Shown here one piece after another: positions 1 through 64,000 of a stretch of 64,000 bases of DNA. Every line of letters begins with the position of its first letter. Positions within the stretch are counted from its first letter, which is position 1. The DNA comes from Actinocatenispora thailandica (GTDB lineage Bacteria > Actinomycetota > Actinomycetes > Mycobacteriales > Micromonosporaceae). The position numbers and the translations under genes are program-made. The notes beneath the pieces were generated by a model. It was not told the DNA's origin, did no database searches, and worked only from the letters and a program-made list of their open reading frames with translations. The stretch lies in the NCBI RefSeq assembly GCF_016865425.1, contig NZ_AP023355.1:4958198-5022197 (forward strand), in the 5' to 3' direction.

Positions 1-310
1 CTGCCACCAATCGATCCCGCACGTCGGTGCGTGCCCGGCGGGCGCGGGCGTGCACCCAGTGCCGCCAGCGCCGCGGTCGCGCGTCGCCGGCGATCTCGTC
101 CAGCACCGTGCCGGCCAGACCAGCCACCGGTACGCGCCGCACCGCCTCGACCCGGCCGGACTCGTCCCGTACCGCACCGGCCAGCAACAGCTGGGCCAAC
201 GCGGCGCCGCGCAGCGCGTACCCGAGGCGGTCGCGAGCCACCAACCGGCGCCGACCGCGGTCGACCGCGAGCAGGTAGACCCGCTCGGGCAGGTCGTCGG
301 GGAGCGCCAT
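1..310 (-). CDS. GPP34 (GOLPH3-like) family protein, N-terminal part
   Basis: The gene runs off the left edge, so only about 103 N-terminal residues are visible, starting MALPDDLPERVYLLAVD. The pattern LPERVYLLAVD..RRRLVARDRLGYALRGAALAQLLLAG is typical of bacterial proteins with the Golgi phosphoprotein 3 (GPP34) fold, which in eukaryotes binds phosphatidylinositol-4-phosphate; the actinobacterial role is unknown. The ATG lies 2 bases after the stop of the preceding gene, so it is the third gene of an operon with the ribbon-helix-helix-like and SPFH genes. Family assignment is by pattern only. Confidence 0.7.
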   Translation of the reverse strand, partial: MALPDDLPERVYLLAVDRGRRRLVARDRLGYALRGAALAQLLLAGAVRDESGRVEAVRRVPVAGLAGTVLDEIAGDARPRRWRHWVHARARRARTDVRDRLVA

Positions 311-312
311 CG

Positions 313-540
313 TCAGTCCTCCGTCTCGACGTCGGCTGCTTTGTCCTTCGTGGATGGTCGGCCGGGGCGGCGCTGCGCACCGACGTCACGGGGCAGCCGG
401 CCGGCCTCGGACAGGGCGCGGCGCAGCAGGAACTCGATCTGCGCGTTGGTGCTGCGCAGCTCGGCCGCCGCCCACCGGGCCAGCGCGTCGTGCACGGCGG
501 GATCGAGCCGCAGCAGCAGCTTCTTGCGCTCGGTCGCCAT
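313..540 (-). CDS. Small ribbon-helix-helix-like protein
   Basis: A 75-residue protein. Residues 1-50 (ATERKKLLLRLDP, then VHDALARWAAAELRSTNAQIEFLLRRAL) fit an Arc/MetJ-type ribbon-helix-helix: a short basic beta strand followed by two helices. The charged tail (RRPGRPSTKDK) could touch DNA. It sits between an SPFH gene (48 bp upstream) and a GPP34 gene (2 bp downstream), so it is probably co-transcribed. It could be a DNA-binding regulator of this operon or an orphan antitoxin-like protein; no toxin gene is adjacent. Confidence 0.65.
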   Translation of the reverse strand: MATERKKLLLRLDPAVHDALARWAAAELRSTNAQIEFLLRRALSEAGRLPRDVGAQRRPGRPSTKDKAADVETED

Positions 541-588
541 CCGACCCCTCCCCCACGATCCACGCCCGGACGGATGGATCCGGTGTGG

Positions 589-1521
589 TCACTGGTAGAG
601 CGATCCGGTGTTGACGACCGGCTGGGTGCCGCGGTCACCGCACAGCACGACCAGCAGGTTGGAGACCATGGCTGCCTTGCGCTCCTCGTCGAGTTCGACC
701 ACGTCGTGCTCGGCCAGTTTGTCCAGCGCCGCCTCGACCATGCCCACCGCGCCCTCGACGATGCGCTGCCGGGCCGCGACCACGGCACCGGCCTGCTGGC
801 GTTGCAACATGACCTGGGCGATCTCCGGGGCGTAGGACAGCCGGGTGATGCGCGACTCGACCACCCGCACGCCGGCGGCGGCGACCCGCGCCGCGATCTC
901 GTCGGTGAGCTTGCCGGTGATCTCGGTGGCGTTGTCCCGCAACGAGAGCGCGCTGTCGGCGTGCGAGTCGTACGGGTAGCTGCCGGCGATGTGGCGCACC
1001 GCGGTCTCGCTCTGGATCGCCACGAACGCGGTGAAGTCGTCGACCTCGAACACCGCGCGGGCGGTGTCGTGCACCTGCCAGACCACCACCGCGGCCATCT
1101 CGATCGGGTTGCCGTCGGCGTCGTTGACCTTGGACGTCTCCGTCTCCAGGTTGCGGATCCGGGTGGACACCTTGTGCCGCTTGGTGAACGGGTTGACCCA
1201 CCGGAAGCCCTGCTCGCGCACGGTGCCGCGGTAGCTGCCGAGCAGCTGCACCACGCGTGCCTCGCCCGGCGCCACGGCGGTCAGGCCGGGGGCGAGGAGC
1301 ACCCCGACCACCGCCGCCACCACGCCGATGGGCACCAGCGCCACCCGGGCGCCGGAACCGTTGCCACCGACCGCGATCAGCGCGACGCCGAGCACGATCA
1401 GCACGAGCAGCAGCGCGAGCAGCGGCCATCCGGACGTGCTGCGGGCGGCGCGCTCGGTGACCTGCGGGCTGGGCATCTGCACGGCGGTCTCGTCGTCAAC
1501 GCCGGTGCGTGTCGTGGACAT
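589..1521 (-). CDS. SPFH/Band 7 domain membrane protein
   Basis: About 310 residues. Two hydrophobic segments near residues 33-75 ([18 protein letters not shown] and [20 protein letters not shown]) are followed by a prohibitin-homology region: [27 protein letters not shown], then [30 protein letters not shown], then a helical region ending with [20 protein letters not shown]. Proteins of this class scaffold membrane microdomains. The ATG at 1521 is preferred to an upstream in-frame start because GGGAGGAG lies just before it. First gene of the SPFH, RHH-like, GPP34 set. Confidence 0.8.
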
Positions 1522-1579
1522 CTCGACTCCTCCCGGCCGGCTCTGCTCACCGGCCCGACACCAGGCTAGCAAACTGATA

Positions 1580-2170
1580 TCACTTTTTGCCAGTCCGGCT
1601 CCGCCGCGGCCGAACCGGCCACGACGTCGCCCGGGCGATCATCGCCCCGGCGAGATCGGCGGACCGGTCGGCGATCTCCGCCGCCGGCACCGGCCGGTCG
1701 TTGGCCAGCCACCACACGATCGACTCCACGAACACCGCAGACAGCGCCGCGGGCAGCAACCCCGGTACCGGCGCGTCCGGCGGGAAATGCGGCGCCGTCA
1801 GCTCCGCCAGCGCCGACCGCATCCGGCTGGCGAACCAGGCGCTGCCCCGGGCGCCGAGCAGCGCGGCGTAGAGCCGGTGGTACTCGTCGACGTGGCCGAA
1901 GAACGCCACCCACCGGGCCCGCCGGGAGTCCGGATCGCCGTCCGCCACCTGGCCACGCACCTCGGCCATCGCCTCGTCGAAGATCTGCTCGACCAGCTGG
2001 TACTTGTCGCGGTAGTTGCGGTAGAAGGCGGCCCGGCTGACCATCGCCCGCTCGGTGATCGCGCCGACCGTGACGCGGTCGAAACCGCGCTCCTCGATCA
2101 GCGCGACCAGCGCCTCGCGCAACAGCTTCCGGGTCCGCCGCACCCGCAGATCACCGGCCGACTGAGACAC
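1580..2170 (-). CDS. TetR/AcrR family transcriptional regulator
   Basis: A 196-residue protein. An N-terminal TetR helix-turn-helix is visible (RKLLREALVALIEERGFDRVTVGAITERA, then SRAAFYRNYRDKYQLVEQI), followed by a helical ligand domain. The start is the GTG at 2170, with GGAG 9 bases upstream. It is divergent from a quinone oxidoreductase; a perfect inverted repeat at 2255-2271 between them is the likely operator, so I infer that it represses both genes. The ligand is unknown. Confidence 0.85.
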   Translation of the reverse strand: MSQSAGDLRVRRTRKLLREALVALIEERGFDRVTVGAITERAMVSRAAFYRNYRDKYQLVEQIFDEAMAEVRGQVADGDPDSRRARWVAFFGHVDEYHRLYAALLGARGSAWFASRMRSALAELTAPHFPPDAPVPGLLPAALSAVFVESIVWWLANDRPVPAAEIADRSADLAGAMIARATSWPVRPRRSRTGKK

Positions 2171-2254
2171 TTTCCGCTCCCTGTCTCGGCCGGGACGACA
2201 TCGGCGAACCGACGCTTGCCCGGCCATCGCTCCCCGCAGACACTGGTGCTCGAA

Positions 2255-2271
2255 CGAGACACATTGTCTCG
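2255..2271. promoter_or_regulatory. Candidate TetR operator
   Basis: Perfect 7-bp inverted repeat CGAGACA-CAT-TGTCTCG between the divergent TetR and quinone oxidoreductase genes. Further half sites occur at 2164-2169 (GAGACA, at the TetR start) and 2182-2188 (TGTCTCG). Assignment to this TetR is inferred from position. Confidence 0.6.
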
Positions 2272-2341
2272 CACAGCCAGCGTCGCGCAGGTCGACGGTC
2301 CCGACGCCGCGGCGGTGCCGGGCCGCCCCGAGGAGGACAGC

Positions 2342-3313
2342 ATGCACGTCAGCCGCATCCACCAGTTCGGTCCGCCGCAGGTCCTGCGGTACGAGCAGGT
2401 CGACGACCCGGAGCCGGCGGCCGGCGAGGTGTTGGTGGCCGTCGAGCGCGCCGGGGTCAGCTACGGCGACGTGATCGTGCGGGCCGGCCGCCACCCGGTA
2501 CCGCTGCCGTACGTACCGGGCGTCGAGGTCGGTGGCCGGGTGGTGGCGGTCGGCGACGGCGCCGACCCCGCTCTCCTCGACCGGCGGGTCGTCGCCTGCA
2601 CCGTGCGAAACGCCGGCGGCTATGCCGAACTGGCCCGCGCCCGCGCCGGGTACACCTTCGCGGTCCCGGACGGGCTCGGCCTGGACCGCGCGGTCGCCGC
2701 CTTCCAGGCCGGCGCGGTCGCCCTCGGCCTGCTGGCCGCGATGCGGGTACGCCCCGGCGACACGGTCCTGGTCACCGCCGCCGCCGGCCGGATCGGCCTG
2801 CTGCTCGTCCAGCTCGCCCGGGCCGCCGGCGGCACCGTGATCGCCGCCGCCGGTGGCGGCCCGAAGCTCGCCGCCGCCCGGGAAGCCGGCGCCGCACACG
2901 CGGTGGACTACACCGACCCCGACTGGCCGGACCAGGTACGACAGGTCACCGGTGGCCGGGGCGCCGAGGTGGTGCTGGACGCGGTCGGCGGCACCCTCGG
3001 CGCGCAGGCGATCGACGCCGCGGCGCGGCCCGGTGGCCGGATCGGCATCTACGGTTTCGCCAGCGGTACCTGGACGCCGCTGGACACCGCGGCGATCGTC
3101 CCCGCCGGACGATCGGTGTCCGGGCCGCTGAGCCTGGTGTTCGCCAAGCCGGCCGACGAGCAGCGGGCCGACGCCGAGCAGGCACTCGCGCTCGCCGCGG
3201 GCGGCCAGCTCGTGCCCCGGCTGCACGCCGAGTACCCGCTGGCCGACGCCGCCGCCGCGCACACCGAGCTGGCCGCCCGGCACACCATCGGCGGCGTTCA
3301 GCTGCTCCCCTGA
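2342..3313 (+). CDS. NADPH:quinone oxidoreductase (zinc-independent MDR family)
   Basis: A 323-residue medium-chain dehydrogenase/reductase. The N-terminal GroES-like half (FGPPQVLRYEQVDDPEPAAGEVLV, SYGDVIVRAG, PYVPGVEVGGRVVAVGDG) lacks the zinc cysteines, as expected for QOR/zeta-crystallin types. The Rossmann half carries a nucleotide loop near residues 140-155 (VLVTAAAGRIGLLLVQLARA). It would reduce quinones or enals with NADPH in the cytosol. GAGGAG precedes the ATG. It is divergent from a TetR gene with an operator between them, suggesting induction by an electrophile. Its 3' end overlaps the convergent XRE gene by 16 bp. Confidence 0.85.
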   Translation: MHVSRIHQFGPPQVLRYEQVDDPEPAAGEVLVAVERAGVSYGDVIVRAGRHPVPLPYVPGVEVGGRVVAVGDGADPALLDRRVVACTVRNAGGYAELARARAGYTFAVPDGLGLDRAVAAFQAGAVALGLLAAMRVRPGDTVLVTAAAGRIGLLLVQLARAAGGTVIAAAGGGPKLAAAREAGAAHAVDYTDPDWPDQVRQVTGGRGAEVVLDAVGGTLGAQAIDAAARPGGRIGIYGFASGTWTPLDTAAIVPAGRSVSGPLSLVFAKPADEQRADAEQALALAAGGQLVPRLHAEYPLADAAAAHTELAARHTIGGVQLLP

Positions 3314-4086
3314 GCACCACGCCGGGCCGCGGCGAAGTGGGCGGCGGTCTCGTCGTCGGCCGGGTAGTACGACTCGACCGAGACCTCGTCCAGGGTGATG
3401 TCCATCGGCGTGCCGAACGTGGTGATGGTGGAGAACAACCGCAGTTCCCGGTCACCGAACCGGAACAGCATCGGGGTCAGCACGTCGGACTCGATCCGTC
3501 CGTCGTCGCCGTCCCGGTCGCCCGGCGCCAGGTACCGCTCGTACAGCGCGGTGAGTTCGGCGTCCGGGGCGGCGGCGAGCTGCCGGGTGATGCGAGCCCG
3601 CAGCACCGACCGGACGTCGGCCAGGTTGACGATGTTGTCGGCGAACCCGCGCGGCTCCAGCGCCAGCCGCACCATGTTCACCGGCGGTCGCAGCAGTTCG
3701 GGGGCCACCCCGACCAGGAACGCGTCCACGGCACGGTTGGCCAGCACGATGTTCCACCGCCGGTCGAACACCATCGCCGGGTACGGCTCGTGCGCGCGCA
3801 GCACCCGCGTGAGCGCATCGCGGGCGGATGCCAGCGCATCGCTGTCCAGCGGCCGTTCCTGGAACCGGGGCGCGAACCCGGCGGCGAGCAGCAGCCGGTT
3901 GCGGCCCCGCAGCGGCACGTCGAGCTGTTCGGCCAGCCGCAGCACCATCTCGGCGCTGGGTCTGGTCTTGCCGGTCTCGACCAGGCTGACGTGGCGGGCC
4001 GACACGTCGGCGGCGATCGCGAGGTCGAGCTGGCTGAGGTGTCGCCGGTGCCGCCACTGCCGCAACAGTTCCCCGACCGTGTCCAT
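3298..4086 (-). CDS. XRE-type regulator with MmyB-like ligand-binding domain
   Basis: About 262 residues. An N-terminal helix-turn-helix (GELLRQWRHRRHLSQLDLAI, then SARHVSLVETGKTRPSAEMVLRLAEQLDVPL) occupies residues 5-65. A MmyB-like PAS-type ligand domain covers residues 95-260 (YPAMVFDRRWNIVLANRAVDAFL, then the conserved RLFSTITTFGTPMDITL). The family is common in actinomycetes, usually next to the oxidoreductase or small enzyme it controls. The ATG at 4086 is preferred; a TTG nine bases upstream is the alternative. It is divergent from a SnoaL-like gene, its probable target. Confidence 0.85.
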   Translation of the reverse strand: MDTVGELLRQWRHRRHLSQLDLAIAADVSARHVSLVETGKTRPSAEMVLRLAEQLDVPLRGRNRLLLAAGFAPRFQERPLDSDALASARDALTRVLRAHEPYPAMVFDRRWNIVLANRAVDAFLVGVAPELLRPPVNMVRLALEPRGFADNIVNLADVRSVLRARITRQLAAAPDAELTALYERYLAPGDRDGDDGRIESDVLTPMLFRFGDRELRLFSTITTFGTPMDITLDEVSVESYYPADDETAAHFAAARRGAQGSS

Positions 4087-4121
4087 GCCCGGCAAGACTA
4101 CCCAGCGCCGCGCGCGGCGCC

Positions 4122-4166
4122 ATGAAATGCCATGTCATCGACAGTGGGCGCGGGCACCGCAACACT
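4122..4166 (+). promoter_or_regulatory. Promoter of the SnoaL-like gene with candidate XRE operator
   Basis: ATGAAAT-GCC-ATGTCAT at 4122-4138 is an imperfect 7-bp inverted repeat (6 of 7). It abuts a -35-like TCGACA (4138-4143), a 17-bp spacer and a weak -10-like AACACT (4161-4166). The ATG at 4174 follows 7 nt later, so the transcript may be leaderless. Protein binding is inferred. Confidence 0.4.
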
Positions 4167-4173
4167 GGTCGAC

Positions 4174-4557
4174 ATGATCACCGACAACAAGAGCATCGTG
4201 GCCGGAGCACTGGAGCAGATGGTCGCGACCGGCGGTACCGACGCCCTGGAACCGTTGCTACGGGACGATTTCGTCCACCACAAGCCGGATTCGACCTCCT
4301 CGACCAAGGCCGAGTGGCTCGCCGACGTGCGCGCGGTACCGATCAGCCGGCTCCGGGTGGAGATCCTGCACCTGCTCGCCGACGGCGACCACGTCGTGCT
4401 GCACACCCGGCGCTGGTTGGACGGCGGTGGCCCCGGCATCGCGGCCGTGGACGTCTGGCGGCTGGACGGCGGGCTGATCGCCGAGGCATGGGAGCTGGTC
4501 GAGCCGCTCGCCGACGTGGCCGCGAACCTGGCCTGGTGGCGGACCGACGCGGCCTGA
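4174..4557 (+). CDS. SnoaL-like / NTF2-fold nuclear transport factor 2 family protein
   Basis: About 127 residues. The segments IVAGALEQMVATGGTDALEPLLRDDFVHHKPD, AVPISRLRVEILHLLADGDHVVLHTR and VDVWRLDGGLIAEAWELVEPL follow the cone-like SnoaL/NTF2 fold found in polyketide cyclases, limonene epoxide hydrolase relatives and many small hydrolase-like proteins. The substrate is unknown. An upstream ATG at 4132 is in frame but overlaps the inverted repeat and -35 element, so I place the start at 4174. It is divergent from, and probably controlled by, the MmyB-type regulator. Confidence 0.75.
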   Translation: MITDNKSIVAGALEQMVATGGTDALEPLLRDDFVHHKPDSTSSTKAEWLADVRAVPISRLRVEILHLLADGDHVVLHTRRWLDGGGPGIAAVDVWRLDGGLIAEAWELVEPLADVAANLAWWRTDAA

Positions 4558-4644
4558 TGCTGCCGGCCGGCCGCCGGTCGCCGTCCCTCGGCCGTTCTGC
4601 AGCGCGGCTCCGGCCGCCGATCCGGTTTCCCGGTCCCGGATCGG

Positions 4645-5655
4645 TCAGTGCTTGGACTTGAGCGAGCCACCCTGCTGCCAGGTCGCCCACGGCACGTTCC
4701 AGTCGCCGTAGCCGTCCCACTCGCGCATCTCGTTGCCGCCGGTGTTCTTGTACGTCACCACGTCGCCGACCTGCGCGAACCCGTAGAACCACTTCGCGTC
4801 GTCGACGTTGAGGTTGGTGCAGCCGTTGGAGGTGGAGCGGCGGCCGATGTTGCCGCCGTTCCACGACGCGGAGTGCACGTACTCGCCGGAGTTGGTGATG
4901 CGCACCGACCACGGCACCATCAGGTTGTACGGGTCGGCCGGGTTGTTGGAGACCATGTTGACGGTGCCGTCCGGGCGCATCTTGCCGGTCTTCGGGTCGG
5001 TCTCGCCCTTCTGCATGACCACCTTCGTCCCGTAGTACGTCGGGGTCTTCGCCGCGCCGCACGAGGTGGGCAGCGTCTTGACGGTCTTGCCGTCCGAGGT
5101 GACCACCATCCGCTCCGCCTGGCAGTCCACAGTGGACACGTTGGCCGCGCCGGTGGCGATGGACAGCGTCAGGCTGTCGTCGAACACCAGCCCCGGCCCG
5201 GCGGACAGCCCCTTGACCGGCAGCTTCATCTCGATCTTCGCGTGCCCCGGCCAGTACTTCTCCGGCCGGTAGTGGCCCTCCAGCGCCTGGTCGGAGCGGC
5301 CACTGTGCTGGAAGTACCAGGCGCCGCCGGCCGGCTGCCCGTTCACCGTCACGGTGGCGGCCTTCTCGAACGCGGCGGGATCGGTGATCGCCTTGTCGAA
5401 GTAGACGATGATCGGCATCCCGACGCCGTAGGTGTTGCCGTCGCCCTCCAGCAGCGACACGTGCACCGGCGCCCCGGTCGGCTTCGGCGACGGGCTCGCC
5501 GAGTGCCTGCCGGCCGGCGCCTTCGACGAGCCGGACGTGGCGTGCCCACCGCCGCCGCCGGACGAGCAGGCCGACAGCGCGAGGCCGGCCGCCGCCAGCA
5601 CCCCGACCAGCGCCAGGTGACCCCGCCGGTATCGAGAAAGACCTCGTGAACTCAC
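4645..5655 (-). CDS. L,D-transpeptidase lipoprotein (YkuD domain with Ig-like domain)
   Basis: About 336 residues from the GTG at 5655; starts at 5673 and 5715 are also possible but would lengthen the signal peptide. An arginine-rich n-region, a hydrophobic stretch and lipobox LSAC indicate a lipid-anchored envelope protein. A Ser/Pro/Gly linker precedes an Ig-like domain (YGVGMPIIVYFDKAITD) and a C-terminal YkuD domain (GTVNMVSNNPADPYNLMVPW, YVHSASWN, TSNGCTNLNVDDAKWFY, GDVVTYKN). It should form or edit 3-3 peptidoglycan cross-links. The catalytic box reads S-N-G-C rather than S-H-G-C; cysteine and the upstream HS are kept. Confidence 0.88.
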   Translation of the reverse strand: MSSRGLSRYRRGHLALVGVLAAAGLALSACSSGGGGGHATSGSSKAPAGRHSASPSPKPTGAPVHVSLLEGDGNTYGVGMPIIVYFDKAITDPAAFEKAATVTVNGQPAGGAWYFQHSGRSDQALEGHYRPEKYWPGHAKIEMKLPVKGLSAGPGLVFDDSLTLSIATGAANVSTVDCQAERMVVTSDGKTVKTLPTSCGAAKTPTYYGTKVVMQKGETDPKTGKMRPDGTVNMVSNNPADPYNLMVPWSVRITNSGEYVHSASWNGGNIGRRSTSNGCTNLNVDDAKWFYGFAQVGDVVTYKNTGGNEMREWDGYGDWNVPWATWQQGGSLKSKH

Positions 5656-5887
5656 GCCGCACCCCACCCGCATCGGGCGCGCCGGGCGGCGAACCCGGCA
5701 CACACGGACAGACATCCGAGCCCCCAGACTAGGAGCGGCCCACCACCCGGCGTCCAGTCGGCGGCGGGCAATGTGCCGCACTCGACGGCATACTGTCCGA
5801 CATGCCCGACTCTCCGTACGAGAGCGCCGGATCGGTGGGCGCCAAATCCGCTCGCCGGCGTCACGGCCGAATGGAACACTGCGTCGC

Positions 5888-6817
5888 ATGACCGACTCCA
5901 AGCTGTTGACCGCCAGCGACATCCCGCTGTTGCAGGAACTCGCGCAGCGCGTCACGGCACTGCGGCCGGACCAGATCAGCGCCGGCGCCTCGTACGGAGA
6001 ACTGGCCTGGGTCTGGGGCAAGGGCTGCGCCGCCCTCGGCGACACCTGGCCGCGGCGGCTCTGGTACGCCGGGGACGAGCTGGTGGCCTGGGGCTGGGCG
6101 TTCCTGCCGCACACGGTGCGGCGCAACGACGGGTCGGTCCGCAAGGTCACCGGCTCCTCGCTGAGCTACCAGGTGCATCCGGACCACCTCGCCCTCGTCG
6201 ACGAGATCATCGACTGGTACGAGGAGGTCACCCCCGGCCTGGAACGCGCGGTGACGCCGACGAACGCGGAGGAGTTCGCGCTGGCCAGGTGGGCGGCACA
6301 GGGTTACCGCCCCGACGACGGCGACTGCACCCTGCTCAACCAGCGGGCGCTCAGCGAGATCGAGCAGCCGGTACTGCCGGACGGGTTCTCGATCCGCACC
6401 GCCGACGAGACCGGCGCCGCGGCGGCCGTCCAGGCCCACCTGGACGCCTGGTCGCCGTCCGGCTACACGGCGCAGAGCTACCGGGACGTGCGCGCGACCG
6501 CCGCCTATCGCGGCGAGCTGCACCTGCTGGTGGAGGCGCCGGACGGCACGATGGCCGCCTCGACGATCATGTGGTACGACCCGGCGAACCGGAGCATCGA
6601 GTTCGAACCGGTCGGCACCCATCCGCAGTACCGCCGGCGGGGGCTGGCCCGCGCCGTGATGCTGGCCGGCATGCACCGGGCCAGGGCGGCCGGCGCGCGC
6701 CACGCGACCGTGGTCTGCGATGGCTCGCCGGACAACCCCGGCCCCTTCCGGACCTACCAGGGCCTCGGGTTCCGGGAGATCTCCCGAGACGTTCCGCTGG
6801 TCAAGCCCGCCGGCTGA
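5888..6817 (+). CDS. GNAT family N-acetyltransferase (two-domain)
   Basis: About 309 residues. The C-terminal half has the acetyl-CoA loop of the GNAT fold (EFEPVGTHPQYRRRGLARAVMLAGMHRARAAGA, with the QxxGxG/A-type signature as QYRRRGLA) followed by FRTYQGLGFREISRD. The N-terminal half (residues 1-140) looks like a degenerate second GNAT lobe, with LSYQVHPDHLALVDEIIDWYEEV. Substrate unknown. It is a single gene, divergent from the L,D-transpeptidase, and no strong Shine-Dalgarno precedes the ATG. Confidence 0.8.
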   Translation: MTDSKLLTASDIPLLQELAQRVTALRPDQISAGASYGELAWVWGKGCAALGDTWPRRLWYAGDELVAWGWAFLPHTVRRNDGSVRKVTGSSLSYQVHPDHLALVDEIIDWYEEVTPGLERAVTPTNAEEFALARWAAQGYRPDDGDCTLLNQRALSEIEQPVLPDGFSIRTADETGAAAAVQAHLDAWSPSGYTAQSYRDVRATAAYRGELHLLVEAPDGTMAASTIMWYDPANRSIEFEPVGTHPQYRRRGLARAVMLAGMHRARAAGARHATVVCDGSPDNPGPFRTYQGLGFREISRDVPLVKPAG

Positions 6818-6949
6818 GGCTCGATCGCCGGCAGCCGGACCGCCGACCAGGGACGGCTCTCGCAACGCCCACCGTCGGAAGCGGCCGGACCGCGCCGGGC
6901 GGCCGGCGTCGCTGCTGGCCGGCCCGACCGCGGTTGCGCACCCCGCCGG

Positions 6950-7381
6950 TCAGGAGATGCCGAGCAGGTCCGGGTCGGTGGCGAGCTTGCGCAGGTGCGC
7001 CTGCGGGTCGGCGACCAGCCGGCGGGTGTGCAGGTCGAGCAGGCCGCCGACCGCGGTGACCTCGGCGGCGGCCGTCCCGTCGGCCTTGACCAGGTGCTGG
7101 ACCAGCCGGAACGTCTTCTTGCCCGGCGCGTACTCGAATGCGCAGCTGACGTCCACCTCGTCGCCGCCGCGCAGCTCCCGCAGGTAGCGCACGGTGGTCT
7201 CCAGCACCACCGGGCCGGCTCCGGAAGCGATCAGCTCGGTCTGACCGACGCCGGCAGCGCGCAGCGCCTCCCACCGGGCGTGCTCCGCGTACTGCAGGTA
7301 GACCGCCTGGTTGAGATGACCCTGGGTATCCAGCTCATAGCCGCGCACGGTGATCCGGACGCGGAACGGTTCGCGTGTCAC
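6950..7381 (-). CDS. Acyl-CoA thioesterase (4HBT hotdog fold)
   Basis: A 143-residue hotdog protein. RVRGYELDTQGHLNQAVYLQYAEHARWEAL is the 4HBT active-site helix region with the usual D..GHLN pattern, followed by VVLETTVRYLRELRGGDEVDV. It would hydrolyse acyl-CoA or 4-hydroxybenzoyl-CoA-like thioesters in the cytosol. The GTG at 7381 lies 10 bases beyond the adnB stop, so it is the third gene of the adnA-adnB transcript; a functional link with DNA repair is not obvious. Confidence 0.8.
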   Translation of the reverse strand: MTREPFRVRITVRGYELDTQGHLNQAVYLQYAEHARWEALRAAGVGQTELIASGAGPVVLETTVRYLRELRGGDEVDVSCAFEYAPGKKTFRLVQHLVKADGTAAAEVTAVGGLLDLHTRRLVADPQAHLRKLATDPDLLGIS

Positions 7382-7391
7382 GGCCCCGACA

Positions 7392-10300
7392 TTACTGCTC
7401 GGTAACTGGTTCGCCGCCGGCCGCCGGCAGACGCGTGACGAGCGCCGCAAGTCCGTCCGCATCCAGCAGGTCCGCGGGGCTGTCGGTCACCCCGGTCGCC
7501 ACGTAGTGGAACGCCGCACCCACCCGCGGCAGCGGCACGTCGAACAACTCGGCCGCCGCCAGCCGGTACGCGGCGAGCTGGACCGTCGCCGCCCGCGCCG
7601 CGTCGCCGGTCGGTACCCGGCCGGTCTTCCAGTCGACCACCCGCAGCCCGCCGTCGGGCTCGGCGAACACCGCGTCCATCCGGCCCCGCACCACCACGCC
7701 GGCCAGGACCGTCACGAACGGCACCTCCACCGCGACCGGGGTACGCGTGGCCCACTCGCTGGCCAGGAACCGGCGCTGCAACTGCGCCAGGTCGGCGTCC
7801 ACACCGGCGTCCCGGTCCGCGGCGCCGGGCAGCTCGTCCAGGTCCAGCAGCGCCTGGCTGCCGAGCCGCCGCTCCAGCCAGCGGTGGAACTCGGTACCCC
7901 GGCTCGCGGCGCGCTCCGGCGGCCGGGGCAGCGGCCGGCGGATCCGGCGCGCCAGCGCGCCCGGGTCGTCGGCCAGCCCGACCAGGTCGGTGACGGTCAG
8001 GGCGCTCGGCAGCGCCACCTCGCCGACCCCGCGCGCCTCGGTGTCGCGCTCGGCCAGCAGCAGCTCCACCTCGGACGCCCAGCGCCGCTCCTCCGCCGCC
8101 ACCGCGCCGCCGCCCGCCGCGGGCACCTCGGCCGCCGCCGCGCTGCTTTCCGCGCCCGCCGTGCCGGCCCGATCCGCGGTGTCGACCGGGTCGGCACCGC
8201 CCGCGGTGCCGGCGCGATCCGCGGCGCGCAGGGCGGCGAGTTCGGCCCGGACCAGGTCGGCCGCGGCGGTCAGGCCGGCGCGCCGGTCGCCGAGCGGATC
8301 CTCCGGCCACTGGGCGCGCAGCGGGTTCGCCCGGACCGGGTTCGGCGCGTCCGGCGGCGGCTCGTCGGCCCACTCGTCGACGTACCCGGCGCCGGCCAGG
8401 CACCGCTCCCGCACCTCGGTGAGCAGCGCCGACGGGCCGCGGCGGCGCTGCGCGTCACCGTCCCACCAGTACCCCGAGCACAGCAGCAGCCGGCACGGCC
8501 GGGTGACCGCCACGTACGCCAGCCGGCGCTCCTCCGCGGCGTCGTGCTCGGCCCAGCGGGCGAGGAAGTCGCGGCGGGCCCGGTTGAACGCCTTGTGGTC
8601 GCCGACCGCGGACAGTTCCAGCTCGGGCAGCCCGGTACGGTCGCCGCGCAGCGCGAACGGCAGCACCCCGGGGCGGTTGAGCCAGTGGTCGCCCTGCGGC
8701 CGGGCCGGGAACACCGCCTCCGCGGCGCCGGCCAGCGCCACCACGTCCCACTCCAGCCCCTTGGCGGCGTGCACGGTCAGCACCTGCACCGCGCCGGTGA
8801 CGACCTCGACGTGGCCCGGCTCCAGGCCGCGCTCCTGCTCCTCGGCCGCGGCCAGGAAGGCCAGGAACCCGGCGAGGGTCGCGGTGTCGGAGTCGGCGGC
8901 GAACTGCGCCGCGACGTCGCCGAACGCGTCCAGGTGCGCCCGGGCCAACCCGCCGGCGGCATCGGGCGAACCGGTCGGAGCGGCGGGGGCGGCGGCACGG
9001 ACCGCGACCTCGACGTCCAGGCCGATGGTGCGCTCGACATCGGCGATCAGATCCGGCAGCGACTGGTCCAGTCGGGCGCGCAGGGCGGCCAGCTCGGCGG
9101 CGAACGCGGTCAGCCGGCGGTAGCCGGTCGGCGAGTACAGGGCGGGATCGCCGGGGTCGTCGAGCGCCTCCACCAGCGTCACCTCGGTGGGCAGCGCGAG
9201 TTCCGGCAGGTTCGGCCGGTCCCGCCGGGACAGCTCGCGGGACCGGCGGTGCAACGCGACGATGTCGCGCGGACCGATCCGCAGTCGCGGCCCGGTCAGC
9301 AGCCGCAGCAGGCCGGCGCCGGCGGCCGGATCGGCGAGTACCTGCAGGGTGGTGACGACGTCGCGCACCTCCGGGGTGTCCAGCAACCCGCCCAGGCCCA
9401 CCACCTCGACCGGCAGCCCGCGGGCCCGCAGCGCCTGCTCCAGTACGGGGATCTGCCGCCGGGAGCGCACCAGCACCGCGGTGGTGGGCGGATCGTCGGC
9501 CGGGGCGTTGGTGCTCCAGTGCCGGGCGATGGTCCCGGCGACCCAGGACGCCTCGTCGGCGGCGGTGCCGAGCAGCGCGCACCGCACCGCCCGGCCGTAC
9601 GGGGCGTGCGGTGCGGCGGAGAGCACCACGGCGGCGCTGCCGGCGTCCCGCAGCGGGCGGCTCACCTCGTTCGCGACCGACAGCACCGAGGGCGGGTTGC
9701 GCCAGCTGGTGGTCAGCGACAGCCGGCGGGCGGGGCGGCCGTCGGCGAGCGCGAAGTCGGTCGGGAACCGTTCCAGGGTGCCGGCGCTGGCACCGCGCCA
9801 GGCGTAGATCGACTGTGCCGGGTCACCGACCGCGGTCACCGCGTGGCCGCGGCCGAACAGCGCCCGCAGCAGTACCACCTGCGCGTGCGAGGTGTCCTGG
9901 TACTCGTCGAGCAGTACCACCCGGTAGCGGTCGCGTTCGGTGGCACCGACGATCGGGTGCCGCACGGCGACCGTGGCGGCCCGGGAGAGCTGATCGCCGT
10001 AGTCCATCGCCTCGGCGGCGACCTTGCGCTCGATGTACTTGGTGACCAGCGGCAGCAGCTGCAGCCGGGCCTGCTGGCGGGCGACCATCCGGGCGGTGTC
10101 GGCGGACATGCTGCCGGGCAGGTCCCGCACCCCGGCGATGAGCCGTTCGGTGAAGTGGTGCAGCCGGTCGGGGTCGCACAGGTGCTCGGACAGCTCGGCG
10201 GCGAGACCGAGCACCTCACCGGTGACCGTCACCGGCGCCAGGTCGACCGCCGACATGTCCCCGTCGTAGGCGCGGACCACGGCGTCGGCCAGCTGCCAGC

Positions 10301-10892
10301 AGGCCGCCTCGCTCAGCAGCCGGGTGGTCGGCTCGTACCCGGCGCGCAGGCCGTGCTCGGTGACCACCCGCGCCGCGTACGAGTGGTAGGTCGCGACGGT
10401 GGGCTCCCCGCCGAGCGCGTCGGGCACCGAGTGCTGTTCACGAGCACCGGTTTCCGCGGTACCGCCGCGGCCGGCCCCACCGGCCCCACCGGCCCCACCG
10501 AAAGCATCGCCCGGTGCGCCGGCCTCCGCGGGGCCGTCGCCGGGTGCGCCGGAGGCGCCGGGGCGGTCGTCGGGCCGGCCGATCACCGGGCCGGCGGGTT
10601 CGCCGCCGATCTCGGGGATGCGGGCCAGCTGGCTGAGCCGGGCCCGGATCCGGGTGGACAGCTCACCGGCGGCCTTGCGGGTGAAGGTCAGTCCGAGCAC
10701 CTGCTCCGGCCGGACCATCCGGTTCGCGACCAGGTAGACGACCCGGGAGGCCATCGTCTCGGTCTTGCCGGAGCCGGCGCCGGCGACCACCAGCAGCGGG
10801 CCGAGCGGCGCGCCGATCACCGCCGCCTGCTCGTCGGTGGGCTGCGGCAGGCCGAGCAGCTCGGCCAGCCGGTGCGGCGTCACCACGCTCAC
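7392..10892 (-). CDS. adnB: AdnB-like UvrD/Rep helicase with RecB-family nuclease domain
   Basis: About 1166 residues from the GTG at 10892, which overlaps the adnA stop by 4 bases (GTGA). Walker A AGAGSGKT (37-44), LGLTFTRKAAGEL, DEYQDTSHAQ (Walker B/motif II), GDPAQSIYAWRGA, TSWRNPPSVL, LTVHAAKGLEWDVV and AVTRPCRLL give the SF1A helicase series. The C-terminal nuclease carries GRMDAVF, VVDWKTG and QLAAYR. With AdnA it forms the resecting motor-nuclease known from mycobacteria, where AdnB is the leading motor. A Gly/Ala-rich insert at about residues 105-160 is unusual. Confidence 0.9.
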   Translation of the reverse strand: MSVVTPHRLAELLGLPQPTDEQAAVIGAPLGPLLVVAGAGSGKTETMASRVVYLVANRMVRPEQVLGLTFTRKAAGELSTRIRARLSQLARIPEIGGEPAGPVIGRPDDRPGASGAPGDGPAEAGAPGDAFGGAGGAGGAGRGGTAETGAREQHSVPDALGGEPTVATYHSYAARVVTEHGLRAGYEPTTRLLSEAACWQLADAVVRAYDGDMSAVDLAPVTVTGEVLGLAAELSEHLCDPDRLHHFTERLIAGVRDLPGSMSADTARMVARQQARLQLLPLVTKYIERKVAAEAMDYGDQLSRAATVAVRHPIVGATERDRYRVVLLDEYQDTSHAQVVLLRALFGRGHAVTAVGDPAQSIYAWRGASAGTLERFPTDFALADGRPARRLSLTTSWRNPPSVLSVANEVSRPLRDAGSAAVVLSAAPHAPYGRAVRCALLGTAADEASWVAGTIARHWSTNAPADDPPTTAVLVRSRRQIPVLEQALRARGLPVEVVGLGGLLDTPEVRDVVTTLQVLADPAAGAGLLRLLTGPRLRIGPRDIVALHRRSRELSRRDRPNLPELALPTEVTLVEALDDPGDPALYSPTGYRRLTAFAAELAALRARLDQSLPDLIADVERTIGLDVEVAVRAAAPAAPTGSPDAAGGLARAHLDAFGDVAAQFAADSDTATLAGFLAFLAAAEEQERGLEPGHVEVVTGAVQVLTVHAAKGLEWDVVALAGAAEAVFPARPQGDHWLNRPGVLPFALRGDRTGLPELELSAVGDHKAFNRARRDFLARWAEHDAAEERRLAYVAVTRPCRLLLCSGYWWDGDAQRRRGPSALLTEVRERCLAGAGYVDEWADEPPPDAPNPVRANPLRAQWPEDPLGDRRAGLTAAADLVRAELAALRAADRAGTAGGADPVDTADRAGTAGAESSAAAAEVPAAGGGAVAAEERRWASEVELLLAERDTEARGVGEVALPSALTVTDLVGLADDPGALARRIRRPLPRPPERAASRGTEFHRWLERRLGSQALLDLDELPGAADRDAGVDADLAQLQRRFLASEWATRTPVAVEVPFVTVLAGVVVRGRMDAVFAEPDGGLRVVDWKTGRVPTGDAARAATVQLAAYRLAAAELFDVPLPRVGAAFHYVATGVTDSPADLLDADGLAALVTRLPAAGGEPVTEQ

Positions 10893-13800
10893 GGGTCGGT
10901 CACCCGCCGCCCGTGTGTCGACAGCGGGCAGCTGGTCTGCACCGCGCAGGACCGGCAGTGCTCGTTGATCACCGCGTCGAAGGTGGCGGCGGCCATCCGG
11001 CGGGCCGCGTCGTGCACCATCTCCTGCGCCCAGGCCGGGTTGTCCGCGTCGGACAGCGCCGGTTGGTGCTGTTCGCGCGGGTGCGCCCGGGCGCCGCCGA
11101 GCTGCACCAGCGCGGCACCGCCGGGTCCGGCGCCGGGCGCGACGCCGGGCAGTTCGTCGAACGCGCCGTGCTCGGCGGCCACCTGGTACGCCCCGAGCTG
11201 CGGGTGCTCGGCGGCCTGCGCATCGGTGGGCGCGCTGCCGCCGGTCTTGAGGTCGATGATGACCGGCCGCCCGGCGTCGTCGACCTCCAGCCGGTCGACG
11301 GCGCCGGTCAGTTCGACGTCGGGCGCGTCGTCGCGGGACGGCAGCCGGGTGCGGAACCGGTGCTCGGTGGCGGCGAGCCGGCGCGGGTTGTCGGCCAGCC
11401 ACTCGGCCAGCTTGTCGAGCATCCGGTCGGCCTCGACGCGCTTCTTGCCGACCACCCAGCGCGCCGGGAACTCCACCTCGTCCCAGTGCTCGTCGAGGAA
11501 CTTGCGCAGCGCACCGAGGTCATCGGCCTCGGCGGCGGCGGCATGGACCAGGGTGCCGACGCTCTGCTCGACGCCGGGCGGGTTGGCGCCACCGTGCCGT
11601 TCCAGCGCCCAGCGCAGCCCGCAGCGGCGCACGTTCTCCACGGTGGACGGCGACACCTCGACGGTCTCGCCGACCCCGGCGAGCGGTCGGGCGTCGGACA
11701 GTTCGCCCATCCCCCACCAGGAGTTCGGGTGCGCGCCGGTCACCCCGGCGGCGGCCAGCCGGGCCAGCTGGCGGGCCGCGGCGCGCTGCCGCTCCGGCGG
11801 GCTGGCCGGATCGACCAGCACCGTACGCAGCTCGGCGACCAGCGCCGGCAGCGTCAGCGCCCGGGGTACCGAAGCGACCCGTTCGGTGTCGACTGTGGAC
11901 AGTTCGGAGAGGAACCGGCTGGGCAGCTCCTCGCCGTCGCCGGCGGCGACCGCGGACACCAGCAGCCGGCGGCGGGCCCGGGAGGCCGCCACGTAGAACA
12001 GCCGCCGCTCCTCGTCCAGCAGCGCGGCACGCTGCGCGGCGGTACCGACCACCGGCGGATCGGGTTCCTCGGTGCCGGGCTCGGGGCGCCGGCCGGCCGC
12101 GAGGTCGACCACCAGTTCCGAGCCGAGCAGGCTGCCGCGCAGCCGCAGGTCCGGCCAGGCGCCCTCCTGCACCCCGGGCACCGCGACCAGGTCCCACTCC
12201 GCGCCCTTCGCGGCGTGCACGGTCAGGATCCGTACCGCCGGGCCGCGCTGCGCGGTCGGCGCCAGCGAGTCACCGGGAAGCTGTTGGGCCGCAACATGGT
12301 CGGCGAACGCGACCGGCGCGGCACCGGGCAGCCGCTCGGTGAACCGGCGGGCCGCGTCGAACAGCGCCAGTACGGCGTCCAGGTCGCGGTCGGCGGCGGC
12401 GCCGCGCTGCCCGCCGGACGCGGCGAGCCGCAGCCAGCTTTGTTCCAGGCCGCTGTGCGACCACACCGCCCACAGCACGTCCAGCGCGCCGGCACCGGGC
12501 TGGGCCGCGGCACGCCGGGCGGTCGCGAGCAGTTCGGCGACGCGTACCGCGGGGGCGGCCCAGCGGCGGTCGACGGCGGCGAGCTCGACCGGCCGGCGCA
12601 GCGCCTCCAGCAGCAGCACCCCGGACGGGCGGCGGTCACCGCCGGGCAGCGCCAGCGCGCGCAGCCCCTGCCGCAACTGCCGCTCGGTGAACGGGTCCGC
12701 GCCACCCAGCGGCGAGTGCAGCAACGCGACGGCGGAGTCCTCGTCCAGGGTGTCCGGGCGCAGCGCGCAGCGCAGCAACAGCAGCAGCGGCGCCACCGCG
12801 GACTGCGCGGACAGCGGCAGGTCCTCCGCGGCCACCTGGACCGGCACGCCGGCTTGGGTCAGCGCCCGGCGCAGCGGCGTGAGCTGCCGGGCGGTCGAGC
12901 GCACCAGTACCGCCATCCGCGACCACGGCACGCCGTGCAGCAGGTGCGCCCGCCGCAGGGCGTGCGCCAGGTACGCCGCCTCGTGCGCGGCGGAGGCGAA
13001 CACCCGCACGTCCACGCCGCCGTCGGGGGGGCCGGCGGGCGTGACGGCCCGGTGCCGGGCCGGGCCGGGCAGCCGGGCGGTGATCCGGCCGGTGGCGGCG
13101 GCCAGCTGCGGCGCCTGCCGCCAGCCGGTGCGCAGCGTCACCGTCGGCGCCGGTACGCCGGGCGCGGCCGGGAACCGGTCCGGGAACTCGGTGACGCCGG
13201 CCGGGTCGGCGCCGCGGAACGCGAACGTGGAGGAGTCCGGATCGCCGAACGCGACCAGGAACCGGCCGTCGCCGGCCAGCAGCGCGAGCAGCTCGCGCTG
13301 CGCCGGGTCGGTGTCGTGCAGCTCGTCGACGAAGCACCACCGGTACCGGTCGTGCTCGGCGGCGAGCAGGTCCGGATCGCCGGCCAGCAGGTCGATCGCG
13401 GCGCGGGTCAGCTCCGCCGGGTCGTAGCCGACCGAACCGCCGGGGGTCGCGTCGCGCAGCGCCAGCACCGAGGCGTACTGGTCGGCGAACCGCGCCGCCG
13501 CGGTCCACTCGCCGCGGCCGAGTTGCCGTCCCCAGCGGGCCAGCTGCGGCGCGGTGACACCGCGCTCCGCCGCGCGGGCGAGCAGGTCGCGCAGCTCGCC
13601 GACGAACCCGCGGGTGGCCAGCGCGGCGCGCAGCGGCTCCGGCCAGCCCGCGTCGTACGCCGCCTCGGCGCGGCCGACGGCGAGCAGCTCGCGGATGGTC
13701 ACGTCCTGTTCCGGCCCGGACAGCAGCCGGGGTGGTGGCCCGCCGCGCGCCACGGCGGCGCGGCGCAGCAGCCCGAACGCGTACCCGGGGAAGGTGCGCA

Positions 13801-14185
13801 CGGTCGGCTCGGCCCGAAACCGCGCCGCCGGCTCCGCCATCGTGGCCGGGTCGGCGGCGAGCCGGGTGGCGATGCCGCGGCGCAGCCGGTCGGCCATCCG
13901 CCGGCCGAACGTGAGCACCAGCACGTGCTCGGCGTCGCCGGCGGCGGCACGGGCGGCGACGGCGGACACCAGGGTCGTGGTCTTGCCGGTGCCGGGAGCG
14001 CCGAGCACCAGCAGCGGCCCGGCGGCGTGCTCGATCACCTGCCGCTGGGCAGGGTCGTCGGCCGGCGGTGCCGAATCGGGCACCGCCGGACGGACGAGTC
14101 TCAACCCCCCGGCGGTTCCGAGCGGTGGTTCGGCGGGGCCGCCCCGCTCGTCGCTCGGACCGCTCACGGCCGGGAGCCCCGGCAC
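10889..14185 (-). CDS. adnA: AdnA-like UvrD/Rep helicase with Cas4/RecB-type Fe-S nuclease domain
   Basis: About 1098 residues. Walker A GAPGTGKT is at 62-69; VLVLTFGRRMADRLRR, FVDELHDTDPAQ, GDPDSSTFAFRGAD, LRTGWRQAPQL, LTVHAAKGAEWDLV and VAASRARRRLLV trace an SF1A helicase. The C-terminal nuclease has CGLRWALE, GAVDRLEVDD, VIIDLKTGG and a final CRSCAVQTSC, a four-cysteine arrangement expected to hold an iron-sulfur cluster. The partner AdnB starts within its stop codon, as for a stoichiometric heterodimer. The GTG at 14185 is chosen because GGTGAG lies about 9 bases upstream. Confidence 0.9.
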   Translation of the reverse strand: MPGLPAVSGPSDERGGPAEPPLGTAGGLRLVRPAVPDSAPPADDPAQRQVIEHAAGPLLVLGAPGTGKTTTLVSAVAARAAAGDAEHVLVLTFGRRMADRLRRGIATRLAADPATMAEPAARFRAEPTVRTFPGYAFGLLRRAAVARGGPPPRLLSGPEQDVTIRELLAVGRAEAAYDAGWPEPLRAALATRGFVGELRDLLARAAERGVTAPQLARWGRQLGRGEWTAAARFADQYASVLALRDATPGGSVGYDPAELTRAAIDLLAGDPDLLAAEHDRYRWCFVDELHDTDPAQRELLALLAGDGRFLVAFGDPDSSTFAFRGADPAGVTEFPDRFPAAPGVPAPTVTLRTGWRQAPQLAAATGRITARLPGPARHRAVTPAGPPDGGVDVRVFASAAHEAAYLAHALRRAHLLHGVPWSRMAVLVRSTARQLTPLRRALTQAGVPVQVAAEDLPLSAQSAVAPLLLLLRCALRPDTLDEDSAVALLHSPLGGADPFTERQLRQGLRALALPGGDRRPSGVLLLEALRRPVELAAVDRRWAAPAVRVAELLATARRAAAQPGAGALDVLWAVWSHSGLEQSWLRLAASGGQRGAAADRDLDAVLALFDAARRFTERLPGAAPVAFADHVAAQQLPGDSLAPTAQRGPAVRILTVHAAKGAEWDLVAVPGVQEGAWPDLRLRGSLLGSELVVDLAAGRRPEPGTEEPDPPVVGTAAQRAALLDEERRLFYVAASRARRRLLVSAVAAGDGEELPSRFLSELSTVDTERVASVPRALTLPALVAELRTVLVDPASPPERQRAAARQLARLAAAGVTGAHPNSWWGMGELSDARPLAGVGETVEVSPSTVENVRRCGLRWALERHGGANPPGVEQSVGTLVHAAAAEADDLGALRKFLDEHWDEVEFPARWVVGKKRVEADRMLDKLAEWLADNPRRLAATEHRFRTRLPSRDDAPDVELTGAVDRLEVDDAGRPVIIDLKTGGSAPTDAQAAEHPQLGAYQVAAEHGAFDELPGVAPGAGPGGAALVQLGGARAHPREQHQPALSDADNPAWAQEMVHDAARRMAAATFDAVINEHCRSCAVQTSCPLSTHGRRVTDP

Positions 14186-14359
14186 GCTGCGCTCACCCCG
14201 TCATGAGACCACGCCGGTCCGACAGCCACCCACCGGCCACGCCCCGACCGGCGGAGCCGCCGCGACTCGGGCCGGCCTCGTCGTCGGCGCCGACCCAGCT
14301 GATCCGGCCGTCGTCGACGGCAGGTCTGTGGCGACCCGCCCGGCCGGCGCGGCGGGCGG

Positions 14360-14830
14360 TCAGCCGCGCGCGGTCGAGCGGTACCGCCAGGCCTGGACCA
14401 GGCCGACGATGCCGGCGATGCAGGGCAGCAGGGTGAGCGTGCCGAACAGGTACGGAACGATCACCTGGTAGTGCTCGCCGCCCACCGACAGGTTCGTCAG
14501 CGCGATCAGGACGCCGGCGGCGAAGGCGATGGCGCCGACGACGAGCCCCCAGCGCTTGCCGCGGCGCACGGCGCGGATGGTCAGCAGCCACAGCGGCACC
14601 CCGAGTGCCGAGGTGACGGCGAGGTAGATCGCGATCGCGTTGCGGTCCAGCGCGACGTCGTGCGCGCTCCAGTGCGGGTACGCGTCGCGGACGTGCTGGG
14701 CGAGCAGGCCGGTGGTGGCCAGGTCGAGCAGCGGCGCGGCGGTGGCGACGAGCGTCAGCGCGAGCCCGGCGTACAGCCAGAGCGGGCGCCGGGTGGCGGC
14801 CGACGGCGGTCGGTCGATGGTTGCGGTCAC
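14360..14830 (-). CDS. Small four-helix membrane protein
   Basis: A 156-residue integral membrane protein with four hydrophobic segments (about 18-38, 65-85, 97-115 and 124-145) and short charged loops. I recognise no family. GGGAGG lies just upstream of the GTG start. It is divergent from a TetR regulator, with two palindromic operators between them, so expression is probably regulator-controlled; a role in efflux support or stress is possible but not shown. Confidence 0.7.
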   Translation of the reverse strand: MTATIDRPPSAATRRPLWLYAGLALTLVATAAPLLDLATTGLLAQHVRDAYPHWSAHDVALDRNAIAIYLAVTSALGVPLWLLTIRAVRRGKRWGLVVGAIAFAAGVLIALTNLSVGGEHYQVIVPYLFGTLTLLPCIAGIVGLVQAWRYRSTARG

Positions 14831-14844
14831 GGCTGATCCTCCCG

Positions 14845-14893
14845 AAATCTACGCCGTAGGTTTACGCCTCGTACGATACGTTCTACGGCGTAG
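14845..14893. promoter_or_regulatory. Pair of palindromic TetR operators (CTACGSCGTAG)
   Basis: Two copies of an 11-bp palindrome lie between the divergent genes: CTACGCCGTAG at 14849-14859 (flanked symmetrically by AAA and TTT) and CTACGGCGTAG at 14883-14893. They are 34 bp apart, about three helical turns, so both would face the same side of the helix. They fill the region between start codons at 14830 and 14919. Binding by the adjacent TetR is inferred. Confidence 0.65.
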
Positions 14894-14918
14894 GATTGCC
14901 AACGGGTGGGAGGTGGAC

Positions 14919-15548
14919 GTGGCCAGGCGCACGCAGGGCACCTCGGCGGGGCTGGACCGCGGCAAGATCGCCCGCGCCGCGGTCACCCTGGTCGACCGGG
15001 ACGGGCTGGAACGGTTCGGGGTGCGCCGGCTGGCCCAGGAACTCGGGGTCGACCCGATGTCGATCTACCACCACCACAAGGGCAAGGCGGCGCTGCTGGA
15101 CGCGATGTCCGAAGTCGTCCTGGTCGAGATGATGGCCGACGCGGGCGACCCACCGGACGGCTGGGTCGAGACCGCCCGGTGGGTCGCGCAGCACTACCGC
15201 GCCCTCGCGTACCGGCATCCCGAGGTGTTCCCGCTGCTGGTCACCCGCGCGCAGACCGCGCCGGTGGCGCTGACGGCGCTGGACCGGCTGATCGGCGCGA
15301 TGCGTACCGCCGGGCTGCCGGACCGGGTGGTCGCCGACGCGCCGATGACCCTGTTCGGCTTCCTCAACGGCTACCTGCTGGCCGTACTCAACGGGCAGCC
15401 CGGCACGACGCCCGCGGTCGACCCGTCCGGGTACCCGCAGCTGGCCGCGGTCGCGCCGCTGCAGGCCGACTACGGCACCAAGGCCGAGTTCGACCGGCTG
15501 CTCGACACCGTGCTCGCCGGCATCCGCAGCCGCGCCGCCGGGACCTGA
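14919..15548 (+). CDS. TetR family regulator (TetR_C_1 type)
   Basis: A 209-residue protein with an N-terminal helix-turn-helix (KIARAAVTLVDRDGLERFGVRRLAQELGVDPMSIYHHHKGKAALLDAM) followed by the long helical ligand domain typical of tetracycline-repressor-like members (WVAQHYRALAYRHPEVFPLLVTRAQTAPVALTALDRLI). The GTG at 14919 is preferred since GGGAGG ends 5 bases before it; GTG 14913 is the alternative. It probably represses itself and the divergent membrane protein through the two CTACGSCGTAG palindromes. Confidence 0.85.
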   Translation: MARRTQGTSAGLDRGKIARAAVTLVDRDGLERFGVRRLAQELGVDPMSIYHHHKGKAALLDAMSEVVLVEMMADAGDPPDGWVETARWVAQHYRALAYRHPEVFPLLVTRAQTAPVALTALDRLIGAMRTAGLPDRVVADAPMTLFGFLNGYLLAVLNGQPGTTPAVDPSGYPQLAAVAPLQADYGTKAEFDRLLDTVLAGIRSRAAGT

Positions 15549-15593
15549 TCCCCGCCTCGGCGCGGCCCGCGGACAACCGCTGCCGGCCGGGAC

Positions 15594-18554
15594 TCAGCCG
15601 GTCGTGCCGTCGGGCTGGTAGCCCAGCATGATGTCGTGGTCGTGCCGGGCACCGGCGGTCAGGTGCAGCGCGTTCGACACCGTCGGATAGCCGGATGCGA
15701 CCAGGGTGTACTTCCCGGGCGGCATCCCGGCGAACCGGTAGCCGCCGTCCGGGCCGGTCATGCATCGCCCGGCCACCTCGCCGTCCTCCCCCAGCAGCGT
15801 CACCTGCGCGTCGGCCAGCGGCCGGTGGTCCCGGCCGCCGCGCGCGATGCCCACCAGGACCGCGTCGCCGGTCAGCGCCACCTCGACCGTCGCGGTACCC
15901 GTCGACGGCACCGTCACCGGCACCGCGGCCGGCCGGTACCCGGGCGCGTTGCCGACCACCGTGTACCCGCCGCCGATCAGTTCGGCGAACCGGAACGAAC
16001 CGTCCGCACCGGCGGTGACCGCACCCAGCACCGCGCCGGAGGCGTCCATCAGCGACACGACCGCCGCGGGCACCGCGCTGGCACCGCCCGACAACCGCAC
16101 CGTACCGGCGATCGCGGCGGAACCGACCAGGGTCAGGTCCAGTTGCACCGGCGCGCCGTCCACCGCCACCACCGAGGCCAGCGGCTGGTGCCCGCGCGCC
16201 CGCGCGATCAGCGTGTACGTGCCGGATCGCGGCACCGCCAGCTGGTACCAGCCGTCCGTCCCGCTGACGTCCCTGCCGGCCTGCCGGCCGGCGAGGTCGA
16301 TCACCGTCACCGCGGCGTGCGGTACCGGCGTCGCGCCGGCCCGCACGTACCCGCGGACCGGGGTGCCCTCGCCGCGGCGCAGATCGGTGGTGCGCTCCGG
16401 ATCGATGTCGAGGTGCGGATCCCAGTCGTCCGGTGCGTGCCGCAGGTCGGTCAGCCGCAGTACCGCGGCATCGTGCTCGCCGCTCGACGACGAGCTCCCG
16501 TCGAGGCCCGGCGCCGGCCGCCCGGCGAACTGCCCGGCGACCCGATCGCGGGGCTCCGAGGCGACCCGGTCGCGGGGCTCCGAGGCGACCCGGTCGCGGG
16601 GCTCCGAGGCGACCCGATCCGGGTCGCGGGGGCTGTCCGGCCCCGCCGCGCCCGCGGCCGGGCGGCCAGGCTGCCCCGGCGTCCCACCGGGCACCTGCCA
16701 GCCCACCGTGCCGGGCGGCAGCACGCCCGCGAGCTTGGCGCGTACCGCGGCGATGCGCTCGGCCTCGTCCGGCAACAGGCCCGGTACCGTCGCCTCTTCC
16801 GCGGCGGCCGGCCCCGGCCGCACCGTCCCGGGGCGCCCGTCGGGCTCGGGCTGGCCCGAGTCGGCCGCGGCCCAGGCCGGCACCGGTACCGCCGGGGCCG
16901 GCCGGGATGCCCCGTCGCGCGGACCCGGTACCGCGTCGTGCCGGCCGGCCGCCGTCGCCGAGTCGGCGGTCCGGCCGCCCACCGCCGCGCCCGACGCGGC
17001 CAGCGGCGTCCCGTACCGGTCCACGCCCGCGCCGCTCCCGGCCGCGGCGCCGGACTCGCGCGATCGTTCGACGGGACGGCCGGTCTCGTCGGCGGGATCC
17101 GGGGCCCCGTCGCCGACCGAGAGCGCGGCGGCGCCAGCAGGGGACGAGGCGCCGGCCGCGGCCGGATGCGAGGTCCCGGCGCCGGCAGCTGTCCCGGCAT
17201 CGGTCGCAGAGACACCGCCGGCCTCGGCGAGGGTCCGGCCGCTGTCACCAGTGGCGGGGCCCGGGGCCGGCTCGGCGGACACCGAGTCACCAGCGGCGCG
17301 GACCGGCATCGACTCGGCGGACACCGAGTCACCAGCGGCGCGGACCGGCATCGACTCGGCGGACACCGAGTCACCAGCGGCGCGGACCGGCATCGACTCG
17401 GCGGACACCGAGTCACCAGCGGCGCGGACCGGCATCGACTCGGCGGACACCGAGTCACCAGCGGCGCGGACCGGCATCGACTCGGCGGACACCGAGTCAC
17501 CAGCGGCGCGGACCGGCATCGACTCGGCGGACACCGAGTCACCAGCGGCGCGGACCGGCATCGACTCGGCGGGCACCGTGCCGCCGAAGAACGTGCCGTC
17601 CCGTACCGCGCCGTCGCCCCGGCCGTCGGCTGGGCCGGCCGGCGACCGGGTCAGCCAGTCCGCGTCGATCTCCTCCGGTTCGACGGCGGCGAGCCGCCGG
17701 AACGTCGCGCCGGATCCGGCCACCTCGGAACCGACCCGGTCGGCGCCCGCGGGGCCCCCGCCGGCGCTCGCGGGAGCCGCAGCAGCGCCGGTCGAACCCC
17801 GCCCGGTACCGGTGGCACCGGCGCCGCCGATGCTCGTCGGAGACGCACCTCCGGTGCCGGCTGTGAACGCACCTCCGGTGCCGGCTGTGAACGCACCTCC
17901 GGTGCCGGCTGTGAACGCACCTCCGGTGCCGAGCGCCGACACACCTCCGGTGCCGAGCGCCGACACACCTCCGGTGCCGAGCGCCGACACACCTTCGGTG
18001 CCGAGCGCCGACACACCTTCGGTGCCGAGCGCCGACACACCTTCGGTGCCGAGCGCCGACACACCGCCGGTGCCGGTCGAGGCGGCATCGCCGGTCGTGG
18101 TCGGAGATGCGCCGGCCGGGGCGGCAGTGGCGCCGCCGTCCGGGCGGGCAGCATGCGATCCGGCGGCGCCGGGCGGTGCGCCGGTGCGGGACCGGTGCGC
18201 GCCCCCGGCGTACCGCGACGGGCCGGCGGCGTCGCCCGCCTGCCGTGCGGATCCACCGGCCCGGACGGCGTCGCGTTCCGCGGCCGGCCGCACCGGCTCG
18301 GTCGCGGTCGCCGCCGGCTTCGGCGCGTGCCGCGGTTCGTGCAGCGTGGCGGCCAGGACCAGCAGGATCGCCGCGAGCAGGGCACCGGCGCCGATGCCGG
18401 CGGGCCAGCGCCAGCCGTACCGATCCTGGTCGATGTGGCCGGTCACGGCCAGTCCGGCGCCGGCGAGCAGCACGCCGATGATCAGGCCGGCAAGCACTGC
18501 CGGCAGCCACCAGATCCGACCCCGGCGTCGCGGTCTCGCCGTCGTGTCCACCAC
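15594..18554 (-). CDS. Repeat-rich membrane protein with three carboxypeptidase-regulatory-like domains
   Basis: About 986 residues. Two transmembrane segments near the N terminus (IWWLPAVLAGLIIGVLLAGAG, then a second around residues 45-65) precede a low-complexity region with tandem repeats: an 8-residue unit GVSALGTE or GAFTAGTG (nine), a 14-residue unit around ESMPVRAAGDSVSA (seven) and DRVASEPR (about three). The last 270 residues hold three CarboxypepD_reg/prealbumin-like beta modules (GYVRAGATPVPHAAVTVID, AGTVRLSGGASAVPAAVVSLMD, LVGIARGGRDHRPLADAQVTL). Such modules are structural. The role is unknown; the start is one of two adjacent GTG codons at 18554/18551. Confidence 0.7.
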   Translation of the reverse strand: MVDTTARPRRRGRIWWLPAVLAGLIIGVLLAGAGLAVTGHIDQDRYGWRWPAGIGAGALLAAILLVLAATLHEPRHAPKPAATATEPVRPAAERDAVRAGGSARQAGDAAGPSRYAGGAHRSRTGAPPGAAGSHAARPDGGATAAPAGASPTTTGDAASTGTGGVSALGTEGVSALGTEGVSALGTEGVSALGTGGVSALGTGGVSALGTGGAFTAGTGGAFTAGTGGAFTAGTGGASPTSIGGAGATGTGRGSTGAAAAPASAGGGPAGADRVGSEVAGSGATFRRLAAVEPEEIDADWLTRSPAGPADGRGDGAVRDGTFFGGTVPAESMPVRAAGDSVSAESMPVRAAGDSVSAESMPVRAAGDSVSAESMPVRAAGDSVSAESMPVRAAGDSVSAESMPVRAAGDSVSAESMPVRAAGDSVSAEPAPGPATGDSGRTLAEAGGVSATDAGTAAGAGTSHPAAAGASSPAGAAALSVGDGAPDPADETGRPVERSRESGAAAGSGAGVDRYGTPLAASGAAVGGRTADSATAAGRHDAVPGPRDGASRPAPAVPVPAWAAADSGQPEPDGRPGTVRPGPAAAEEATVPGLLPDEAERIAAVRAKLAGVLPPGTVGWQVPGGTPGQPGRPAAGAAGPDSPRDPDRVASEPRDRVASEPRDRVASEPRDRVAGQFAGRPAPGLDGSSSSSGEHDAAVLRLTDLRHAPDDWDPHLDIDPERTTDLRRGEGTPVRGYVRAGATPVPHAAVTVIDLAGRQAGRDVSGTDGWYQLAVPRSGTYTLIARARGHQPLASVVAVDGAPVQLDLTLVGSAAIAGTVRLSGGASAVPAAVVSLMDASGAVLGAVTAGADGSFRFAELIGGGYTVVGNAPGYRPAAVPVTVPSTGTATVEVALTGDAVLVGIARGGRDHRPLADAQVTLLGEDGEVAGRCMTGPDGGYRFAGMPPGKYTLVASGYPTVSNALHLTAGARHDHDIMLGYQPDGTTG
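16537..16608 (-). repeat. 24-bp tandem repeat coding DRVASEPR
   Basis: Three near-identical 24-bp units (one base differs between the first and the next two) plus a fourth partial copy lie within the linker before the C-terminal beta modules. The period is a multiple of three, so copy-number change would keep the frame. Confidence 0.85.
17281..17574 (-). repeat. 42-bp tandem repeat, seven copies
   Basis: Seven head-to-tail 42-bp units inside the repeat-rich gene; six are identical as read and the last differs near its end. They encode a 14-residue unit containing ESMPVRAAGD. No spacers, so this is not CRISPR. Near-identity at DNA level implies recent expansion. Confidence 0.95.
17854..18069 (-). 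repeat. 24-bp tandem repeat, nine copies in two subtypes
   Basis: Nine 24-bp units encode 8-residue repeats: three of subtype GAFTAGTG (17854-17925) and six of subtype GVSALGT(E/G) (17926-18069). One wobble difference (CCTCCG versus CCTTCG) changes E to G within the second subtype. The arrangement suggests block duplication. Confidence 0.95.
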
Positions 18555-18792
18555 CTGTCGTCCCCCTTCGTCGCGCCGCGCAGGCACGCAGCGCGGCCCC
18601 GGTCTCGGCTCCGCCGGCCGGTCGACGGCCGCCGGGAAGGGTGGCGCGACGGGATGACCGGCGTGCGCCGGCCGAGGGGCCCCGTCGACGGTACCCGGGC
18701 GAACCGGACACCGCGCCGGCATCATACGCCGCCCCGCCGGCCGGAGCATCCGACCGCACCACCGGACGCAGCGCCACCGCGCCATGCCTGTC

Positions 18793-18891
18793 GCCACACC
18801 CGCCACACCCGCCACACCTGCCGCACCTGCCGCACCTGCCGCACCTGCCGCACCTGCCGCACCTGCCGCACCTGCCGCACCTGCCGCACCG
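18793..18891. repeat. 9-bp tandem repeat, 11 copies
   Basis: Eleven units of GCC(A/G)CACC(T/C/G): three variant copies then a run of near-identical GCCGCACCT. It lies upstream of the repeat-rich gene on the minus strand. It could be translated as Ala-Pro-Ala in one frame but no gene context supports that. Confidence 0.9.
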
Positions 18892-18985
18892 ACGGTCGTA
18901 CCGAACGCGCCGGTGGCGACCCCGGTGGCACGCCGGCCCGCAACGGCCGGCGTCACACGTGCCACGCCACACCTGCCGAGTGCCA

Positions 18986-19018
18986 ACGCATCGGCATCGC
19001 GCTGCGATGCCGATGCGT
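18986..19018 (-). terminator. Perfect 15-bp hairpin, likely terminator of the decarboxylase operon
   Basis: ACGCATCGGCATCGC, a 3-base GCT loop and the exact complement GCGATGCCGATGCGT. It lies about 220 bp beyond the stop of the PLP decarboxylase on the minus strand. There is no T tract, as is common for actinobacterial terminators. A protein-binding palindrome is the alternative. Confidence 0.45.
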
Positions 19019-19235
19019 GTCGTCGTACCCGCAGGCTCAACGATCGAGTCGCGACGGCGACCTTCCCTCCGGAACACCGATGCGTGGGAACCGGCCGCCG
19101 CAGCACCGTGACCCACCCGCGGGCGCGGCAGGTCCGGCCCCCACGACGCGCCCCATGTCCGGCCGGCACGACGCGCGGCGCGGCCGGTCCGCAGGACGCG
19201 CGATGCGCCCGGCCGGGGTGGCGGAGCGCCGCGGG

Positions 19236-20680
19236 TCAGTGCGGTGGGGTCTGCAGCAGGCTGAGGAACTCGACGAGCAGTCCGGCGCGACGGTCCGGCG
19301 GCAGGGTGGCGAGCAGCGTGTTGACGACCGCCATCGACTCGGGCAGCCCGTCCGGGCCGAAGCCGGCTGCGGCGGCGAGCCCGGCCATCGCGTCGGGGCC
19401 GAGGGTGGCCGGGTCGAGGTCGGCGACCGCGGCGGCGAGCTCTGGTGGTACCTGGATGGGCCCGGCGGCGCGGGCCGCGGCAACCCCGTCGCGAAGCGCC
19501 GGGCCGAACGCGTCGACCTGGTCGGCCACCGCGGCGGTGACCGACAGGTGGATGCTGGCCGGCAGCGGCGGGTAGGGCAGCTGCGGCTGGGTGTGCCAGC
19601 CGCGGGCGGCGAGCTGGTCGGCCAGCACGTACGGGTCGGGGTCGGTGCAGGTGAACACGACCACCGAGGTCGCCGGCTCGGCCAGCAGTTCCAATCCGTC
19701 CACAGTGGACACCGCAGCGGCCAGCCCGGTGACCGCCGTGGCGGTGCGCTCGGCGAGCCGCAGGTACCCGTCGTCGCCGAGGTGGCGCAGGGTCGCCCAG
19801 GCGCCGGCGACCGGCCCGCCGGAGCGGGTGGAGGCGACGGTGGCGTTGAGCATCGGGTAGCCCGGCCAGCCGGCGTACCCGAAGTACTGCGGCCGGCGCA
19901 GCGCGGCGTCCCGGTGCAGCAGCACCGACACCCCTTCGGCGCGTACGCGTACTTGTGCAGGTCGACCGAGACGCTGGTGACGCCGGGCAGCTCGAAACCG
20001 AACGGCGGGATCGGCCGGCCGAGCCGCCGCAGGTACGGCAGCAGCCAGCCGCCGAAGCACGCGTCGACGTGGCAGCGCACCCCGGCGTCGGCGGCGCGCG
20101 CGGCGATCTCGGCGACCGGGTCGACCACCCCGTACGGGTAGCACGGCGCCGAGCAGGCCACCAGCACCGTGTCTGCGGTGATCGCGGCGGCCATCGCGGC
20201 CGGGTCGGGCCGCAGCGTGTCCGGCTCGACCGGCACCACGTCCAGCGCCACCCGCAGGTACTGCGCGGCCTTGGCGAACGCGGCGTGCGCGCTGGCCGGT
20301 ACCACCAGCCGGGGCCCGGCGATCTCCGGGTGCGCGTCGCGGGCGGCCTTGACCGCGAGCAGCAGCGACTCGGTGCCGCCGGAGGTCACGTTGCCGACGA
20401 CCCCGGCCGCCGCGTCGACGCCGCAGGTGACCTGCGCGGCGGCGGCGACCAGGTCGTTCTCCATCGCCAGCAGGCTGGGGAACGCGGTCGGATCCAGCCC
20501 GTTGACGTGCGCGGCGAGCGCGTACGCGGCGGCGGCCAGCTCGTCCAGGCCGGGCACCGCCGCGTCGTACACATACGCGAACAGCCGGCCGCCGTGGGTG
20601 GGCAGGTCACGCCCGCGCAGCGCGCCCAGCTCCGCCAACACCTGCTCGGCCGGTACGCCGTGGGCCGGTAACGCCGTCAT
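19236..20680 (-). pseudogene. PLP-dependent decarboxylase (group II type) with one apparent frameshift
   Basis: Two frames together give a full-length protein of about 480 residues. The first frame, from ATG 20680 (AGGAGGA 8 bases upstream), has GNVTSGGTESLLLAVKAAR, CHVDACFGGWLLPYL and the Schiff-base lysine motif SVDLHKYAYAPKG; the second continues SVLLHRDAALRRPQYFGYAGWPGYPML to the stop at 19236. The join falls at a GGGG run (19931-19934) where five G would restore the frame. It resembles sphingosine-1-phosphate lyase/glutamate decarboxylase relatives. The ATG overlaps the MFS stop (ATGA). Probably a working gene with a base missing from the sequence; real decay is possible. Confidence 0.8.
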
Positions 20681-22170
20681 CGCTGTTCCTCCTGATCGCT
20701 GGTACTGGTCGAGCCACGGTCCGAGCCGCCGTCCCGGGCTGCGCCGGGTTCTTCTTCCCCGCCGCCGCCCCGGGCAGCGCCACGGTCCCCTGCCCCGCCG
20801 CCCCTGACAGCACTGCGGTCCGCTTCCCCACCGCCGCCCCGGGCAGCGCCGGCGCCGTCCTCCGGCAACGCGCCGCCGCCCGGCGGGTAGCGGCGCAGCG
20901 CCAGCAGGCCGAGCAGCATCACCGCGGCGGGCAGCACGGTGAAGCCGACCAGGATGCCGGTACGGGCGGTCGCCGGCTGCGGCACGCCGCCGCCGGTGGA
21001 CGACACGTACCCGGTGGCCGACAGCAGCAGGCCGAACACTCCGGGGCCGAGCGCCAGGCCGAGCGTCTCGCCGGCGGTCCACAGACCGGTGAACACGCCG
21101 GCCTGGCGGCGGCCGGTACGGGCGGTGGCGGCGGCGATGGTGTCCGGCAGCATCGACAGCGCGAACGTCTGCTGCCCGGCGTAGCCGATGCCCACCAGCG
21201 CGGTGCAGCCGTACGCCCAGCCGGCACCAAGCGCGCCGGCCGCGGCGAGCAGCAGTCCACCGGCGGCGAACAGCACGCTTGCGGTCCGGTACCCGGCGCG
21301 CTTGCCGAGGTGGCGGCCGAGCCGGGTCCACAGCGGCATGACCACCAGGGCCGGCCCGACGAAGCAGGCGAAGAGGATCGAGTTGGCGCCCGGCCGGTCG
21401 AGGACGTGGTCGGCGAAGTACCGGACGCCGGCGAGCATGGTGCCGATCGCGACCGCCTGGACGACGAAGCAGGCCAGCAGCCGGACGAACGGCGGGTGCG
21501 CCGCGGCGACCTGCAGCTGGGCGCGCAGGCTGCCGGCGGCGGTGGCGACCCGGCCGGTCGGCGCGCCGGCGGTGAGCGCGAACGCGGCGAGCGCACCGAC
21601 CGCGATCAGCGCGCCGACCCCGACCCCCATCGCCCGGTACCCGCCGAGCCCGCCGACCGCGTCGACCACGGCCGGCGCGAGCGCGCCGCTGACCAGGATC
21701 GCCAGCGCCAGGACCACGATGCGGGCGCCGGCGAGCCGGGTGCGTTCGGTGCCGTCCTCGGTCAGCTCGGCCGGCATCGCCACGTACGGCACCTGGTAGG
21801 CGGCGTAGGCCGTCGCGGTCAGCAGGAAGACCACCGTGACGTAGCCGGCGCCGGCGGCGCCGCTGGCCGGCCCGGCGAACAGCGCGGCGAACAGCACGGC
21901 GACGGCGAGCCCGCCGCCGAGCAGGTACGGCCGGCGGGCGCCGAGGCGCGTCACGGTGCGGTCCGAGATGCGGCCGGCGAGCGGGTTGGCGACGATGTCC
22001 CACGCCTTGGGCAGCAGTACGAGGATGCCGCCGAGTCCGGCGGCGACGCCGAGCGTGTCGGTCAGGTACGGCAACAGGAGCAGGCCGGGCACGGTGCCGA
22101 ACGCGCCGGTGGCCAGCGAGCCGAGCGCGTAGCCCAGTCGTACCCGGGTGGGCAGCCGATCGTCGACCAC
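20677..22170 (-). CDS. MFS transporter, GPH/MelB-like
   Basis: A 497-residue protein with about 12 hydrophobic segments. LGYALGSLATGAFGTVPGLLLLPYLTDTLG at the N terminus, then PKAWDIVANPLAGRISDRTVTRLGARRPYLL, is the hallmark loop of glycoside-pentoside-hexuronide:cation symporters. The last 60 residues are a low-complexity Gly/Ala/Glu/Arg tail. AGGAGGTG precedes the GTG start. Its stop overlaps the start of the PLP decarboxylase (ATGA), so uptake or export of that enzyme's substrate or product is a reasonable inference; the substrate is unknown. Confidence 0.85.
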   Translation of the reverse strand: MVDDRLPTRVRLGYALGSLATGAFGTVPGLLLLPYLTDTLGVAAGLGGILVLLPKAWDIVANPLAGRISDRTVTRLGARRPYLLGGGLAVAVLFAALFAGPASGAAGAGYVTVVFLLTATAYAAYQVPYVAMPAELTEDGTERTRLAGARIVVLALAILVSGALAPAVVDAVGGLGGYRAMGVGVGALIAVGALAAFALTAGAPTGRVATAAGSLRAQLQVAAAHPPFVRLLACFVVQAVAIGTMLAGVRYFADHVLDRPGANSILFACFVGPALVVMPLWTRLGRHLGKRAGYRTASVLFAAGGLLLAAAGALGAGWAYGCTALVGIGYAGQQTFALSMLPDTIAAATARTGRRQAGVFTGLWTAGETLGLALGPGVFGLLLSATGYVSSTGGGVPQPATARTGILVGFTVLPAAVMLLGLLALRRYPPGGGALPEDGAGAARGGGGEADRSAVRGGGAGDRGAARGGGGEEEPGAARDGGSDRGSTSTSDQEEQR

Positions 22171-22315
22171 CGCACCTCCTCTCGGCCAGGGCGTTCGTGA
22201 GAATTATTCACGCTCTGCTTCTGGCCGCCGATGTTATGGCCACCCGGCCGCGCACGCCAGGCGCTGCACGTATCGTGCTTGCCAGGGCACGCTACGTCTT
22301 CCCAGGAGGCGGGGC

Positions 22316-24109
22316 GTGTCCCGACCTGGAACCACCGGCAGCCATCCCGGCGCGACCGCGCCCGAAGTTCGTGCGGCGATCGCACCGCCTTGCCGCCGGC
22401 CGCACGTCGAGGGGGTGGAAGCGACGCCAGCCGGTATCGCCGCCGGACACCCGGCCACCGCGCAGGCCGGACTGTCGATCCTGGCCGCGGGCGGATCGGC
22501 CGCCGACGCGGCGATCGCCGCGGTACTGGCCGCCTGCGCCGCCGAGACCGTCCTGACCGGGCTGGCCGGCGGCGGCTTCGCCACCTACTACGACGCCGCC
22601 AGCCGCACCGTCACCTGCCTGGACTTCTTCGTCGCGGTACCGGGACTGGACGGCGACGTGACCACCCCGACGCCGATGACGCCGGTGTCGATCACGCTCG
22701 GCACCGTACCCATCCCGTACGAGATCGGCGCCGCCAGCGTGGCCGTTCCCGGCGTACCGGCCGGCTGCGGCGCGCTGCACTCCCGTTGGGGGCGGCTGCC
22801 CTGGTCCAGCGTGCTGGCACCGGCGGTCGAGCTGGCCCGGCGCGGAGCCGAACTGCCCGCCGCGCAGGCCCACACGCTGCGCGCGCTCGCCCCGGCGATG
22901 CTGCCCGCCGACGGCGCCCAGGCGTACGCGCCGCGCGGCCGGCTGCTGGAGGGCGGCGAGGTGCTGCGCCACCCCGGCCTGGACAAGGCGATGGCGATCC
23001 TGCGCGACGACGGCCCCGAAGCCTTCTACACCGGAGCCGTCGGCCGGGCCATGATCGACACGGTACGGGCCGGGGGCGGCACGCTCGGACCCGCCGACCT
23101 GGCCGAATACCGCGTGCTGGAGCTGCCCGTCGGGCATGCCGGCTTCGCCGGGGCGCACGTGTACGGCAGGCCCGACGACCTCAACCACACCATCGACACC
23201 CTCGCCGCACTCGACGACGCGGTGCTCGGCACGGACCGTACCCGGCGGGCGGTGCTGCTCGCCGACGCGCTGCGCGACCATGCGCTGCAACGGCTCGGCG
23301 ACACCACCAACATCTCGGTGATCGACCCGGACGGCAACGCCTGCGTGGTCACCACCACCCTCGGCCTCGGCGCCGCCGTCTGGCTGCCCGGCCTCGGCGT
23401 GCACCTCAACTCGATGCTCGGCGAGGGTGAGCTGATCATCGGCGCGCTGCCGCCCGGGGCCCGGATGAACAGCATGATGTGCCCGCTGGTGGTCACCGCC
23501 ACCGAGGCCGGCCGGGCACACACCGGGGCGGCCGCCGAGGTACCCACCGGCACCGGCGACGACGTCGCCGGCACGCAGCCCGGCGCCGGGCTGCCCGACG
23601 ACACCCGGGTCGAGGTCAGCACCGTGGTCGGCCCGGAGCACCCGGCCGCCCACGAGTCGGTCACCGAACTCGGCGACGTCACCGCCCCGATACCCGGCAC
23701 CAGCCCACCCGGGCCGGGTACCGGCACGGGTCCGGCGCCCGGGTCCGGGCCGGGACGCGGCGGGCCGGGCTCCGCTGAGCCGGTCGGCCCGCACGGGGAC
23801 CTGCTGCTCGCCGTCGGCGCCGCCGGAGCGTCCCGGATCCGTACCGCGCTGGCGCACACCCTGCTCGGGGTGCTCGTCGACGGGCTCGACCCGGAGACCG
23901 CCATCGGCCGGGCCCGCTTCCACATCGTCACCGACACCGCACACGCCGAACCCGGCGTACCCGACGACGAGCTGGCCGCGCTCGTCGACGCCGGCTACCA
24001 GATCCACCAGTGGCCCGACCTGGACCACTACTTCGGCGGCGCCTCGGCCGTCGGCCGTACCGGCGCCGGCGGCGACCCCCGCCGCGGCGGCATCGGCATG
24101 CACCTCTGA
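22316..24109 (+). CDS. Gamma-glutamyltransferase-like Ntn hydrolase with large insert
   Basis: About 597 residues from a GTG with AGGAGG 6 bases upstream (a GTG at 22415 would begin nearer the conserved region). AGHPATAQAGLSILAAGGSAADAAIAAVLAA and GGGFATYYD match the GGT N terminus. The autoprocessing threonine would be Thr330 in GDTTNISVIDPDGNA; family members usually have TTHxS, so His is Asn here. A low-complexity insert of about 95 residues (395-493) separates MMCPLVVTA from LLLAVGAAGASRIRTAL. No clear signal peptide, so probably cytosolic. Whether it cleaves itself is uncertain. Confidence 0.75.
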   Translation: MSRPGTTGSHPGATAPEVRAAIAPPCRRPHVEGVEATPAGIAAGHPATAQAGLSILAAGGSAADAAIAAVLAACAAETVLTGLAGGGFATYYDAASRTVTCLDFFVAVPGLDGDVTTPTPMTPVSITLGTVPIPYEIGAASVAVPGVPAGCGALHSRWGRLPWSSVLAPAVELARRGAELPAAQAHTLRALAPAMLPADGAQAYAPRGRLLEGGEVLRHPGLDKAMAILRDDGPEAFYTGAVGRAMIDTVRAGGGTLGPADLAEYRVLELPVGHAGFAGAHVYGRPDDLNHTIDTLAALDDAVLGTDRTRRAVLLADALRDHALQRLGDTTNISVIDPDGNACVVTTTLGLGAAVWLPGLGVHLNSMLGEGELIIGALPPGARMNSMMCPLVVTATEAGRAHTGAAAEVPTGTGDDVAGTQPGAGLPDDTRVEVSTVVGPEHPAAHESVTELGDVTAPIPGTSPPGPGTGTGPAPGSGPGRGGPGSAEPVGPHGDLLLAVGAAGASRIRTALAHTLLGVLVDGLDPETAIGRARFHIVTDTAHAEPGVPDDELAALVDAGYQIHQWPDLDHYFGGASAVGRTGAGGDPRRGGIGMHL

Positions 24110-24130
24110 CGGTGCACGCGTGGGCCTACT

Positions 24131-24159
24131 CAGGGCTCCGGCGTGTTCCGGGATTGTCG
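24131..24159 (+). repeat. Left terminal inverted repeat of the IS
   Basis: First 23 bases are identical to the reverse complement of the right end; positions 24 and 28 differ. Confidence 0.85.
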
Positions 24160-24254
24160 GGTATGTCTGGTATTTAGTGGCGGGTCCGGTGACGAGGTGC
24201 GGGCACGTCACGTGATCATGAAGGTCTCTGAGGTCTTCCTGATCGGGGTGTGGC

Positions 24255-25517
24255 GTGCCCACAACAGTATTGTCGCGTACCGCGAATCGTGTGGTCACTG
24301 CTGGCGCCGAGGGGCTTGCTCTGGCGGCCAACGCTTGGTCGCGGTTGGAGCAGGTGGCCGATCCGCGGTCGCGGCGGGGACGCGTCTATCCACTGGAATG
24401 CTTGCTGGCGATGGTGTTATGCGCGCTGACCGCGGCCGGCCATGACCGGCTGTCGGCGGTCGGGCAGTGGCTGGCCCGGCCAGCCAAGCCGATCTGGCCC
24501 GGCTACGGGCACCCTACGACCCGGCCACCGGCCGCTACCGGGCGCCCGAGGAAAAAGATGGTCCGGGTGCTGCTGGACCGGCTGGACCCGGCGGCGTTGA
24601 CAGCGGCGCTGTTGGCATCAGCGTCCGACCCGACGCCTGCCGCCGGGTCCAATGCGTCCTCACCGTCGAGGGCAGCGTCGAGGTCGGTGCGGGCCTACCC
24701 GGCCCGGCGTCGTGACCGGCAGGCCCAACAAGCCGCTCGGCGGCTGCCGGCGGTGGCGGTGGACGGCAAGTCCTGCCGAGGCGCCCGAGGCGGCGATGGC
24801 CGCCGGGTGCATCTGCTGGGGCTGGCCGAGCACGGTGGTGGGCTGCTTGACCAGGTCGAGGTCGGCGCCAAACGCAACGAGACCGGCCACTTCCGGCCGC
24901 TGCTTCAGGGCAAGGATCTGACCGGGGTCGTGGTCACGTTCGACGCGTTGCACACCGTCCGCTCCAACCTCGACTGGTTGGTAGACAACAAGAAAGCGCA
25001 CTACGTGGCCGTCGTCAAACGCAACCAGCCGCTGCTGCACGCCCGGTTGGCCGGGCTACCCTGGTCGCGGGTGGCCACCGGCCACATCATCCGCGAGTCC
25101 GGGCACGGCCGTGATGAGACCCGCAGCCTCAAGACGGTGTCCTGCGACCAGCTGGACTTCCCGCACGCCCAGCAGGCCGTGAAGATCATTCGGTGGCGGC
25201 GGGACCAGACGACCGGCCGAGTCTGCCGCGAGACGGTCTACGCCGTCACCAGCCTGGCCACGACTGCTGCCACCCCGGCCGATCTGGCCCGACTGGCCCG
25301 CGAGCACTGGCACATCGAGGCGCACCACCACATCCGGGACGTGTCATTCGGCGAGGACGGCTCGACCAGCCGCACCAGCCACGGGCCGGTCAACCTGGCC
25401 ACCCTACGGGCGGCGGTCATCGCCGCGATCCGCCGGGCCGGCTACCTACACGTGCCTGAGAGCCGTCGGGACCACACCACACCAGCGGAGGCGATACGGC
25501 TACACCACCTGGACTGA
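24255..25517 (+). CDS. ISAs1 family transposase, possibly with compensating frameshifts
   Basis: A 420-residue DDE transposase: DPRSRRGRVYPLECLLAMVLCALTAAGHDRLSAVGQWL at the N terminus, VAVDGKSCRGA (first Asp), VVVTFDALHTVRSNLDWLVDNKKAHYVAVVKRNQP (second Asp) and REHWHIEAHHHIRDVSFGEDGS (Glu). Between about 24485 and 24560 a different frame reads ASQADLARLRAPYDPATGRYRAPEEK, which looks like the family sequence missing from the annotated frame. The copy may therefore carry two opposite frameshifts, the second at an A5 run near 24551, and could be inactive. Confidence 0.8.
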   Translation: MPTTVLSRTANRVVTAGAEGLALAANAWSRLEQVADPRSRRGRVYPLECLLAMVLCALTAAGHDRLSAVGQWLARPAKPIWPGYGHPTTRPPAATGRPRKKMVRVLLDRLDPAALTAALLASASDPTPAAGSNASSPSRAASRSVRAYPARRRDRQAQQAARRLPAVAVDGKSCRGARGGDGRRVHLLGLAEHGGGLLDQVEVGAKRNETGHFRPLLQGKDLTGVVVTFDALHTVRSNLDWLVDNKKAHYVAVVKRNQPLLHARLAGLPWSRVATGHIIRESGHGRDETRSLKTVSCDQLDFPHAQQAVKIIRWRRDQTTGRVCRETVYAVTSLATTAATPADLARLAREHWHIEAHHHIRDVSFGEDGSTSRTSHGPVNLATLRAAVIAAIRRAGYLHVPESRRDHTTPAEAIRLHHLD

Positions 25518-25520
25518 AAC

Positions 25521-25549
25521 GGACATTCCCGGAACACGCCGGAGCCCTG
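25521..25549 (-). repeat. Right terminal inverted repeat of the IS
   Basis: Reverse complement reads CAGGGCTCCGGCGTGTTCC onward and pairs with the left end at 27 of 29 positions; the transposase stop lies 3 bases inside. Confidence 0.85.
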
Positions 25550-25588
25550 GCCGCACCCGCAGGCGTGGATGTACGTGCCCTTGGCTAG

Positions 25589-25957
25589 TCAGTCAAACGA
25601 GTGGCGCTTGGCATCCTCCTTCGTCCTGTACAATTCGCCCCAACCAATAACCTGAAGCTCGTCGGCGCGAATGGGGCTCTGAGGTGCGTGAGAGCCGGCA
25701 CGGGGAATAGCGATGAATACGAAGCAAGGGAATTTCTCAATCGAATATATTGACACACCCTCATGGCGGGCCGACAAAATCACCTTAGCGAGATCGGACC
25801 CATGACCGAAGTCCTGTCCGATCACTGTTGGCGACAGCCGAGCCTCGACAGCTTCCTTGCCGGTGTCGAACACCAACATTCGTTCAAATACGCACTCACG
25901 GACTGGTTCAAAACGGACGCTGTCAAGCGAGCTCAAATAGTAAGTATAATCGATCAT
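25589..25957 (-). CDS. Putative immunity protein for the adjacent Rhs toxin
   Basis: A 122-residue protein starting MIDYTYYLSSLDSVRF. Its ATG lies one base after the Rhs stop codon (TGA-A-ATG), so translation is coupled. Base composition is clearly lower in GC than the surroundings, with AT-rich codons that are rare elsewhere in the window. I recognise no domain. Position, size and composition fit an immunity gene of a polymorphic toxin, acquired with its toxin tip; no sequence motif proves it. Confidence 0.65.
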   Translation of the reverse strand: MIDYTYYLSSLDSVRFEPVRECVFERMLVFDTGKEAVEARLSPTVIGQDFGHGSDLAKVILSARHEGVSIYSIEKFPCFVFIAIPRAGSHAPQSPIRADELQVIGWGELYRTKEDAKRHSFD

Positions 25958-25958
25958 T

Positions 25959-27323
25959 TCAGAACCCCGGGTTGACGCCACTTACGCGATTGACCGTAAT
26001 TGGACCGGTCTCCATCCAATTTGGGATAATGTATTCAGTCAGGCCGCCCTTCATCCCATCAAGAGGCAAAGCACTGCGGCGCAAGACCACGGCGGTCGGG
26101 TCGTTGAGCGTCCCCTCGATGACGAATTGTCCAGTATTGGTGGCACCGCTAGCGCCTCCTGAGGGCAGCCCTGCTGCATCACGATAATCAGCCACGCTTC
26201 GCGGATCCGTGGGCGACCATGAAGCCCCTCCAGCCTTCGAGTCTCCACCGTACACGCGGTAGAGAGCCTGCCCCTTCGATGGTTCCGCGCCCGTGTCCGA
26301 CGCGTGTTTGACCTGACTCGCGGTATCCGCGAGCCCCTTAGGCGTCTTTGAGCCTCCGCTGCCTGAGCTCTTGGCCGGGTCCTTGCCCGGGGGTTTGGCC
26401 GACTTGTCTGCTGCCTTTTCAGCGTCCTTGGTCGCTGTTTTTTGAGCCCCCTTGGTCGCCGCCTTTTCGACGGTCTTTTCGGCCCCCTTCTCGGCCGATT
26501 TCAATATCACCTTTTCGACGAGCTTCTCGCCGCCCTTGAGTACCGCTTTCCCGGCGAGTTTGAGGAGTTTCCCGCCAGGGATCAGGCCGATGAGCATGGA
26601 TCCGCCGGAGATGGCGGCGTTCTTCCACTGTCCTTCGGACAGGTACCAAACGGCGTTCGCTCCGTCGGCAATAACCCCGACGTACGGCATGTATCCGAGA
26701 AAGTCCAGGGTGCTGTGATCTCGGGCCTCGTTGCGGTGATGCGCTTTCGGGTCAGCTTCATACGCGCGGTTGAGCGGGTAGTAGTCGCGGCGCCATGCTG
26801 TGCCACCGGTGTAGCCGTCCATGAAGCGCTCGTACTGTTCGTCGGTGGCGAAGGCGGTGCTGCCGACGGCGTTGAGGAGCTGCCCGGTGGGGTCGGCGTG
26901 GGTGATGGGGCTGTTGTTGGCGTAGGCGTAGCCGTTGAGTTGCTGCGGATCAGAAGGATCCGCGACCGGGTCGGCGGAGATGAACCGGCCGGTGTCCGGG
27001 TCGTACTGCCTGGCGCCGAGGGTGGTCAGGCCGGTGTCGGCGTTGGTGATGCCGCCGACGAAGCCGTGGTCGCCGATCCAGTCGGGCAGGGTGCTGCGGG
27101 CGGTGCCGAACGGGTCGGTGTAGCGGTAGGTGGCATCCCTGGTCGTCGCGTCGACCTGCACACTGTCGGTACCGACCTGATCAGCGATCAGCCAGGTAAG
27201 CCCGCCCGGGGTCCGGACCCCGATGGTGGCGCCGCCGAAGCTGTAGTAGCGGGTGCCGGTGACGGTGCCTGCGCTGTCGGCCCACAGTTCGGTGCCGTCG
27301 GGCAGCCACAGGGTCGTCTGGGG
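25959..27323 (-). pseudogene. 5'-truncated Rhs protein with C-terminal toxin domain
   Basis: The frame is open to 27323, where an in-frame TGA (also the stop of the neighbouring TetR gene) ends it, and no good start is present before GTG 27161. The visible part starts inside an Rhs protein: YYSFGGATIGVRTPGGLTWLIADQ, then the Rhs core end GLTTLGARQYDPDTGRFISADPV and NGYAYANNSPITHADPTG. A Lys/Ala-rich linker leads to a tip with ALYRVYGGDSK, SWSPTDPRSVADYRDAAGLPSGG, GQFVIEGTL and EYIIPNW, which resembles TreTu/ADP-ribosyltransferase-like toxin tips as I recall them. The N-terminal repeats and any secretion signal are missing, so it is an orphan Rhs tip. Confidence 0.75.
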
Positions 27324-27899
27324 TCAGGGGGCGAGGGTGCGGCGGACGGAGTCGCGGAGCAGCGCGCGGCGGCGTTCGTGGTCGGCCGCCGGCTCGTCGG
27401 CGCTGGCCGCCCAGGCGCCGCTGGCCGGCGACCAGGCCAGGGCCATCCCGATCACCAGGACGAGCAGGTCGAACGGGTCGCCGTCGCGGATCTGGCCGGC
27501 GGCCTGGGCGGCGGCGATGGCGGCGAGTTTCGGTCCGTCGTCGGTGTCGGAGAGCCGGGCGGTGTGCCGCCGCTCCAGCCGCAGCCAGGTCATCAACCGG
27601 ACCAGTTCCGGGTGGCGCAGCGTCTCGTCGTAGAGCCCGACGGCCCAGCCGGGCAGGTCGGTGGCGTCCAGCGGGACGGCGGTGAGCAGCCGGCCGGCGC
27701 GGTCGGCGATGACCGCGTCGAACAGGCTGTCCTTGTTGCCGTAGTACCCGTAGAGCTGGGCCTTGTTGGTGCGCGCCGCGGCGATGATCCGGTCGATCCG
27801 GGCGCCGGCGATGCCACGCTCGGCGAACTCCGCGGTGGCCGCGTCGAGGATGCGCCGGCTGGTCGCGGTGCCGCGCGCGGTCGTCGGCAGTTCGGGCAT
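27324..27899 (-). CDS. TetR family transcriptional regulator
   Basis: A 191-residue protein: [50 protein letters not shown] is the TetR helix-turn-helix, with a TetR_C_17-like helical domain after it. No Shine-Dalgarno precedes the ATG, but TAGGAT lies exactly 6 nt upstream, fitting a leaderless mRNA. It is divergent from an alcohol dehydrogenase with inverted repeats between them. Its stop codon coincides with the truncation point of the Rhs fragment. Confidence 0.85.
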
Positions 27900-27905
27900 G
27901 CGCCG

Positions 27906-27979
27906 ATCCTAGCGAACAGACCAGTTGGTTTGTCTTTCTCGCCCGCGCTCGCTAGCCTCGATGCAGACCGAATAGTCTG
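27906..27979. promoter_or_regulatory. Divergent promoter/operator region of TetR and alcohol dehydrogenase
   Basis: Minus strand: -10-like TAGGAT (27911-27906), 6 nt before the TetR ATG. Plus strand: -35-like TTGTCT (27930-27935), 17-bp spacer and -10-like TAGCCT (27953-27958). Two related inverted repeats, AGAC-N10-GTCT (27918-27935) and CAGAC-N6-GTCTG (27964-27979), overlap or follow these boxes and are candidate operators. Confidence 0.5.
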
Positions 27980-27994
27980 TCTGGGAGGCCTCAC

Positions 27995-29038
27995 ATGCGC
28001 ACCACCGTCGGCTGGCAGAGCACCGACCACTCCCCCGCCCTGCGGCGCACCGAGTTCGACCGGCGCGACCTGCGCGACGACGACATCGCCGTACGGGTCG
28101 ACTACTGCGGCGTCTGCCACAGCGACCTGCACCGCATCCGTGGCGTGTTCCGGGACGAGGGCGCGCTGGTCCCCGGCCACGAATTCACCGGCACCGTCAC
28201 CGCCACCGGCAGCGCGGTCACCGCGTTCACGCCCGGCGACCGGGTCGCCGTCGGCACCGTCGTCGACTCCTGCGGGGAGTGCGCGATGTGCCGGGCCGGT
28301 CAGGAGAACTACTGCCACCAGGGCGCCACCAGCACCTACGGCGGCACCGACCGCATCGACGGCACCCCGACCAGGGGCGGGTACAGCCGGGAGTACGTGT
28401 TGCGCGACCGGTTCGCCTACCGGCTACCGGAGGCTCTCGACGCGGCGACCGCGGCCCCGCTGCTGTGCGCCGGCATCACCATGTGGGAGCCGATGCGCGC
28501 GGCCGGCGTCGGCCCCGGCAGCCGCGTCGCCATCGCCGGCCTCGGCGGGCTCGGGCACCTCGGCGTGAAGTTCGCCGCCGCGCTGGGCGCCGAGGTCACC
28601 GTGCTCAGCCGGACGCCGGACAAGGCGGCCGACGCGTGCCGCCTCGGCGCGACCGACCTGCTCGTCAGCACCGACGACGACCAACTGGCCGCCGCCTGCG
28701 GCCGGTTCGACCTGGTACTGGACACCATCTCGGCGCCACACGAGGTACCGCCGCTGCTGCGACTGCTGGCCCTGGACGGCACCCTGTGCGTGGTCGGTTG
28801 GCCGGGCAGCATTCCGCTGCAGGTGATGGACCTGATCTACGGGCGCAAGAAGCTGACCGCGTCCGGGACCGGTGGCCGCGCCGGTACCGCGGAGATGCTG
28901 GCGTTCGCCGCCGAGCACGGCATCGGTGCCGACATCGAGCTGCTGCCCTCCGCCCGTGTCGAGGAGGCGCTCACCCGGCTGGACCGCGGCGACGTCCGCT
29001 ACCGCTTCGTCCTCGACCTCGCCGACCTCGACACCTGA
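27995..29038 (+). CDS. Zinc-dependent NAD(P) alcohol dehydrogenase, CAD/YahK type
   Basis: A 347-residue medium-chain dehydrogenase. Catalytic zinc ligands are visible in DYCGVCHSDLH and PGHEFTG; the structural zinc site is CGECAMCRAGQENYC. The Rossmann motif is GLGGLGHLG at about residues 182-190. This pattern is that of cinnamyl-alcohol-dehydrogenase-like aldehyde reductases, which reduce diverse aldehydes with NADPH in the cytosol. GGGAGG sits 6 bases before the ATG. It is divergent from a TetR regulator, its likely repressor. Confidence 0.9.
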   Translation: MRTTVGWQSTDHSPALRRTEFDRRDLRDDDIAVRVDYCGVCHSDLHRIRGVFRDEGALVPGHEFTGTVTATGSAVTAFTPGDRVAVGTVVDSCGECAMCRAGQENYCHQGATSTYGGTDRIDGTPTRGGYSREYVLRDRFAYRLPEALDAATAAPLLCAGITMWEPMRAAGVGPGSRVAIAGLGGLGHLGVKFAAALGAEVTVLSRTPDKAADACRLGATDLLVSTDDDQLAAACGRFDLVLDTISAPHEVPPLLRLLALDGTLCVVGWPGSIPLQVMDLIYGRKKLTASGTGGRAGTAEMLAFAAEHGIGADIELLPSARVEEALTRLDRGDVRYRFVLDLADLDT

Positions 29039-29226
29039 CAGCACGACACCTGGCATCGAGGACACCGGCACCCGGTTGCCGGGGCACCGGGAACCGGGGC
29101 GCGCAGTGTGGCGGCGGCGGCGGCCATGGCGTGTCCTGTTTCAGGCGAGGCTGAAGCAGCTGGAGCCCGGCGTGGTCGGCGCACAGGATGGGCGCACCGA
29201 TCCGGTACGACCACGAGGGAGAAGCC

Positions 29227-29718
29227 ATGCAGCTTCGGATCACCGCGCCGACGCGGTTGGGCGGCAGGTTCCTGCGGCTCACGATGTTGGCGGCCGCCGC
29301 GCTCGTCGCGATGGTGCTGGTCAGCAGTCAGGTCGCGCACGCGTCCTCGATACGAAAGATCCACAACGAATGGACCGGTCGCTGTGTCGGGGTGGCCGCC
29401 AGCATGACGGTGCCGTTTCCCGAGACCTGCGCCTACGGCAGCGCCCAGTCCTGGGTCACCACGACCGTGTACACGCACGTGGACACGTTCAAGAACGCGA
29501 TGACGGCCACCTGCCTGGACGACAGCAGCTTGGGCCTGCGGCTGGTCACCTGCAACGGGCTGAACTACCAGGAGTGGCGGGTCACCTGGTACGGCGCCTG
29601 GGCCGAGCTGCGGAACGTCCACACCAACCGCTGCCTGGACGACACCAGCGGCCACGGGCTGCGCGCGGCCGGCTGCAACGGGGGCGCCTGGCAGCGCTGG
29701 CAGGTGCCGATCGTCTGA
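29227..29718 (+). CDS. Secreted ricin B-type beta-trefoil lectin-like protein
   Basis: A 163-residue protein. A signal peptide (RFLRLTMLAAAALVAMVLVSSQVAHA) is followed by about 120 residues with repeated CLDD (AMTATCLDDSS, TNRCLDDTSG), a C-V-G-V start (RCVGVAA) and the QxW-like elements QEWRV and QRWQV of ricin-type trefoils. Cysteines occur in pairs, fitting extracellular disulfides. It probably binds a carbohydrate outside the cell; no catalytic domain is attached. GGGAGAAG precedes the chosen ATG. Confidence 0.75.
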   Translation: MQLRITAPTRLGGRFLRLTMLAAAALVAMVLVSSQVAHASSIRKIHNEWTGRCVGVAASMTVPFPETCAYGSAQSWVTTTVYTHVDTFKNAMTATCLDDSSLGLRLVTCNGLNYQEWRVTWYGAWAELRNVHTNRCLDDTSGHGLRAAGCNGGAWQRWQVPIV

Positions 29719-29845
29719 CCCCCCTGGTACGAGCCGTGCCGGTGCCCGCATCGTCCGGGCACCGGCACGGAGCCGTACCGGCGTCCGGGCACCTGGCCGG
29801 ACGACCAGCCGATGAGTTCGGGGCACCGGCATCGTCGGTACCGGT

Positions 29846-30460
29846 ATGACTCGAATCATCGCGGACATCTCGATCTCGCTGGACGGGTTCGTCACCGGGC
29901 CCGACCCGGGCCCCGCCAACGGCATGGGTACCGGCGGCGACGCCCTGCACGCCTGGGCGTTCTCCGAGGACCCGGACGACCGGCGGCTGCTGCGCGAGGC
30001 GACCCACCGCTCCGGCGCGGTCGTGCTCGGCCGCCGGCTGTTCGACGTGGTCGACGGGCCGGGCGGGTGGAACGACGAGGTGGGCTACGGCGCCGGTGAG
30101 GTCGGCCGGCCCGCGCTCGTCGTCGTGACCAGCACACCGCCGGAGTCGGTCCGCCTGACCAACCTCGACTGGACCTTCGTCACCACCGGTCTGGCCGACG
30201 CGGTCGCCGCCGCCCGGCAGCGCGCCGAAGCGGCGTCGGCGAAGCGCGGCACCGACCTCGATGTCGTGGTGATGGGTGGCGGCGCCACGGTCGGCTCGGC
30301 GCTGGCCGCCGGCCTGGTCGACACGCTGTCGCTGCACCTGGCGCCGGTGATCCTCGGGTCCGGCACGCCGCTGTTCGTCCCCGGCGCCGGGCGCAGCCTG
30401 GTACAGCGCAGCGTGCTGGCCACCTCGACCGCCACCCACCTGACCTACGACGTCCGCTGA
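29846..30460 (+). CDS. Dihydrofolate reductase family protein (RibD C-terminal type)
   Basis: A 204-residue protein with the RibD_C/DHFR-like fold: IIADISISLDGFVTGPD at the N terminus, SGAVVLGRRLFDVVDGPGGW, DLDVVVMGGGATVGSALAAGLVD and LHLAPVILGSGTPLF. Such proteins are NADPH-dependent reductases of unassigned substrate; stand-alone copies are frequent in actinomycetes. No ribosome site is obvious. It is followed 34 bp later by a VOC gene. Confidence 0.85.
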   Translation: MTRIIADISISLDGFVTGPDPGPANGMGTGGDALHAWAFSEDPDDRRLLREATHRSGAVVLGRRLFDVVDGPGGWNDEVGYGAGEVGRPALVVVTSTPPESVRLTNLDWTFVTTGLADAVAAARQRAEAASAKRGTDLDVVVMGGGATVGSALAAGLVDTLSLHLAPVILGSGTPLFVPGAGRSLVQRSVLATSTATHLTYDVR

Positions 30461-30494
30461 GGACGGTCGCAGGAACACCGAAGGGAGATGGGCG

Positions 30495-30875
30495 ATGCAC
30501 GTGGGGCCGATCATCACGGTCAGCGATCTGGACCGGGCACGCGAGTTCTACGAGGGCGGGCTCGGCCTGACCGGTGAGCCCACTCCGGGCGGTTGGCTGC
30601 TTCGGGCCGACGAGGGCACGGTGATCTACCTGCTCGCCGGGTTCTCCGACGCCGGTACGGCCAGCTGGCCGGTGGCGAGCTTCCGGGTCGCCGACGTCCG
30701 GTCGACGGTGCGGAGGCTGCGATCGCGCGGGGTGCCGTTCCTCGGGGCGGCGGAGCTGCCGTTCCAGCTCGACGACGACGGCGTCTCGGCGGACACCCCG
30801 GGCCTGCGGGTGGCGTGGGTCCGCGACCCGGACGGCTCTGTGCTCACCGTCTTCGGCCGTGACCCCGAAGACTAG
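30495..30875 (+). CDS. VOC (glyoxalase/bleomycin resistance) family protein
   Basis: A 126-residue single-module vicinal-oxygen-chelate protein: IITVSDLDRAREFYEGGLGL opens the fold and LRVAWVRDPDGSVLTVFGRD closes it. Metal and substrate are unknown. AAGGGAGA lies upstream of the ATG, and it probably shares a transcript with the preceding reductase. Confidence 0.85.
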   Translation: MHVGPIITVSDLDRAREFYEGGLGLTGEPTPGGWLLRADEGTVIYLLAGFSDAGTASWPVASFRVADVRSTVRRLRSRGVPFLGAAELPFQLDDDGVSADTPGLRVAWVRDPDGSVLTVFGRDPED

Positions 30876-30899
30876 TCCCGCTGGCCCGCAACGGTTCCG

Positions 30900-32411
30900 T
30901 CAGGACGGATGGCCGGCGGACCAGCACTGGTCGGCGCCGTGGCAGTTGTGCAGCGCCGCCGTCTCGGCCTTCAGCGTGGCCAGCGTGGACGCCGGGAGTC
31001 GACCGGCGACGTTGTGCAGCTCGTCCGGGTCCCTGGTCCGGTCGTAGTACTCCACGGCACCGTCGTCGTAGCGTACGAAGGTGGCGGTGGCGGTGCGCAA
31101 CGCCTGGTACGACGGCGGATTGCCGCTACCTCTCGGCGGCAGGTCCGGGTCGGTACGATCGGCGTCCGGACCGTGATGCTCGACCAGCGTCATGGTGCGC
31201 CAGTGCGCCGCGCTACCGCCGTGCAGCATCGGCACCAGGCTGTGTCCGTCCACACTGGATGGTGTGACGCCGCCGCCGAGCTGCTCGAACGTGGGGCACA
31301 GGTCGATGTTGGACACCACCGCGTTGCTGGTGCGTCCGGCGGGGATACCGGGCCCGGCGGCGACCAGCGGCACGCGCACGTCGGTGTCGAACGCGGTCTG
31401 TTTCCCGGGCATCAGCCGGTACTCGCCCATGTGGTAGCCGTTGTCGGAGCTGAACACGATTACGGTGTTGCGGGCCACGCCGGCGGCGGACAGCGTCGAC
31501 CGCAGATCTCCGATCATCTTATCGACCGCCCGCACCGACTGCACCCGCTTGCGGAACGCGCGGTCGATCTTCGCGGTCTTCGCCGGGTTCAGTGCGGGGC
31601 GGTGGGCCAGCCAGGCCGGCGCGGCGCTGGGCGTGGTGTTCCACGCGGGATCGCGCGGAGCCCGCAGCCCGGGGAACCGGTGCGCGTCCCGCGGCGCCGG
31701 CGTGTACGGTCCGTGCGGCGCGAAGGTCGCGATCTCCAGCAGGAACGGCTTCTTCGCGCCGGCGGACGCCTTGATGAAGTCCTGTCCCTTGCGGCTGACC
31801 ACGTCGGTCAGGTAGTCGGACGGCTCGTGTCCGTAGTGGACGATCCGGTGGTTCTCGTTCAGGTCGTAGTCGAACTCGCCGTAGCCGTTGCCGGCGACGT
31901 CCCACTCCGACCAGCCCGGCGGCACGTAGTCGCTGGTCCCGTCGACGGGCCCGCCCGGCTGGTACCCGTTGAGGTACTTGCCCATCATCGCCGTGCGGTA
32001 GCCGGCGGCCCGCAGCGAGGTGGCGAAGGTGTCCTGCTCCTTGCCGCCGGCGTGGAACACCCGGAAACCGCCGTCCGGCGCGCTGTTGGTGTAGACGCCG
32101 GTGTCGTGCGGGTACTGGCCGGTGAAGATCGACGACCGGGACGGACAGCACAGCGAATCGGTCACCGAGTAGTCGTCGAACGACATGCCGGCGTTCTGCA
32201 GCGCCCGCACGTGCGGCATGTACCGGGCGAGGTTGGTGCTGAGGTCGTCGGTGAGCACGAACACGACGTTGGGTCGGCCGCCGGACCCGCTGGCCGAGGC
32301 GCTCGGCGAGGGCCGACCCGACAGCGTACCACCGGTGCAGCCGGCGGCGACGACCAGGGCCGCCACCGCCAGCGCTCCGAGCGTCGCGTACCTGCGCGTG
32401 CGTCGCATCAT
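30900..32411 (-). CDS. Sulfatase lipoprotein
   Basis: About 503 residues. The N terminus (MMRRTRRYATLGALAVAALVVAAGC) is a lipoprotein signal with Cys25. The sulfatase fold begins RPNVVFVLTDDLSTNLARYMPH with the metal-binding Asp pair; LCCPSRSS carries the C-x-P-S-R motif whose Cys88 is expected to be oxidised to formylglycine. VIVFSSDNGYHMGEYRL gives further metal ligands. It should cleave sulfate esters at the cell surface. A GACACT box 6 nt upstream of ATG 32411 suggests a leaderless start. No maturase gene is in the window. Confidence 0.9.
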   Translation of the reverse strand: MMRRTRRYATLGALAVAALVVAAGCTGGTLSGRPSPSASASGSGGRPNVVFVLTDDLSTNLARYMPHVRALQNAGMSFDDYSVTDSLCCPSRSSIFTGQYPHDTGVYTNSAPDGGFRVFHAGGKEQDTFATSLRAAGYRTAMMGKYLNGYQPGGPVDGTSDYVPPGWSEWDVAGNGYGEFDYDLNENHRIVHYGHEPSDYLTDVVSRKGQDFIKASAGAKKPFLLEIATFAPHGPYTPAPRDAHRFPGLRAPRDPAWNTTPSAAPAWLAHRPALNPAKTAKIDRAFRKRVQSVRAVDKMIGDLRSTLSAAGVARNTVIVFSSDNGYHMGEYRLMPGKQTAFDTDVRVPLVAAGPGIPAGRTSNAVVSNIDLCPTFEQLGGGVTPSSVDGHSLVPMLHGGSAAHWRTMTLVEHHGPDADRTDPDLPPRGSGNPPSYQALRTATATFVRYDDGAVEYYDRTRDPDELHNVAGRLPASTLATLKAETAALHNCHGADQCWSAGHPS

Positions 32412-32516
32412 CCGGCCAGTGTCGGTGCGGTGCGTGACGGCCAGGTCAGCGCAATGATCGAGCCAGGTAAACCTGTGGCGGCCGGCCGGATCCACGATCC
32501 GGCCGGCCGGCGCGAG

Positions 32517-33428
32517 TCAGTGCAGCAGCGGGTGCCAGCCGTCCCGGTAGGCGACGCCGCCGGGGCGCAGGCGCAGCTCGTCGTGCCAGGCGCCCTGGAT
32601 CGGTTCGGTACGAAGGGTTTCCGGGCGTTCGGTGAGCACGCAGACCCGCTCGCCGGGCCACCACCAGCCGCAGGAGCGGGCCAGGTCGGCCCAGTCGGCG
32701 AGCTGCTCCAGCGGACCGGGCTGGTAGCGGGCCAGGCCGACCCGTCGCAGCATGTCGTAGTAGCCGATCCACGGCACGTCGTGCTGCCCGTACCAGCAGA
32801 CCGGCAGCGGCAGGCCGGCAGCCAGCGCGGTGTGGATGGGCTGTCGGAGGCCGGTGGCGACGCTGCGCTGCAGCGCAGCGTGCACGCTGCGGTGCAACAC
32901 CACGTTCAGCGGTGTGCCGGCGGCCAGCGCGTCGCGTGGCGGCAGCATCGGCCAGGGGTCCTTGGACTTGGGTCGACGCGCCGGTGCCAGTTCCGGATCG
33001 CCGCGGTCCACGCTCGCGCTGAGTGCGCCGCGCAGCCCGGACGCGGCCATGGCCAGATCGCTGGCCAGCGGCGGCGACACCGCTCCGGGCCGGCGGATCA
33101 CCTGGTACAGGTCGTCGATGGTGGGCAGCCCGTCGAGGTACGGCAGCGCCGCGTGCGGCGAGTCGGCCCAGTGGAACCGCGGTACCGGCCGTCCGATCCT
33201 GGCGTAGATGCGGCTCAATGCGCGTTCGGCGGTGGGCCGGTCGGCGGGATCGGTGCGCAGCGCGTGGCCGAGCCATTCCTGCCGGATGTCGACTGCTTCC
33301 TGCCACAACCGAAGGCTGCTCCCGGCGCCCGATCGCGGGCCGTCGGCGGTACCCGGCGGAAGGCCGGCAGCGATGGTGCGGGAGACAGGGGAACGAAGCG
33401 CGGCGTCCAGCCGCGCGGGGGCGCTCAT
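32517..33428 (-). CDS. Hypothetical protein, DUF6745-like
   Basis: A 303-residue soluble protein with many Trp and His. VCWYGQHDVPWIGYYDMLRRVGL and WADLARSCGWWWPGERVCVLTERPETL near the C terminus resemble the DUF6745 family as I recall it; the function is unknown. ATG 33428 overlaps the stop of a 13-codon upstream ORF (33425-33466, MIFTRKGGDAQAR), which may be a leader peptide. It lies alone between the sulfatase and SDR genes on the same strand. Confidence 0.6.
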   Translation of the reverse strand: MSAPARLDAALRSPVSRTIAAGLPPGTADGPRSGAGSSLRLWQEAVDIRQEWLGHALRTDPADRPTAERALSRIYARIGRPVPRFHWADSPHAALPYLDGLPTIDDLYQVIRRPGAVSPPLASDLAMAASGLRGALSASVDRGDPELAPARRPKSKDPWPMLPPRDALAAGTPLNVVLHRSVHAALQRSVATGLRQPIHTALAAGLPLPVCWYGQHDVPWIGYYDMLRRVGLARYQPGPLEQLADWADLARSCGWWWPGERVCVLTERPETLRTEPIQGAWHDELRLRPGGVAYRDGWHPLLH

Positions 33429-33602
33429 CGCGCCTGGGCGTCGCCGCCCTTCCTGGTGAAGATCATGCCCAGATCATGCACCCGACCCGCAACCCCACGC
33501 AAGTCGATCGGCGCCACCGCCGCCGAGCAACGGCGGGACCGTTGCGCCGCAAGGGCTTCCCGCGCGTCGTGCACCCGGGGCCGGCGGCGTCACGGAGTCG
33601 GC

Positions 33603-34577
33603 TCAGGACCGACCGATCAGGTCCAACGAGACGCGCCACAGGCGCTCGGCGGCCTCGGGGTCGAGTGCCCACCGCTTGACCGCGTGGCTGTGACCGGCCA
33701 GCGTCACCTCGTCGGGCACCGTCTCCGCCTCGACTCCGTCGTCGAGGTAGTGACCGCCGCTGTGGGCCAGCTCGGGGGCGGTCGCGGCGACCAACGTGGT
33801 GGCGGCACCGCACTCGACACTCTTGTACGCGAAGACACCGGCGGCCTCCAGCCGGTCGAGGTGGTCCCTCATCTCCGGGGTGAAGTCGCGTTGCAGGCCG
33901 GTGGCGACACCGCCGGGGTTCACCGCGTTCGCGACGATGCCCTCCGCGGCCCAGCGCCGGGTTGCCTCCACCGCGAACAGGCAGTTCGCCGTCTTGGACT
34001 GTCCATAGGCGAGCTGCGGGTCGTACTCGCGCCGGCTGAAGTGGATGTCGTCGAACACCACGGGCGAGTACATGTGGGCGCCGGAGGTCAGTGCGACGAT
34101 GCGGGCGCCCTCTCGTTCGGCCGCACCGGCGGCGAGGGCGTCGTGCAGGCCGACGGCGAGGGCGACGTGGCCGAGGTGGTTGGTCGCGAACTGCAGTTCC
34201 CACCCCCGCTCGGTGCGCGCCAGCGTCGGCGACATGACGCCCGCATTGTTGATCAGCACCTGCAGCGGCCGGTCCCAGTCGCGGACGAGGCGCCCGATCG
34301 TGCCGGGATCCGCCAGATCCAGCAGCGCGACCTCGATCGCATCGTTGCCGGTGGCCGCGGCGATGGCGTGAGCGACCCGGGCGCCGGCGGCAACGTCCCG
34401 GACGGCGAGCGTGACCTCGGCACCGACGCTGGCGAGCGCTCGGGCGGTCTCGCGGCCGAGGCCCGAGGTCGCGCCGGTGACGATGGCCCGGACCCCGGTG
34501 AGGTCGAGGCCGGCGACGACGTCGGCGGCCGTGCTGCCGGCGTCGAACCCGGTGTCGATCAGCGAGCTGTGGCCCAT
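33603..34577 (-). CDS. Short-chain dehydrogenase/reductase, retinol-dehydrogenase-like
   Basis: A 324-residue classical SDR: cofactor loop TGATSGLG (residues 35-42), NNAGVMSP, the catalytic serine strand IVALTSGAHMYSP and YGQSKTANCLF with the Y-x-x-x-K pair, then NAVNPGGVATGL. It would oxidise or reduce a small alcohol or ketone with NAD(P). It is divergent from a TetR gene; a good promoter with an embedded inverted repeat (34615-34642) lies upstream, so repression is likely. Confidence 0.9.
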   Translation of the reverse strand: MGHSSLIDTGFDAGSTAADVVAGLDLTGVRAIVTGATSGLGRETARALASVGAEVTLAVRDVAAGARVAHAIAAATGNDAIEVALLDLADPGTIGRLVRDWDRPLQVLINNAGVMSPTLARTERGWELQFATNHLGHVALAVGLHDALAAGAAEREGARIVALTSGAHMYSPVVFDDIHFSRREYDPQLAYGQSKTANCLFAVEATRRWAAEGIVANAVNPGGVATGLQRDFTPEMRDHLDRLEAAGVFAYKSVECGAATTLVAATAPELAHSGGHYLDDGVEAETVPDEVTLAGHSHAVKRWALDPEAAERLWRVSLDLIGRS

Positions 34578-34614
34578 GGGAACCTCCGGTACGGACGATG
34601 GCCTTACTAGGCTG

Positions 34615-34642
34615 ACTATACAAGTACAGTATTTTCTGTAAA
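34615..34642 (-). promoter_or_regulatory. Promoter of the SDR gene with embedded operator
   Basis: Minus strand -35 TTTACA (34642-34637), 16-bp spacer and -10 TATAGT (34620-34615). Inverted repeat TACAG-TATTTT-CTGTA (34625-34640) lies in the spacer and overlaps the -35 box, an ideal position for repression by the divergent TetR. The AT-rich block stands out from its surroundings. Confidence 0.6.
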
Positions 34643-34666
34643 GTACCCTGCGACGATGGGAGGCAC

Positions 34667-35239
34667 ATGACCGAGCCGGACCGGCGTACCCAGGTGCTCG
34701 AAGCGGCGTTGCCGGTCTTCGCCCGGCACGGCTACCGCAAGACGTCCATGGACGACGTGGCGAAGGCTGCCGACATCTCCCGCCCCGGCCTGTACTTCGC
34801 CTTCTCGTCGAAGCACGAGCTCTTTCGGGCCGCGGTGCAGCACTCGCTCGACGACAGCCTCGCCGCCGCGGGGCAGGCGCTCTCCGACCAGGGGCGGCCG
34901 TTGCGCGAGCGCCTGATCGAGGCGTTCGACGAGTGGGCCGGCCGGTACGTCGGGCCGATGGCCCAGGAGATCGGCGGGCTGATGGACGCCAACCCCGGGC
35001 TGCTGGGCACGATGCCGGTGGAGTACCCGAAACGCTTCCTGGCCATGCTCGTCGACGCGCTGTCGCGCGCCGGCGAGCGGCCGGCCCGCACCCGGATCGC
35101 TCCGGTCGACGTGGCGCGGACGCTGGTCAGCACCGCCGCGGGCATCAAGTACGAGGTGACGACGCGCGAGCAGTTCCGGGCGCGGATGACCACCGCGATC
35201 GACCTCTACGGTGCCGACCGCGACCGCCACGGGGCCTGA
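34667..35239 (+). CDS. TetR family transcriptional regulator
   Basis: A 190-residue protein: TQVLEAALPVFARHGYRKTSMDDVAKAADISRPGLYFAFSSKHELFRAAV is the TetR helix-turn-helix, followed by a helical ligand domain. GGGAGG lies 3 bases before the ATG. It is divergent from the SDR gene, its likely target through the operator at 34625-34640. Confidence 0.85.
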   Translation: MTEPDRRTQVLEAALPVFARHGYRKTSMDDVAKAADISRPGLYFAFSSKHELFRAAVQHSLDDSLAAAGQALSDQGRPLRERLIEAFDEWAGRYVGPMAQEIGGLMDANPGLLGTMPVEYPKRFLAMLVDALSRAGERPARTRIAPVDVARTLVSTAAGIKYEVTTREQFRARMTTAIDLYGADRDRHGA

Positions 35240-35343
35240 CGGTCGCCGGACAGCACGGTGTCGCCACGGGCGCTTCCGGCAGAGGGTGTCGGTTGGGGGT
35301 GGTTGTCGCTATGCTGCGCGCGGTTGTGGCGGTGGGAGGGGTG

Positions 35344-37125
35344 ATGTCGGTGTTGCGGCGGGTCGTGGTGGTCGGAGCGCTGGTCGGGTTGCTGGCCGGC
35401 GGCGGGATCGCCGGCGCGGTACAGGCGGCGCCGAGCGGCGGACCAGCCCCGGCAGGCGTGGCGTCGACCGGTGGCTCGGAGCGGGCAGGCTCGGCCCCGC
35501 AGGGCGCGGCGCCGGGCGGTGCGGCGGCGCGGAGCACGGCGCCGGGGTATGTCGAGGACGGTACGGACGACCCGGTGGTGGCGGCGCCGCCGCTGTCGCG
35601 GCCGGACACCCGGCACTGCACGGTGACGCTGGCGAAGGAGTTCGACTCCAACGCGCCGGACGGCAGCCAGCAGTTCTACACCGGCACGCTGACGCCGCCG
35701 GCGCGCTGCCGCGGCCCGTGGGCAAAGGTGGTGCTGGACCAGACGGTGACCGTCAGCGGCCGGCAGTACGACCGCAGCGGCAGCCTGACCATCGGCGGTA
35801 CCGAGGTGTGGTTCGGCACCACCGAGGAGCCGTCCGGCCCGGTGGCGACCACCTACCACGTGGCGACGGACGTGACGCGGTTCGCCGCGCTGCTGCGCTC
35901 ATCGCAACCGTTCCGGGGCGGCATCGGCAACTACGTCAGCGACGTGTACACCGGGAACTACCGGCAGACCGTGACGCTGACCTACTACCTCGCCGACCGG
36001 CACCATCCGGCCCCGACCACCCCGGACGCGGTGCGCGGATTTCCCTCCCGGCAGGCGAAGCCGGGCGCCAACACGGTCCACTTCGGACTGTCGGAGTTGC
36101 CGCGCAACCTCACCCGGGCCTACGTCGAGGTGACGTTGAAGGGCAACGGCTGCGACGAGCAGTGGTTCGCCGGGGTCCCGGACGACGTGGCGGCGAAGTA
36201 CCCGAACGCGGGGATGTGCGGGCACGGCCCGTACCGGGAGGCGGCGGTCGCGCTGGACGGTACGGCAGCCGGTGCGGTGACGACGTTCCCGCACATCTAC
36301 TCGGGTGGGATCGTGCCGACGCTGTGGCGGCCGGTACCGGCGATCGGCACGTTCGCGCTGTATCCGGAGACGCTGGACGTGACGCCGTTCGTCGGCCGGT
36401 TGGTCGACGGTGACAGCCACGATCTGACCGTCACGGTGCCCGGCGCCGACGACAGGTGGGACGTGGTGGCGACCGTACTGCTCTACACCGATCACCACGC
36501 TGCCCGCACCTCGGGCGCGCTGACCGCGCACCGGGTGGCGCCGATCGCGCATCCCACGACCACCGAGCAACCGTTGTCCGGCAACGGAACCCGGGTCGAC
36601 GTACGGGCGTCCCGAAACGACGTGACCGCCGGCTACGTGGACACCTCCGCCGGCCGGGTGCGCACCACCGTGCGATCGACGCTGTCGTACCGCAACGTCG
36701 ACGACGTGACCGCGGCCGGGATGGCGCAGTCGATCGAGCAGACGGTGTCCGGCCGGCAGCGCTCGACGTCCACAGTGGACGGGCATCGGGTGGCGGCGAG
36801 CCGGCACGACTTCTGCTACCCGTTGAGCGTCGACTACAGCGCCGCCGCCTACACCGACGACCAGAACTTCTCGCTGACCGGTACGGTCGAGATGGCGCGG
36901 GTGGTGCGCACCGCGGCGGCCGGCCGGCGCGGCTGGCAGACCACCGAGCGTGGCCGGGAGTGGTTGCGCTCCACCGGCATCCTCACCCGCACCGACGGCG
37001 TGACCACCGCCTCGGACGGCTCGTCGCGCAGCACCTACGACGGGCTGGACGACGTCGGTCGCCCGTACCACCATCGCATCGTCACCGACCACGGCCGCAT
37101 CCTGTCCGACGTCGCGCACCGGTAG
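35344..37125 (+). CDS. Secreted PNGase A-like (peptide-N4-asparagine amidase A) protein
   Basis: A 593-residue protein with a signal peptide (RRVVVVGALVGLLAGGGIAGAVQAA) and an Ala/Gly/Ser linker to about residue 75. FYTGTLTPPARCRGPWAKVVLDQTVTVSGRQYDRSGSLTIGGTEVWFGTTEEPSGP and VATDVTRFAALLRSSQPF match the N-terminal part of plant-type PNGase A; YVEVTLKGNGCDEQWFAGVP is a second landmark. Family members cleave the GlcNAc-Asn bond of N-glycans, here outside the cell. GGGAGGGG precedes the ATG. Activity on glycoproteins is inferred from the family only. Confidence 0.75.
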   Translation: MSVLRRVVVVGALVGLLAGGGIAGAVQAAPSGGPAPAGVASTGGSERAGSAPQGAAPGGAAARSTAPGYVEDGTDDPVVAAPPLSRPDTRHCTVTLAKEFDSNAPDGSQQFYTGTLTPPARCRGPWAKVVLDQTVTVSGRQYDRSGSLTIGGTEVWFGTTEEPSGPVATTYHVATDVTRFAALLRSSQPFRGGIGNYVSDVYTGNYRQTVTLTYYLADRHHPAPTTPDAVRGFPSRQAKPGANTVHFGLSELPRNLTRAYVEVTLKGNGCDEQWFAGVPDDVAAKYPNAGMCGHGPYREAAVALDGTAAGAVTTFPHIYSGGIVPTLWRPVPAIGTFALYPETLDVTPFVGRLVDGDSHDLTVTVPGADDRWDVVATVLLYTDHHAARTSGALTAHRVAPIAHPTTTEQPLSGNGTRVDVRASRNDVTAGYVDTSAGRVRTTVRSTLSYRNVDDVTAAGMAQSIEQTVSGRQRSTSTVDGHRVAASRHDFCYPLSVDYSAAAYTDDQNFSLTGTVEMARVVRTAAAGRRGWQTTERGREWLRSTGILTRTDGVTTASDGSSRSTYDGLDDVGRPYHHRIVTDHGRILSDVAHR

Positions 37126-37200
37126 CGTCGGCGGCGACCGTCGCGCGGTACCGCCCGATCGCGTCGTCGGCCCGCGCTGCCGCCCGGCGTCGGCGCCGCG

Positions 37201-37290
37201 TTCCGGCCGGTTCGTCGCCGGTGCCGGGCGCCGCATTCCGGCCGGTCCGTCGCCGGTGCCGGGCGCCGCATTCCGGCCGGTTCGTCGTCG
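37201..37290 (+). repeat. 35-bp direct repeat, 2.6 copies
   Basis: Two full 35-bp copies (37201-37235 and 37236-37270, one base apart) and a 20-base partial copy (37271-37290) of a unit starting TTCCGGCCGGTTCGTCGCCG, in the gap between the PNGase A-like gene and the amidohydrolase. No coding role seen. Confidence 0.85.
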
Positions 37291-37352
37291 ATGACGGACC
37301 GGCGGCCGGGAATTCGTCGGCGGCACCGAGGCGACCGGCCCGGCCCCCGGGG

Positions 37353-37358
37353 CAGACT
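37353..37358 (+). promoter_or_regulatory. -10-like box of a possible leaderless transcript
   Basis: CAGACT followed by exactly 6 nt (GGCGCG) and the ATG of the amidohydrolase at 37365; no Shine-Dalgarno is present. This spacing is typical of leaderless actinobacterial mRNAs. Confidence 0.4.
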
Positions 37359-37364
37359 GGCGCG

Positions 37365-38840
37365 ATGCAGACACTGTTGCGCAACGGGCGGGTGATCGAT
37401 CCGGGTACCGGCACCGACCGGGTCGCCGACGTGCTGGTCCGGGACCGAACCGTCGCCGCGGTCGGTACCGGGCTGGCCGCGCCCGAGGGTACGACGGTGC
37501 TCGACGTGGCCGGCCTGGTCGTCGGCCCGGGGTTCGTCGACCTGCACAGCCACGTGCACTCCATCGCCGGCCAGCGGTTGCAGGCGATGGACGGCGTGAC
37601 CACCGCACTGGACCTGGAGGCGGGGCTGCTGCCGGTGGCGCGGGCGTACGCGGACGCCGCAGCGGCGGGCCGCCCGCTGAACTACGGTTTCTCCGCGTCC
37701 TGGGGTGCCGCCCGCGCCCAGGCACATCTCGGGGTCGAGCCGGACGCGCGGTTGGAGACGCAGCTGGCGCTGCTCGGCGACCCGGGCTGGCAGCGCACCT
37801 CCTCCGCCGCGGAGCTGCGCGCCTGGTTGGGCCTGCTGGAGCGGGAGCTGGCCGACGGCGCGCTCGGCATCGGCATCCTGCTCGGGTACGCGCCGCGCAC
37901 CGACCCGGCCGAGTTCCTCGCGGTGGCACGGCTGGCCGCGGCGGCCGGGGTGCCGACGTACACGCACGTGCGAGAACTCGTCGAGGCCGACCCGTCCACG
38001 CCGGTCGACGGGTCCGAGGAGATCGCGATCGCGGCGGCGGAGACCGGCGCGGCGATGCACCACTGCCACGTGAACAGCACGTCGCGCCGGCACGTCGACC
38101 GGGTGCTCGCGATGCTGGGGCGGGCGCAGGCGGCGGGCTCCCGGGTCACCCTCGAGGCCTACCCGTACGGGGCGGGCAGCACCGGCGTGGGCGCGTACTT
38201 CCTGGCGCCGGAGCGGCTGCCCGCCTGGGGCATCACCGCCTCGAACCTGGTACTGGTGGAGACCGGCGAGCGGATCGCGGACGAGACCCGGCTGCGGGAG
38301 GTGCGCGAGCGCGATCCGGGTGCCGAGTGCATCGTGGAGTTCCTGGACGAGCGCGACGAGGCCGATCGGGCCCTGCTGCGGCGTTCGCTGGCGTACCCGG
38401 ACGCGATCGTGGCGAGCGACGCGATGCCGGTGCTGTGGGGCGACGGGGTGGTCGAGTCGCGGCAGTGGCCGCTGCCGCCCGGCGGCTCGACGCACCCGCG
38501 CACCGCCGGGACCTTCGCCCGGTCGCTGCGCACCATGGTGCGCGAGTCGGCGACCTGGAGCTGGGCGGAGGCGTTCCGGCGCTGCGCCTACCTGCCGGCC
38601 CGGGTGCTGGACACCTCGGCGCCGGCGGCACGGGCGAAGGGGCACCTCGGCGTCGGGGCGGACGCGGACATCGTGGTGCTGGATCCGGCCCGGATCACCG
38701 ACACCGCAACGTACCTGGACTCCACCCGGCCGTCGGTCGGGGTGCGGCACCTGCTCGTCGGCGGGGTCCCGGTGGTGCGCGACGGCGCGCTGCTGCCGGA
38801 CGCCTACCCGGGCCGCCCGCTGCGCGCCGAGCCGAGCTGA
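37365..38840 (+). CDS. D-aminoacylase-like amidohydrolase (N-acyl-D-amino-acid deacylase type)
   Basis: A 491-residue amidohydrolase. LLRNGRVIDPGTGTDRVADVLV and TVLDVAGLVVGPGFVDLHSHVHS give the beta-sandwich and the metal-binding H61-x-H63; AMHHCHVNSTSRRHV and IVASDAMPVLWGDG supply later ligands, and GHLGVGADADIVVLDPARI closes the domain. The arrangement is that of N-acyl-D-amino-acid deacylases and D-glutamate deacylase relatives. It is cytosolic (no signal). It precedes an operon predicted to process D-amino-acid peptides, which supports the D-specific reading. Confidence 0.75.
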   Translation: MQTLLRNGRVIDPGTGTDRVADVLVRDRTVAAVGTGLAAPEGTTVLDVAGLVVGPGFVDLHSHVHSIAGQRLQAMDGVTTALDLEAGLLPVARAYADAAAAGRPLNYGFSASWGAARAQAHLGVEPDARLETQLALLGDPGWQRTSSAAELRAWLGLLERELADGALGIGILLGYAPRTDPAEFLAVARLAAAAGVPTYTHVRELVEADPSTPVDGSEEIAIAAAETGAAMHHCHVNSTSRRHVDRVLAMLGRAQAAGSRVTLEAYPYGAGSTGVGAYFLAPERLPAWGITASNLVLVETGERIADETRLREVRERDPGAECIVEFLDERDEADRALLRRSLAYPDAIVASDAMPVLWGDGVVESRQWPLPPGGSTHPRTAGTFARSLRTMVRESATWSWAEAFRRCAYLPARVLDTSAPAARAKGHLGVGADADIVVLDPARITDTATYLDSTRPSVGVRHLLVGGVPVVRDGALLPDAYPGRPLRAEPS

Positions 38841-38865
38841 CCGCAACCCGCACCCGACGTACGGT

Positions 38866-38946
38866 GCCGCGCCGCCGCCGACCCTGCCGTACCGGTCGGG
38901 TCGCCGCCATGCCGCGCCGCCGCCGACCCTGCCGTACGGGTCGGGT
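38866..38946 (+). repeat. 36-bp direct repeat, two copies
   Basis: Two 36-bp copies (38866-38901 and 38911-38946) differ at one base (ACCGG versus ACGGG) and sit in the 421-bp gap after the amidohydrolase. No gene is seen in this gap. Confidence 0.85.
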
Positions 38947-39026
38947 GGGCGCCTCGTCGCGGGGGACCAAACCGCAGGTCGACTCCTGTGTCGCGGTACG
39001 AACCCCGCGGTGGGGGCCGCGCCTAG

Positions 39027-39225
39027 GGTCTGTCTCGGGCCCCCCGGCCGAGCGAGGCGAGTCCCGTTTCGTTCGCTCGCAAGCGCAGGTCGGTTCGGGT
39101 ACCGGGCTCGCACCCGGGCCCGCCGGCAGGCCGCGAGCGGCGGGGGTCGCGAGGCCGGTCCGCGACTGGCCCTCGCGACCCGGGACGGGCAGCCGCAGCC
39201 GGCGCGCGGGATTCCGAAACAGACC
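39027..39225. repeat. 199-bp segment bounded by 12-bp inverted repeats, MITE-like
   Basis: GGTCTGTCTCGG (39027-39038) and CCGAAACAGACC (39214-39225) pair at 11 of 12 positions. The interior holds no ORF of note. The right repeat also forms a small hairpin with the following bases (CAGACC-TGGG-GGTCTG, 39220-39235). It could be a non-autonomous element, a structured leader of the operon, or chance. Confidence 0.35.
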
Positions 39226-39261
39226 TGGGGGTCTGGTGGATCCCGCGACGAAGGAGCGAAC

Positions 39262-40649
39262 ATGTCCCAGCTGTCAGAGGTCGGCGGGTGGGTCGAGGAG
39301 CGGCTGCCGACGCTGCTCGCCGACAACAGGGTGCCCGCGGCGGCGGTGGCGATCATGGCCGGCGACGAGATCGTCGACACCGCGTCGGGCGTACTGAGCA
39401 AGGCCACCGGGGTGGAAGCGACCACCGACTCGGTGTTCCAGGTCGGGTCGATCACGAAGCTGTGGACCTCGACGCTGGTCATGCAGCTGGCCGACGAGGG
39501 CCTGCTGGAGCTGGATTCGACGGTACGCAGCTACCTGCCGGAGTTCCGGATCGCCGACGAGGACGCGGCTGCCGCGATCACCGTACGGCAGCTGCTGTGC
39601 CACGTCGCCGGGTTCGAGGGCGACATCTTCACCGACACCGGCCGCGGCGACGACTGCGTCGAGAAGTACGTGGCGACGCTGGCCGACGTGCCGCAGCTGT
39701 TCACGCCCGGCCAGATGTTCTCCTACAACAACGCCGGGTTCTGCGTGCTGGGCCGGCTGGTGGAGGTGCTGCGCGGCAAGCCGTACGAGCAGTGCCTGCG
39801 CGAGCAGCTGATCACCCCGCTGGGGTTGACGCACACCGCGCACGGGCCGCACGAGGCGATCATGTACCGCGCCGCGGTCGGGCACATCTCGCCGTCGCCC
39901 GACGCCGATCCGGTGCCGGCGCCGATGTGGGCGCTGGCGCCGTCGAACGCGCCGGCCGGTTCGCTGCTGACGATGCGGCCGCGTGACCTGCTCGGCTTCG
40001 CCCGGATGCACCTGTCGGACGGCACCGCGGCCGACGGTACCCGGGTGCTGAGCGCGGCGAGCACCCGAGCGATGCGGGAGCGGCAGGTCGAGCTGCCCGA
40101 CCTGGGACTGATGGGCGACGCGTGGGGCTCGGTTTCGAGCTGTTCGACTTCCCCGGCGGCCCGGTGATCGGCCACGACGGCGGCACCATCGGGCAGAGCG
40201 CGTTCCTGCGGATGGTGCCGGGCGCGGGCGTCGCGGTGGCGCTGCTGACCAATGGCGGCAACCCGATGCCGCTGTACACCGAGATCGTCGGGACGGTGCT
40301 GCGGGAGCTGGCCGACGTGCAGCTGCCGGGCATGCCGGTACCGGCCGCCGAGCCGCCGGCGGTGGACGCGAGCCGTTACGTCGGCACCTACTCCTCGTCG
40401 GTGGCCGACCAGGTGGTGAGCCAGGACGAGGCGGGCCGGGTCTGGTTGCGGCGCACCCCGAAGGGCATCTTCGTCGAGCTGGGCGAGCCGGAGACGACGG
40501 TGGAGCTGGTCGGCTGGCGCGGCGACACGCTGCTGCCGCGCGAGCCGGAGCACGGCATGCACATGCCGCACGCGTTCGTCGGTGAGGACGGTTCCGGGCC
40601 GGCGCGGTACCTGCACACCGGCCGGGCCGATCCGCGGGTGTCGTCGTGA
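39262..40649 (+). pseudogene. Serine hydrolase, S12/beta-lactamase family (AmpC/D-aminopeptidase-like), one apparent frameshift
   Basis: Two frames together give about 462 residues. Frame one starts at ATG 39262 (AAGGAG upstream) with FQVGSITKLWTSTLVMQL, Ser63-x-x-Lys66, and FSYNNAGFCVLGRLVEVL (Y-x-N). Frame two starts at the sequence GLGFELFDFPGGPVIGHDGGTIGQ (H-D-G motif) and ends at 40649. They join at a GGGG run (40124-40127) where five G would restore the frame. No signal peptide, so a cytosolic D-aminopeptidase or DD-peptidase-like activity is likelier than drug resistance. It is closely related to the C-terminal half of the S9/S12 fusion at 47220. First gene of the peptide operon. Confidence 0.8.
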
Positions 40650-41578
40650 TCGCCGACGAGATCCGGGCGGTCTTCGCGGCGGCCGGCGCCACCGGGTTCG
40701 TGCACGCCCGCGAGGTCGGGGTGGCCGAACCGCGCAGCGCCGGGGTCGGCGCGGACGAGCCGGTGGTGCTCGCCTCGGTGTTCAAGATCGTGGTGGCGGT
40801 GGCGTACGCCCGGGAGGTCGCCGCCGGCCGGCTGGACCCGCGGGAGCACGCCACGGTGTCCGCGCGGTACCGGATCGGCGGTATCGGTACCGCCGGCTGC
40901 GCCGACGACGTGCGGATGAGCTGGCGGGACCTGGCCCGCAACATGCTGACGATGAGCGACAACGCCGCCACCGACGTGGTGTTCCACCGGGTCGGCCAGG
41001 CCGCGGTCGACGCGGTGCTCGCCGATCTGCGCCTGACGCACACCCGGCTACTCGGCTGCTGTACCGACCTGTTCGCCTCGGTGGCCGACGATCTGGGCAT
41101 CGAGCCGGGCGACGATCCGGACGCGACGCTGTCCACCGCGCCGGCCGAGCGGGTGTGGCGGCTGGCGGTGCTGGACCCGGCCCGTACCACCGCGTCGACG
41201 CCGCGGGAGATCACCGAGCTGCTCGACGCGATCTGGACCGACCGCGCCGCGACGCCGGACGCGTGCGCCGAGGTCCGGGCGATCATGGCGGAGCAGATCT
41301 GGCCGCACCGGCTCAGCAGCGGCTTCCCGGGTGAGATCACCGTCGCGGCGAAGACCGGGACGCTGCCGGCGGTACGCAACGAGGCCGGGGTCGTCGGCTA
41401 CCCGGACGGGCGGGCCTACGCGGTCGCCGTGTTCACCCGGGCCGCGAGCCTGGCCGAGCGGCAGCCGGCGATCGACGCGTCGATCGGTACCGCCGGCCGG
41501 CTCGCCGTCGAGCACCTGCGCCGAGAACGCGAACTGCCCGTCGTACCCGTCCCGGAACTGGCTGGAGGTGGCCGATGA
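40646..41578 (+). CDS. Class A beta-lactamase-fold serine hydrolase without omega-loop Glu
   Basis: A 310-residue protein whose GTG overlaps the previous stop (GTGA). S44-V-F-K47, S104-D-N106 and K236-T-G238 are the three class A motifs. The omega-loop E-x-x-x-N box, needed for beta-lactam deacylation, is not visible (the stretch before TTASTPREITELL reads AERVWRLAVLDPAR). There is no signal peptide. I infer a cytosolic penicillin-binding-like amidase or peptidase in the D-peptide operon rather than a resistance enzyme. The next gene overlaps it (ATGA). Confidence 0.85.
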   Translation: MIADEIRAVFAAAGATGFVHAREVGVAEPRSAGVGADEPVVLASVFKIVVAVAYAREVAAGRLDPREHATVSARYRIGGIGTAGCADDVRMSWRDLARNMLTMSDNAATDVVFHRVGQAAVDAVLADLRLTHTRLLGCCTDLFASVADDLGIEPGDDPDATLSTAPAERVWRLAVLDPARTTASTPREITELLDAIWTDRAATPDACAEVRAIMAEQIWPHRLSSGFPGEITVAAKTGTLPAVRNEAGVVGYPDGRAYAVAVFTRAASLAERQPAIDASIGTAGRLAVEHLRRERELPVVPVPELAGGGR

Positions 41579-43158
41579 GGTCGGCACGTACGATCGGATG
41601 TCTGTTGGGGGTGGCTGCGCTCACACTCGCCGGCTGCTCGACCGGCGGCGCCGCCGGATCGGGGGGCACGCTCGCCGATGGCAAGACGTTCACGATGTCG
41701 GTGGCCACCGACCCGGGTAACCTCAACCCGCTGCTGACCACGCTGTCGGTGACCCGCGGGGTGGACCGCTTCCTGTACAGCCGGCTGGTCGAGGTGCAGA
41801 ACGACGGGTCGGTCGAGGCGGGGCTGGCGGCGAAGTGGAAGGCCGACACCCGTACCGCGACGTTCACCCTGCGCCGCGGGTTGACCTGCGACGACGGGTC
41901 ACCGCTGACCGCGCAGGACGTCGCCGACAACATCAGCTACCTGGGCGATGCGAAGCACAAGTCGCCGCTGACCGGGCTGTGGGTGATGCCGGGCACCAAG
42001 GCCACCGCGGACGAGTCGAGCCGCACCGTCACGGTCACCAGCGGCAGCCCGGATCCGTTCCTGCTGTTGAACATCGGCACCGTGTCGATCGTCTGCGGCA
42101 AGGGGCTGACCGACCAGAAGCTGCTGGCCAAGGGCGGCGCCGGGACCGGGATGTTCAAGGTCTCCGAGGTGGTGCCCAACGACCACTACACGCTGACCCG
42201 GCGCACCGACTTCACCTGGGGCCCCGGCGACTGGAACCCGAAGCAGAAGGGGCTGCCGGACAAGGTCGTGGTGAAGGTGATCCCGAACGAGACGACCGCG
42301 GCGAACCTGATGCTGTCCGGTGAACTCAACGCGGTGTCCGTCAACGGCCCGGACCAGCAGCGGCTGACCGCGCAGAAGCTGTTCCACGCCGATGTGCGGG
42401 CGCCGCTGGGGCAGCTGTTCTTCAATCAGGCGGCCGGCCGGGCAACCGGGGACGAGGCGGTACGCAAGGCGCTGGTGCAGGCGCTGGACCTGCCGCGGGT
42501 GGGCAAGGTGCTCACCGACGGCCACGGCAAGGCGGCGACCGGGATGGTGACCGTGGCGCCGAACCCGTGTCGCGCGAACACGGTGCGGGGCAACATACCC
42601 GCGTTCGACGCGGCGGCGGCGAAGGCTGGGCTGACCGCGGCCGGCTGGAAGCCGGGCCCGGGCGGGATCCGGGTCAAGGGCGGCACGAAGCTGTCGCTGA
42701 CGGTGCTGTACCAGACCGGGATCGGTCCGACCGCGTCGGCCGCGGCGGAGCTGGTGCAGCAGACCTGGCACAAGCTCGGCGTCGACGTGAAGCTGAAGGC
42801 CATCGACAGTACCGGGCTCAACGAGGTGCTGTTCAGCTCCGGCAACTGGGACGTGTCGATGTCTCCGATCACCACCGGGCTGCCGAGCACCATCGTGCCG
42901 TTCGTGTCCGGTGCCGTGCCGCCGAAGGGCACGAACTTCTCGCACATCGACAACGCCGACTACACCAGGCACGTGCAGCAGGCGATGTCGATGGCCGGCG
43001 ACCAGGGCTGCGGTGAGTGGGCTGCCGCGGAGAAGGCGCTGTACCGCGACGTCGATGTGGTGTCCTATGTGGACTCGATGGTTCCGACCTTCGGCAAGAA
43101 CGCCAAGTTCGTGTCCAACGACGGGATCGACCCGGCGTCGATCCGGATGTACCAGTGA
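41575..43158 (+). CDS. Peptide ABC transporter substrate-binding lipoprotein (family 5, OppA/DppA-like)
   Basis: A 527-residue lipoprotein: signal RSARTIGCLLGVAALTLAGC with lipobox Cys near residue 21, then SVATDPGNLNPLLTTLSVTRGVDRFLYSRLVEVQNDGSVEAGLAAKW, the SBP_bac_5 signature. VRKALVQALDLPRVGKVLTDG is another family landmark. It captures a peptide outside the membrane for the permeases encoded next. Its ATG overlaps the previous stop. The ligand is inferred from the operon to be a D-amino-acid-containing peptide or N-acyl amino acid. Confidence 0.9.
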   Translation: MRSARTIGCLLGVAALTLAGCSTGGAAGSGGTLADGKTFTMSVATDPGNLNPLLTTLSVTRGVDRFLYSRLVEVQNDGSVEAGLAAKWKADTRTATFTLRRGLTCDDGSPLTAQDVADNISYLGDAKHKSPLTGLWVMPGTKATADESSRTVTVTSGSPDPFLLLNIGTVSIVCGKGLTDQKLLAKGGAGTGMFKVSEVVPNDHYTLTRRTDFTWGPGDWNPKQKGLPDKVVVKVIPNETTAANLMLSGELNAVSVNGPDQQRLTAQKLFHADVRAPLGQLFFNQAAGRATGDEAVRKALVQALDLPRVGKVLTDGHGKAATGMVTVAPNPCRANTVRGNIPAFDAAAAKAGLTAAGWKPGPGGIRVKGGTKLSLTVLYQTGIGPTASAAAELVQQTWHKLGVDVKLKAIDSTGLNEVLFSSGNWDVSMSPITTGLPSTIVPFVSGAVPPKGTNFSHIDNADYTRHVQQAMSMAGDQGCGEWAAAEKALYRDVDVVSYVDSMVPTFGKNAKFVSNDGIDPASIRMYQ

Positions 43159-43165
43159 GGCTTCG

Positions 43166-44164
43166 ATGACCACCGAGCTGCGACCGGCGCTGCCGGCCAC
43201 CGCGGTACGGGCGTGGCGCAGCCCGTGGCTGTCGTTCGCGGCGCGCCGGCTCGGCCGGTTCGCGGTCTCCCTCTGGGTACTGGTGACCGCCTCGTTCCTG
43301 ATGATCCACCTGGTGCCGGGCGACCCGGTACGCGCGGCGCTGGGGATGAACGCGCCCGCCTCGGTGGTCGAGGCGCGGCGGTCGCTGCTCGGGCTGGACG
43401 ATCCGCTGCCGGTGCAGTACTGGCACTACCTGCGTGGCCTGGTGCACGGCGACCTCGGCGTGTCGGTGTCCAGCAACGAGCCGGTGTCCAGCGTGATCGG
43501 CCAGCGGCTGCCGGCCACCGCGCAGCTGGCGGTACTGGCGTTCCTGCTGGTGCTGCTGGTCGCGGTGCCGGTGGGCGTGACGATGGCGGTGGCGACCCGC
43601 GGCGGGCGCCGGCGCGGAGCCGAGCTCGGGTTCGCGGTCACCGCGGTGGTGCTGGCCGCGATCCCGGAGTTCCTGCTCGCGGTCGCGCTGGTGTACGTGT
43701 TCGCGGTCAACCTGCACTGGTTCCCGGTCGCCGGCCAGCAGGGGCCGCTGTCGTTCGTCCTGCCGGTGGTGGCGTTGGCGGTCGGGCCGGCCGCGGTACT
43801 GGCCCGCATCGTCCGGGTCGAGCTGCTCGCGGTGCTCGGCCAGGACTTCGTCCGTACCGCGCGGGCGAAGCGGCTCCGGGCCCGGCGGATCTACCTGCGG
43901 CACGCGCTGCCGAACGCGGTGACCGCGACGTTGACGCTGGCCGGGCTGATGCTCACCTCGATGGTGGCCGGCACCATCCTGGTCGAGAACGTGTTCGCCT
44001 GGCCGGGCCTGGGCGCGAAGATCGTGTCCTCGATCCTGGCCAAGGACTATCCGATGGTGCAGGGCATCGTGCTGGTCTACGGCGTCGGCGTGCTGCTGGT
44101 CAACCTGGTCGTGGACGTGCTGCTCGGGCTGCTCGATCCGCGTTCGACGATCCGGGAGGCGTGA
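43166..44164 (+). CDS. Peptide ABC transporter permease (DppB/OppB-like)
   Basis: A 332-residue permease with about six transmembrane helices. FAARRLGRFAVSLWVLVTASFLMIHLVPGDPVRAALG is the DppB N terminus, and the cytoplasmic EAA loop reads DFVRTARAKRLRARRIYLRHALPNAV. It starts 7 bp after the binding-protein gene and overlaps the next gene by one base. It pairs with the permease half of the next protein. Confidence 0.9.
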   Translation: MTTELRPALPATAVRAWRSPWLSFAARRLGRFAVSLWVLVTASFLMIHLVPGDPVRAALGMNAPASVVEARRSLLGLDDPLPVQYWHYLRGLVHGDLGVSVSSNEPVSSVIGQRLPATAQLAVLAFLLVLLVAVPVGVTMAVATRGGRRRGAELGFAVTAVVLAAIPEFLLAVALVYVFAVNLHWFPVAGQQGPLSFVLPVVALAVGPAAVLARIVRVELLAVLGQDFVRTARAKRLRARRIYLRHALPNAVTATLTLAGLMLTSMVAGTILVENVFAWPGLGAKIVSSILAKDYPMVQGIVLVYGVGVLLVNLVVDVLLGLLDPRSTIREA

Positions 44165-46089
44165 TGCGCCGATTGCTCGCGGTCCTGCGTACTCCGCTCG
44201 GGCTGTCCGCTGCGGCGCTGCTGCTGCTGGTGCTGGCGCTGGCGGTGCTGGCGCCGATCGTGTGGGGTGCCCAGGCGACCGCGGTGGACACCGACGCGAT
44301 CCAGCAGGGTCCCTCCGGCGCGCACCTGCTGGGTACCGACGCGCTCGGCCGCGACCTGCTGGCCCGCACGCTGGTGGCAACCCGGCTGTCGATCGGGCTG
44401 GCGCTGCTGGCGATGCTGATCGGCGTCGCCGTCGGGACCGTCCTGGGTACCGCGCCGACGGTGCTGCCGCGCCGCACCGGCCGGCTGGTCGTCGCGGTGG
44501 TGAACATCGCGGTGGCCTTCCCCGGCCTGTTGCTGGCCCTGTTCTTCGCGGTGGTCTTCGGCGTCGGTACCACCGGGGCGGTGCTCGCGATCGGCTTCGC
44601 CACCGCACCGGGCTTCGCCCGGGTGGCGCAGACGCTGTCGGCGTCGGTGGCCGGCCGCGACTACGTGGCGGCGGCCCGGATCGCCGGCGTCGGGCGGTTG
44701 CGGGTACTGGTCCGGCACGTGCTGCCCAACATCGCCGAGCCGCTGGTGGTCAACGCGACGATCGGGGCGGGTGCGGCGCTGTTGTCGTTCGCCGGCCTGT
44801 CGTTCCTGGGCATCGGGGTGCAGGCCCCGTCGTACGACTGGGGGCGGCTGCTGGGCGACGGGCTGAACCGGATCTACACCAACCCGGCGGCGGCGCTCGG
44901 GCCCGGTGTCGCGGTGGTACTGGCGGGGCTGGCGTTCAACCTGTGCGGCGAGACGATCGCGGCGGCGCTGGGGCAACGCACGCCGCTGCGCCGGCTGCTG
45001 TCCCGCCGCCCGACACCGGCCCCCGCCGCGACCGGCGAGCCCGAGCCGGCCGGCGCGGTACTGCGGGTCGAGCAGCTGTCCGTCCGGTTCCCCACGGCCG
45101 CCGGCTGGGCCGAGCCGGTACGCGGCGTCACCTTCACGCTCGGCGCGGGCGAGGCGGTCGGCGTGGTCGGCGAGTCGGGGTCGGGCAAGAGCCTGACCGC
45201 GCTGGCGGCGGCGCGGCTGATCGAACGGCCGGGCGTGGTGGTCGCCGACCGGTTGGAGTTCGCCGGCCGGCCGCTGCTGTCCACGCCGGAGCGGGAGCTG
45301 CGCACCCTGCTGGGCACCTCGCTGGCGATGGTGTTCCAGGACCCGGCCACCTCGTTCAACCCGACCCGCCGGATCGGCCGGCAGCTGGCCGAGGTCGCGC
45401 AGGAGCATCAGGGCCTCGGCCGGCGCGGGGCGTTCACCCGGGCGATCGAGCGGCTCGCGCAGGTGCGGGTACCGGCACCGGCCAAGCGGGCCCACCAGTA
45501 CCCGCACGAGTTCTCCGGCGGGATGCGGCAGCGCGCGATGATCGGCATGGGGCTGATGGGTACCCCCCGGTTGATCATCGCCGACGAACCGACCACCGCG
45601 CTGGATGTCACCGTGCAGCGCCAGGTGCTGCGGCTGCTCGACCAGGTACGCCGGGACACCGCCGCGGCGGTCCTGCTGATCAGCCACGACATCGCGGTGG
45701 TGGCGCAGACCTGCGACCGGGTGCTGGTGATGTACGCGGGGCGCATCGTCGAGGATCTGCCCGCGGCCGGGCTCACCGAGCGGGCCCGGCACCCGTACAC
45801 CCGGGCGCTGCTGGCGGTGGTGCCGGACCTCGCGGCCGACCGCGACCAGCCGCTCGGGGTCATCGCCGGCCGGCCACCGGAGCCGACCGCGCTACCGGTG
45901 GGCTGCGCGTTCGCGCCGCGCTGCGGGTTCGCCACCGAGCGGTGCCGGGCGGCGGATCCGGTGCTGGCATCGGCCGACGACGGGCACCGGGTCGCCTGCT
46001 GGCACCCGGTCACCGACGGGACGGCCGGCGGCATCACGCGTCGCGGCGCCGCACCGGTGTCGCGACGGAGGGAGTACGCCGATGAGTGA
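44164..46089 (+). CDS. Fused peptide ABC permease (DppC-like) and ATPase (DppD-like)
   Basis: A 641-residue fusion. Residues 1-280 are a DppC-type permease (LLGTDALGRDLLARTLVATRLSIGLALLA; EAA loop GRDYVAAARIAGVGRLRVLVRHVLPNI; LLSFAGLSFLGIGVQAPSYDWGRLL). A Pro/Ala linker (about 282-297) joins an ATPase: Walker A GESGSGKS, signature FSGGMRQR, Walker B LIIADEPTTALD, and the C-terminal oligopeptide extension with CAFAPRCGF and later Cys residues. The two are normally separate genes. It overlaps the next ATPase gene by 8 bp. Confidence 0.9.
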   Translation: MRRLLAVLRTPLGLSAAALLLLVLALAVLAPIVWGAQATAVDTDAIQQGPSGAHLLGTDALGRDLLARTLVATRLSIGLALLAMLIGVAVGTVLGTAPTVLPRRTGRLVVAVVNIAVAFPGLLLALFFAVVFGVGTTGAVLAIGFATAPGFARVAQTLSASVAGRDYVAAARIAGVGRLRVLVRHVLPNIAEPLVVNATIGAGAALLSFAGLSFLGIGVQAPSYDWGRLLGDGLNRIYTNPAAALGPGVAVVLAGLAFNLCGETIAAALGQRTPLRRLLSRRPTPAPAATGEPEPAGAVLRVEQLSVRFPTAAGWAEPVRGVTFTLGAGEAVGVVGESGSGKSLTALAAARLIERPGVVVADRLEFAGRPLLSTPERELRTLLGTSLAMVFQDPATSFNPTRRIGRQLAEVAQEHQGLGRRGAFTRAIERLAQVRVPAPAKRAHQYPHEFSGGMRQRAMIGMGLMGTPRLIIADEPTTALDVTVQRQVLRLLDQVRRDTAAAVLLISHDIAVVAQTCDRVLVMYAGRIVEDLPAAGLTERARHPYTRALLAVVPDLAADRDQPLGVIAGRPPEPTALPVGCAFAPRCGFATERCRAADPVLASADDGHRVACWHPVTDGTAGGITRRGAAPVSRRREYADE

Positions 46090-47161
46090 GCTGGCATTCG
46101 ACAACCTGCGGGTGCGGTACGGCACGCACCGCTCCGGGTTGACCGCCGTCGACGGGGTGGACCTGACGGTGCCCGCCGGCAGCGTGGTCGGGTTGGTCGG
46201 CGAGTCCGGGTCCGGCAAGTCGACGCTGGCCCGCGCCGCGGTCGGGTTGGCGCCGGTGACCGGCGGCCGGGTGTTGCTCGACGGCGCCGACGCGCGGCGA
46301 CCGCCGGCCGGTCGCCGGCCGATCCAGCTGGTGTTCCAGGACCCGTACTCGTCGCTGGACCCGCGGATGACGGTCGGCGCCTCGATCGCGGAGGCGCTGC
46401 CGCGCGGTGCGTACCGGCGGCGCTCGGCACGCCGGGACGAGGTCGCCCGGCTGCTGGAGCTGGTCGGCATCGATGCCGGCCGCGCCGCGGCACTGCCGGG
46501 TGCGCTGTCCGGCGGGCAGCGGCAGCGGATCGCGCTGGCCCGCGCCCTGGCCGGCCGGCCCGAGGTGGTGATCGCCGACGAGATCACCTCGGCGCTGGAC
46601 GTGTCGGTGCAGGGTTCGGTGCTGAACCTGGTACGCGGGCTGCAACGCGAGCTGGGCCTGACGATGCTGTTCATCTCGCACAACCTCGCCGTGGTGCGCT
46701 ACGTCAGCGACTACGTCGCCGTGCTGTACCTGGGGCGCATCGTGGAGGTGGGCCCGGCCGAGCGGCTGCTGGCCGACCCGCAGCACCCGTACACCCGGGA
46801 GCTGGTCGAGGCGGCCCCCTCGGCGCACGGCTCGCTGCTGGACCTGCCGGAATCGCCGGTGACCGATGCCGAGCCCGGCGACCCGCACCGGCCGCCGTCG
46901 GGTTGCCGGTTCCACCCGCGCTGCCCGGTCGGCCCGCTGGTGCACCCGGACCGATCCATCTGTACCCGAGTCGACCCGGCGGCGGTCGCCGCGACCCGCG
47001 AGCACCGCGCCGCCTGCCACTTCGCCGCGGTCGCCGGCGACACCGGGTCCGCCCCGGCCGCCGGCAGCGAGGCCGGGGCTGTCCGCGGCACCGAGTCGCC
47101 GGCCTCGAATTCGGTTGTCCGGACAGGGTTTCCGGGCACCGGACCAGACACGCTGGACTAG
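46082..47161 (+). CDS. Peptide ABC transporter ATPase (DppF/OppF-like)
   Basis: A 359-residue ATPase: Walker A GESGSGKST, Q-loop VFQDPYSSLDPRMTVG, signature LSGGQRQRIALARAL, Walker B VVIADEITSALDVSVQG, switch HNLAVV. The C-terminal oligopeptide/dipeptide domain has GCRFHPRCPVG and later Cys residues. It forms a heterodimer with the ATPase half of the preceding fusion. The last 40 residues are a low-complexity tail. Confidence 0.92.
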   Translation: MSELAFDNLRVRYGTHRSGLTAVDGVDLTVPAGSVVGLVGESGSGKSTLARAAVGLAPVTGGRVLLDGADARRPPAGRRPIQLVFQDPYSSLDPRMTVGASIAEALPRGAYRRRSARRDEVARLLELVGIDAGRAAALPGALSGGQRQRIALARALAGRPEVVIADEITSALDVSVQGSVLNLVRGLQRELGLTMLFISHNLAVVRYVSDYVAVLYLGRIVEVGPAERLLADPQHPYTRELVEAAPSAHGSLLDLPESPVTDAEPGDPHRPPSGCRFHPRCPVGPLVHPDRSICTRVDPAAVAATREHRAACHFAAVAGDTGSAPAAGSEAGAVRGTESPASNSVVRTGFPGTGPDTLD

Positions 47162-47219
47162 CACCGAGGGCGGCGGTTCCGGGTCGGTGCCGCGATCGCC
47201 AGTTGACGAGGAGGACCAG

Positions 47220-50200
47220 ATGGCCGGACGTCCGAGCATCGACGACCTGTACGCGATCGCGCTGCCCGAGCAGCCCGCCGCGGCCCCGGACGGCAGCATC
47301 GCGTACGTGCTGCGTACCGCGCGGCGCGACCCGGACCGCGACCGGCGCACGGTGTGGCTGGTGCGTCCCGGGATGCCGGCCCGGCAGTGGACGTTCGGCG
47401 AGTCCGACACCGCGCCGGCGTTCTCGCCGGACGGCAGCCGGCTGGCGTTCCTGCGGGCCACCGACGGCCCGGCACAGCTGTGGCTGCTGCCGGTGGCCGG
47501 CGGTGAGGCCGAGCAGCTGACCTCGCTGCCGTCGGGTGCCGGTGCCCCGGTGTGGAGCCCGGACGGGACCCGCATCGCGTTCGGCGCGCCGGTCGACCTG
47601 CACGCGATGCCCGGCGAGGGCGAGGGCGAGGACGTGGCGGCGGCCCGGCGGCGGGCGCCGATCGTCACCGACCGGCTGGACGGCAAGGCGGCCGGGGCCG
47701 GCCTGCTGCGCACCCTGCGCAACCACCTGCACGTGCTCGACGTGGCGACCCGCGAGGTGCGCCGGATCACCGGCGGTGACTGGCACGCCGGGGATCCGGC
47801 CTGGTCGCCGGACGGTACCCGGTTGGCGTTCGCGGCGGCGCGGGACGCCGACGCGGACCTGACCATGCGGATCGGCGCCTACCTGGTGGATGCGGTGGCG
47901 CGCGACGCGCGGCCGGCGCCGGTCGGCGGCGCCGACTGGCAGCTCGGTACCGTCGGGTGGACGCCGGCAGGCGACGCGCTGCTCGCGGTGGGCCGCACCG
48001 ACACCGCGGTCGGCAACGCGGGGCTGCTGCGCATCCCGCTGGACGGCGGCGAGCCGGTCGACCTGGCCGCACCGCTGGACCGCAACGTGATGCCCGGCGG
48101 GCCCGGCTATCCGGGTGCGCTGCCGCAGCCCACCGCGGACGGCGATGCGGTGCTGTTCTGCGTCCGGGACAACGGATCGACCCACCTGTACGAGGTGCCG
48201 CTCACCGGCGGCGAGCCGCGGCTGGTGGTCGGCGGCGACGGCAACGTCTCCGGGGTCTCCACGGCGGGTGACACCGTCGGGTTCGTGCTCGCCACCCCCA
48301 CCTCGTACGGTGAGGTCGGCACCGTGGACCGCGGCACCGGCGAGATCACCGTGCACACCACGCACTGCCCCGCCGACGCGGTCACCTACCGGCGGGAGGA
48401 GCGCGAGTTCACCGTCTCGGACGGGACCGTGGTGCACGGCTGGCTGGTACGCGACCCGCAGCGGCCCGGCCCGCTGCCGTTGCTGCTGGACATCCACGGC
48501 GGGCCGCACAACGCCTGGAACGGCGCCGCCGACCCGGCCCACCTGTACCACCAGGTGCTCGCCGACCGCGGGTGGGCGGTGCTGCTGCTCAACCCGCGCG
48601 GCAGCGACGGCTACGGGGAGGCGTTCCTGACCGGCGCGATCGGCGCCTGGGGTGAGGCGGACGCGGCCGACTTCCTGGAGCCGATCGACCAGCTGGTCGC
48701 CGGGGGGCTGGCCGACCCGGACCGGCTGGCGGTCACCGGGTACAGCTACGGCGGCTACCTGACCTGCTACCTGACGGGCCGGGACCGGCGGTTCGCCGCG
48801 GCGGTCGCCGGCGGGGTGGTCGCCGACCTGACCAGCATGGTCGGCACCTCCGATCTGGGGCACTACCTCGCCACCGCGGAGCTGTCCGCCGTGCCGTGGC
48901 GCGACCCCGACCGCTACGCGCGGCTGTCCCCGCTGACCCGGGTGCAGGACGTACGGACCCCGACGCTGCTGGTGCAGGGCGAGAACGACGACCGGTGCCC
49001 GGTCGGTCAGGCCGAGCAGTGGTTCGGCGCGCTGCGCGCCCGGGGCGTACCGGCCCGGCTGGTGCGCTACCCGGACGAGTCGCACCTGTTCATCCTGGAC
49101 GGCGCCCCGTCGCACCGGGCCGACTGGAACAGCCGGGTCGTCGACTGGGTCGAGCGGTACGCGGCGCCGCCGGCGCGACGTGGCCGCCCGGCGCTGGACG
49201 GCGCGCACTGGCAGCGCCGGCTGAGCGAGCTGGCGGCGGCACATCAGGTACCGGGGGCGACGCTGGGCATCCTGCGTCTCGGCGAGGACCCGGTGCTCGC
49301 CCACCACGGCGTCACCAGCGTGGCGACCGGCGTCGAGGTCCGGGATGACACGCTGTTCCAGATCGGGTCGATCAGCAAGGTGTGGACCGCGACGGTGGTC
49401 ATGCAGCTGGTCGACGAGGGCAAGCTGGAGCTGGACGCCCCGGTCGCCGAGGTACTGCCGGAGCTTCGGCTCGGCGACCCGGAGGTGGCGAAGCGGGTGA
49501 CGATGCGGCACCTGCTCACCCACACCAGCGGCATCGACGGCGACGTGTTCACCGACACCGGCCGCGGCGACGACTGCGTGCAGCGCTACGTCGAGGAGCT
49601 GGCCGCGGTCGGGCAGAACCACCCGCTCGGCGTCACCTTCTCCTACTGCAACGCCGGTTTCGTGCTCGCCGGCCGGGTCATCGAACAGCTCACCGGCCAG
49701 ACCTGGGACCAGGCGCTGCGGGAACGGCTGTTCATCCCGCTCGGCCTGGCGCACACCACGACGTTGCCGGAGGAGGCACTGCTGTACCGGGCGGCGGTCG
49801 GGCACGTGGCCGAGGGCGACGCCGAGCCGCGGCCGGCGCCGGTGTGGGGGCTGCCCCGCTCGGTCGGGCCGGCCGGGCTGATCACCGCCTCGGCCGGCGA
49901 CGTGCTCGCGTTCGCCGCGATGCACCTGTCCGGCGGGGTGGCCGCCGACGGTACCCGGGTGCTGGGCGAGCGGTGCGCGGCGGCGATGACCGAACACCAG
50001 ACCGACGTACCCGACCCGTACCCGCTGGGCGACTCGTGGGGGCTGGGCTGGATCCGGTTCGGCTGGCACGGCAGCCGGTTGATCGGGCACGACGGCAACA
50101 CGATCGGGCAGTCGGCGTTCCTGCGGCTGCTGCCCGAGCAGGGGATCGCGGTCGCCCTGCTCACCAACGGTGGCAACACCCGCGACCTGTACGAGGAGCT

Positions 50201-50561
50201 GTACCGGGAGATCTTCGCCGAGCTGGCCGGGGTGGCGATGCCGGAGCCGTTCGGGCCGCCGGCACGGCCCCCGGTCCACGACCCGGGCCGGCATGTCGGG
50301 GTGTACGAGCGGGCCAGCTCCCGGATCGAGGTGTTCCAGGTCGACGGCGAGCTGCGGATGCGGCACACGGTCACCGGCCCGCTGGCCGAGCTGCACCCGG
50401 AACCCGCCGAGGAGTACCCGCTGCTCCCGGTCACCGAGGACCTGTTCGCGCTGCGCGCGCCCGGTACCCGGACCTGGCTGTCGGCGGTGTTCTACCGGCT
50501 GCCGACCGGCGAGCCGTACCTGCACTTCGGTGCCCGCGCCACCCCGAAGGTGTCGGCATGA
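47220..50561 (+). CDS. S9 prolyl-oligopeptidase-type peptidase fused to S12 beta-lactamase-family domain
   Basis: A 1113-residue protein with GAGGAGG before ATG 47220. Residues 1-400 form a WD-like propeller (repeats such as PAFSPDGSRLAFLRA, PVWSPDGTRIAFGAP, PAWSPDGTRLAFAAA). Residues 420-660 are the S9 catalytic domain: GYSYGGY with Ser509, VQGENDDRCPV and DESHLFI complete the triad. From about 670 an S12 domain follows: S717-I-S-K720, FSYCNAGFVLAGRVIEQL and GHDGNTIGQSAFLRLLPEQG. No signal peptide. It likely trims imported peptides, one half acting on L-peptide bonds and the other on D-residues. The next gene overlaps it by ATGA. Confidence 0.88.
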   Translation: MAGRPSIDDLYAIALPEQPAAAPDGSIAYVLRTARRDPDRDRRTVWLVRPGMPARQWTFGESDTAPAFSPDGSRLAFLRATDGPAQLWLLPVAGGEAEQLTSLPSGAGAPVWSPDGTRIAFGAPVDLHAMPGEGEGEDVAAARRRAPIVTDRLDGKAAGAGLLRTLRNHLHVLDVATREVRRITGGDWHAGDPAWSPDGTRLAFAAARDADADLTMRIGAYLVDAVARDARPAPVGGADWQLGTVGWTPAGDALLAVGRTDTAVGNAGLLRIPLDGGEPVDLAAPLDRNVMPGGPGYPGALPQPTADGDAVLFCVRDNGSTHLYEVPLTGGEPRLVVGGDGNVSGVSTAGDTVGFVLATPTSYGEVGTVDRGTGEITVHTTHCPADAVTYRREEREFTVSDGTVVHGWLVRDPQRPGPLPLLLDIHGGPHNAWNGAADPAHLYHQVLADRGWAVLLLNPRGSDGYGEAFLTGAIGAWGEADAADFLEPIDQLVAGGLADPDRLAVTGYSYGGYLTCYLTGRDRRFAAAVAGGVVADLTSMVGTSDLGHYLATAELSAVPWRDPDRYARLSPLTRVQDVRTPTLLVQGENDDRCPVGQAEQWFGALRARGVPARLVRYPDESHLFILDGAPSHRADWNSRVVDWVERYAAPPARRGRPALDGAHWQRRLSELAAAHQVPGATLGILRLGEDPVLAHHGVTSVATGVEVRDDTLFQIGSISKVWTATVVMQLVDEGKLELDAPVAEVLPELRLGDPEVAKRVTMRHLLTHTSGIDGDVFTDTGRGDDCVQRYVEELAAVGQNHPLGVTFSYCNAGFVLAGRVIEQLTGQTWDQALRERLFIPLGLAHTTTLPEEALLYRAAVGHVAEGDAEPRPAPVWGLPRSVGPAGLITASAGDVLAFAAMHLSGGVAADGTRVLGERCAAAMTEHQTDVPDPYPLGDSWGLGWIRFGWHGSRLIGHDGNTIGQSAFLRLLPEQGIAVALLTNGGNTRDLYEELYREIFAELAGVAMPEPFGPPARPPVHDPGRHVGVYERASSRIEVFQVDGELRMRHTVTGPLAELHPEPAEEYPLLPVTEDLFALRAPGTRTWLSAVFYRLPTGEPYLHFGARATPKVSA

Positions 50562-51646
50562 TCGCCGAGATCGAGCAGCTGGTGCGCTGCGAGTCACCGT
50601 CCGACGATCTGGCCGCGGTCGCCCGCAGCGCCGACACCGTCGCGGCGCTGGGTACCCGGCTGCTGGGCGTCGAGCCGGAGCGGCTGGTGCTGGCCGGCCG
50701 TACCCACCTGCGGTGGCGGTTCGGCGCGTCCCGGCGGGTGCTGGTTCTCGGCCACCACGACACGGTGTGGCCGCACGGATCGCTGTCCACGCACCCGTTC
50801 GAGGTGCGCGACGGGGTGCTGCGCGGTCCGGGCTGCTTCGACATGAAGGCCGGGGTGGTGATGGCGTTCCACGCGCTCGCCGCGCTGCCCGACCGGGACG
50901 GCGTGACGCTGCTGGTGACCGGCGACGAGGAGCTGGGCTCACCGTCGTCGCGGGAGCTGATCGAGCAGGAGGCGCGCGGCTGTGCGGCGGCGCTGGTGCT
51001 GGAGGCCTCCGCCGACGGCGGCGCGCTGAAGACCGAGCGCAAGGGCGTCTCGCTGTACGAGGTGGTGATCGAGGGGCGCGCCGCGCACGCCGGGCTGGAA
51101 CCCGAACGCGGGGTGAGCGCGACGATCGAGGCGGCGCACCAGGTCCTCGCGGTCGCCGAGCTGGGTGACGCGGCGGCCGGTACGACGGTGACCCCGACCC
51201 GGATCGAGGCCGGTACCACCAGCAACACGGTCGCCGCGGGCGGCCGGTTCGCGGTCGACGTCCGGGTGCGCAGCAGCGCCGAGCAGGACCGGGTGGACAA
51301 GGCGATGCACGCGCTGGCGCCGCGGCTTCCGGGCGCCCGGGTGCGGGTGACGGGCGGGCCGAACCGGCCACCGCTGGCCGCCGACGCCTCCGCCGGCCTG
51401 TACGCCCGTGCCGGCGCTATCGCCGACCGGCTCGGCGTCGGCCCGTTGAGCTGCGCCGCCGTCGGCGGCGCCTCGGACGGCAACTTCACCGCCGGCGTCG
51501 GTACCCCGACCCTGGACGGGCTGGGCGCCGTCGGCGGCGGCGCGCACGCCGATCACGAGCACCTGCTGGTCGAGCAGCTGCCCCGGCGCACCGCGCTGGT
51601 CCGCGAGCTGATCGCCGAGCTGCTGGGCGAGGAGGGGCACCGATGA
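50558..51646 (+). CDS. M20 family metallohydrolase (ArgE/CPG2-like), candidate N-succinyl-L-amino-acid hydrolase
   Basis: A 362-residue M20 enzyme: VLGHHDTVWPHGSL (first metal His-x-Asp), GPGCFDMKAGVVMAFHALAAL (bridging Asp), TGDEELGSPSSRELI (Glu pair), GRAAHAGLEPERGVSA in the dimerisation lid, and GGGAHADHEHLLVEQL (last His). The family cleaves terminal amides such as N-acyl amino acids and glutamate conjugates. In the operon it would release the L-amino acid from the racemised N-succinyl derivative; that role is inferred from its neighbours GNAT and racemase. Confidence 0.85.
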   Translation: MIAEIEQLVRCESPSDDLAAVARSADTVAALGTRLLGVEPERLVLAGRTHLRWRFGASRRVLVLGHHDTVWPHGSLSTHPFEVRDGVLRGPGCFDMKAGVVMAFHALAALPDRDGVTLLVTGDEELGSPSSRELIEQEARGCAAALVLEASADGGALKTERKGVSLYEVVIEGRAAHAGLEPERGVSATIEAAHQVLAVAELGDAAAGTTVTPTRIEAGTTSNTVAAGGRFAVDVRVRSSAEQDRVDKAMHALAPRLPGARVRVTGGPNRPPLAADASAGLYARAGAIADRLGVGPLSCAAVGGASDGNFTAGVGTPTLDGLGAVGGGAHADHEHLLVEQLPRRTALVRELIAELLGEEGHR

Positions 51647-51810
51647 GCAGCGCCGCCCGAACCGACCACCCGGTTGCCAGCTCCTTTGCTCTGGACACCC
51701 ATATGCACCACCGCGTGGTGCGCTCAGGTGCGCAGAGCAAAGGACGCCGAACAGATGGGTACCCGGTCGGCGTGCCGACGGCCGCATCGCACCGGACGGT
51801 GACCCGGTGA
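51643..51810 (+). CDS. Small ORF of 55 codons coupled to both neighbours
   Basis: The ATG overlaps the stop of the M20 gene (ATGA at 51643-51646) and its TGA overlaps the GTG of the GNAT gene (GTGA at 51807-51810). The peptide begins MSSAARTDHPVASSFALDTH and is rich in Arg, His, Ser and Thr, with no recognised motif. The DNA inside holds a 12-bp perfect inverted repeat (51682-51744). Either a real small protein or a spacer created by insertion of the hairpin element that happens to be open. Confidence 0.4.
   Translation: MSSAARTDHPVASSFALDTHMHHRVVRSGAQSKGRRTDGYPVGVPTAASHRTVTR
51682..51744 (+). other. Nested hairpin element, possible structured RNA
   Basis: Outer stem TCCTTTGCTCTG (51682-51693) pairs perfectly with CAGAGCAAAGGA (51733-51744). 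Inner stem GCACCAC (51705-51711), loop CGC, GTGGTGC (51715-51721), extendable by one or two pairs. ACCCAT (51697-51702) in the internal loop could pair with ATGGGT (51755-51760) outside the stem, which would make a pseudoknot. It lies between the M20 and GNAT genes and is less GC-rich than they are. Confidence 0.5.
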
Positions 51811-52739
51811 GCGCGGCGACCGATCTCGCCCAGGCGTCGCGGCAGGCCGGGGACACGGCGGCGGAGCCGTCGGCGCAGGCCGAAGTCGCGGCGGCGATCG
51901 GCGCGGCCGAGTCGGCGGCCCGGTCGGCCGGGGTGTACATCCGGGCGCTGGACGGGATGGCCGAGCTGCACCGGATGTGCGAGCTGTACGAACGGATCTG
52001 GCGGTTCGGCGCCGACAGCATGCCGCTCAGCGTGGAGCTGGTGCGCGCGATGTCCAAGGCGGGCAACTACATCGCCGGCGCGTTCGACGGCGACGAGCTG
52101 GTCGGCGCCTGCGTCGGGTTCTTCGCCCCGCCGGCGCACCGGTCGCTGCACAGCCACATCGCCGGGGTCTCGCCACGTACCCGAGGGCGCAGCATCGGCT
52201 TCGCGCTGAAGGTGCACCAGCGGGCCTGGGCGCTGGGGCACGGGGTTGCCGAGATCGCCTGGACCTACGACCCGCTGGTGGGGCGCAACGCGTACTTCAA
52301 CATCGGCAAGCTCGGTGCCCGTCCGGCCGAGTACCTGACGAACTTCTACGGGCCGATGCACGACGGGCTCAACGGCGCCGACGAGACCGACCGGCTGCTG
52401 ATCGAGTGGCGGCTGGGCGACCCGCGGGTGGTCGCCGCGTGCGCCGGGACGCCGGGCCGGTTCGACGCGGCGGCCGAGGAGGCGGCCGGCGCCCGGTACG
52501 CGCTGCGCCGCTCGCCGGCCGGTGACCCGGAGCCGGCACCGGTGCCGGCCGGCGCGCCGACCGTACTGGTGGCGGTACCGCGTGACATCGAGGGGCTGCG
52601 CGCCACCGACCCGGACCGCGCGGCGCGCTGGCGCACCGCGGTACGCGACGTGCTCGGTGGGCTGCTCGCCACCGGCGGGCGGATCCGTGGGTTCGACCGC
52701 GACGACTGCTACATCGTGGACACAGGAGGCAGTGCATGA
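51807..52739 (+). CDS. GNAT family acyltransferase, candidate D-amino-acid N-succinyltransferase
   Basis: About 310 residues. A GNAT core (IRALDGMAELHRMCELYERIWRF, LVGACVGFFAPPAHRSLHSHIAGVSPRTRGRSIGFALKVHQRAWAL with the acyl-CoA loop, then IAWTYDPLVGRNAYFNIGKLGA) is followed by a C-terminal part with VLVAVPRDIEGLRATDPDRAARWR. This is the COG3375-type protein I associate with N-succinylamino-acid racemase genes. It would acylate D-amino acids with succinyl-CoA. Its stop overlaps the racemase start (ATGA). A 40-residue Ala-rich N terminus may be over-called. Confidence 0.75.
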   Translation: MSAATDLAQASRQAGDTAAEPSAQAEVAAAIGAAESAARSAGVYIRALDGMAELHRMCELYERIWRFGADSMPLSVELVRAMSKAGNYIAGAFDGDELVGACVGFFAPPAHRSLHSHIAGVSPRTRGRSIGFALKVHQRAWALGHGVAEIAWTYDPLVGRNAYFNIGKLGARPAEYLTNFYGPMHDGLNGADETDRLLIEWRLGDPRVVAACAGTPGRFDAAAEEAAGARYALRRSPAGDPEPAPVPAGAPTVLVAVPRDIEGLRATDPDRAARWRTAVRDVLGGLLATGGRIRGFDRDDCYIVDTGGSA

Positions 52740-53842
52740 AGTTGACCGGGGTGGAGCTGCGTACCGTCGAGATGCCGCTGGTGGCACCGTTCCGGACGTC
52801 GTTCGGTACCCAGCAGGTCCGCGAGATCCTGCTGCTGCGGGTGGTGACACCGGAGGCGGAGGGCTGGGGCGAGTGCGTCGCCATGTCCGACCCGTTGTAC
52901 TGCTCCGAGTACGCGACGGCGTGCGCCGACGTGCTGCGCCGGTTCCTGATCCCGGCGCTCGGCCGGGTGCCGAGGCTCGACGCGACGCTGGTGGCGCCGA
53001 CCCTGGCGAGGTTCAAGGGGCACCGGATGGCGAAGGCGGCGCTGGAGATCGCGGTGCTCGACGCCGAGTTGCGGGCCCGCGGCGTACCGCTGTCCCGGGA
53101 ACTCGGCGCGGTGCGCGACCGGGTGGCGTGCGGCGTGTCGGTGGGCATCATGGACTCGATCCCGCAGCTGCTGGACGCGGTCGCCGGTTATCTGGACGCC
53201 GGGTACCTGCGGATCAAGCTGAAGATCGAGCCCGGCTGGGACGTCGCACCGGTTCGCGCGGTGCGGGAGCGGTTCGGTGACGAGGTGGCGTTGCAGGTCG
53301 ACGCGAACACCGCGTATCACCGGGCCGACGCGCGGCACCTGGCCCGGCTCGACCCGTTCGACCTGCTGCTGATCGAGCAGCCGCTGGACGAGGAGGACGT
53401 GCTCGGCCACGCCCAGCTGGCGAAGCAGCTCGCCACCCCGGTGTGCCTGGACGAGTCGATCGTGTCGGCGCGGGCCGCGGCGGACGCGATCGCGCTGGGT
53501 GCCTGTTCGATCGTCAACATCAAGCCGGGCCGGGTCGGCGGGTACCTGGAGGCCCGGCGCATCCACGACGTGTGCGTGGCACACGACGTACCGGTGTGGT
53601 GCGGAGGGATGTTGGAGTCGGGGATCGGCCGGGCGGCGAACCTCGCGCTGGCGGCGCTGCCCGGGTTCACGCTGCCGGGCGACACGTCGGCCTCGGACCG
53701 CTACTACGCCCGGGACGTGACCGAGCCGTTCCGCCTCGACGACGGGCACCTGCCGGTACCGGCCGGGCCCGGCATCGGGGTCGATCCGGTCCCCGACGCG
53801 CTCGACGCGATCACCACCCGTACCGAGTGGATCGCGGTCTGA
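52736..53842 (+). CDS. N-succinylamino-acid racemase / o-succinylbenzoate synthase-type enolase superfamily enzyme
   Basis: A 368-residue enolase-superfamily protein. RIKLKIEPGWD gives K161-x-K163, LQVDANTAY D189, LLIEQPL E214, VCLDESI D239 and SIVNIKPGRVGG K263: two acid/base lysines and three metal carboxylates. These positions coincide with the numbering I recall for the Amycolatopsis racemase. With the adjoining GNAT and M20 genes and no menaquinone genes nearby, racemisation of N-succinyl amino acids is likelier than menaquinone synthesis. Last gene of the operon. Confidence 0.85.
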   Translation: MKLTGVELRTVEMPLVAPFRTSFGTQQVREILLLRVVTPEAEGWGECVAMSDPLYCSEYATACADVLRRFLIPALGRVPRLDATLVAPTLARFKGHRMAKAALEIAVLDAELRARGVPLSRELGAVRDRVACGVSVGIMDSIPQLLDAVAGYLDAGYLRIKLKIEPGWDVAPVRAVRERFGDEVALQVDANTAYHRADARHLARLDPFDLLLIEQPLDEEDVLGHAQLAKQLATPVCLDESIVSARAAADAIALGACSIVNIKPGRVGGYLEARRIHDVCVAHDVPVWCGGMLESGIGRAANLALAALPGFTLPGDTSASDRYYARDVTEPFRLDDGHLPVPAGPGIGVDPVPDALDAITTRTEWIAV

Positions 53843-53887
53843 CGCCGACGCGGGCCCGGTACCGGAGGTGACCGCGTCCGGGCTCTG

Positions 53888-53920
53888 TTGGGATCGACGA
53901 AATCCCTCTAGGATTTCGTC
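53888..53920 (+). promoter_or_regulatory. PucR promoter with perfect 10-bp inverted repeat
   Basis: GACGAAATCC-CTCTA-GGATTTCGTC (53896-53920). A -10-like TAGGAT (53909-53914) lies in the right arm and is followed by 6 nt and an ATG at 53921, fitting a leaderless start; TTGGGA (53888-53893) could be a -35 with a short spacer. Position suggests autoregulation. It could also act as terminator of the upstream operon. Confidence 0.5.
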
Positions 53921-53967
53921 ATGCACGCCCAAACCCGGGGCGAGGAGCGCGCCCTACGTTCAGGGAC

Positions 53968-55653
53968 GTGCTTGTCGCCGTGACCGCCGGACGACCGCGG
54001 GCCAGCCTGGGCCGGATCCTGGAGGATCTCGGCGACACCCTGCTGGAGCTGGTCGCCGGTGATCCGGAGCCGGTCGACGAGGTCGGCGGCGTGGTCATCC
54101 ACGATCCGCTCGACGAGCTGGCGCTGCCCCGGCACGCGCTGGTCCTCGGTGTCGGCGTGCACCAGCCCGCCGAGATCGCCGCGCTGCTGGCCGAACTCGG
54201 CGAGCACGGGGCGGCCGGGCTGGTGGTGCGCGCGCCGGTCACCGCGGACGAGCGGCTCGCCGGCACGGTCGAGCGGTCCGGGGTGGCGCTGCTGGGCCTG
54301 ACCCGCGGCGCCTCCTGGACGCAGCTGGCCGCGATGCTGCGCTCCCTGATCGCCGAGGGCGACGTCGGCGACACTGGCCCGGAGACCCTCGGCGGGATGC
54401 CGTCGGGCGACCTGTTCACGCTGGCCAACGCGATCTCGACGCTGCTGGATGCGCCGATCACGATCGAGGACCGCAGCTCCCGGGTCTTGGCGTTCTCCGG
54501 CCGGCAGGACGAGGCGGACCCGTCCCGCATCGCGACGGTACTGGGCCGCCAGGTGCCGCAACGGTTCACCCGCATCCTGGAGGAGCGCGGGGTCTTCCAC
54601 GAGCTGTACCGCAGCGAGGACCCGATCGAGGTCGCACCGATGCCCGGTACGGCGGCCGAGATCACCCTGCGCCGGGTGGCGCTCGCGATCCGGGCCGGCG
54701 ACGAGATCCTGGGCTCCATCTGGGCCGCGGTGCGCTCGCCGCTGTCCGCCGAGCGCACCCAGGCGCTGCGCGACGCGGCGAAGCTCGTCGCGCTGCACCT
54801 GCTGCGGCTGCGCGCCGGCGCCGACGTGGAACGCCGGCTGCGCGCCGACCTGGTCGCCACCGCGCTGGAGGCCGGGCCCGGCGCCGCGGACGCGCTGACC
54901 CGGCTGGGCCTGGCGGACGCCGGCTGCCTGGTGCTGGCGCTCACGCCGGTGGGCCTGGCCGAGGACGAGGGCCTGACCGCCACGCACGCCCAGCTGGTCG
55001 CCGAGCGGCAGCGGCTCACCGACGCGTTCTCGATGCATCTCAGCGCCGTGTACCCGCGATCGGCGGCGGCGCTGATCGGCGACGTCGGGTACGGCATCGT
55101 CGGCTGCCGACCGGACCGTGGGGACGCCGAACAGCGCGCGGTCCGGGTCACCCGGGAGTTCCTGGGCCGGATCGGCAGCAGCCGCCGGGTACTGGTCGGC
55201 GTCGGATCGGTCGCGCACGACCACGCCGGGCTGGCCCGGTCCCGGGCGGGCGCCGACCGGGCACTGCGGGTACTGCGGCGCGGCAACGGTTCGACCGGCG
55301 TCGCGCGGATCGCCGACGTGTACGTCGACGCGCTGCTGATCGAGCTGGCCGATCTCGCCGCCGCCCGCGGCGACCAGCCGAGCGGGCCGGTCGCCCGGCT
55401 GCTCGCCTACGACGCGAAGCGGCGGACCTGCCTGGTGGAGACGCTGCACGCCTGGCTGACCGCGTTCGGCGACGTGGTGGCCGCCGCGACCACGTTGCAC
55501 ACCCACCCGAACACGTTCCGGTACCGGCTGCGGCGGCTCGCCGAGGTCGGCGGCATCGACCTGGCCGACCCGGACGCCCGCTTCGCCGCCATGCTGGAGC
55601 TGCGCCTGATGGGCTACTCGCCGCCGGCGGCCCGATCCGGGCCCGGTTCGTGA
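53968..55653 (+). CDS. PucR family transcriptional regulator
   Basis: 561 residues from GTG 53968. The N-terminal PucR ligand domain (DVLVAVTAGRPRASLGRILEDLGDTLLEL) leads through a GAF-like region (ISTLLDAPITIEDRSSRVLAFS) and a GGDEF-like CdaR segment to the C-terminal PucR helix-turn-helix (CLVETLHAWLTAFGDVVAAATTLHTHPNTFRYRLRRLAEVGGIDL). The open frame upstream still encodes RPTFR, expected of the domain, but has no start; adding one C to the CCC at 53952-53954 would join it to ATG 53921, which follows a good leaderless promoter. The true start is probably 53921. Likely regulator of the upstream D-peptide operon. Confidence 0.85.
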   Translation: MLVAVTAGRPRASLGRILEDLGDTLLELVAGDPEPVDEVGGVVIHDPLDELALPRHALVLGVGVHQPAEIAALLAELGEHGAAGLVVRAPVTADERLAGTVERSGVALLGLTRGASWTQLAAMLRSLIAEGDVGDTGPETLGGMPSGDLFTLANAISTLLDAPITIEDRSSRVLAFSGRQDEADPSRIATVLGRQVPQRFTRILEERGVFHELYRSEDPIEVAPMPGTAAEITLRRVALAIRAGDEILGSIWAAVRSPLSAERTQALRDAAKLVALHLLRLRAGADVERRLRADLVATALEAGPGAADALTRLGLADAGCLVLALTPVGLAEDEGLTATHAQLVAERQRLTDAFSMHLSAVYPRSAAALIGDVGYGIVGCRPDRGDAEQRAVRVTREFLGRIGSSRRVLVGVGSVAHDHAGLARSRAGADRALRVLRRGNGSTGVARIADVYVDALLIELADLAAARGDQPSGPVARLLAYDAKRRTCLVETLHAWLTAFGDVVAAATTLHTHPNTFRYRLRRLAEVGGIDLADPDARFAAMLELRLMGYSPPAARSGPGS

Positions 55654-55764
55654 GGTAGCTCTCGAACTGCTGTTCGGGGGAAGCTCTCCCGTCGCGGGGC
55701 GGTTGGCGTCGGCGACGGTACCGGCGCGGGCCGGAGGCCCCGGGCGACGAAAGGTGGCGGCGCG

Positions 55765-56682
55765 ATGAAGGCGGTCCGGTTCCACGAGTACGGCGGGATC
55801 GACGTGCTGCGGGTCGAGGAGGTGCCGCGCCCGGAGCCGGGTCCGGCCCAGCTGCTCGTCGAGGTCCGCGCGGCCGGCATCCAGCCGGGCGAGGCGCACA
55901 TCCGGTCCGGCGCGCTGCACGCGCGGTGGCCGGCGACGTTCCCCTCCGGGCAGGGCAGCGACCTGGCCGGGGTGGTGGTCGCGCTGGGGCCGGAGGCGCG
56001 CGGGTTCGCCGTCGGCGACGAGGTGCTCGGGTTCACCCATCGGCGGGCCAGCCACGCGCAGTACGTCGCGGTCGACGACGTGCACGTGGTGCACCGTCCG
56101 GACGGGCTGTCCTGGGATGTCGCCGGCTCGTTGTACGTGGCCGGCAGCACCGCGTACGCCACCGTGTTCGCGACCGATCCGGCGCCGTCGGACACGGTCG
56201 TGGTGTCCGGCGCGGCCGGCGGGGTCGGCTCGCTGGCGGTGCAGCTGGCACGGCGTCGCGGGGCGACGGTGATCGGGCTTGCCAGTACGCCCAACCACGC
56301 CTGGCTGGCCAGGCACGGCGTGGTGCCGGTCGCCTACGGGGACGGGGTCGCCGACCGGATCCGGGATGCGGCCGGGGGCCGCGTCGACGCGTTCATCGAC
56401 ACGATCGGCGACGGTTACGTCGACCTGGCGGTGTCCCTGGGAGTGCGGCCGGAGCGCATCGACACGATCCGCGACTGGGCGGCCGCGGCGCGGGTCGGCG
56501 CCCGTACCTACGGGGAGGGTTCGGCGGCCTCCGCGGTGGTGCTCGGCGAGCTGGCCCGGCTGGCCGCCCGCGGCGAACTGGAGGTGCCGATCGCGCACAG
56601 CTTCCCGCTGGCGGCGGTCCGCGAGGCGTTCGCCGAGCTGGCGCAGGGCCACACCCACGGCAAGATCGTCCTGCATCCCTGA
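55765..56682 (+). CDS. NADP-dependent oxidoreductase (quinone reductase-like MDR)
   Basis: A 305-residue zinc-free medium-chain reductase: MKAVRFHEYGGIDVLRVEEVPRPEPGPAQLLVEV opens the GroES domain, and VVVSGAAGGVGSLAVQLARRRGATVIG is the nucleotide loop (residues 150-170). C-terminal ADH_zinc_N_2 features (HSFPLAAVREAFAELAQGHTHGKIVL) are present. It would reduce quinones or enones. It stands alone on the plus strand, convergent with the monooxygenase gene 8 bp away. Confidence 0.85.
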   Translation: MKAVRFHEYGGIDVLRVEEVPRPEPGPAQLLVEVRAAGIQPGEAHIRSGALHARWPATFPSGQGSDLAGVVVALGPEARGFAVGDEVLGFTHRRASHAQYVAVDDVHVVHRPDGLSWDVAGSLYVAGSTAYATVFATDPAPSDTVVVSGAAGGVGSLAVQLARRRGATVIGLASTPNHAWLARHGVVPVAYGDGVADRIRDAAGGRVDAFIDTIGDGYVDLAVSLGVRPERIDTIRDWAAAARVGARTYGEGSAASAVVLGELARLAARGELEVPIAHSFPLAAVREAFAELAQGHTHGKIVLHP

Positions 56683-56689
56683 TGCGCCG

Positions 56690-57007
56690 CTACCCGGCGC
56701 GCCCGTCGTGCAGGTGCGCGAGGTGGCCGTAGGCGCCCTCGGGCGGCGCGGCCACCAGTTCCATCACCCGGGCGGTGGCCGCGACGACGGCCTCGGACCG
56801 GGTCTGGGCATCGTGGGTCACCTTGTCGGTCCAGATCTCGGTGACCCAGATGGTGTCGGGGTCGTCGAGCGCGGTGTTGATGCTGCACCACTCCAGGCCG
56901 GGGGTGTCGAGCCGCAGCAGGTCCGCCAGTCGCGCGACGAGCTCGTCGCGCTGGCCGGTCTTCGCGGTCATCTTCCCGTACACGCTGAATCTACTGTCCG
57001 CCGTCAT
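56690..57007 (-). CDS. Antibiotic biosynthesis monooxygenase (ABM) family protein
   Basis: A 105-residue dimeric alpha/beta-barrel type protein: FSVYGKMTAKTGQRDELVARLADLLRL, then WCSINTALDDPDTIWVTEIWTDK and EGAYGHLAHLHD. Members act as cofactor-free oxygenases of quinol-like substrates or as heme-degrading enzymes; the substrate is unknown. GAAGGGAG precedes ATG 57007. It is divergent from a TetR gene with several palindromes between, suggesting quinone or drug induction; it neighbours a quinone reductase. Confidence 0.8.
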   Translation of the reverse strand: MTADSRFSVYGKMTAKTGQRDELVARLADLLRLDTPGLEWCSINTALDDPDTIWVTEIWTDKVTHDAQTRSEAVVAATARVMELVAAPPEGAYGHLAHLHDGRAG

Positions 57008-57035
57008 GGCGACTCCCTTCGAGCTGGCCATCATC

Positions 57036-57096
57036 GTCTCGCAATGAGACATCAATGTCTTACAACGAGACCTCGTTGTCAACATGCCGGTACGAT
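57036..57096. promoter_or_regulatory. Cluster of TetR operators and leaderless promoter
   Basis: Three inverted repeats in tandem: GTCTC-N5-GAGAC (57036-57050), AGACAT-CA-ATGTCT (57047-57060) and ACAACGAG-AC-CTCGTTGT (57062-57079, perfect 8 bp). TACGAT (57091-57096) lies 6 nt before the TetR ATG at 57103 and may be the -10 of a leaderless transcript. Confidence 0.6.
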
Positions 57097-57102
57097 GCGG
57101 CC

Positions 57103-57708
57103 ATGAGCAAGGGTGAAGCCCTGCGGGACCGCACCGCAGCCGCGATCGTCGACAGCGCCGCGGTGAGCCTGGCCGAGCGGGGCCGGATCGTGAGCATGAA
57201 CGAGGTCGCGCGCGCCGCCGGGGTCAGCCGCGCCACGCTCTACCGGTACTTCCCGAACCGCGAGGCGCTGCTGCACGCGATGGCCACCACCGGCGTCGAG
57301 GAACTCGCCGCGCGGGTGGCGGACGCGGATCTGCAGGGACTTCCCGTCGATCAGGCCATCGCCCGGCTGGTACGCGGGTTCATCGCCGTCGGCAGCAAGT
57401 ACGTCGCGCTGTCCGCCGCCGGCGAGGCACGAACCGACGACCATCCCGACGTCGACGCCCTGCTGACCGAACCGGTACGGGACCTGTTCCGGCGCGGAAT
57501 CGCCGACGGCGCACTGCGCCCGGGCCTCTCCCCCGAGCTGCTGACCGAACTGCTCAGCGGCCTGGTCAAGGCCGCGCTCGGGATGGTCGCCGGCGGCCAG
57601 CTCGGCGCCGAGGAGGCCGCCGCGGGCGTGGTCGCGGTGTTCCTCGACGGGGCCCGCGCCGGTGGGCGGCTACCGGACCGGCCCGGCCGATCATCGCGGG
57701 CGCGGTAG
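57103..57708 (+). CDS. TetR family transcriptional regulator
   Basis: A 201-residue protein: AIVDSAAVSLAERGRIVSMNEVARAAGVSRATLYRYFPNREALLHAM is the TetR helix-turn-helix; the rest is a helical ligand domain. No Shine-Dalgarno; the -10-like TACGAT 6 nt upstream suggests leaderless translation. It is divergent from the ABM monooxygenase, the probable target of its repression via the three inverted repeats. Confidence 0.85.
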   Translation: MSKGEALRDRTAAAIVDSAAVSLAERGRIVSMNEVARAAGVSRATLYRYFPNREALLHAMATTGVEELAARVADADLQGLPVDQAIARLVRGFIAVGSKYVALSAAGEARTDDHPDVDALLTEPVRDLFRRGIADGALRPGLSPELLTELLSGLVKAALGMVAGGQLGAEEAAAGVVAVFLDGARAGGRLPDRPGRSSRAR

Positions 57709-57724
57709 CGGGCGGGCCGTACCG

Positions 57725-58585
57725 TCAGGCGAGCGCGAGCAGGGTGATGCCGGTGAGCACGACGATCGCGCCGGCGACCCGGCGCAGCGGCTGCGCCTCG
57801 GCGAACAGCCACCAGGCCAGCAGCGAACCGACCACGATGGACGACTCGCGGGTCGGTGCGACGACGGTCACCGGCAGTCGCTGCATCGCGACCAGTACCA
57901 GAATGTAGGCGGCCGGCGACAGCACCGCGACGATCGCGATCTCGCGCCAGTGCCGGGTGATCGCCGGCCGGATCGCGTCCCGGCGCCGCAGCGCGGCCGG
58001 GGTCAGCAGCGCGGCCTGCAGCGTCACCGCGAACGCGAAGTACACGATCGGGGCGGTGTGCCAGTCGGTGACAGCGTGGTCGTCCCACAGGGTGTACGCG
58101 GCGATCGTCGCGCCGGTGGCGGCGCCGTACCCGAGGCCGTTGGCGAGCGGGCCGCCACCGGGCGCGCGTGTGAGCGTGGTGACCACGGTGATCCCGGCCA
58201 GGACCAGGGCGCCGCCGGCCAGCGCCGGCAGTCCGGGCCGCTCCCCCAGCACCGCGACCGCGACGACCATCGTCAGCAGCGGCCCGACGCCGCGGGCGAC
58301 CGGGTAGACCACGGTCAGCGCGGCGCGCCGGTAGCCGGCCTGCAACACCAGCGCGTAGGCGATGTGGATCAGCGCGGAGACCAGCGGCCCGGCCAGCAGC
58401 CGCCACGACCAGCCGGCCGGGTCGCGGATCGCGACCACCAGACCGATCGGCAGGCACAGCACCGCCCCGCCGAGCATGTAGCACCAGACGAACACGTTGC
58501 CATCGCCGTGGTACCGCTTGGCCGCCAGGTTCCAGATCGCGTGCAGCACCGCGGCAGCGAGCACGAGCCCGATCGCCGGCGACAT
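57725..58585 (-). CDS. EamA/DMT family transporter
   Basis: A 286-residue membrane protein with ten hydrophobic segments in two EamA repeats. AAAVLHAIWNLAAKRYHGDGNVFVWCYMLGGAVLCLPIGLV opens the first half; VVYPVARGVGPLLTMVVAVAVLGERPGLPALAGGALVLAGI and VVAPTRESSIVVGSLLAWWLFAEAQPLRRVAGAIVVLTGITLL close the two halves. It exports or imports an unknown metabolite. It follows the RpiR gene by 43 bp on the same strand and may share its transcript. Confidence 0.88.
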   Translation of the reverse strand: MSPAIGLVLAAAVLHAIWNLAAKRYHGDGNVFVWCYMLGGAVLCLPIGLVVAIRDPAGWSWRLLAGPLVSALIHIAYALVLQAGYRRAALTVVYPVARGVGPLLTMVVAVAVLGERPGLPALAGGALVLAGITVVTTLTRAPGGGPLANGLGYGAATGATIAAYTLWDDHAVTDWHTAPIVYFAFAVTLQAALLTPAALRRRDAIRPAITRHWREIAIVAVLSPAAYILVLVAMQRLPVTVVAPTRESSIVVGSLLAWWLFAEAQPLRRVAGAIVVLTGITLLALA

Positions 58586-58628
58586 CAGCGCGTTCCGCGA
58601 CCGCGGTCCGGACGCGCGGCGGGTGGCG

Positions 58629-59495
58629 TCACGCCGTACCGTCGGGCAGTTCGATGCCGAGGCGCTCGGCCCGGCGGGTCCGGTCCATGTCGGCGCGGGC
58701 GACGGCGGCGTGCAGCAGATCGACGACGGCGAGGTGGGCCAGCCGGCTGCTGGAGGCGGCGAGTTGCCGGCCCAGGTTCTCGCCGCCGGCGATCAGCGTG
58801 ACGTGCGCGGCGCGGGCCAGCGGCGAGGAGGTGAAGCTGGTGATCGCGACGACGCTGGCGCCGGCGGACGCGGCCGCCTCGACGATGTCCATCGTCTGCG
58901 GCGTCACGCCCGAGTAGCTGACCGCGACCAGCACGTCGTCGGCGGTCAGCAGCCGGGCCACCACCATCGCCGACAGGTGGTCGGCGGAGGCCTGCGCGAG
59001 CAGCCCGATCGAGGTGAACCGGAACGCGGCGTCGAGGGCGACCGACGCGGAGGTACCGGAGCCGGCGACGAGGATGCGGCCGGCGCGGTCGAGCAGGGTC
59101 ACCGCGCGGTCCAGGTCGGCCGTGTCGAGGGTGCCGCGGATGGCGGCGATGCTCGCCGCATGGCTGGACAGGATCGCCTCCTGCAGCTCGGCGGTGGTGG
59201 CCGCGTCGGACAGCTGCCGCGGTGGCATGAAGATGCTGACGCCGCCGGAGGCGCGGGCGAGCGCGAGCTTGAACTCGCTGAAGCCGTCGTAGCCGACCGC
59301 GCGGGCGGCGCGCACCACGGTGGCCGGTGAGACGCCGGCGCGCTCGGCGGCCTCGGCGGTGGTGGCCGACACCAGGAACGTCGGCTCGTCGAGCGCGAGC
59401 CGGATCACCGCGGCGTCGCTTGGCCGCAGCCCGGGCAGCCGGGCCTGCAGTGCGGCGCGCAGTCCGGCCAGGTCGAACGGGAACGAGGAACTCAC
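58629..59495 (-). CDS. MurR/RpiR family transcriptional regulator
   Basis: A 288-residue protein. The N-terminal HTH_6 (LRPSDAAVIRLALDEPTFLVSATTAEAAERAGVSPATVVRAARAVGYDGFSEFKLALA) is followed by a SIS sugar-isomerase domain (ILVAGSGTSASVALDAAFRFTSIGL; DVLVAVSYSGVTPQTMDIVEAA). Such regulators sense phosphosugars, for example MurNAc-6-phosphate. A TAGGTT box lies 6 nt before the GTG start, and the inverted repeat at 59496-59523 overlaps it, implying autoregulation. It is divergent from a phospholipase D-like gene. Confidence 0.88.
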   Translation of the reverse strand: MSSSFPFDLAGLRAALQARLPGLRPSDAAVIRLALDEPTFLVSATTAEAAERAGVSPATVVRAARAVGYDGFSEFKLALARASGGVSIFMPPRQLSDAATTAELQEAILSSHAASIAAIRGTLDTADLDRAVTLLDRAGRILVAGSGTSASVALDAAFRFTSIGLLAQASADHLSAMVVARLLTADDVLVAVSYSGVTPQTMDIVEAAASAGASVVAITSFTSSPLARAAHVTLIAGGENLGRQLAASSSRLAHLAVVDLLHAAVARADMDRTRRAERLGIELPDGTA

Positions 59496-59523
59496 GTTTC
59501 CAACCTACCTGATTGTTGGAAAC
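59496..59523. promoter_or_regulatory. RpiR operator: perfect 9-bp inverted repeat
   Basis: GTTTCCAAC, 10-nt spacer, GTTGGAAAC. The left arm touches the GTG start of the RpiR gene and overlaps its -10-like TAGGTT. A further half site (CTTCCAAC, 59582-59589) lies nearer the divergent phospholipase D-like gene. GGAAA/TTTCC arms are usual for RpiR-type operators. Confidence 0.65.
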
Positions 59524-59628
59524 CCAGTTTCCGGCGGCCTCGGCAACCCCTTTCGTCCGACGCCCAGATCTCGACACAAACCTTCCAACGGTGTACGAAG
59601 GGGTCAGGTCGGATGTCGGGAGGCGATG

Positions 59629-60810
59629 ATGACGTACCGGATCCGCGCCACCACGCTGGCGCTGGCGCTGCTGGCCGCCACACTGGTGCTGGCCCGGCCG
59701 GCCGCCGCCGGCCAGGCGCCGGTCTCCACCACGATCGGCTCCTCGCCGGTCGACATCGTGTTCAACGATCCGGTCGATCACGGCGGCCAGGACACCGCCC
59801 AGCTGCAGAAGATGATCGCGCTGATCGACGGCGCACCGGCCGGCTCCAGCATCCACATCGCGCTCTACAGCATCAGCGCGAACATCGTGTACGACGCGAT
59901 CGCCGACGCGGTCGACCGCGGGGTGCACGTGTACGCGGTGCACAACGGGGAGGACCAGAAGTCCACCGACGACTCCCCCGCCGCGCTGGCGAACCTGCTC
60001 GGCGCCGACCACCACTGGTGCGACCACGGCAGCGCGTCCCTCGCGTACGGCGGGGGCTGCCTGTCGACCAGTTCCACCGGGCTGATGCACGCCAAGTACA
60101 TGCTGTTCTCGCAGACGGCGGACGCGTCGGGCACCCAGCACCAGTGGGTCACCTGGTTCGGCTCGCCGAACATGACCTACGCGTCCGGCGCGAACGAGTT
60201 CAACGACTCCTTCACCGTCTACGGCGACCAGCAGCTCTACGACGGCTTCTACCAGCAGCTGTGGCAACCGATGTGGGCCGAACGGTCCTACCCGAACGAC
60301 GACTTCTACGTCGCGTCCGCGCCGCGCGGCTACTTCGGCTCGGCCGCCTCGCACGTGCAGGTGTACGCGTCGCCCGAGCAGACCACCGACCTGGTCGTCA
60401 ACCGGCTCAACTACGTCGACGCCGACGACAGCTGCCGGGTGCGGGTGATGGAGGCGTCGATCACCAACGGCCGGATGGCGGTGGTGAACAAGCTCGTCTC
60501 GCTGCACCAGCAGGGCTGCCACACCTGGGTCGACGTCGGCTCGATCGCCAGCCAGCCGCTGTCGGCGCTCAAGGCCGCCGGCATCCCGGTGCACACCTCA
60601 CCGGTGCACGACAAGACGATCCTCGTCTACGGCCGGTACGCGGGCTCCACCGGCGACCGGACGCTGGTGTTCACCGGCTCGCACAACCTGACCTACTCGG
60701 CGCTGCACTACAACGACGAGATCCTGGTCAAGGTGGAGGACAGCCAGGCGATGTACGACGCGTTCTTCGCCCACTTCAACGACGCCTACAACACCGGCAG
60801 CAGCCTCTGA
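59629..60810 (+). CDS. Secreted phospholipase D-like protein
   Basis: About 393 residues with a signal peptide (IRATTLALALLAATLVLARPAAA). Two HKD-type motifs: MHAKYMLF (His154) with GSPNMT downstream, and VHDKTILVYG (His327) with GSHNLT. This two-motif layout is that of the PLD superfamily, which cleaves phosphodiesters through a phospho-histidine. Substrate (lipid or nucleic acid) cannot be told. ATG 59629 is favoured because GGGAGG ends 5 bases before it; ATG 59626 is adjacent. Divergent from RpiR. Confidence 0.85.
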   Translation: MTYRIRATTLALALLAATLVLARPAAAGQAPVSTTIGSSPVDIVFNDPVDHGGQDTAQLQKMIALIDGAPAGSSIHIALYSISANIVYDAIADAVDRGVHVYAVHNGEDQKSTDDSPAALANLLGADHHWCDHGSASLAYGGGCLSTSSTGLMHAKYMLFSQTADASGTQHQWVTWFGSPNMTYASGANEFNDSFTVYGDQQLYDGFYQQLWQPMWAERSYPNDDFYVASAPRGYFGSAASHVQVYASPEQTTDLVVNRLNYVDADDSCRVRVMEASITNGRMAVVNKLVSLHQQGCHTWVDVGSIASQPLSALKAAGIPVHTSPVHDKTILVYGRYAGSTGDRTLVFTGSHNLTYSALHYNDEILVKVEDSQAMYDAFFAHFNDAYNTGSSL

Positions 60811-60900
60811 CCGGCCCCGGTGGGGGTCTTTCCGGTATCGCCGTCGGCGGGCCGCCGTGGCCGCTAGCGTCGGGGACGACCGCGAACACGGGGGTGGCTG

Positions 60901-62139
60901 ATGGCGACGACGCTGATCACCGGGGCGAACGTGTGGGACGGGATCGCCGAGACGGCGAACCCGCGGCAGGTGCTGGTCGTCGACGACCGGATCGACCGGA
61001 TCGACGAGACGATCGACCCGCCCCCCGGCGCCGAGGTGCTGGACCTGCCCGGGCGCACCGTCACGCCCGGCTTCATCGACTGCCACACGCACGTCACGCT
61101 GGCGCCGAACATCCAGGAGCTGGCCTTCCTGTCCAGCCCGGCCAAGACGCTGCGTGCGCTGCCGGTGCTGAAGGCGTTGCTGGACAACGGGTTCACCACC
61201 ATCCGCGACCTCGGCTGCGGCGACGTCGACCATCCGACGGTGGACCTGCGCAACGCCGTCGCGGCCGGCCTCGTCCCCGGGCCGCGGATGCTGGTGGCGC
61301 CGCACATCCTGTCCGCCCGCGGTGGCCACGGCGACTTCAGCGGCCTGCTCGCCGACCAGTACCAGTCCGCCGGGCGCGGGATGGAGTTCGCGACCGCCGA
61401 CGGCCCGGACGAGATCCGCACCCTGGTGCGGCAGGAGATCCGGGCCGGCGCCGACTGGATCAAGTTCGCCGCCACCGGCGGGTTCAGCTCCCCGTCCGAC
61501 GACCCGAACCACACCACCTACAGCCAGCAGGAGATGGACGTCCTCGTCGCCACCGCGACCGACCTGGACGTGCCGGTCACCCCGCACTGTTTCGGTGACG
61601 AGGCCGCCCGCCGGGCGGTCCGGGCCGGGGTGCGCAGCATCGACCACGGCAACCTGATCTCCGCCGACGGGCTGGCGATGATCGAGGACGCCGGCGTCTT
61701 CCTGGTACCCACCCAGTACGTGGTGCTGTCGGATCTGCGCAACCTCGACAACGACGAGCACTGGCAGGGCCGGCCGCCGTACAAGCGGGCCAAGTTCGTG
61801 AAGTACCGCGCGCAGTTGGAGGCCGCCGCCGAGCACCTGGCGGGCAGCGACGTCAAGGTCGCCTTCGGTACCGACGCCGGGATGTTCCCGCACCGGGACA
61901 ACTGGCGGGAGTTCGGCGCGATGGTCTCGACCGGGATCAGCCCGCTGCGCGCGCTGCGCGCCGCCACCAGCGTCGCCGCCGAGATGCTGCGGCTCGACGA
62001 GGTCGGTGTGCTCGCCGCCGGCAAGCTCGCCGATCTGGTCGCGATGCCCGGCGACCCGTTCACCGACATCCAGGTCACCGGCCGGGTCGACTTCGTCATG
62101 CGCTCCGGCGTCGTGCACAAGCGCCCCACCGCCGCCTGA
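60901..62139 (+). CDS. Amidohydrolase family protein (prolidase/imidazolonepropionase-like)
   Basis: A 412-residue amidohydrolase: LPGRTVTPGFIDCHTHVTL (metal His-x-His), GADWIKFAATGGFSSPSDDP (the lysine likely carbamylated), VTPHCFGDEAARRAVRAGVRSIDHGNLI (His ligands) and VKVAFGTDAGMFPHRDNWREFGAMVSTGI (Asp), ending GVLAAGKLADLVAMPGDPF. This is the pattern of Xaa-Pro/Xaa-Arg dipeptidase relatives of the superfamily. Cytosolic. It follows the PLD-like gene by 90 bp. Confidence 0.85.
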   Translation: MATTLITGANVWDGIAETANPRQVLVVDDRIDRIDETIDPPPGAEVLDLPGRTVTPGFIDCHTHVTLAPNIQELAFLSSPAKTLRALPVLKALLDNGFTTIRDLGCGDVDHPTVDLRNAVAAGLVPGPRMLVAPHILSARGGHGDFSGLLADQYQSAGRGMEFATADGPDEIRTLVRQEIRAGADWIKFAATGGFSSPSDDPNHTTYSQQEMDVLVATATDLDVPVTPHCFGDEAARRAVRAGVRSIDHGNLISADGLAMIEDAGVFLVPTQYVVLSDLRNLDNDEHWQGRPPYKRAKFVKYRAQLEAAAEHLAGSDVKVAFGTDAGMFPHRDNWREFGAMVSTGISPLRALRAATSVAAEMLRLDEVGVLAAGKLADLVAMPGDPFTDIQVTGRVDFVMRSGVVHKRPTAA

Positions 62140-62223
62140 CCGGCGAGCGCCTCGCACGCCCCGCGGTACCCGGCCGGCCGTCGACGCCACCGGGCCACGC
62201 TGCCGTCCCGGCGACCGTGCAGG

Positions 62224-63459
62224 TCAGGGCTGGGGCAGTACGACGGTGGGTGGCGCGGTGCCGAGGCCGGTCAGGTAGGCGTCGGTCTCGGTGACGGCGA
62301 GGGTCCCGGCGCCCGCGGCGGTCACGGTCGCGGTCAACGACCAGCGGAAGTCGGTGCGCTCGTCGCCCGACAGGTACGTCGGGACCACCACCGGTACGTC
62401 CGCGCCGGCCACCGCCGCCCCGGTACGCGGGGCGTAGCAGGCCAGCCGCAGCCGCGCGGTGTGGTGCCCGGTGGCCGACCGCAGCATGACACAGACGTCG
62501 TCGCCGTCCACGTACACCGGCGGCCCGGTGATCTCCTCGCCGGCCGGCACCGGACGCCGCCACAGCTGCCGGTCCGTGCTCGGATCCGTGGCGTAGACGC
62601 CGTGCTGGTCGCTGCCGAACAGCAACCCGCCGCCAGCGCTGCCGTCGCGCCAGTGCCGCAGGGTGCGCAGTCGCCGGCCGGAGTCGGCGGACCACACCGT
62701 GGCGTCCAGGTCGACCAGGGTGGTGTCGTCGACCGGGAGCACCCAGTCGGCCAGTCCTGCGCCGCTGTGCCGCCAGGCGACACGGCCGGAGTTCAGCCGG
62801 TATCCGGTGACCCGCTCGTGGCAGGAGCCGGCGCCGTGCGACTCGGTGCCCGCGGCGACGACGCGGGCCGCCGGGGCCTCCCACCTGGTCACGAACGCGC
62901 ACCCGGCGCCGGGGTGCGCCTGCCACCGCACCGCGCCGTCCGCCCGCGCCACCGCGACCAGCGCCTGCTCCGCCGCCACCAGCAGCGTGCCGCCGGCCGC
63001 CGGTGCCAGCCGGGGCGCCCGCTGCGGATCCAGCCGCCGGTGCCATCGGGGCCGCGCGGTCCTGCTGTCGAGCCGTACCAGCAGCCCGTCGTCCCACAGC
63101 ACGTACGTACTGGTCCTCGTCACCGTGTCCGCCGCGACGCCGTGCCCCGGACGCCGGTAGCTCCAGTAGAGCGAGCCGGTGTGCAGATCGATCGCGGCGA
63201 TGCCGTTGTCGAGGGTGCGGGTGCCACCGGCGGACCGAACCCGGTTACCCGCACCGATCACCGCCAGCCCGTCGACCAGCCGCACCGGCCCGGCGAAGCT
63301 GCCCAGCTCCGCCCTGGTACCGGCGGTACCGGGATAGCTGCCGTACGGCCCGGTCACCCGCTCGCCGTAGTGGTCGGCGAGAAGCCTCCAGGCGCCCACC
63401 GCACCGCCCAGCAACGCCACCACGACCACGGCCACGAGCACCGCATGTCCGCGTGTCAT
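62224..63459 (-). CDS. Membrane-anchored PQQ-like beta-propeller protein
   Basis: About 411 residues from ATG 63459. A single N-terminal membrane segment (HAVLVAVVVVALLGGAVGAW) anchors an extracytoplasmic beta-propeller with PQQ-like blades: GIAAIDLHTGSLYWSYRRPG, LLVRLDSRTARPRWHRRLDPQ, LVAVARADGAVRWQAHPG, GYRLNSGRVAWRHSG and GVYATDPSTDRQLWRRPVP. Such proteins often bind other envelope proteins; no dehydrogenase residues are seen. Function unknown. Divergent from the lipoprotein gene at the right edge. Confidence 0.75.
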   Translation of the reverse strand: MTRGHAVLVAVVVVALLGGAVGAWRLLADHYGERVTGPYGSYPGTAGTRAELGSFAGPVRLVDGLAVIGAGNRVRSAGGTRTLDNGIAAIDLHTGSLYWSYRRPGHGVAADTVTRTSTYVLWDDGLLVRLDSRTARPRWHRRLDPQRAPRLAPAAGGTLLVAAEQALVAVARADGAVRWQAHPGAGCAFVTRWEAPAARVVAAGTESHGAGSCHERVTGYRLNSGRVAWRHSGAGLADWVLPVDDTTLVDLDATVWSADSGRRLRTLRHWRDGSAGGGLLFGSDQHGVYATDPSTDRQLWRRPVPAGEEITGPPVYVDGDDVCVMLRSATGHHTARLRLACYAPRTGAAVAGADVPVVVPTYLSGDERTDFRWSLTATVTAAGAGTLAVTETDAYLTGLGTAPPTVVLPQP

Positions 63460-63765
63460 CCGCACCCTGGCGCCCAATCCGCAGCCTCCCGTTCGACCTC
63501 GCGGCGGATGGTATCCGGCCGGCTTCCGGGTCGCGGCGAAGCCCGCGTTCCGGGGCGACGGCCGCATCGAGGCCGGCCGCATCGGGGCCGGCCGCTTCGC
63601 CGGGCGGCGCAGCCCACCCAGCGGGCGAGCCGGGTGGCGCCGGTCGCCGGTCGCCGGCGACCAGGATGCATGGAATCCCGCCGGAACGGGCAGTACCGCG
63701 GGGAGAGGCAGCTACCGCTTCGGGCGGGTGCGCGATGGCCGCCCGGGCACCGGGGAGGCTCGACG
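63460..63765. other. Divergent intergenic region, 306 bp
   Basis: No gene seen. It has about three copies of a 15-bp unit GGCCGCATCG(A/G)GGCC around 63569-63610 and a perfect 14-bp palindrome GGTCGCCGGCGACC at 63649-63662, a possible regulatory site for either flanking gene. Confidence 0.4.
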
Positions 63766-64000
63766 ATGACGATCTCGTACCGGACCAGGTTCGGCGGCGT
63801 TGCCTGCGCGGCGGCCGGCTGCGCGGCGTTGCTCGGGTTGGCCGGCTGCTCGGGCGGCGGTTCGCCGTCGCCCGGTGGGCAGCACACGGCGGCACCGACA
63901 CCGAGCACGACCACGCCGGCGGCCAGCACGTCGAGCGCGGCGAGCCCCGGCCCGGCACCGACGGGTACCGGCCGGTCCGCAGCCTCGGGCGGCGACGGTT
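63766..64000 (+). CDS. Lipoprotein, N-terminal part
   Basis: The frame is open to the right edge (78 residues seen). GGGGAGG precedes ATG 63766. The signal TRFGGVACAAAGCAALLGLAGC ends in a lipobox with the lipidated Cys, followed by GGGSPSPGGQHTAAPTPSTT, a Ser/Thr/Pro-rich tether. The functional domain lies outside the window. Confidence 0.7.
   Translation, partial: MTISYRTRFGGVACAAAGCAALLGLAGCSGGGSPSPGGQHTAAPTPSTTTPAASTSSAASPGPAPTGTGRSAASGGDG

Follow-up and report, generated by a model that had tools for sequence, protein, structure and literature searches.

The window analysed here, 64,000 nucleotides from the genome of Actinocatenispora thailandica (contig NZ_AP023355.1), carries twelve genes on its plus strand between positions 37365 and 55653, as found in a Pfam and NCBIfam scan of its open reading frames. 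They extend from an amidohydrolase to a PucR-family regulator, and the coding-frame profile is consistent with the predicted gene frames across the cluster. All gene types named in the original prediction were recovered on this strand at their predicted positions, but the S9 peptidase and the second S12 domain, which had been taken for separate genes, form one protein of 1113 amino acids. The genes had also been said to overlap mostly at their start and stop codons; this is true for six of the eleven junctions (1–8 nt), whereas one shows a gap of 7 nt and four are wider (421, 58, 160 and 125 nt). Given these larger intergenic stretches of 58–421 nt, the genes may be transcribed as two or more units. 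No enzyme has a signal-like N-terminus, as had been claimed for the serine hydrolases, according to a simple hydrophobicity criterion (not SignalP) that was applied to the split S12 gene by its first part. No known RNA element reached the gathering threshold between 34 and 57 kb of the window.

The first gene (37365–38840) encodes a D-aminoacylase-like amidohydrolase of 491 amino acids (NCBIfam PRK09061.1, 660 bits against a cut-off of 340). Its closest solved structures are N-acyl-D-glutamate deacylase and D-aminoacylase (E about 1e-23), and in Blastococcus, Amycolatopsis, Kutzneria, Leucobacter and Streptomyces relatives with 70–81% identity are found close to the racemase. The stand-alone S12 serine hydrolase gene (39262–40649) shows a frame slip near 40.12–40.17 kb, where the frame of the coding signal switches as well. 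Its first part (39262–40167, where the first frame ends) contains the SxxK and YxN motifs (PF00144, E 7.6e-54) and served as query for this gene, and its second part (40122–40649) continues in another frame with the HDG motif, covering profile positions 268–315 of PF00144 with 21.6 bits, under the cut-off of 27 bits. The same-genus orthologues (loci L070 and L071) consist of a single longer frame, and the slip may be a real mutation or a sequencing error. Among solved structures the first part is closest to IS11, then to 6ksu, which we take to be the cyclase SurE, R61 DD-peptidase and alkaline D-peptidase. The next gene (40646–41578; 310 amino acids; SxxK, SDN and KTG motifs) is a serine hydrolase with class A beta-lactamase fold (PF13354, E 6.5e-48) that is most similar to 2wuq (BlaB), followed by 2j7v, presumably the DD-peptidase-like PBP-A.

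A beta-lactamase role for these S12 and class-A-fold genes was rejected since the scores are far under the family cut-offs: the class-A-fold gene scored 81 bits with the class A beta-lactamase model, whose cut-off is 200, and for class C the first S12 part and the S12-containing fusion described below reached 75.8 and 87.2 of 415 bits, the stand-alone S12 gene being scanned as two pieces. With the AmpH model the first S12 part scored 74.9 and the fusion 62 bits against a cut-off of 266.

A complete peptide ABC importer follows. It comprises a substrate-binding lipoprotein (41575–43158; SBP_bac_5, E 1.4e-53) with the lipobox LAGC and its cysteine at residue 21, permease B (43166–44164; BPD_transp_1, E 8.7e-34), permease C fused to ATPase D in a single frame of 641 amino acids (44164–46089; BPD_transp_1, ABC_tran and oligo_HPY) and ATPase F (46082–47161; ABC_tran and oligo_HPY). 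Downstream of it, the 1113-residue fusion (47220–50561) joins an S9 peptidase domain with the motif GYSYG (PF00326, residues 445–648) to an S12 domain with SxxK, YxN and HDG (PF00144, residues 665–991). Among relatives, 47 loci likewise have it as a single frame, although some of these loci are copies of one genome. Its S12 half is a distant relative of 6ksu and of the PBP cyclase Ulm16. The structure predicted for the fusion from a 9-row alignment was unusable (pLDDT 59.7, pTM 0.54).

The next three genes, at 50558–53842, are adjacent and by enzyme type fit the D-to-L conversion route to which they had been assigned originally. The M20 metallohydrolase (50558–51646; PF01546, E 4.3e-26) is carboxypeptidase-G2-like, with 1cg2 as closest structure (E 3.2e-35) and weaker matches to DapE structures. 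The GNAT N-acyltransferase (51807–52739), a candidate D-amino acid N-succinyltransferase, just exceeds the PF00583 cut-off (E 1.4e-4; 22.6 against 20.7 bits), and its predicted structure is a confident GNAT fold (pLDDT 93.7). The 50 listed PDB matches of this model are generic GNAT acyltransferases aligned over about 150–200 columns, and thus the use of succinyl-CoA gains no structural support. A 12-nt inverted repeat lies between the M20 and GNAT genes; in the two relatives of the genus no inverted repeat of at least 9 nt was found upstream of GNAT, and the repeat was given no further weight. The enolase-superfamily enzyme (52736–53842) is an N-succinylamino acid racemase (NSAR) type closely related to the Amycolatopsis structures 1sja (E 1.2e-180 over 367 of 368 residues) and 4a6g. 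In an alignment of 161 rows, which includes the window and counts some genomes twice, K163 and K263 (Amycolatopsis numbering), presumably the catalytic lysine pair, and D189, E214 and D239, taken here as metal ligands, are invariant, and R266, which we regard as second-shell marker of NSAR activity, is arginine in every row. Racemization of N-acyl-amino acids is predicted from its family.

The last gene encodes the PucR-family regulator (53968–55653; PF13556, E 1.2e-19). Just before it lies a palindrome with two perfect 9-nt arms and a 5-nt spacer (53897–53919), present as single copy in the window and a possible operator or promoter site. Its arms are also perfect in L070 and match at 8 of 9 positions in L071, but among 63 loci compared no closely similar palindrome occurs outside the genus, and an operator common to the relatives was rejected.

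That these genes co-occur in relatives, as originally expected, holds from two anchors, the fusion and the racemase. A search of 394 genomes gave 26 full-length fusions besides the window's own, all of which were retrieved together with 12 places lacking a full fusion. M20 and GNAT genes lie near all 26, and the racemase near 25, the contig of the remaining one ending about at GNAT. Among loci matching only one half of the fusion the racemase was found in two of eleven; in one further case (L299) it lies just beyond the retrieved stretch, as judged from the record of L218. By a rough estimate, two single-copy genes of a 7-Mb genome come to lie within 12 kb by chance in about 0.35% of genomes.

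From the side of the racemase, 80 Micromonosporaceae loci (of 82 places) were retrieved, besides 80 named loci, which are the best-matching ones among at least 588 relatives. GNAT is located on the same strand at most 2 kb upstream of the racemase in 76 of the former and 74 of the latter. M20 is present in 50 of the named loci and a PucR gene follows downstream on the same strand in 34. A second amidohydrolase type, one member of which matches D-aminoacylase with E 7e-88, directly follows the racemase in 11 of the Micromonosporaceae loci, ten of them from one genus. The importer set is absent from 56 of the 66 Micromonosporaceae loci with at least 12.5 kb of upstream sequence; GNAT is present in 54 of these 56, so the inversion step does not depend on the importer. 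Homologues of GNAT are also close to the racemases of Deinococcus radiodurans, Priestia and Sulfitobacter. Loci that combine the racemase with importer and S12 genes are spread over eleven actinobacterial families; their gene order varies, and they are also carried by Streptomyces plasmids, one of which has almost the same gene set in another order. Almost the same set, again reordered, is found in Amycolatopsis pretoriensis and A. kentuckyensis, where the locus breaks off within the S9 gene and PucR was not seen. Within the window's own genus one of four genomes lacks the racemase.

With a probability of about 0.68 we interpret this cluster as a module for the catabolism of D-amino-acid-containing peptides. 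Gene content, motifs, conserved linkage, cytosolic-type N-termini and the lack of a menB over the family cut-off in this genome are observed; substrates, stereospecificities, acyl donor and regulation are inferred. The many loci without importer, the two racemases among eleven loci with half a fusion, the genus member without racemase and the split of the stand-alone S12 gene weigh against this interpretation. The importer would take up oligopeptides, and once these have reached the cytosol the S12, class-A-fold and S9 hydrolases would cleave them; S12 enzymes would target D-residues, S9 enzymes probably ordinary ones. The D-specificity of each hydrolase is read from family membership. The S12 family also includes esterases and the closest solved relative, IS11, may not be a peptidase; its members here are putative peptidases. 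The amidohydrolase would release free D-amino acids from N-acyl-D-amino acids, GNAT would convert free D-amino acids to N-succinyl derivatives and NSAR would racemize these. M20, a predicted desuccinylase whose closest relative is carboxypeptidase G2, would act on the L-form and thereby draw the reaction toward L. PucR probably regulates the gene set. Somewhat short of even odds is a more far-reaching version, in which the cluster is a so far undescribed, horizontally moving actinobacterial island for a life on heterochiral peptides, centred on the double peptidase, whose S9 half would cut at L- and whose S12 half would cut at D-residues to feed the N-succinyl inversion.

Used in industry, NSAR is also familiar as an example of catalytic promiscuity. 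A conserved module of the kind proposed would explain its purpose in actinobacteria, and the heterochiral-peptide island, if true, would give the long-used Amycolatopsis enzyme its natural setting. The module further offers testable substrates for the GNAT family and for the 1113-residue fusion, and it bears on how soil bacteria recycle D-amino acids from cell walls and peptide antibiotics.

Other functions can be considered for the same genes. Recycling or scavenging of peptidoglycan stem peptides is rather unlikely in our opinion; the real substrates would then be peptides of D-Ala, D-Glu and meso-diaminopimelate, and the module would be the actinobacterial equivalent of the murein-peptide routes known from Bacillus (ykf) and E. 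coli. An importer component combined with peptidases of the cytosol and an epimerase of the enolase superfamily corresponds to the ykfABCD layout as far as the available part of PMC3305447 describes it, the class-A-fold hydrolase is closest to BlaB and then 2j7v, the amidohydrolase distantly resembles N-acyl-D-glutamate deacylase, and MurR/RpiR regulators are encoded a few kb from NSAR in Sulfitobacter and Priestia. On the other hand, neither an LD-carboxypeptidase nor a gamma-D-Glu endopeptidase or Ala-Glu epimerase was identified in the scanned cluster proteins (two models of L-Ala-D/L-Glu epimerase reached 43.3 of the required 343 bits and 61.9 of the required 500), and the patchy distribution is odd for housekeeping recycling. 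The NSAR substrates given in the available part of PMC8142540 are N-acetyl-Met, N-succinyl-Phe and N-succinyl-phenylglycine instead of Ala or Glu derivatives, but this argument is weak because the tested substrates were assay choices.

Still less probable is that the cluster serves degradation of nonribosomal peptides or lipopeptides or self-protection, antibiotics rather than general nutrients being imported and destroyed. Such compounds typically carry D-residues and N-acyl caps, and the distant relationship of the fusion's S12 half to 6ksu and Ulm16 and the occurrence on Streptomyces plasmids point in the same direction; yet import of a toxic peptide would be an unusual defence, and the proteins scanned from 33.6 to 62.1 kb include no biosynthetic ones. 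Operation from L to D, by which D-amino acids would be made, the D-aminoacylase-like enzyme releasing them from their N-succinyl derivatives, is very improbable. The racemase reaction can run both ways and the enzyme's gene has amidohydrolases of two kinds as neighbours, but importer and peptidases indicate breakdown, and the window's amidohydrolase type (at least 45% identity) occurs in 11 of the 80 named loci compared with 50 for M20, the second type being uncounted there.

Finally, that the racemase is the o-succinylbenzoate synthase MenC with merely incidental neighbours is hardly credible, since for menB, the gene taken to represent the rest of the o-succinylbenzoate route, the best match in the window's genome reaches 117 of the required 342.7 bits, two MqnA/MqnD-family genes are present, and the linkage to GNAT and peptidases is conserved. 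The MenC role was rejected for this genome, although the protein exceeds the cut-off of NCBIfam TIGR01928 (menC; 300 against 200.65 bits), the plasmid records examined label NSAR genes menC, PDB titles assign both functions to the Amycolatopsis-type enzyme, and the genus member without racemase carries a menB-like gene, so that both vary within the genus. A search of 150 Micromonosporaceae genomes likewise bears out the original view of a racemase that does not belong to menaquinone synthesis: 71 of 76 racemase-bearing genomes lack a menB-like gene and five have one at E <= 1e-75, a threshold of our own choice, the curated menB cut-off being passed by no genome of the family.

The complete combination had been thought undescribed as a system, and no description of it was found among the titles and abstract openings listed by searches of an open-access library, from which most subscription journals are absent. 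Geobacillus kaustophilus, as Sakai et al. are said to have described in 2006, converts D- to L-amino acids by NSAR, a GNAT succinyltransferase and an M20 desuccinylase. The same three enzyme types are adjacent in the window and the racemase family is common to both; for GNAT and M20 the likeness is one of enzyme type, GNAT homology being seen to the D. radiodurans neighbour. In contrast with that route, the trio is joined here by importer, S9–S12 fusion, S12 and class-A-fold hydrolases, amidohydrolase and PucR. The ddpXABCDF genes of E. coli, which serve D-Ala-D-Ala uptake, similarly combine a Dpp-family importer with a D-peptide hydrolase, but ddp is not known to include an inversion step and the permease part found here scores 149 of 434 bits with the D,D-dipeptide permease model. 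The ykf operon of Bacillus, which has dpp neighbours, resembles the cluster in that a component of a peptide ABC importer stands there together with peptidases acting in the cytosol and an epimerase of the enolase superfamily. According to the available part of PMC3305447, ykfABCD encode the importer component, an LD-carboxypeptidase, a gamma-glutamyl-diamino acid endopeptidase and an L-Ala-D/L-Glu epimerase; these four genes include neither GNAT nor M20, and their peptidases and epimerase are of other types. Industrial cascades also couple D- or L-specific amidohydrolases to NSAR, as summarized in the available part of PMC7431475, but they are engineered and not natural clusters. The best reading of the locus is a Geobacillus-type D-to-L inversion joined to a ykf-like plan, with enzymes mostly unrelated to those of ykf.

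As a conserved module the cluster is well supported; its chemistry is still unproven. Its twelve plus-strand genes belong to a 7.43-Mb genome in one contig. From 37365 onwards they encode an amidohydrolase, a split S12 hydrolase, a class-A-fold hydrolase, a binding protein and permease B; there follow a fused permease C–ATPase D, ATPase F, a 1113-aa S9–S12 fusion peptidase (47220-50561), an M20 hydrolase (50558-51646), a GNAT (51807-52739), an N-succinylamino acid racemase (NSAR, 52736-53842) and a PucR protein ending at 55653. The 11 junctions from amidohydrolase to PucR measure 421, -4, -4, 7, -1, -8, 58, -4, 160, -4 and 125 nt. The coding-frame profile is consistent with the cluster genes and switches frame at about 40.1 kb, within the stand-alone S12 gene (39262-40649). 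There the frame slips between 39262-40167 and 40122-40649 and the coding signal runs on past the slip; same-genus orthologues have a single longer frame. The slip can be either a mutation or a sequencing error.

Several features accompany the genes. Directly upstream (35344-37125) lies a gene for a protein with a peptide N-glycosidase A domain (PF12222, E 4.6e-59) and a signal-like N-terminus; to our knowledge this domain is unusual among bacteria. The gap preceding the amidohydrolase (37126-37364) contains, as judged by eye, imperfect copies of a GC-rich element about 40 nt long. The 160 nt separating M20 from GNAT contain a perfect 12-nt inverted repeat (arms 51682-51693 and 51733-51744), and no counterpart was found upstream of GNAT in two same-genus relatives. 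The palindrome at 53897-53919, ahead of PucR, is conserved within the genus and is a possible operator or promoter.

Co-occurrence of these genes across actinomycetes, as originally predicted, is conserved whether neighbours are counted from the fusion or from the racemase. The search for the fusion covered 394 genomes of the class and gave matches at E <= 1e-150 in 36 of them. Besides the window's own, 26 full-length fusions were found in these 394 genomes, and all 26 loci were fetched. M20 and GNAT are near the fusion in every one of them and the racemase in 25; the remaining contig ends about at GNAT. Among eleven loci matching one fusion half (L297-L307) the racemase is within the fetched stretch in two, a lower bound since L299 is apparently the same record as L218, whose racemase lies just beyond that stretch. 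Linkage to the racemase is therefore much tighter for the fusion (25/26) than for its halves (at least 2/11). S9 and S12 occur as separate genes in locus L283, where the racemase is present, and as separate adjoining genes close to the racemase in L205, L209 and L224.

Counting from the racemase, 80 of 82 listed places in same-family genomes were fetched. GNAT is found on the same strand, at most 2 kb upstream, in 76 of these 80 family loci; a separate count, limited to the 77 loci that have 0.9 kb or more of upstream sequence, gave 74. Of the 66 family loci whose upstream sequence reaches 12.5 kb or more, 10 carry all four importer genes, an S12 gene and GNAT (importer in 11/66 under looser thresholds). 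A second set, the best 80 of at least 588 racemase relatives in a species-wide collection, contains GNAT (74/80), M20 (50/80), PucR (34/80), an S12 gene (32/80), the importer (27/80), S9 (24/80), the amidohydrolase (11/80) and the class-A-fold gene (11/80); some of its genomes recur in the sets described above, so the counts are not additive. Almost the same complement of genes is clustered in Amycolatopsis pretoriensis and A. kentuckyensis, where it runs amidohydrolase, M20, GNAT, racemase, S12, class-A-fold, importer, S9; no PucR was seen in their stretches, which end before the S9 gene does. The complete set including the fusion and PucR is found on a Streptomyces linear plasmid.

The racemase aligns with Amycolatopsis-type NSAR/OSBS structures along 367 of its 368 residues (E about 1e-180), and K163, K263, D189, E214, D239 and R266 are invariant in 161/161 aligned rows (window plus 160 loci, some genomes counted twice). 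NCBIfam and annotated plasmid records name such genes menC, and in plasmid records L284-L289 this label stands for o-succinylbenzoate synthase. No pathway that such a role could serve is evident in the source genome, since no menB exceeds the cut-off (best 117 versus 342.7 bits), two MqnA/MqnD-type genes are present, and the family counts point the same way: racemase in 76/150 genomes (E <= 1e-80), a menB-like gene in 12/150 (E <= 1e-75; the curated cut-off is exceeded in none) and both in just five. Within the genus three of four genomes have the racemase, and the fourth has a menB-like gene instead. The prediction that the racemase is not a menaquinone-only enzyme is thus supported, and given the conserved linkage the menC label is probably wrong, at least among actinobacteria.

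Both S12 domains show SxxK, YxN and HxG-type motifs, the split gene being read from its two pieces. Their nearest S12-type structures are IS11 and 6ksu; R61, alkaline D-peptidase and Ulm16 rank lower. For the S9 half the closest structure is 8wt1 (S9 family peptidase), followed by 5yzm, and for the class-A-fold protein BlaB (2wuq) and 2j7v. A beta-lactamase role was rejected for the S12 and class-A-fold proteins, whose scores all fall under the beta-lactamase family cut-offs. S12 enzymes generally act on D-residues, esterases being exceptions; at least one of those encoded here is probably D-residue specific. The GNAT model contains a confident C-terminal part of about 110 residues beyond the fold covered by the best PDB matches.

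Another amidohydrolase type directly follows the racemase in 11 of 80 family loci, ten of them from one genus. One member of this type was compared with solved structures and matched D-aminoacylase (E 7e-88). Six Micromonosporaceae loci without importer (L106, L112, L114, L117, L119, L122) carry a D-aminoacylase-type gene directly 3' of GNAT-NSAR. That two amidohydrolase subfamilies adjoin the same partner supports N-acyl-D-amino acid chemistry.

The binding protein has a lipobox. A hydrophobicity test detected no signal-like stretch in the first 45 residues of the amidohydrolase, S12, S9–S12, class-A-fold and M20 proteins of the window, nor at the N-termini of annotated counterparts examined on two Streptomyces plasmids. 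These proteins should therefore act after import, as anticipated for the serine hydrolases. The importer would bring in peptides to be cleaved in the cytosol (probability roughly 0.85), and GNAT, NSAR and M20 quite probably carry out inversion from D to L by way of an N-succinyl or other N-acyl derivative. PucR is rather likely a local regulator; opposite stereospecificity of the S9 and S12 halves is a tentative idea. Candidate substrates are D-peptides in general, cell-wall peptides or nonribosomal peptides. NSAR assay substrates in one report include Met, Phe and phenylglycine derivatives (PMC8142540), which argues weakly against D-Ala and D-Glu.

Of 97 racemases placed on a tree, 36 were labelled as having importer and S12 nearby. 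The label changes 17 times (29.1 in shuffles); at least 12 changes are forced by well-supported branches, and some stem from short loci or strict thresholds. Labelled rows, some of which lack S9, M20 or PucR, represent eleven families, namely Micromonosporaceae, Microbacteriaceae, Micrococcaceae, Nocardioidaceae, Pseudonocardiaceae, Streptomycetaceae, Streptosporangiaceae, Thermomonosporaceae, Geodermatophilaceae, Catenulisporaceae and Jiangellaceae. Outside its own genus the window racemase groups with two Microbacterium sequences and one further actinomycete. This tree pattern and the plasmid copies suggest repeated transfer and loss. In Deinococcus radiodurans MP1, Priestia megaterium and Sulfitobacter indolifex the racemases have GNAT homologues (31-33% identity) next to them or no more than about 1 kb away. 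The Sulfitobacter locus has a full ABC transporter, the Priestia and Sulfitobacter loci a MurR/RpiR regulator, and the D. radiodurans plasmid record L284, between racemase and GNAT (10183-11060), a substrate-binding protein annotated as two overlapping pieces. As GNAT and NSAR are paired outside actinobacteria too, they probably form the ancestral core, to which actinobacteria seem to have added importer and peptidases.

The whole combination had been predicted to be undescribed as a system, and searches of an open-access library listed no description of it; subscription journals may contain one. The GNAT–NSAR–M20 trio is that of the Geobacillus route. The Bacillus ykf operon comprises a peptide-importer component, cytosolic peptidases and an enolase-superfamily epimerase (PMC3305447). 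The cluster merges a Geobacillus-type trio with this ykf-type plan, using mostly unrelated enzymes.
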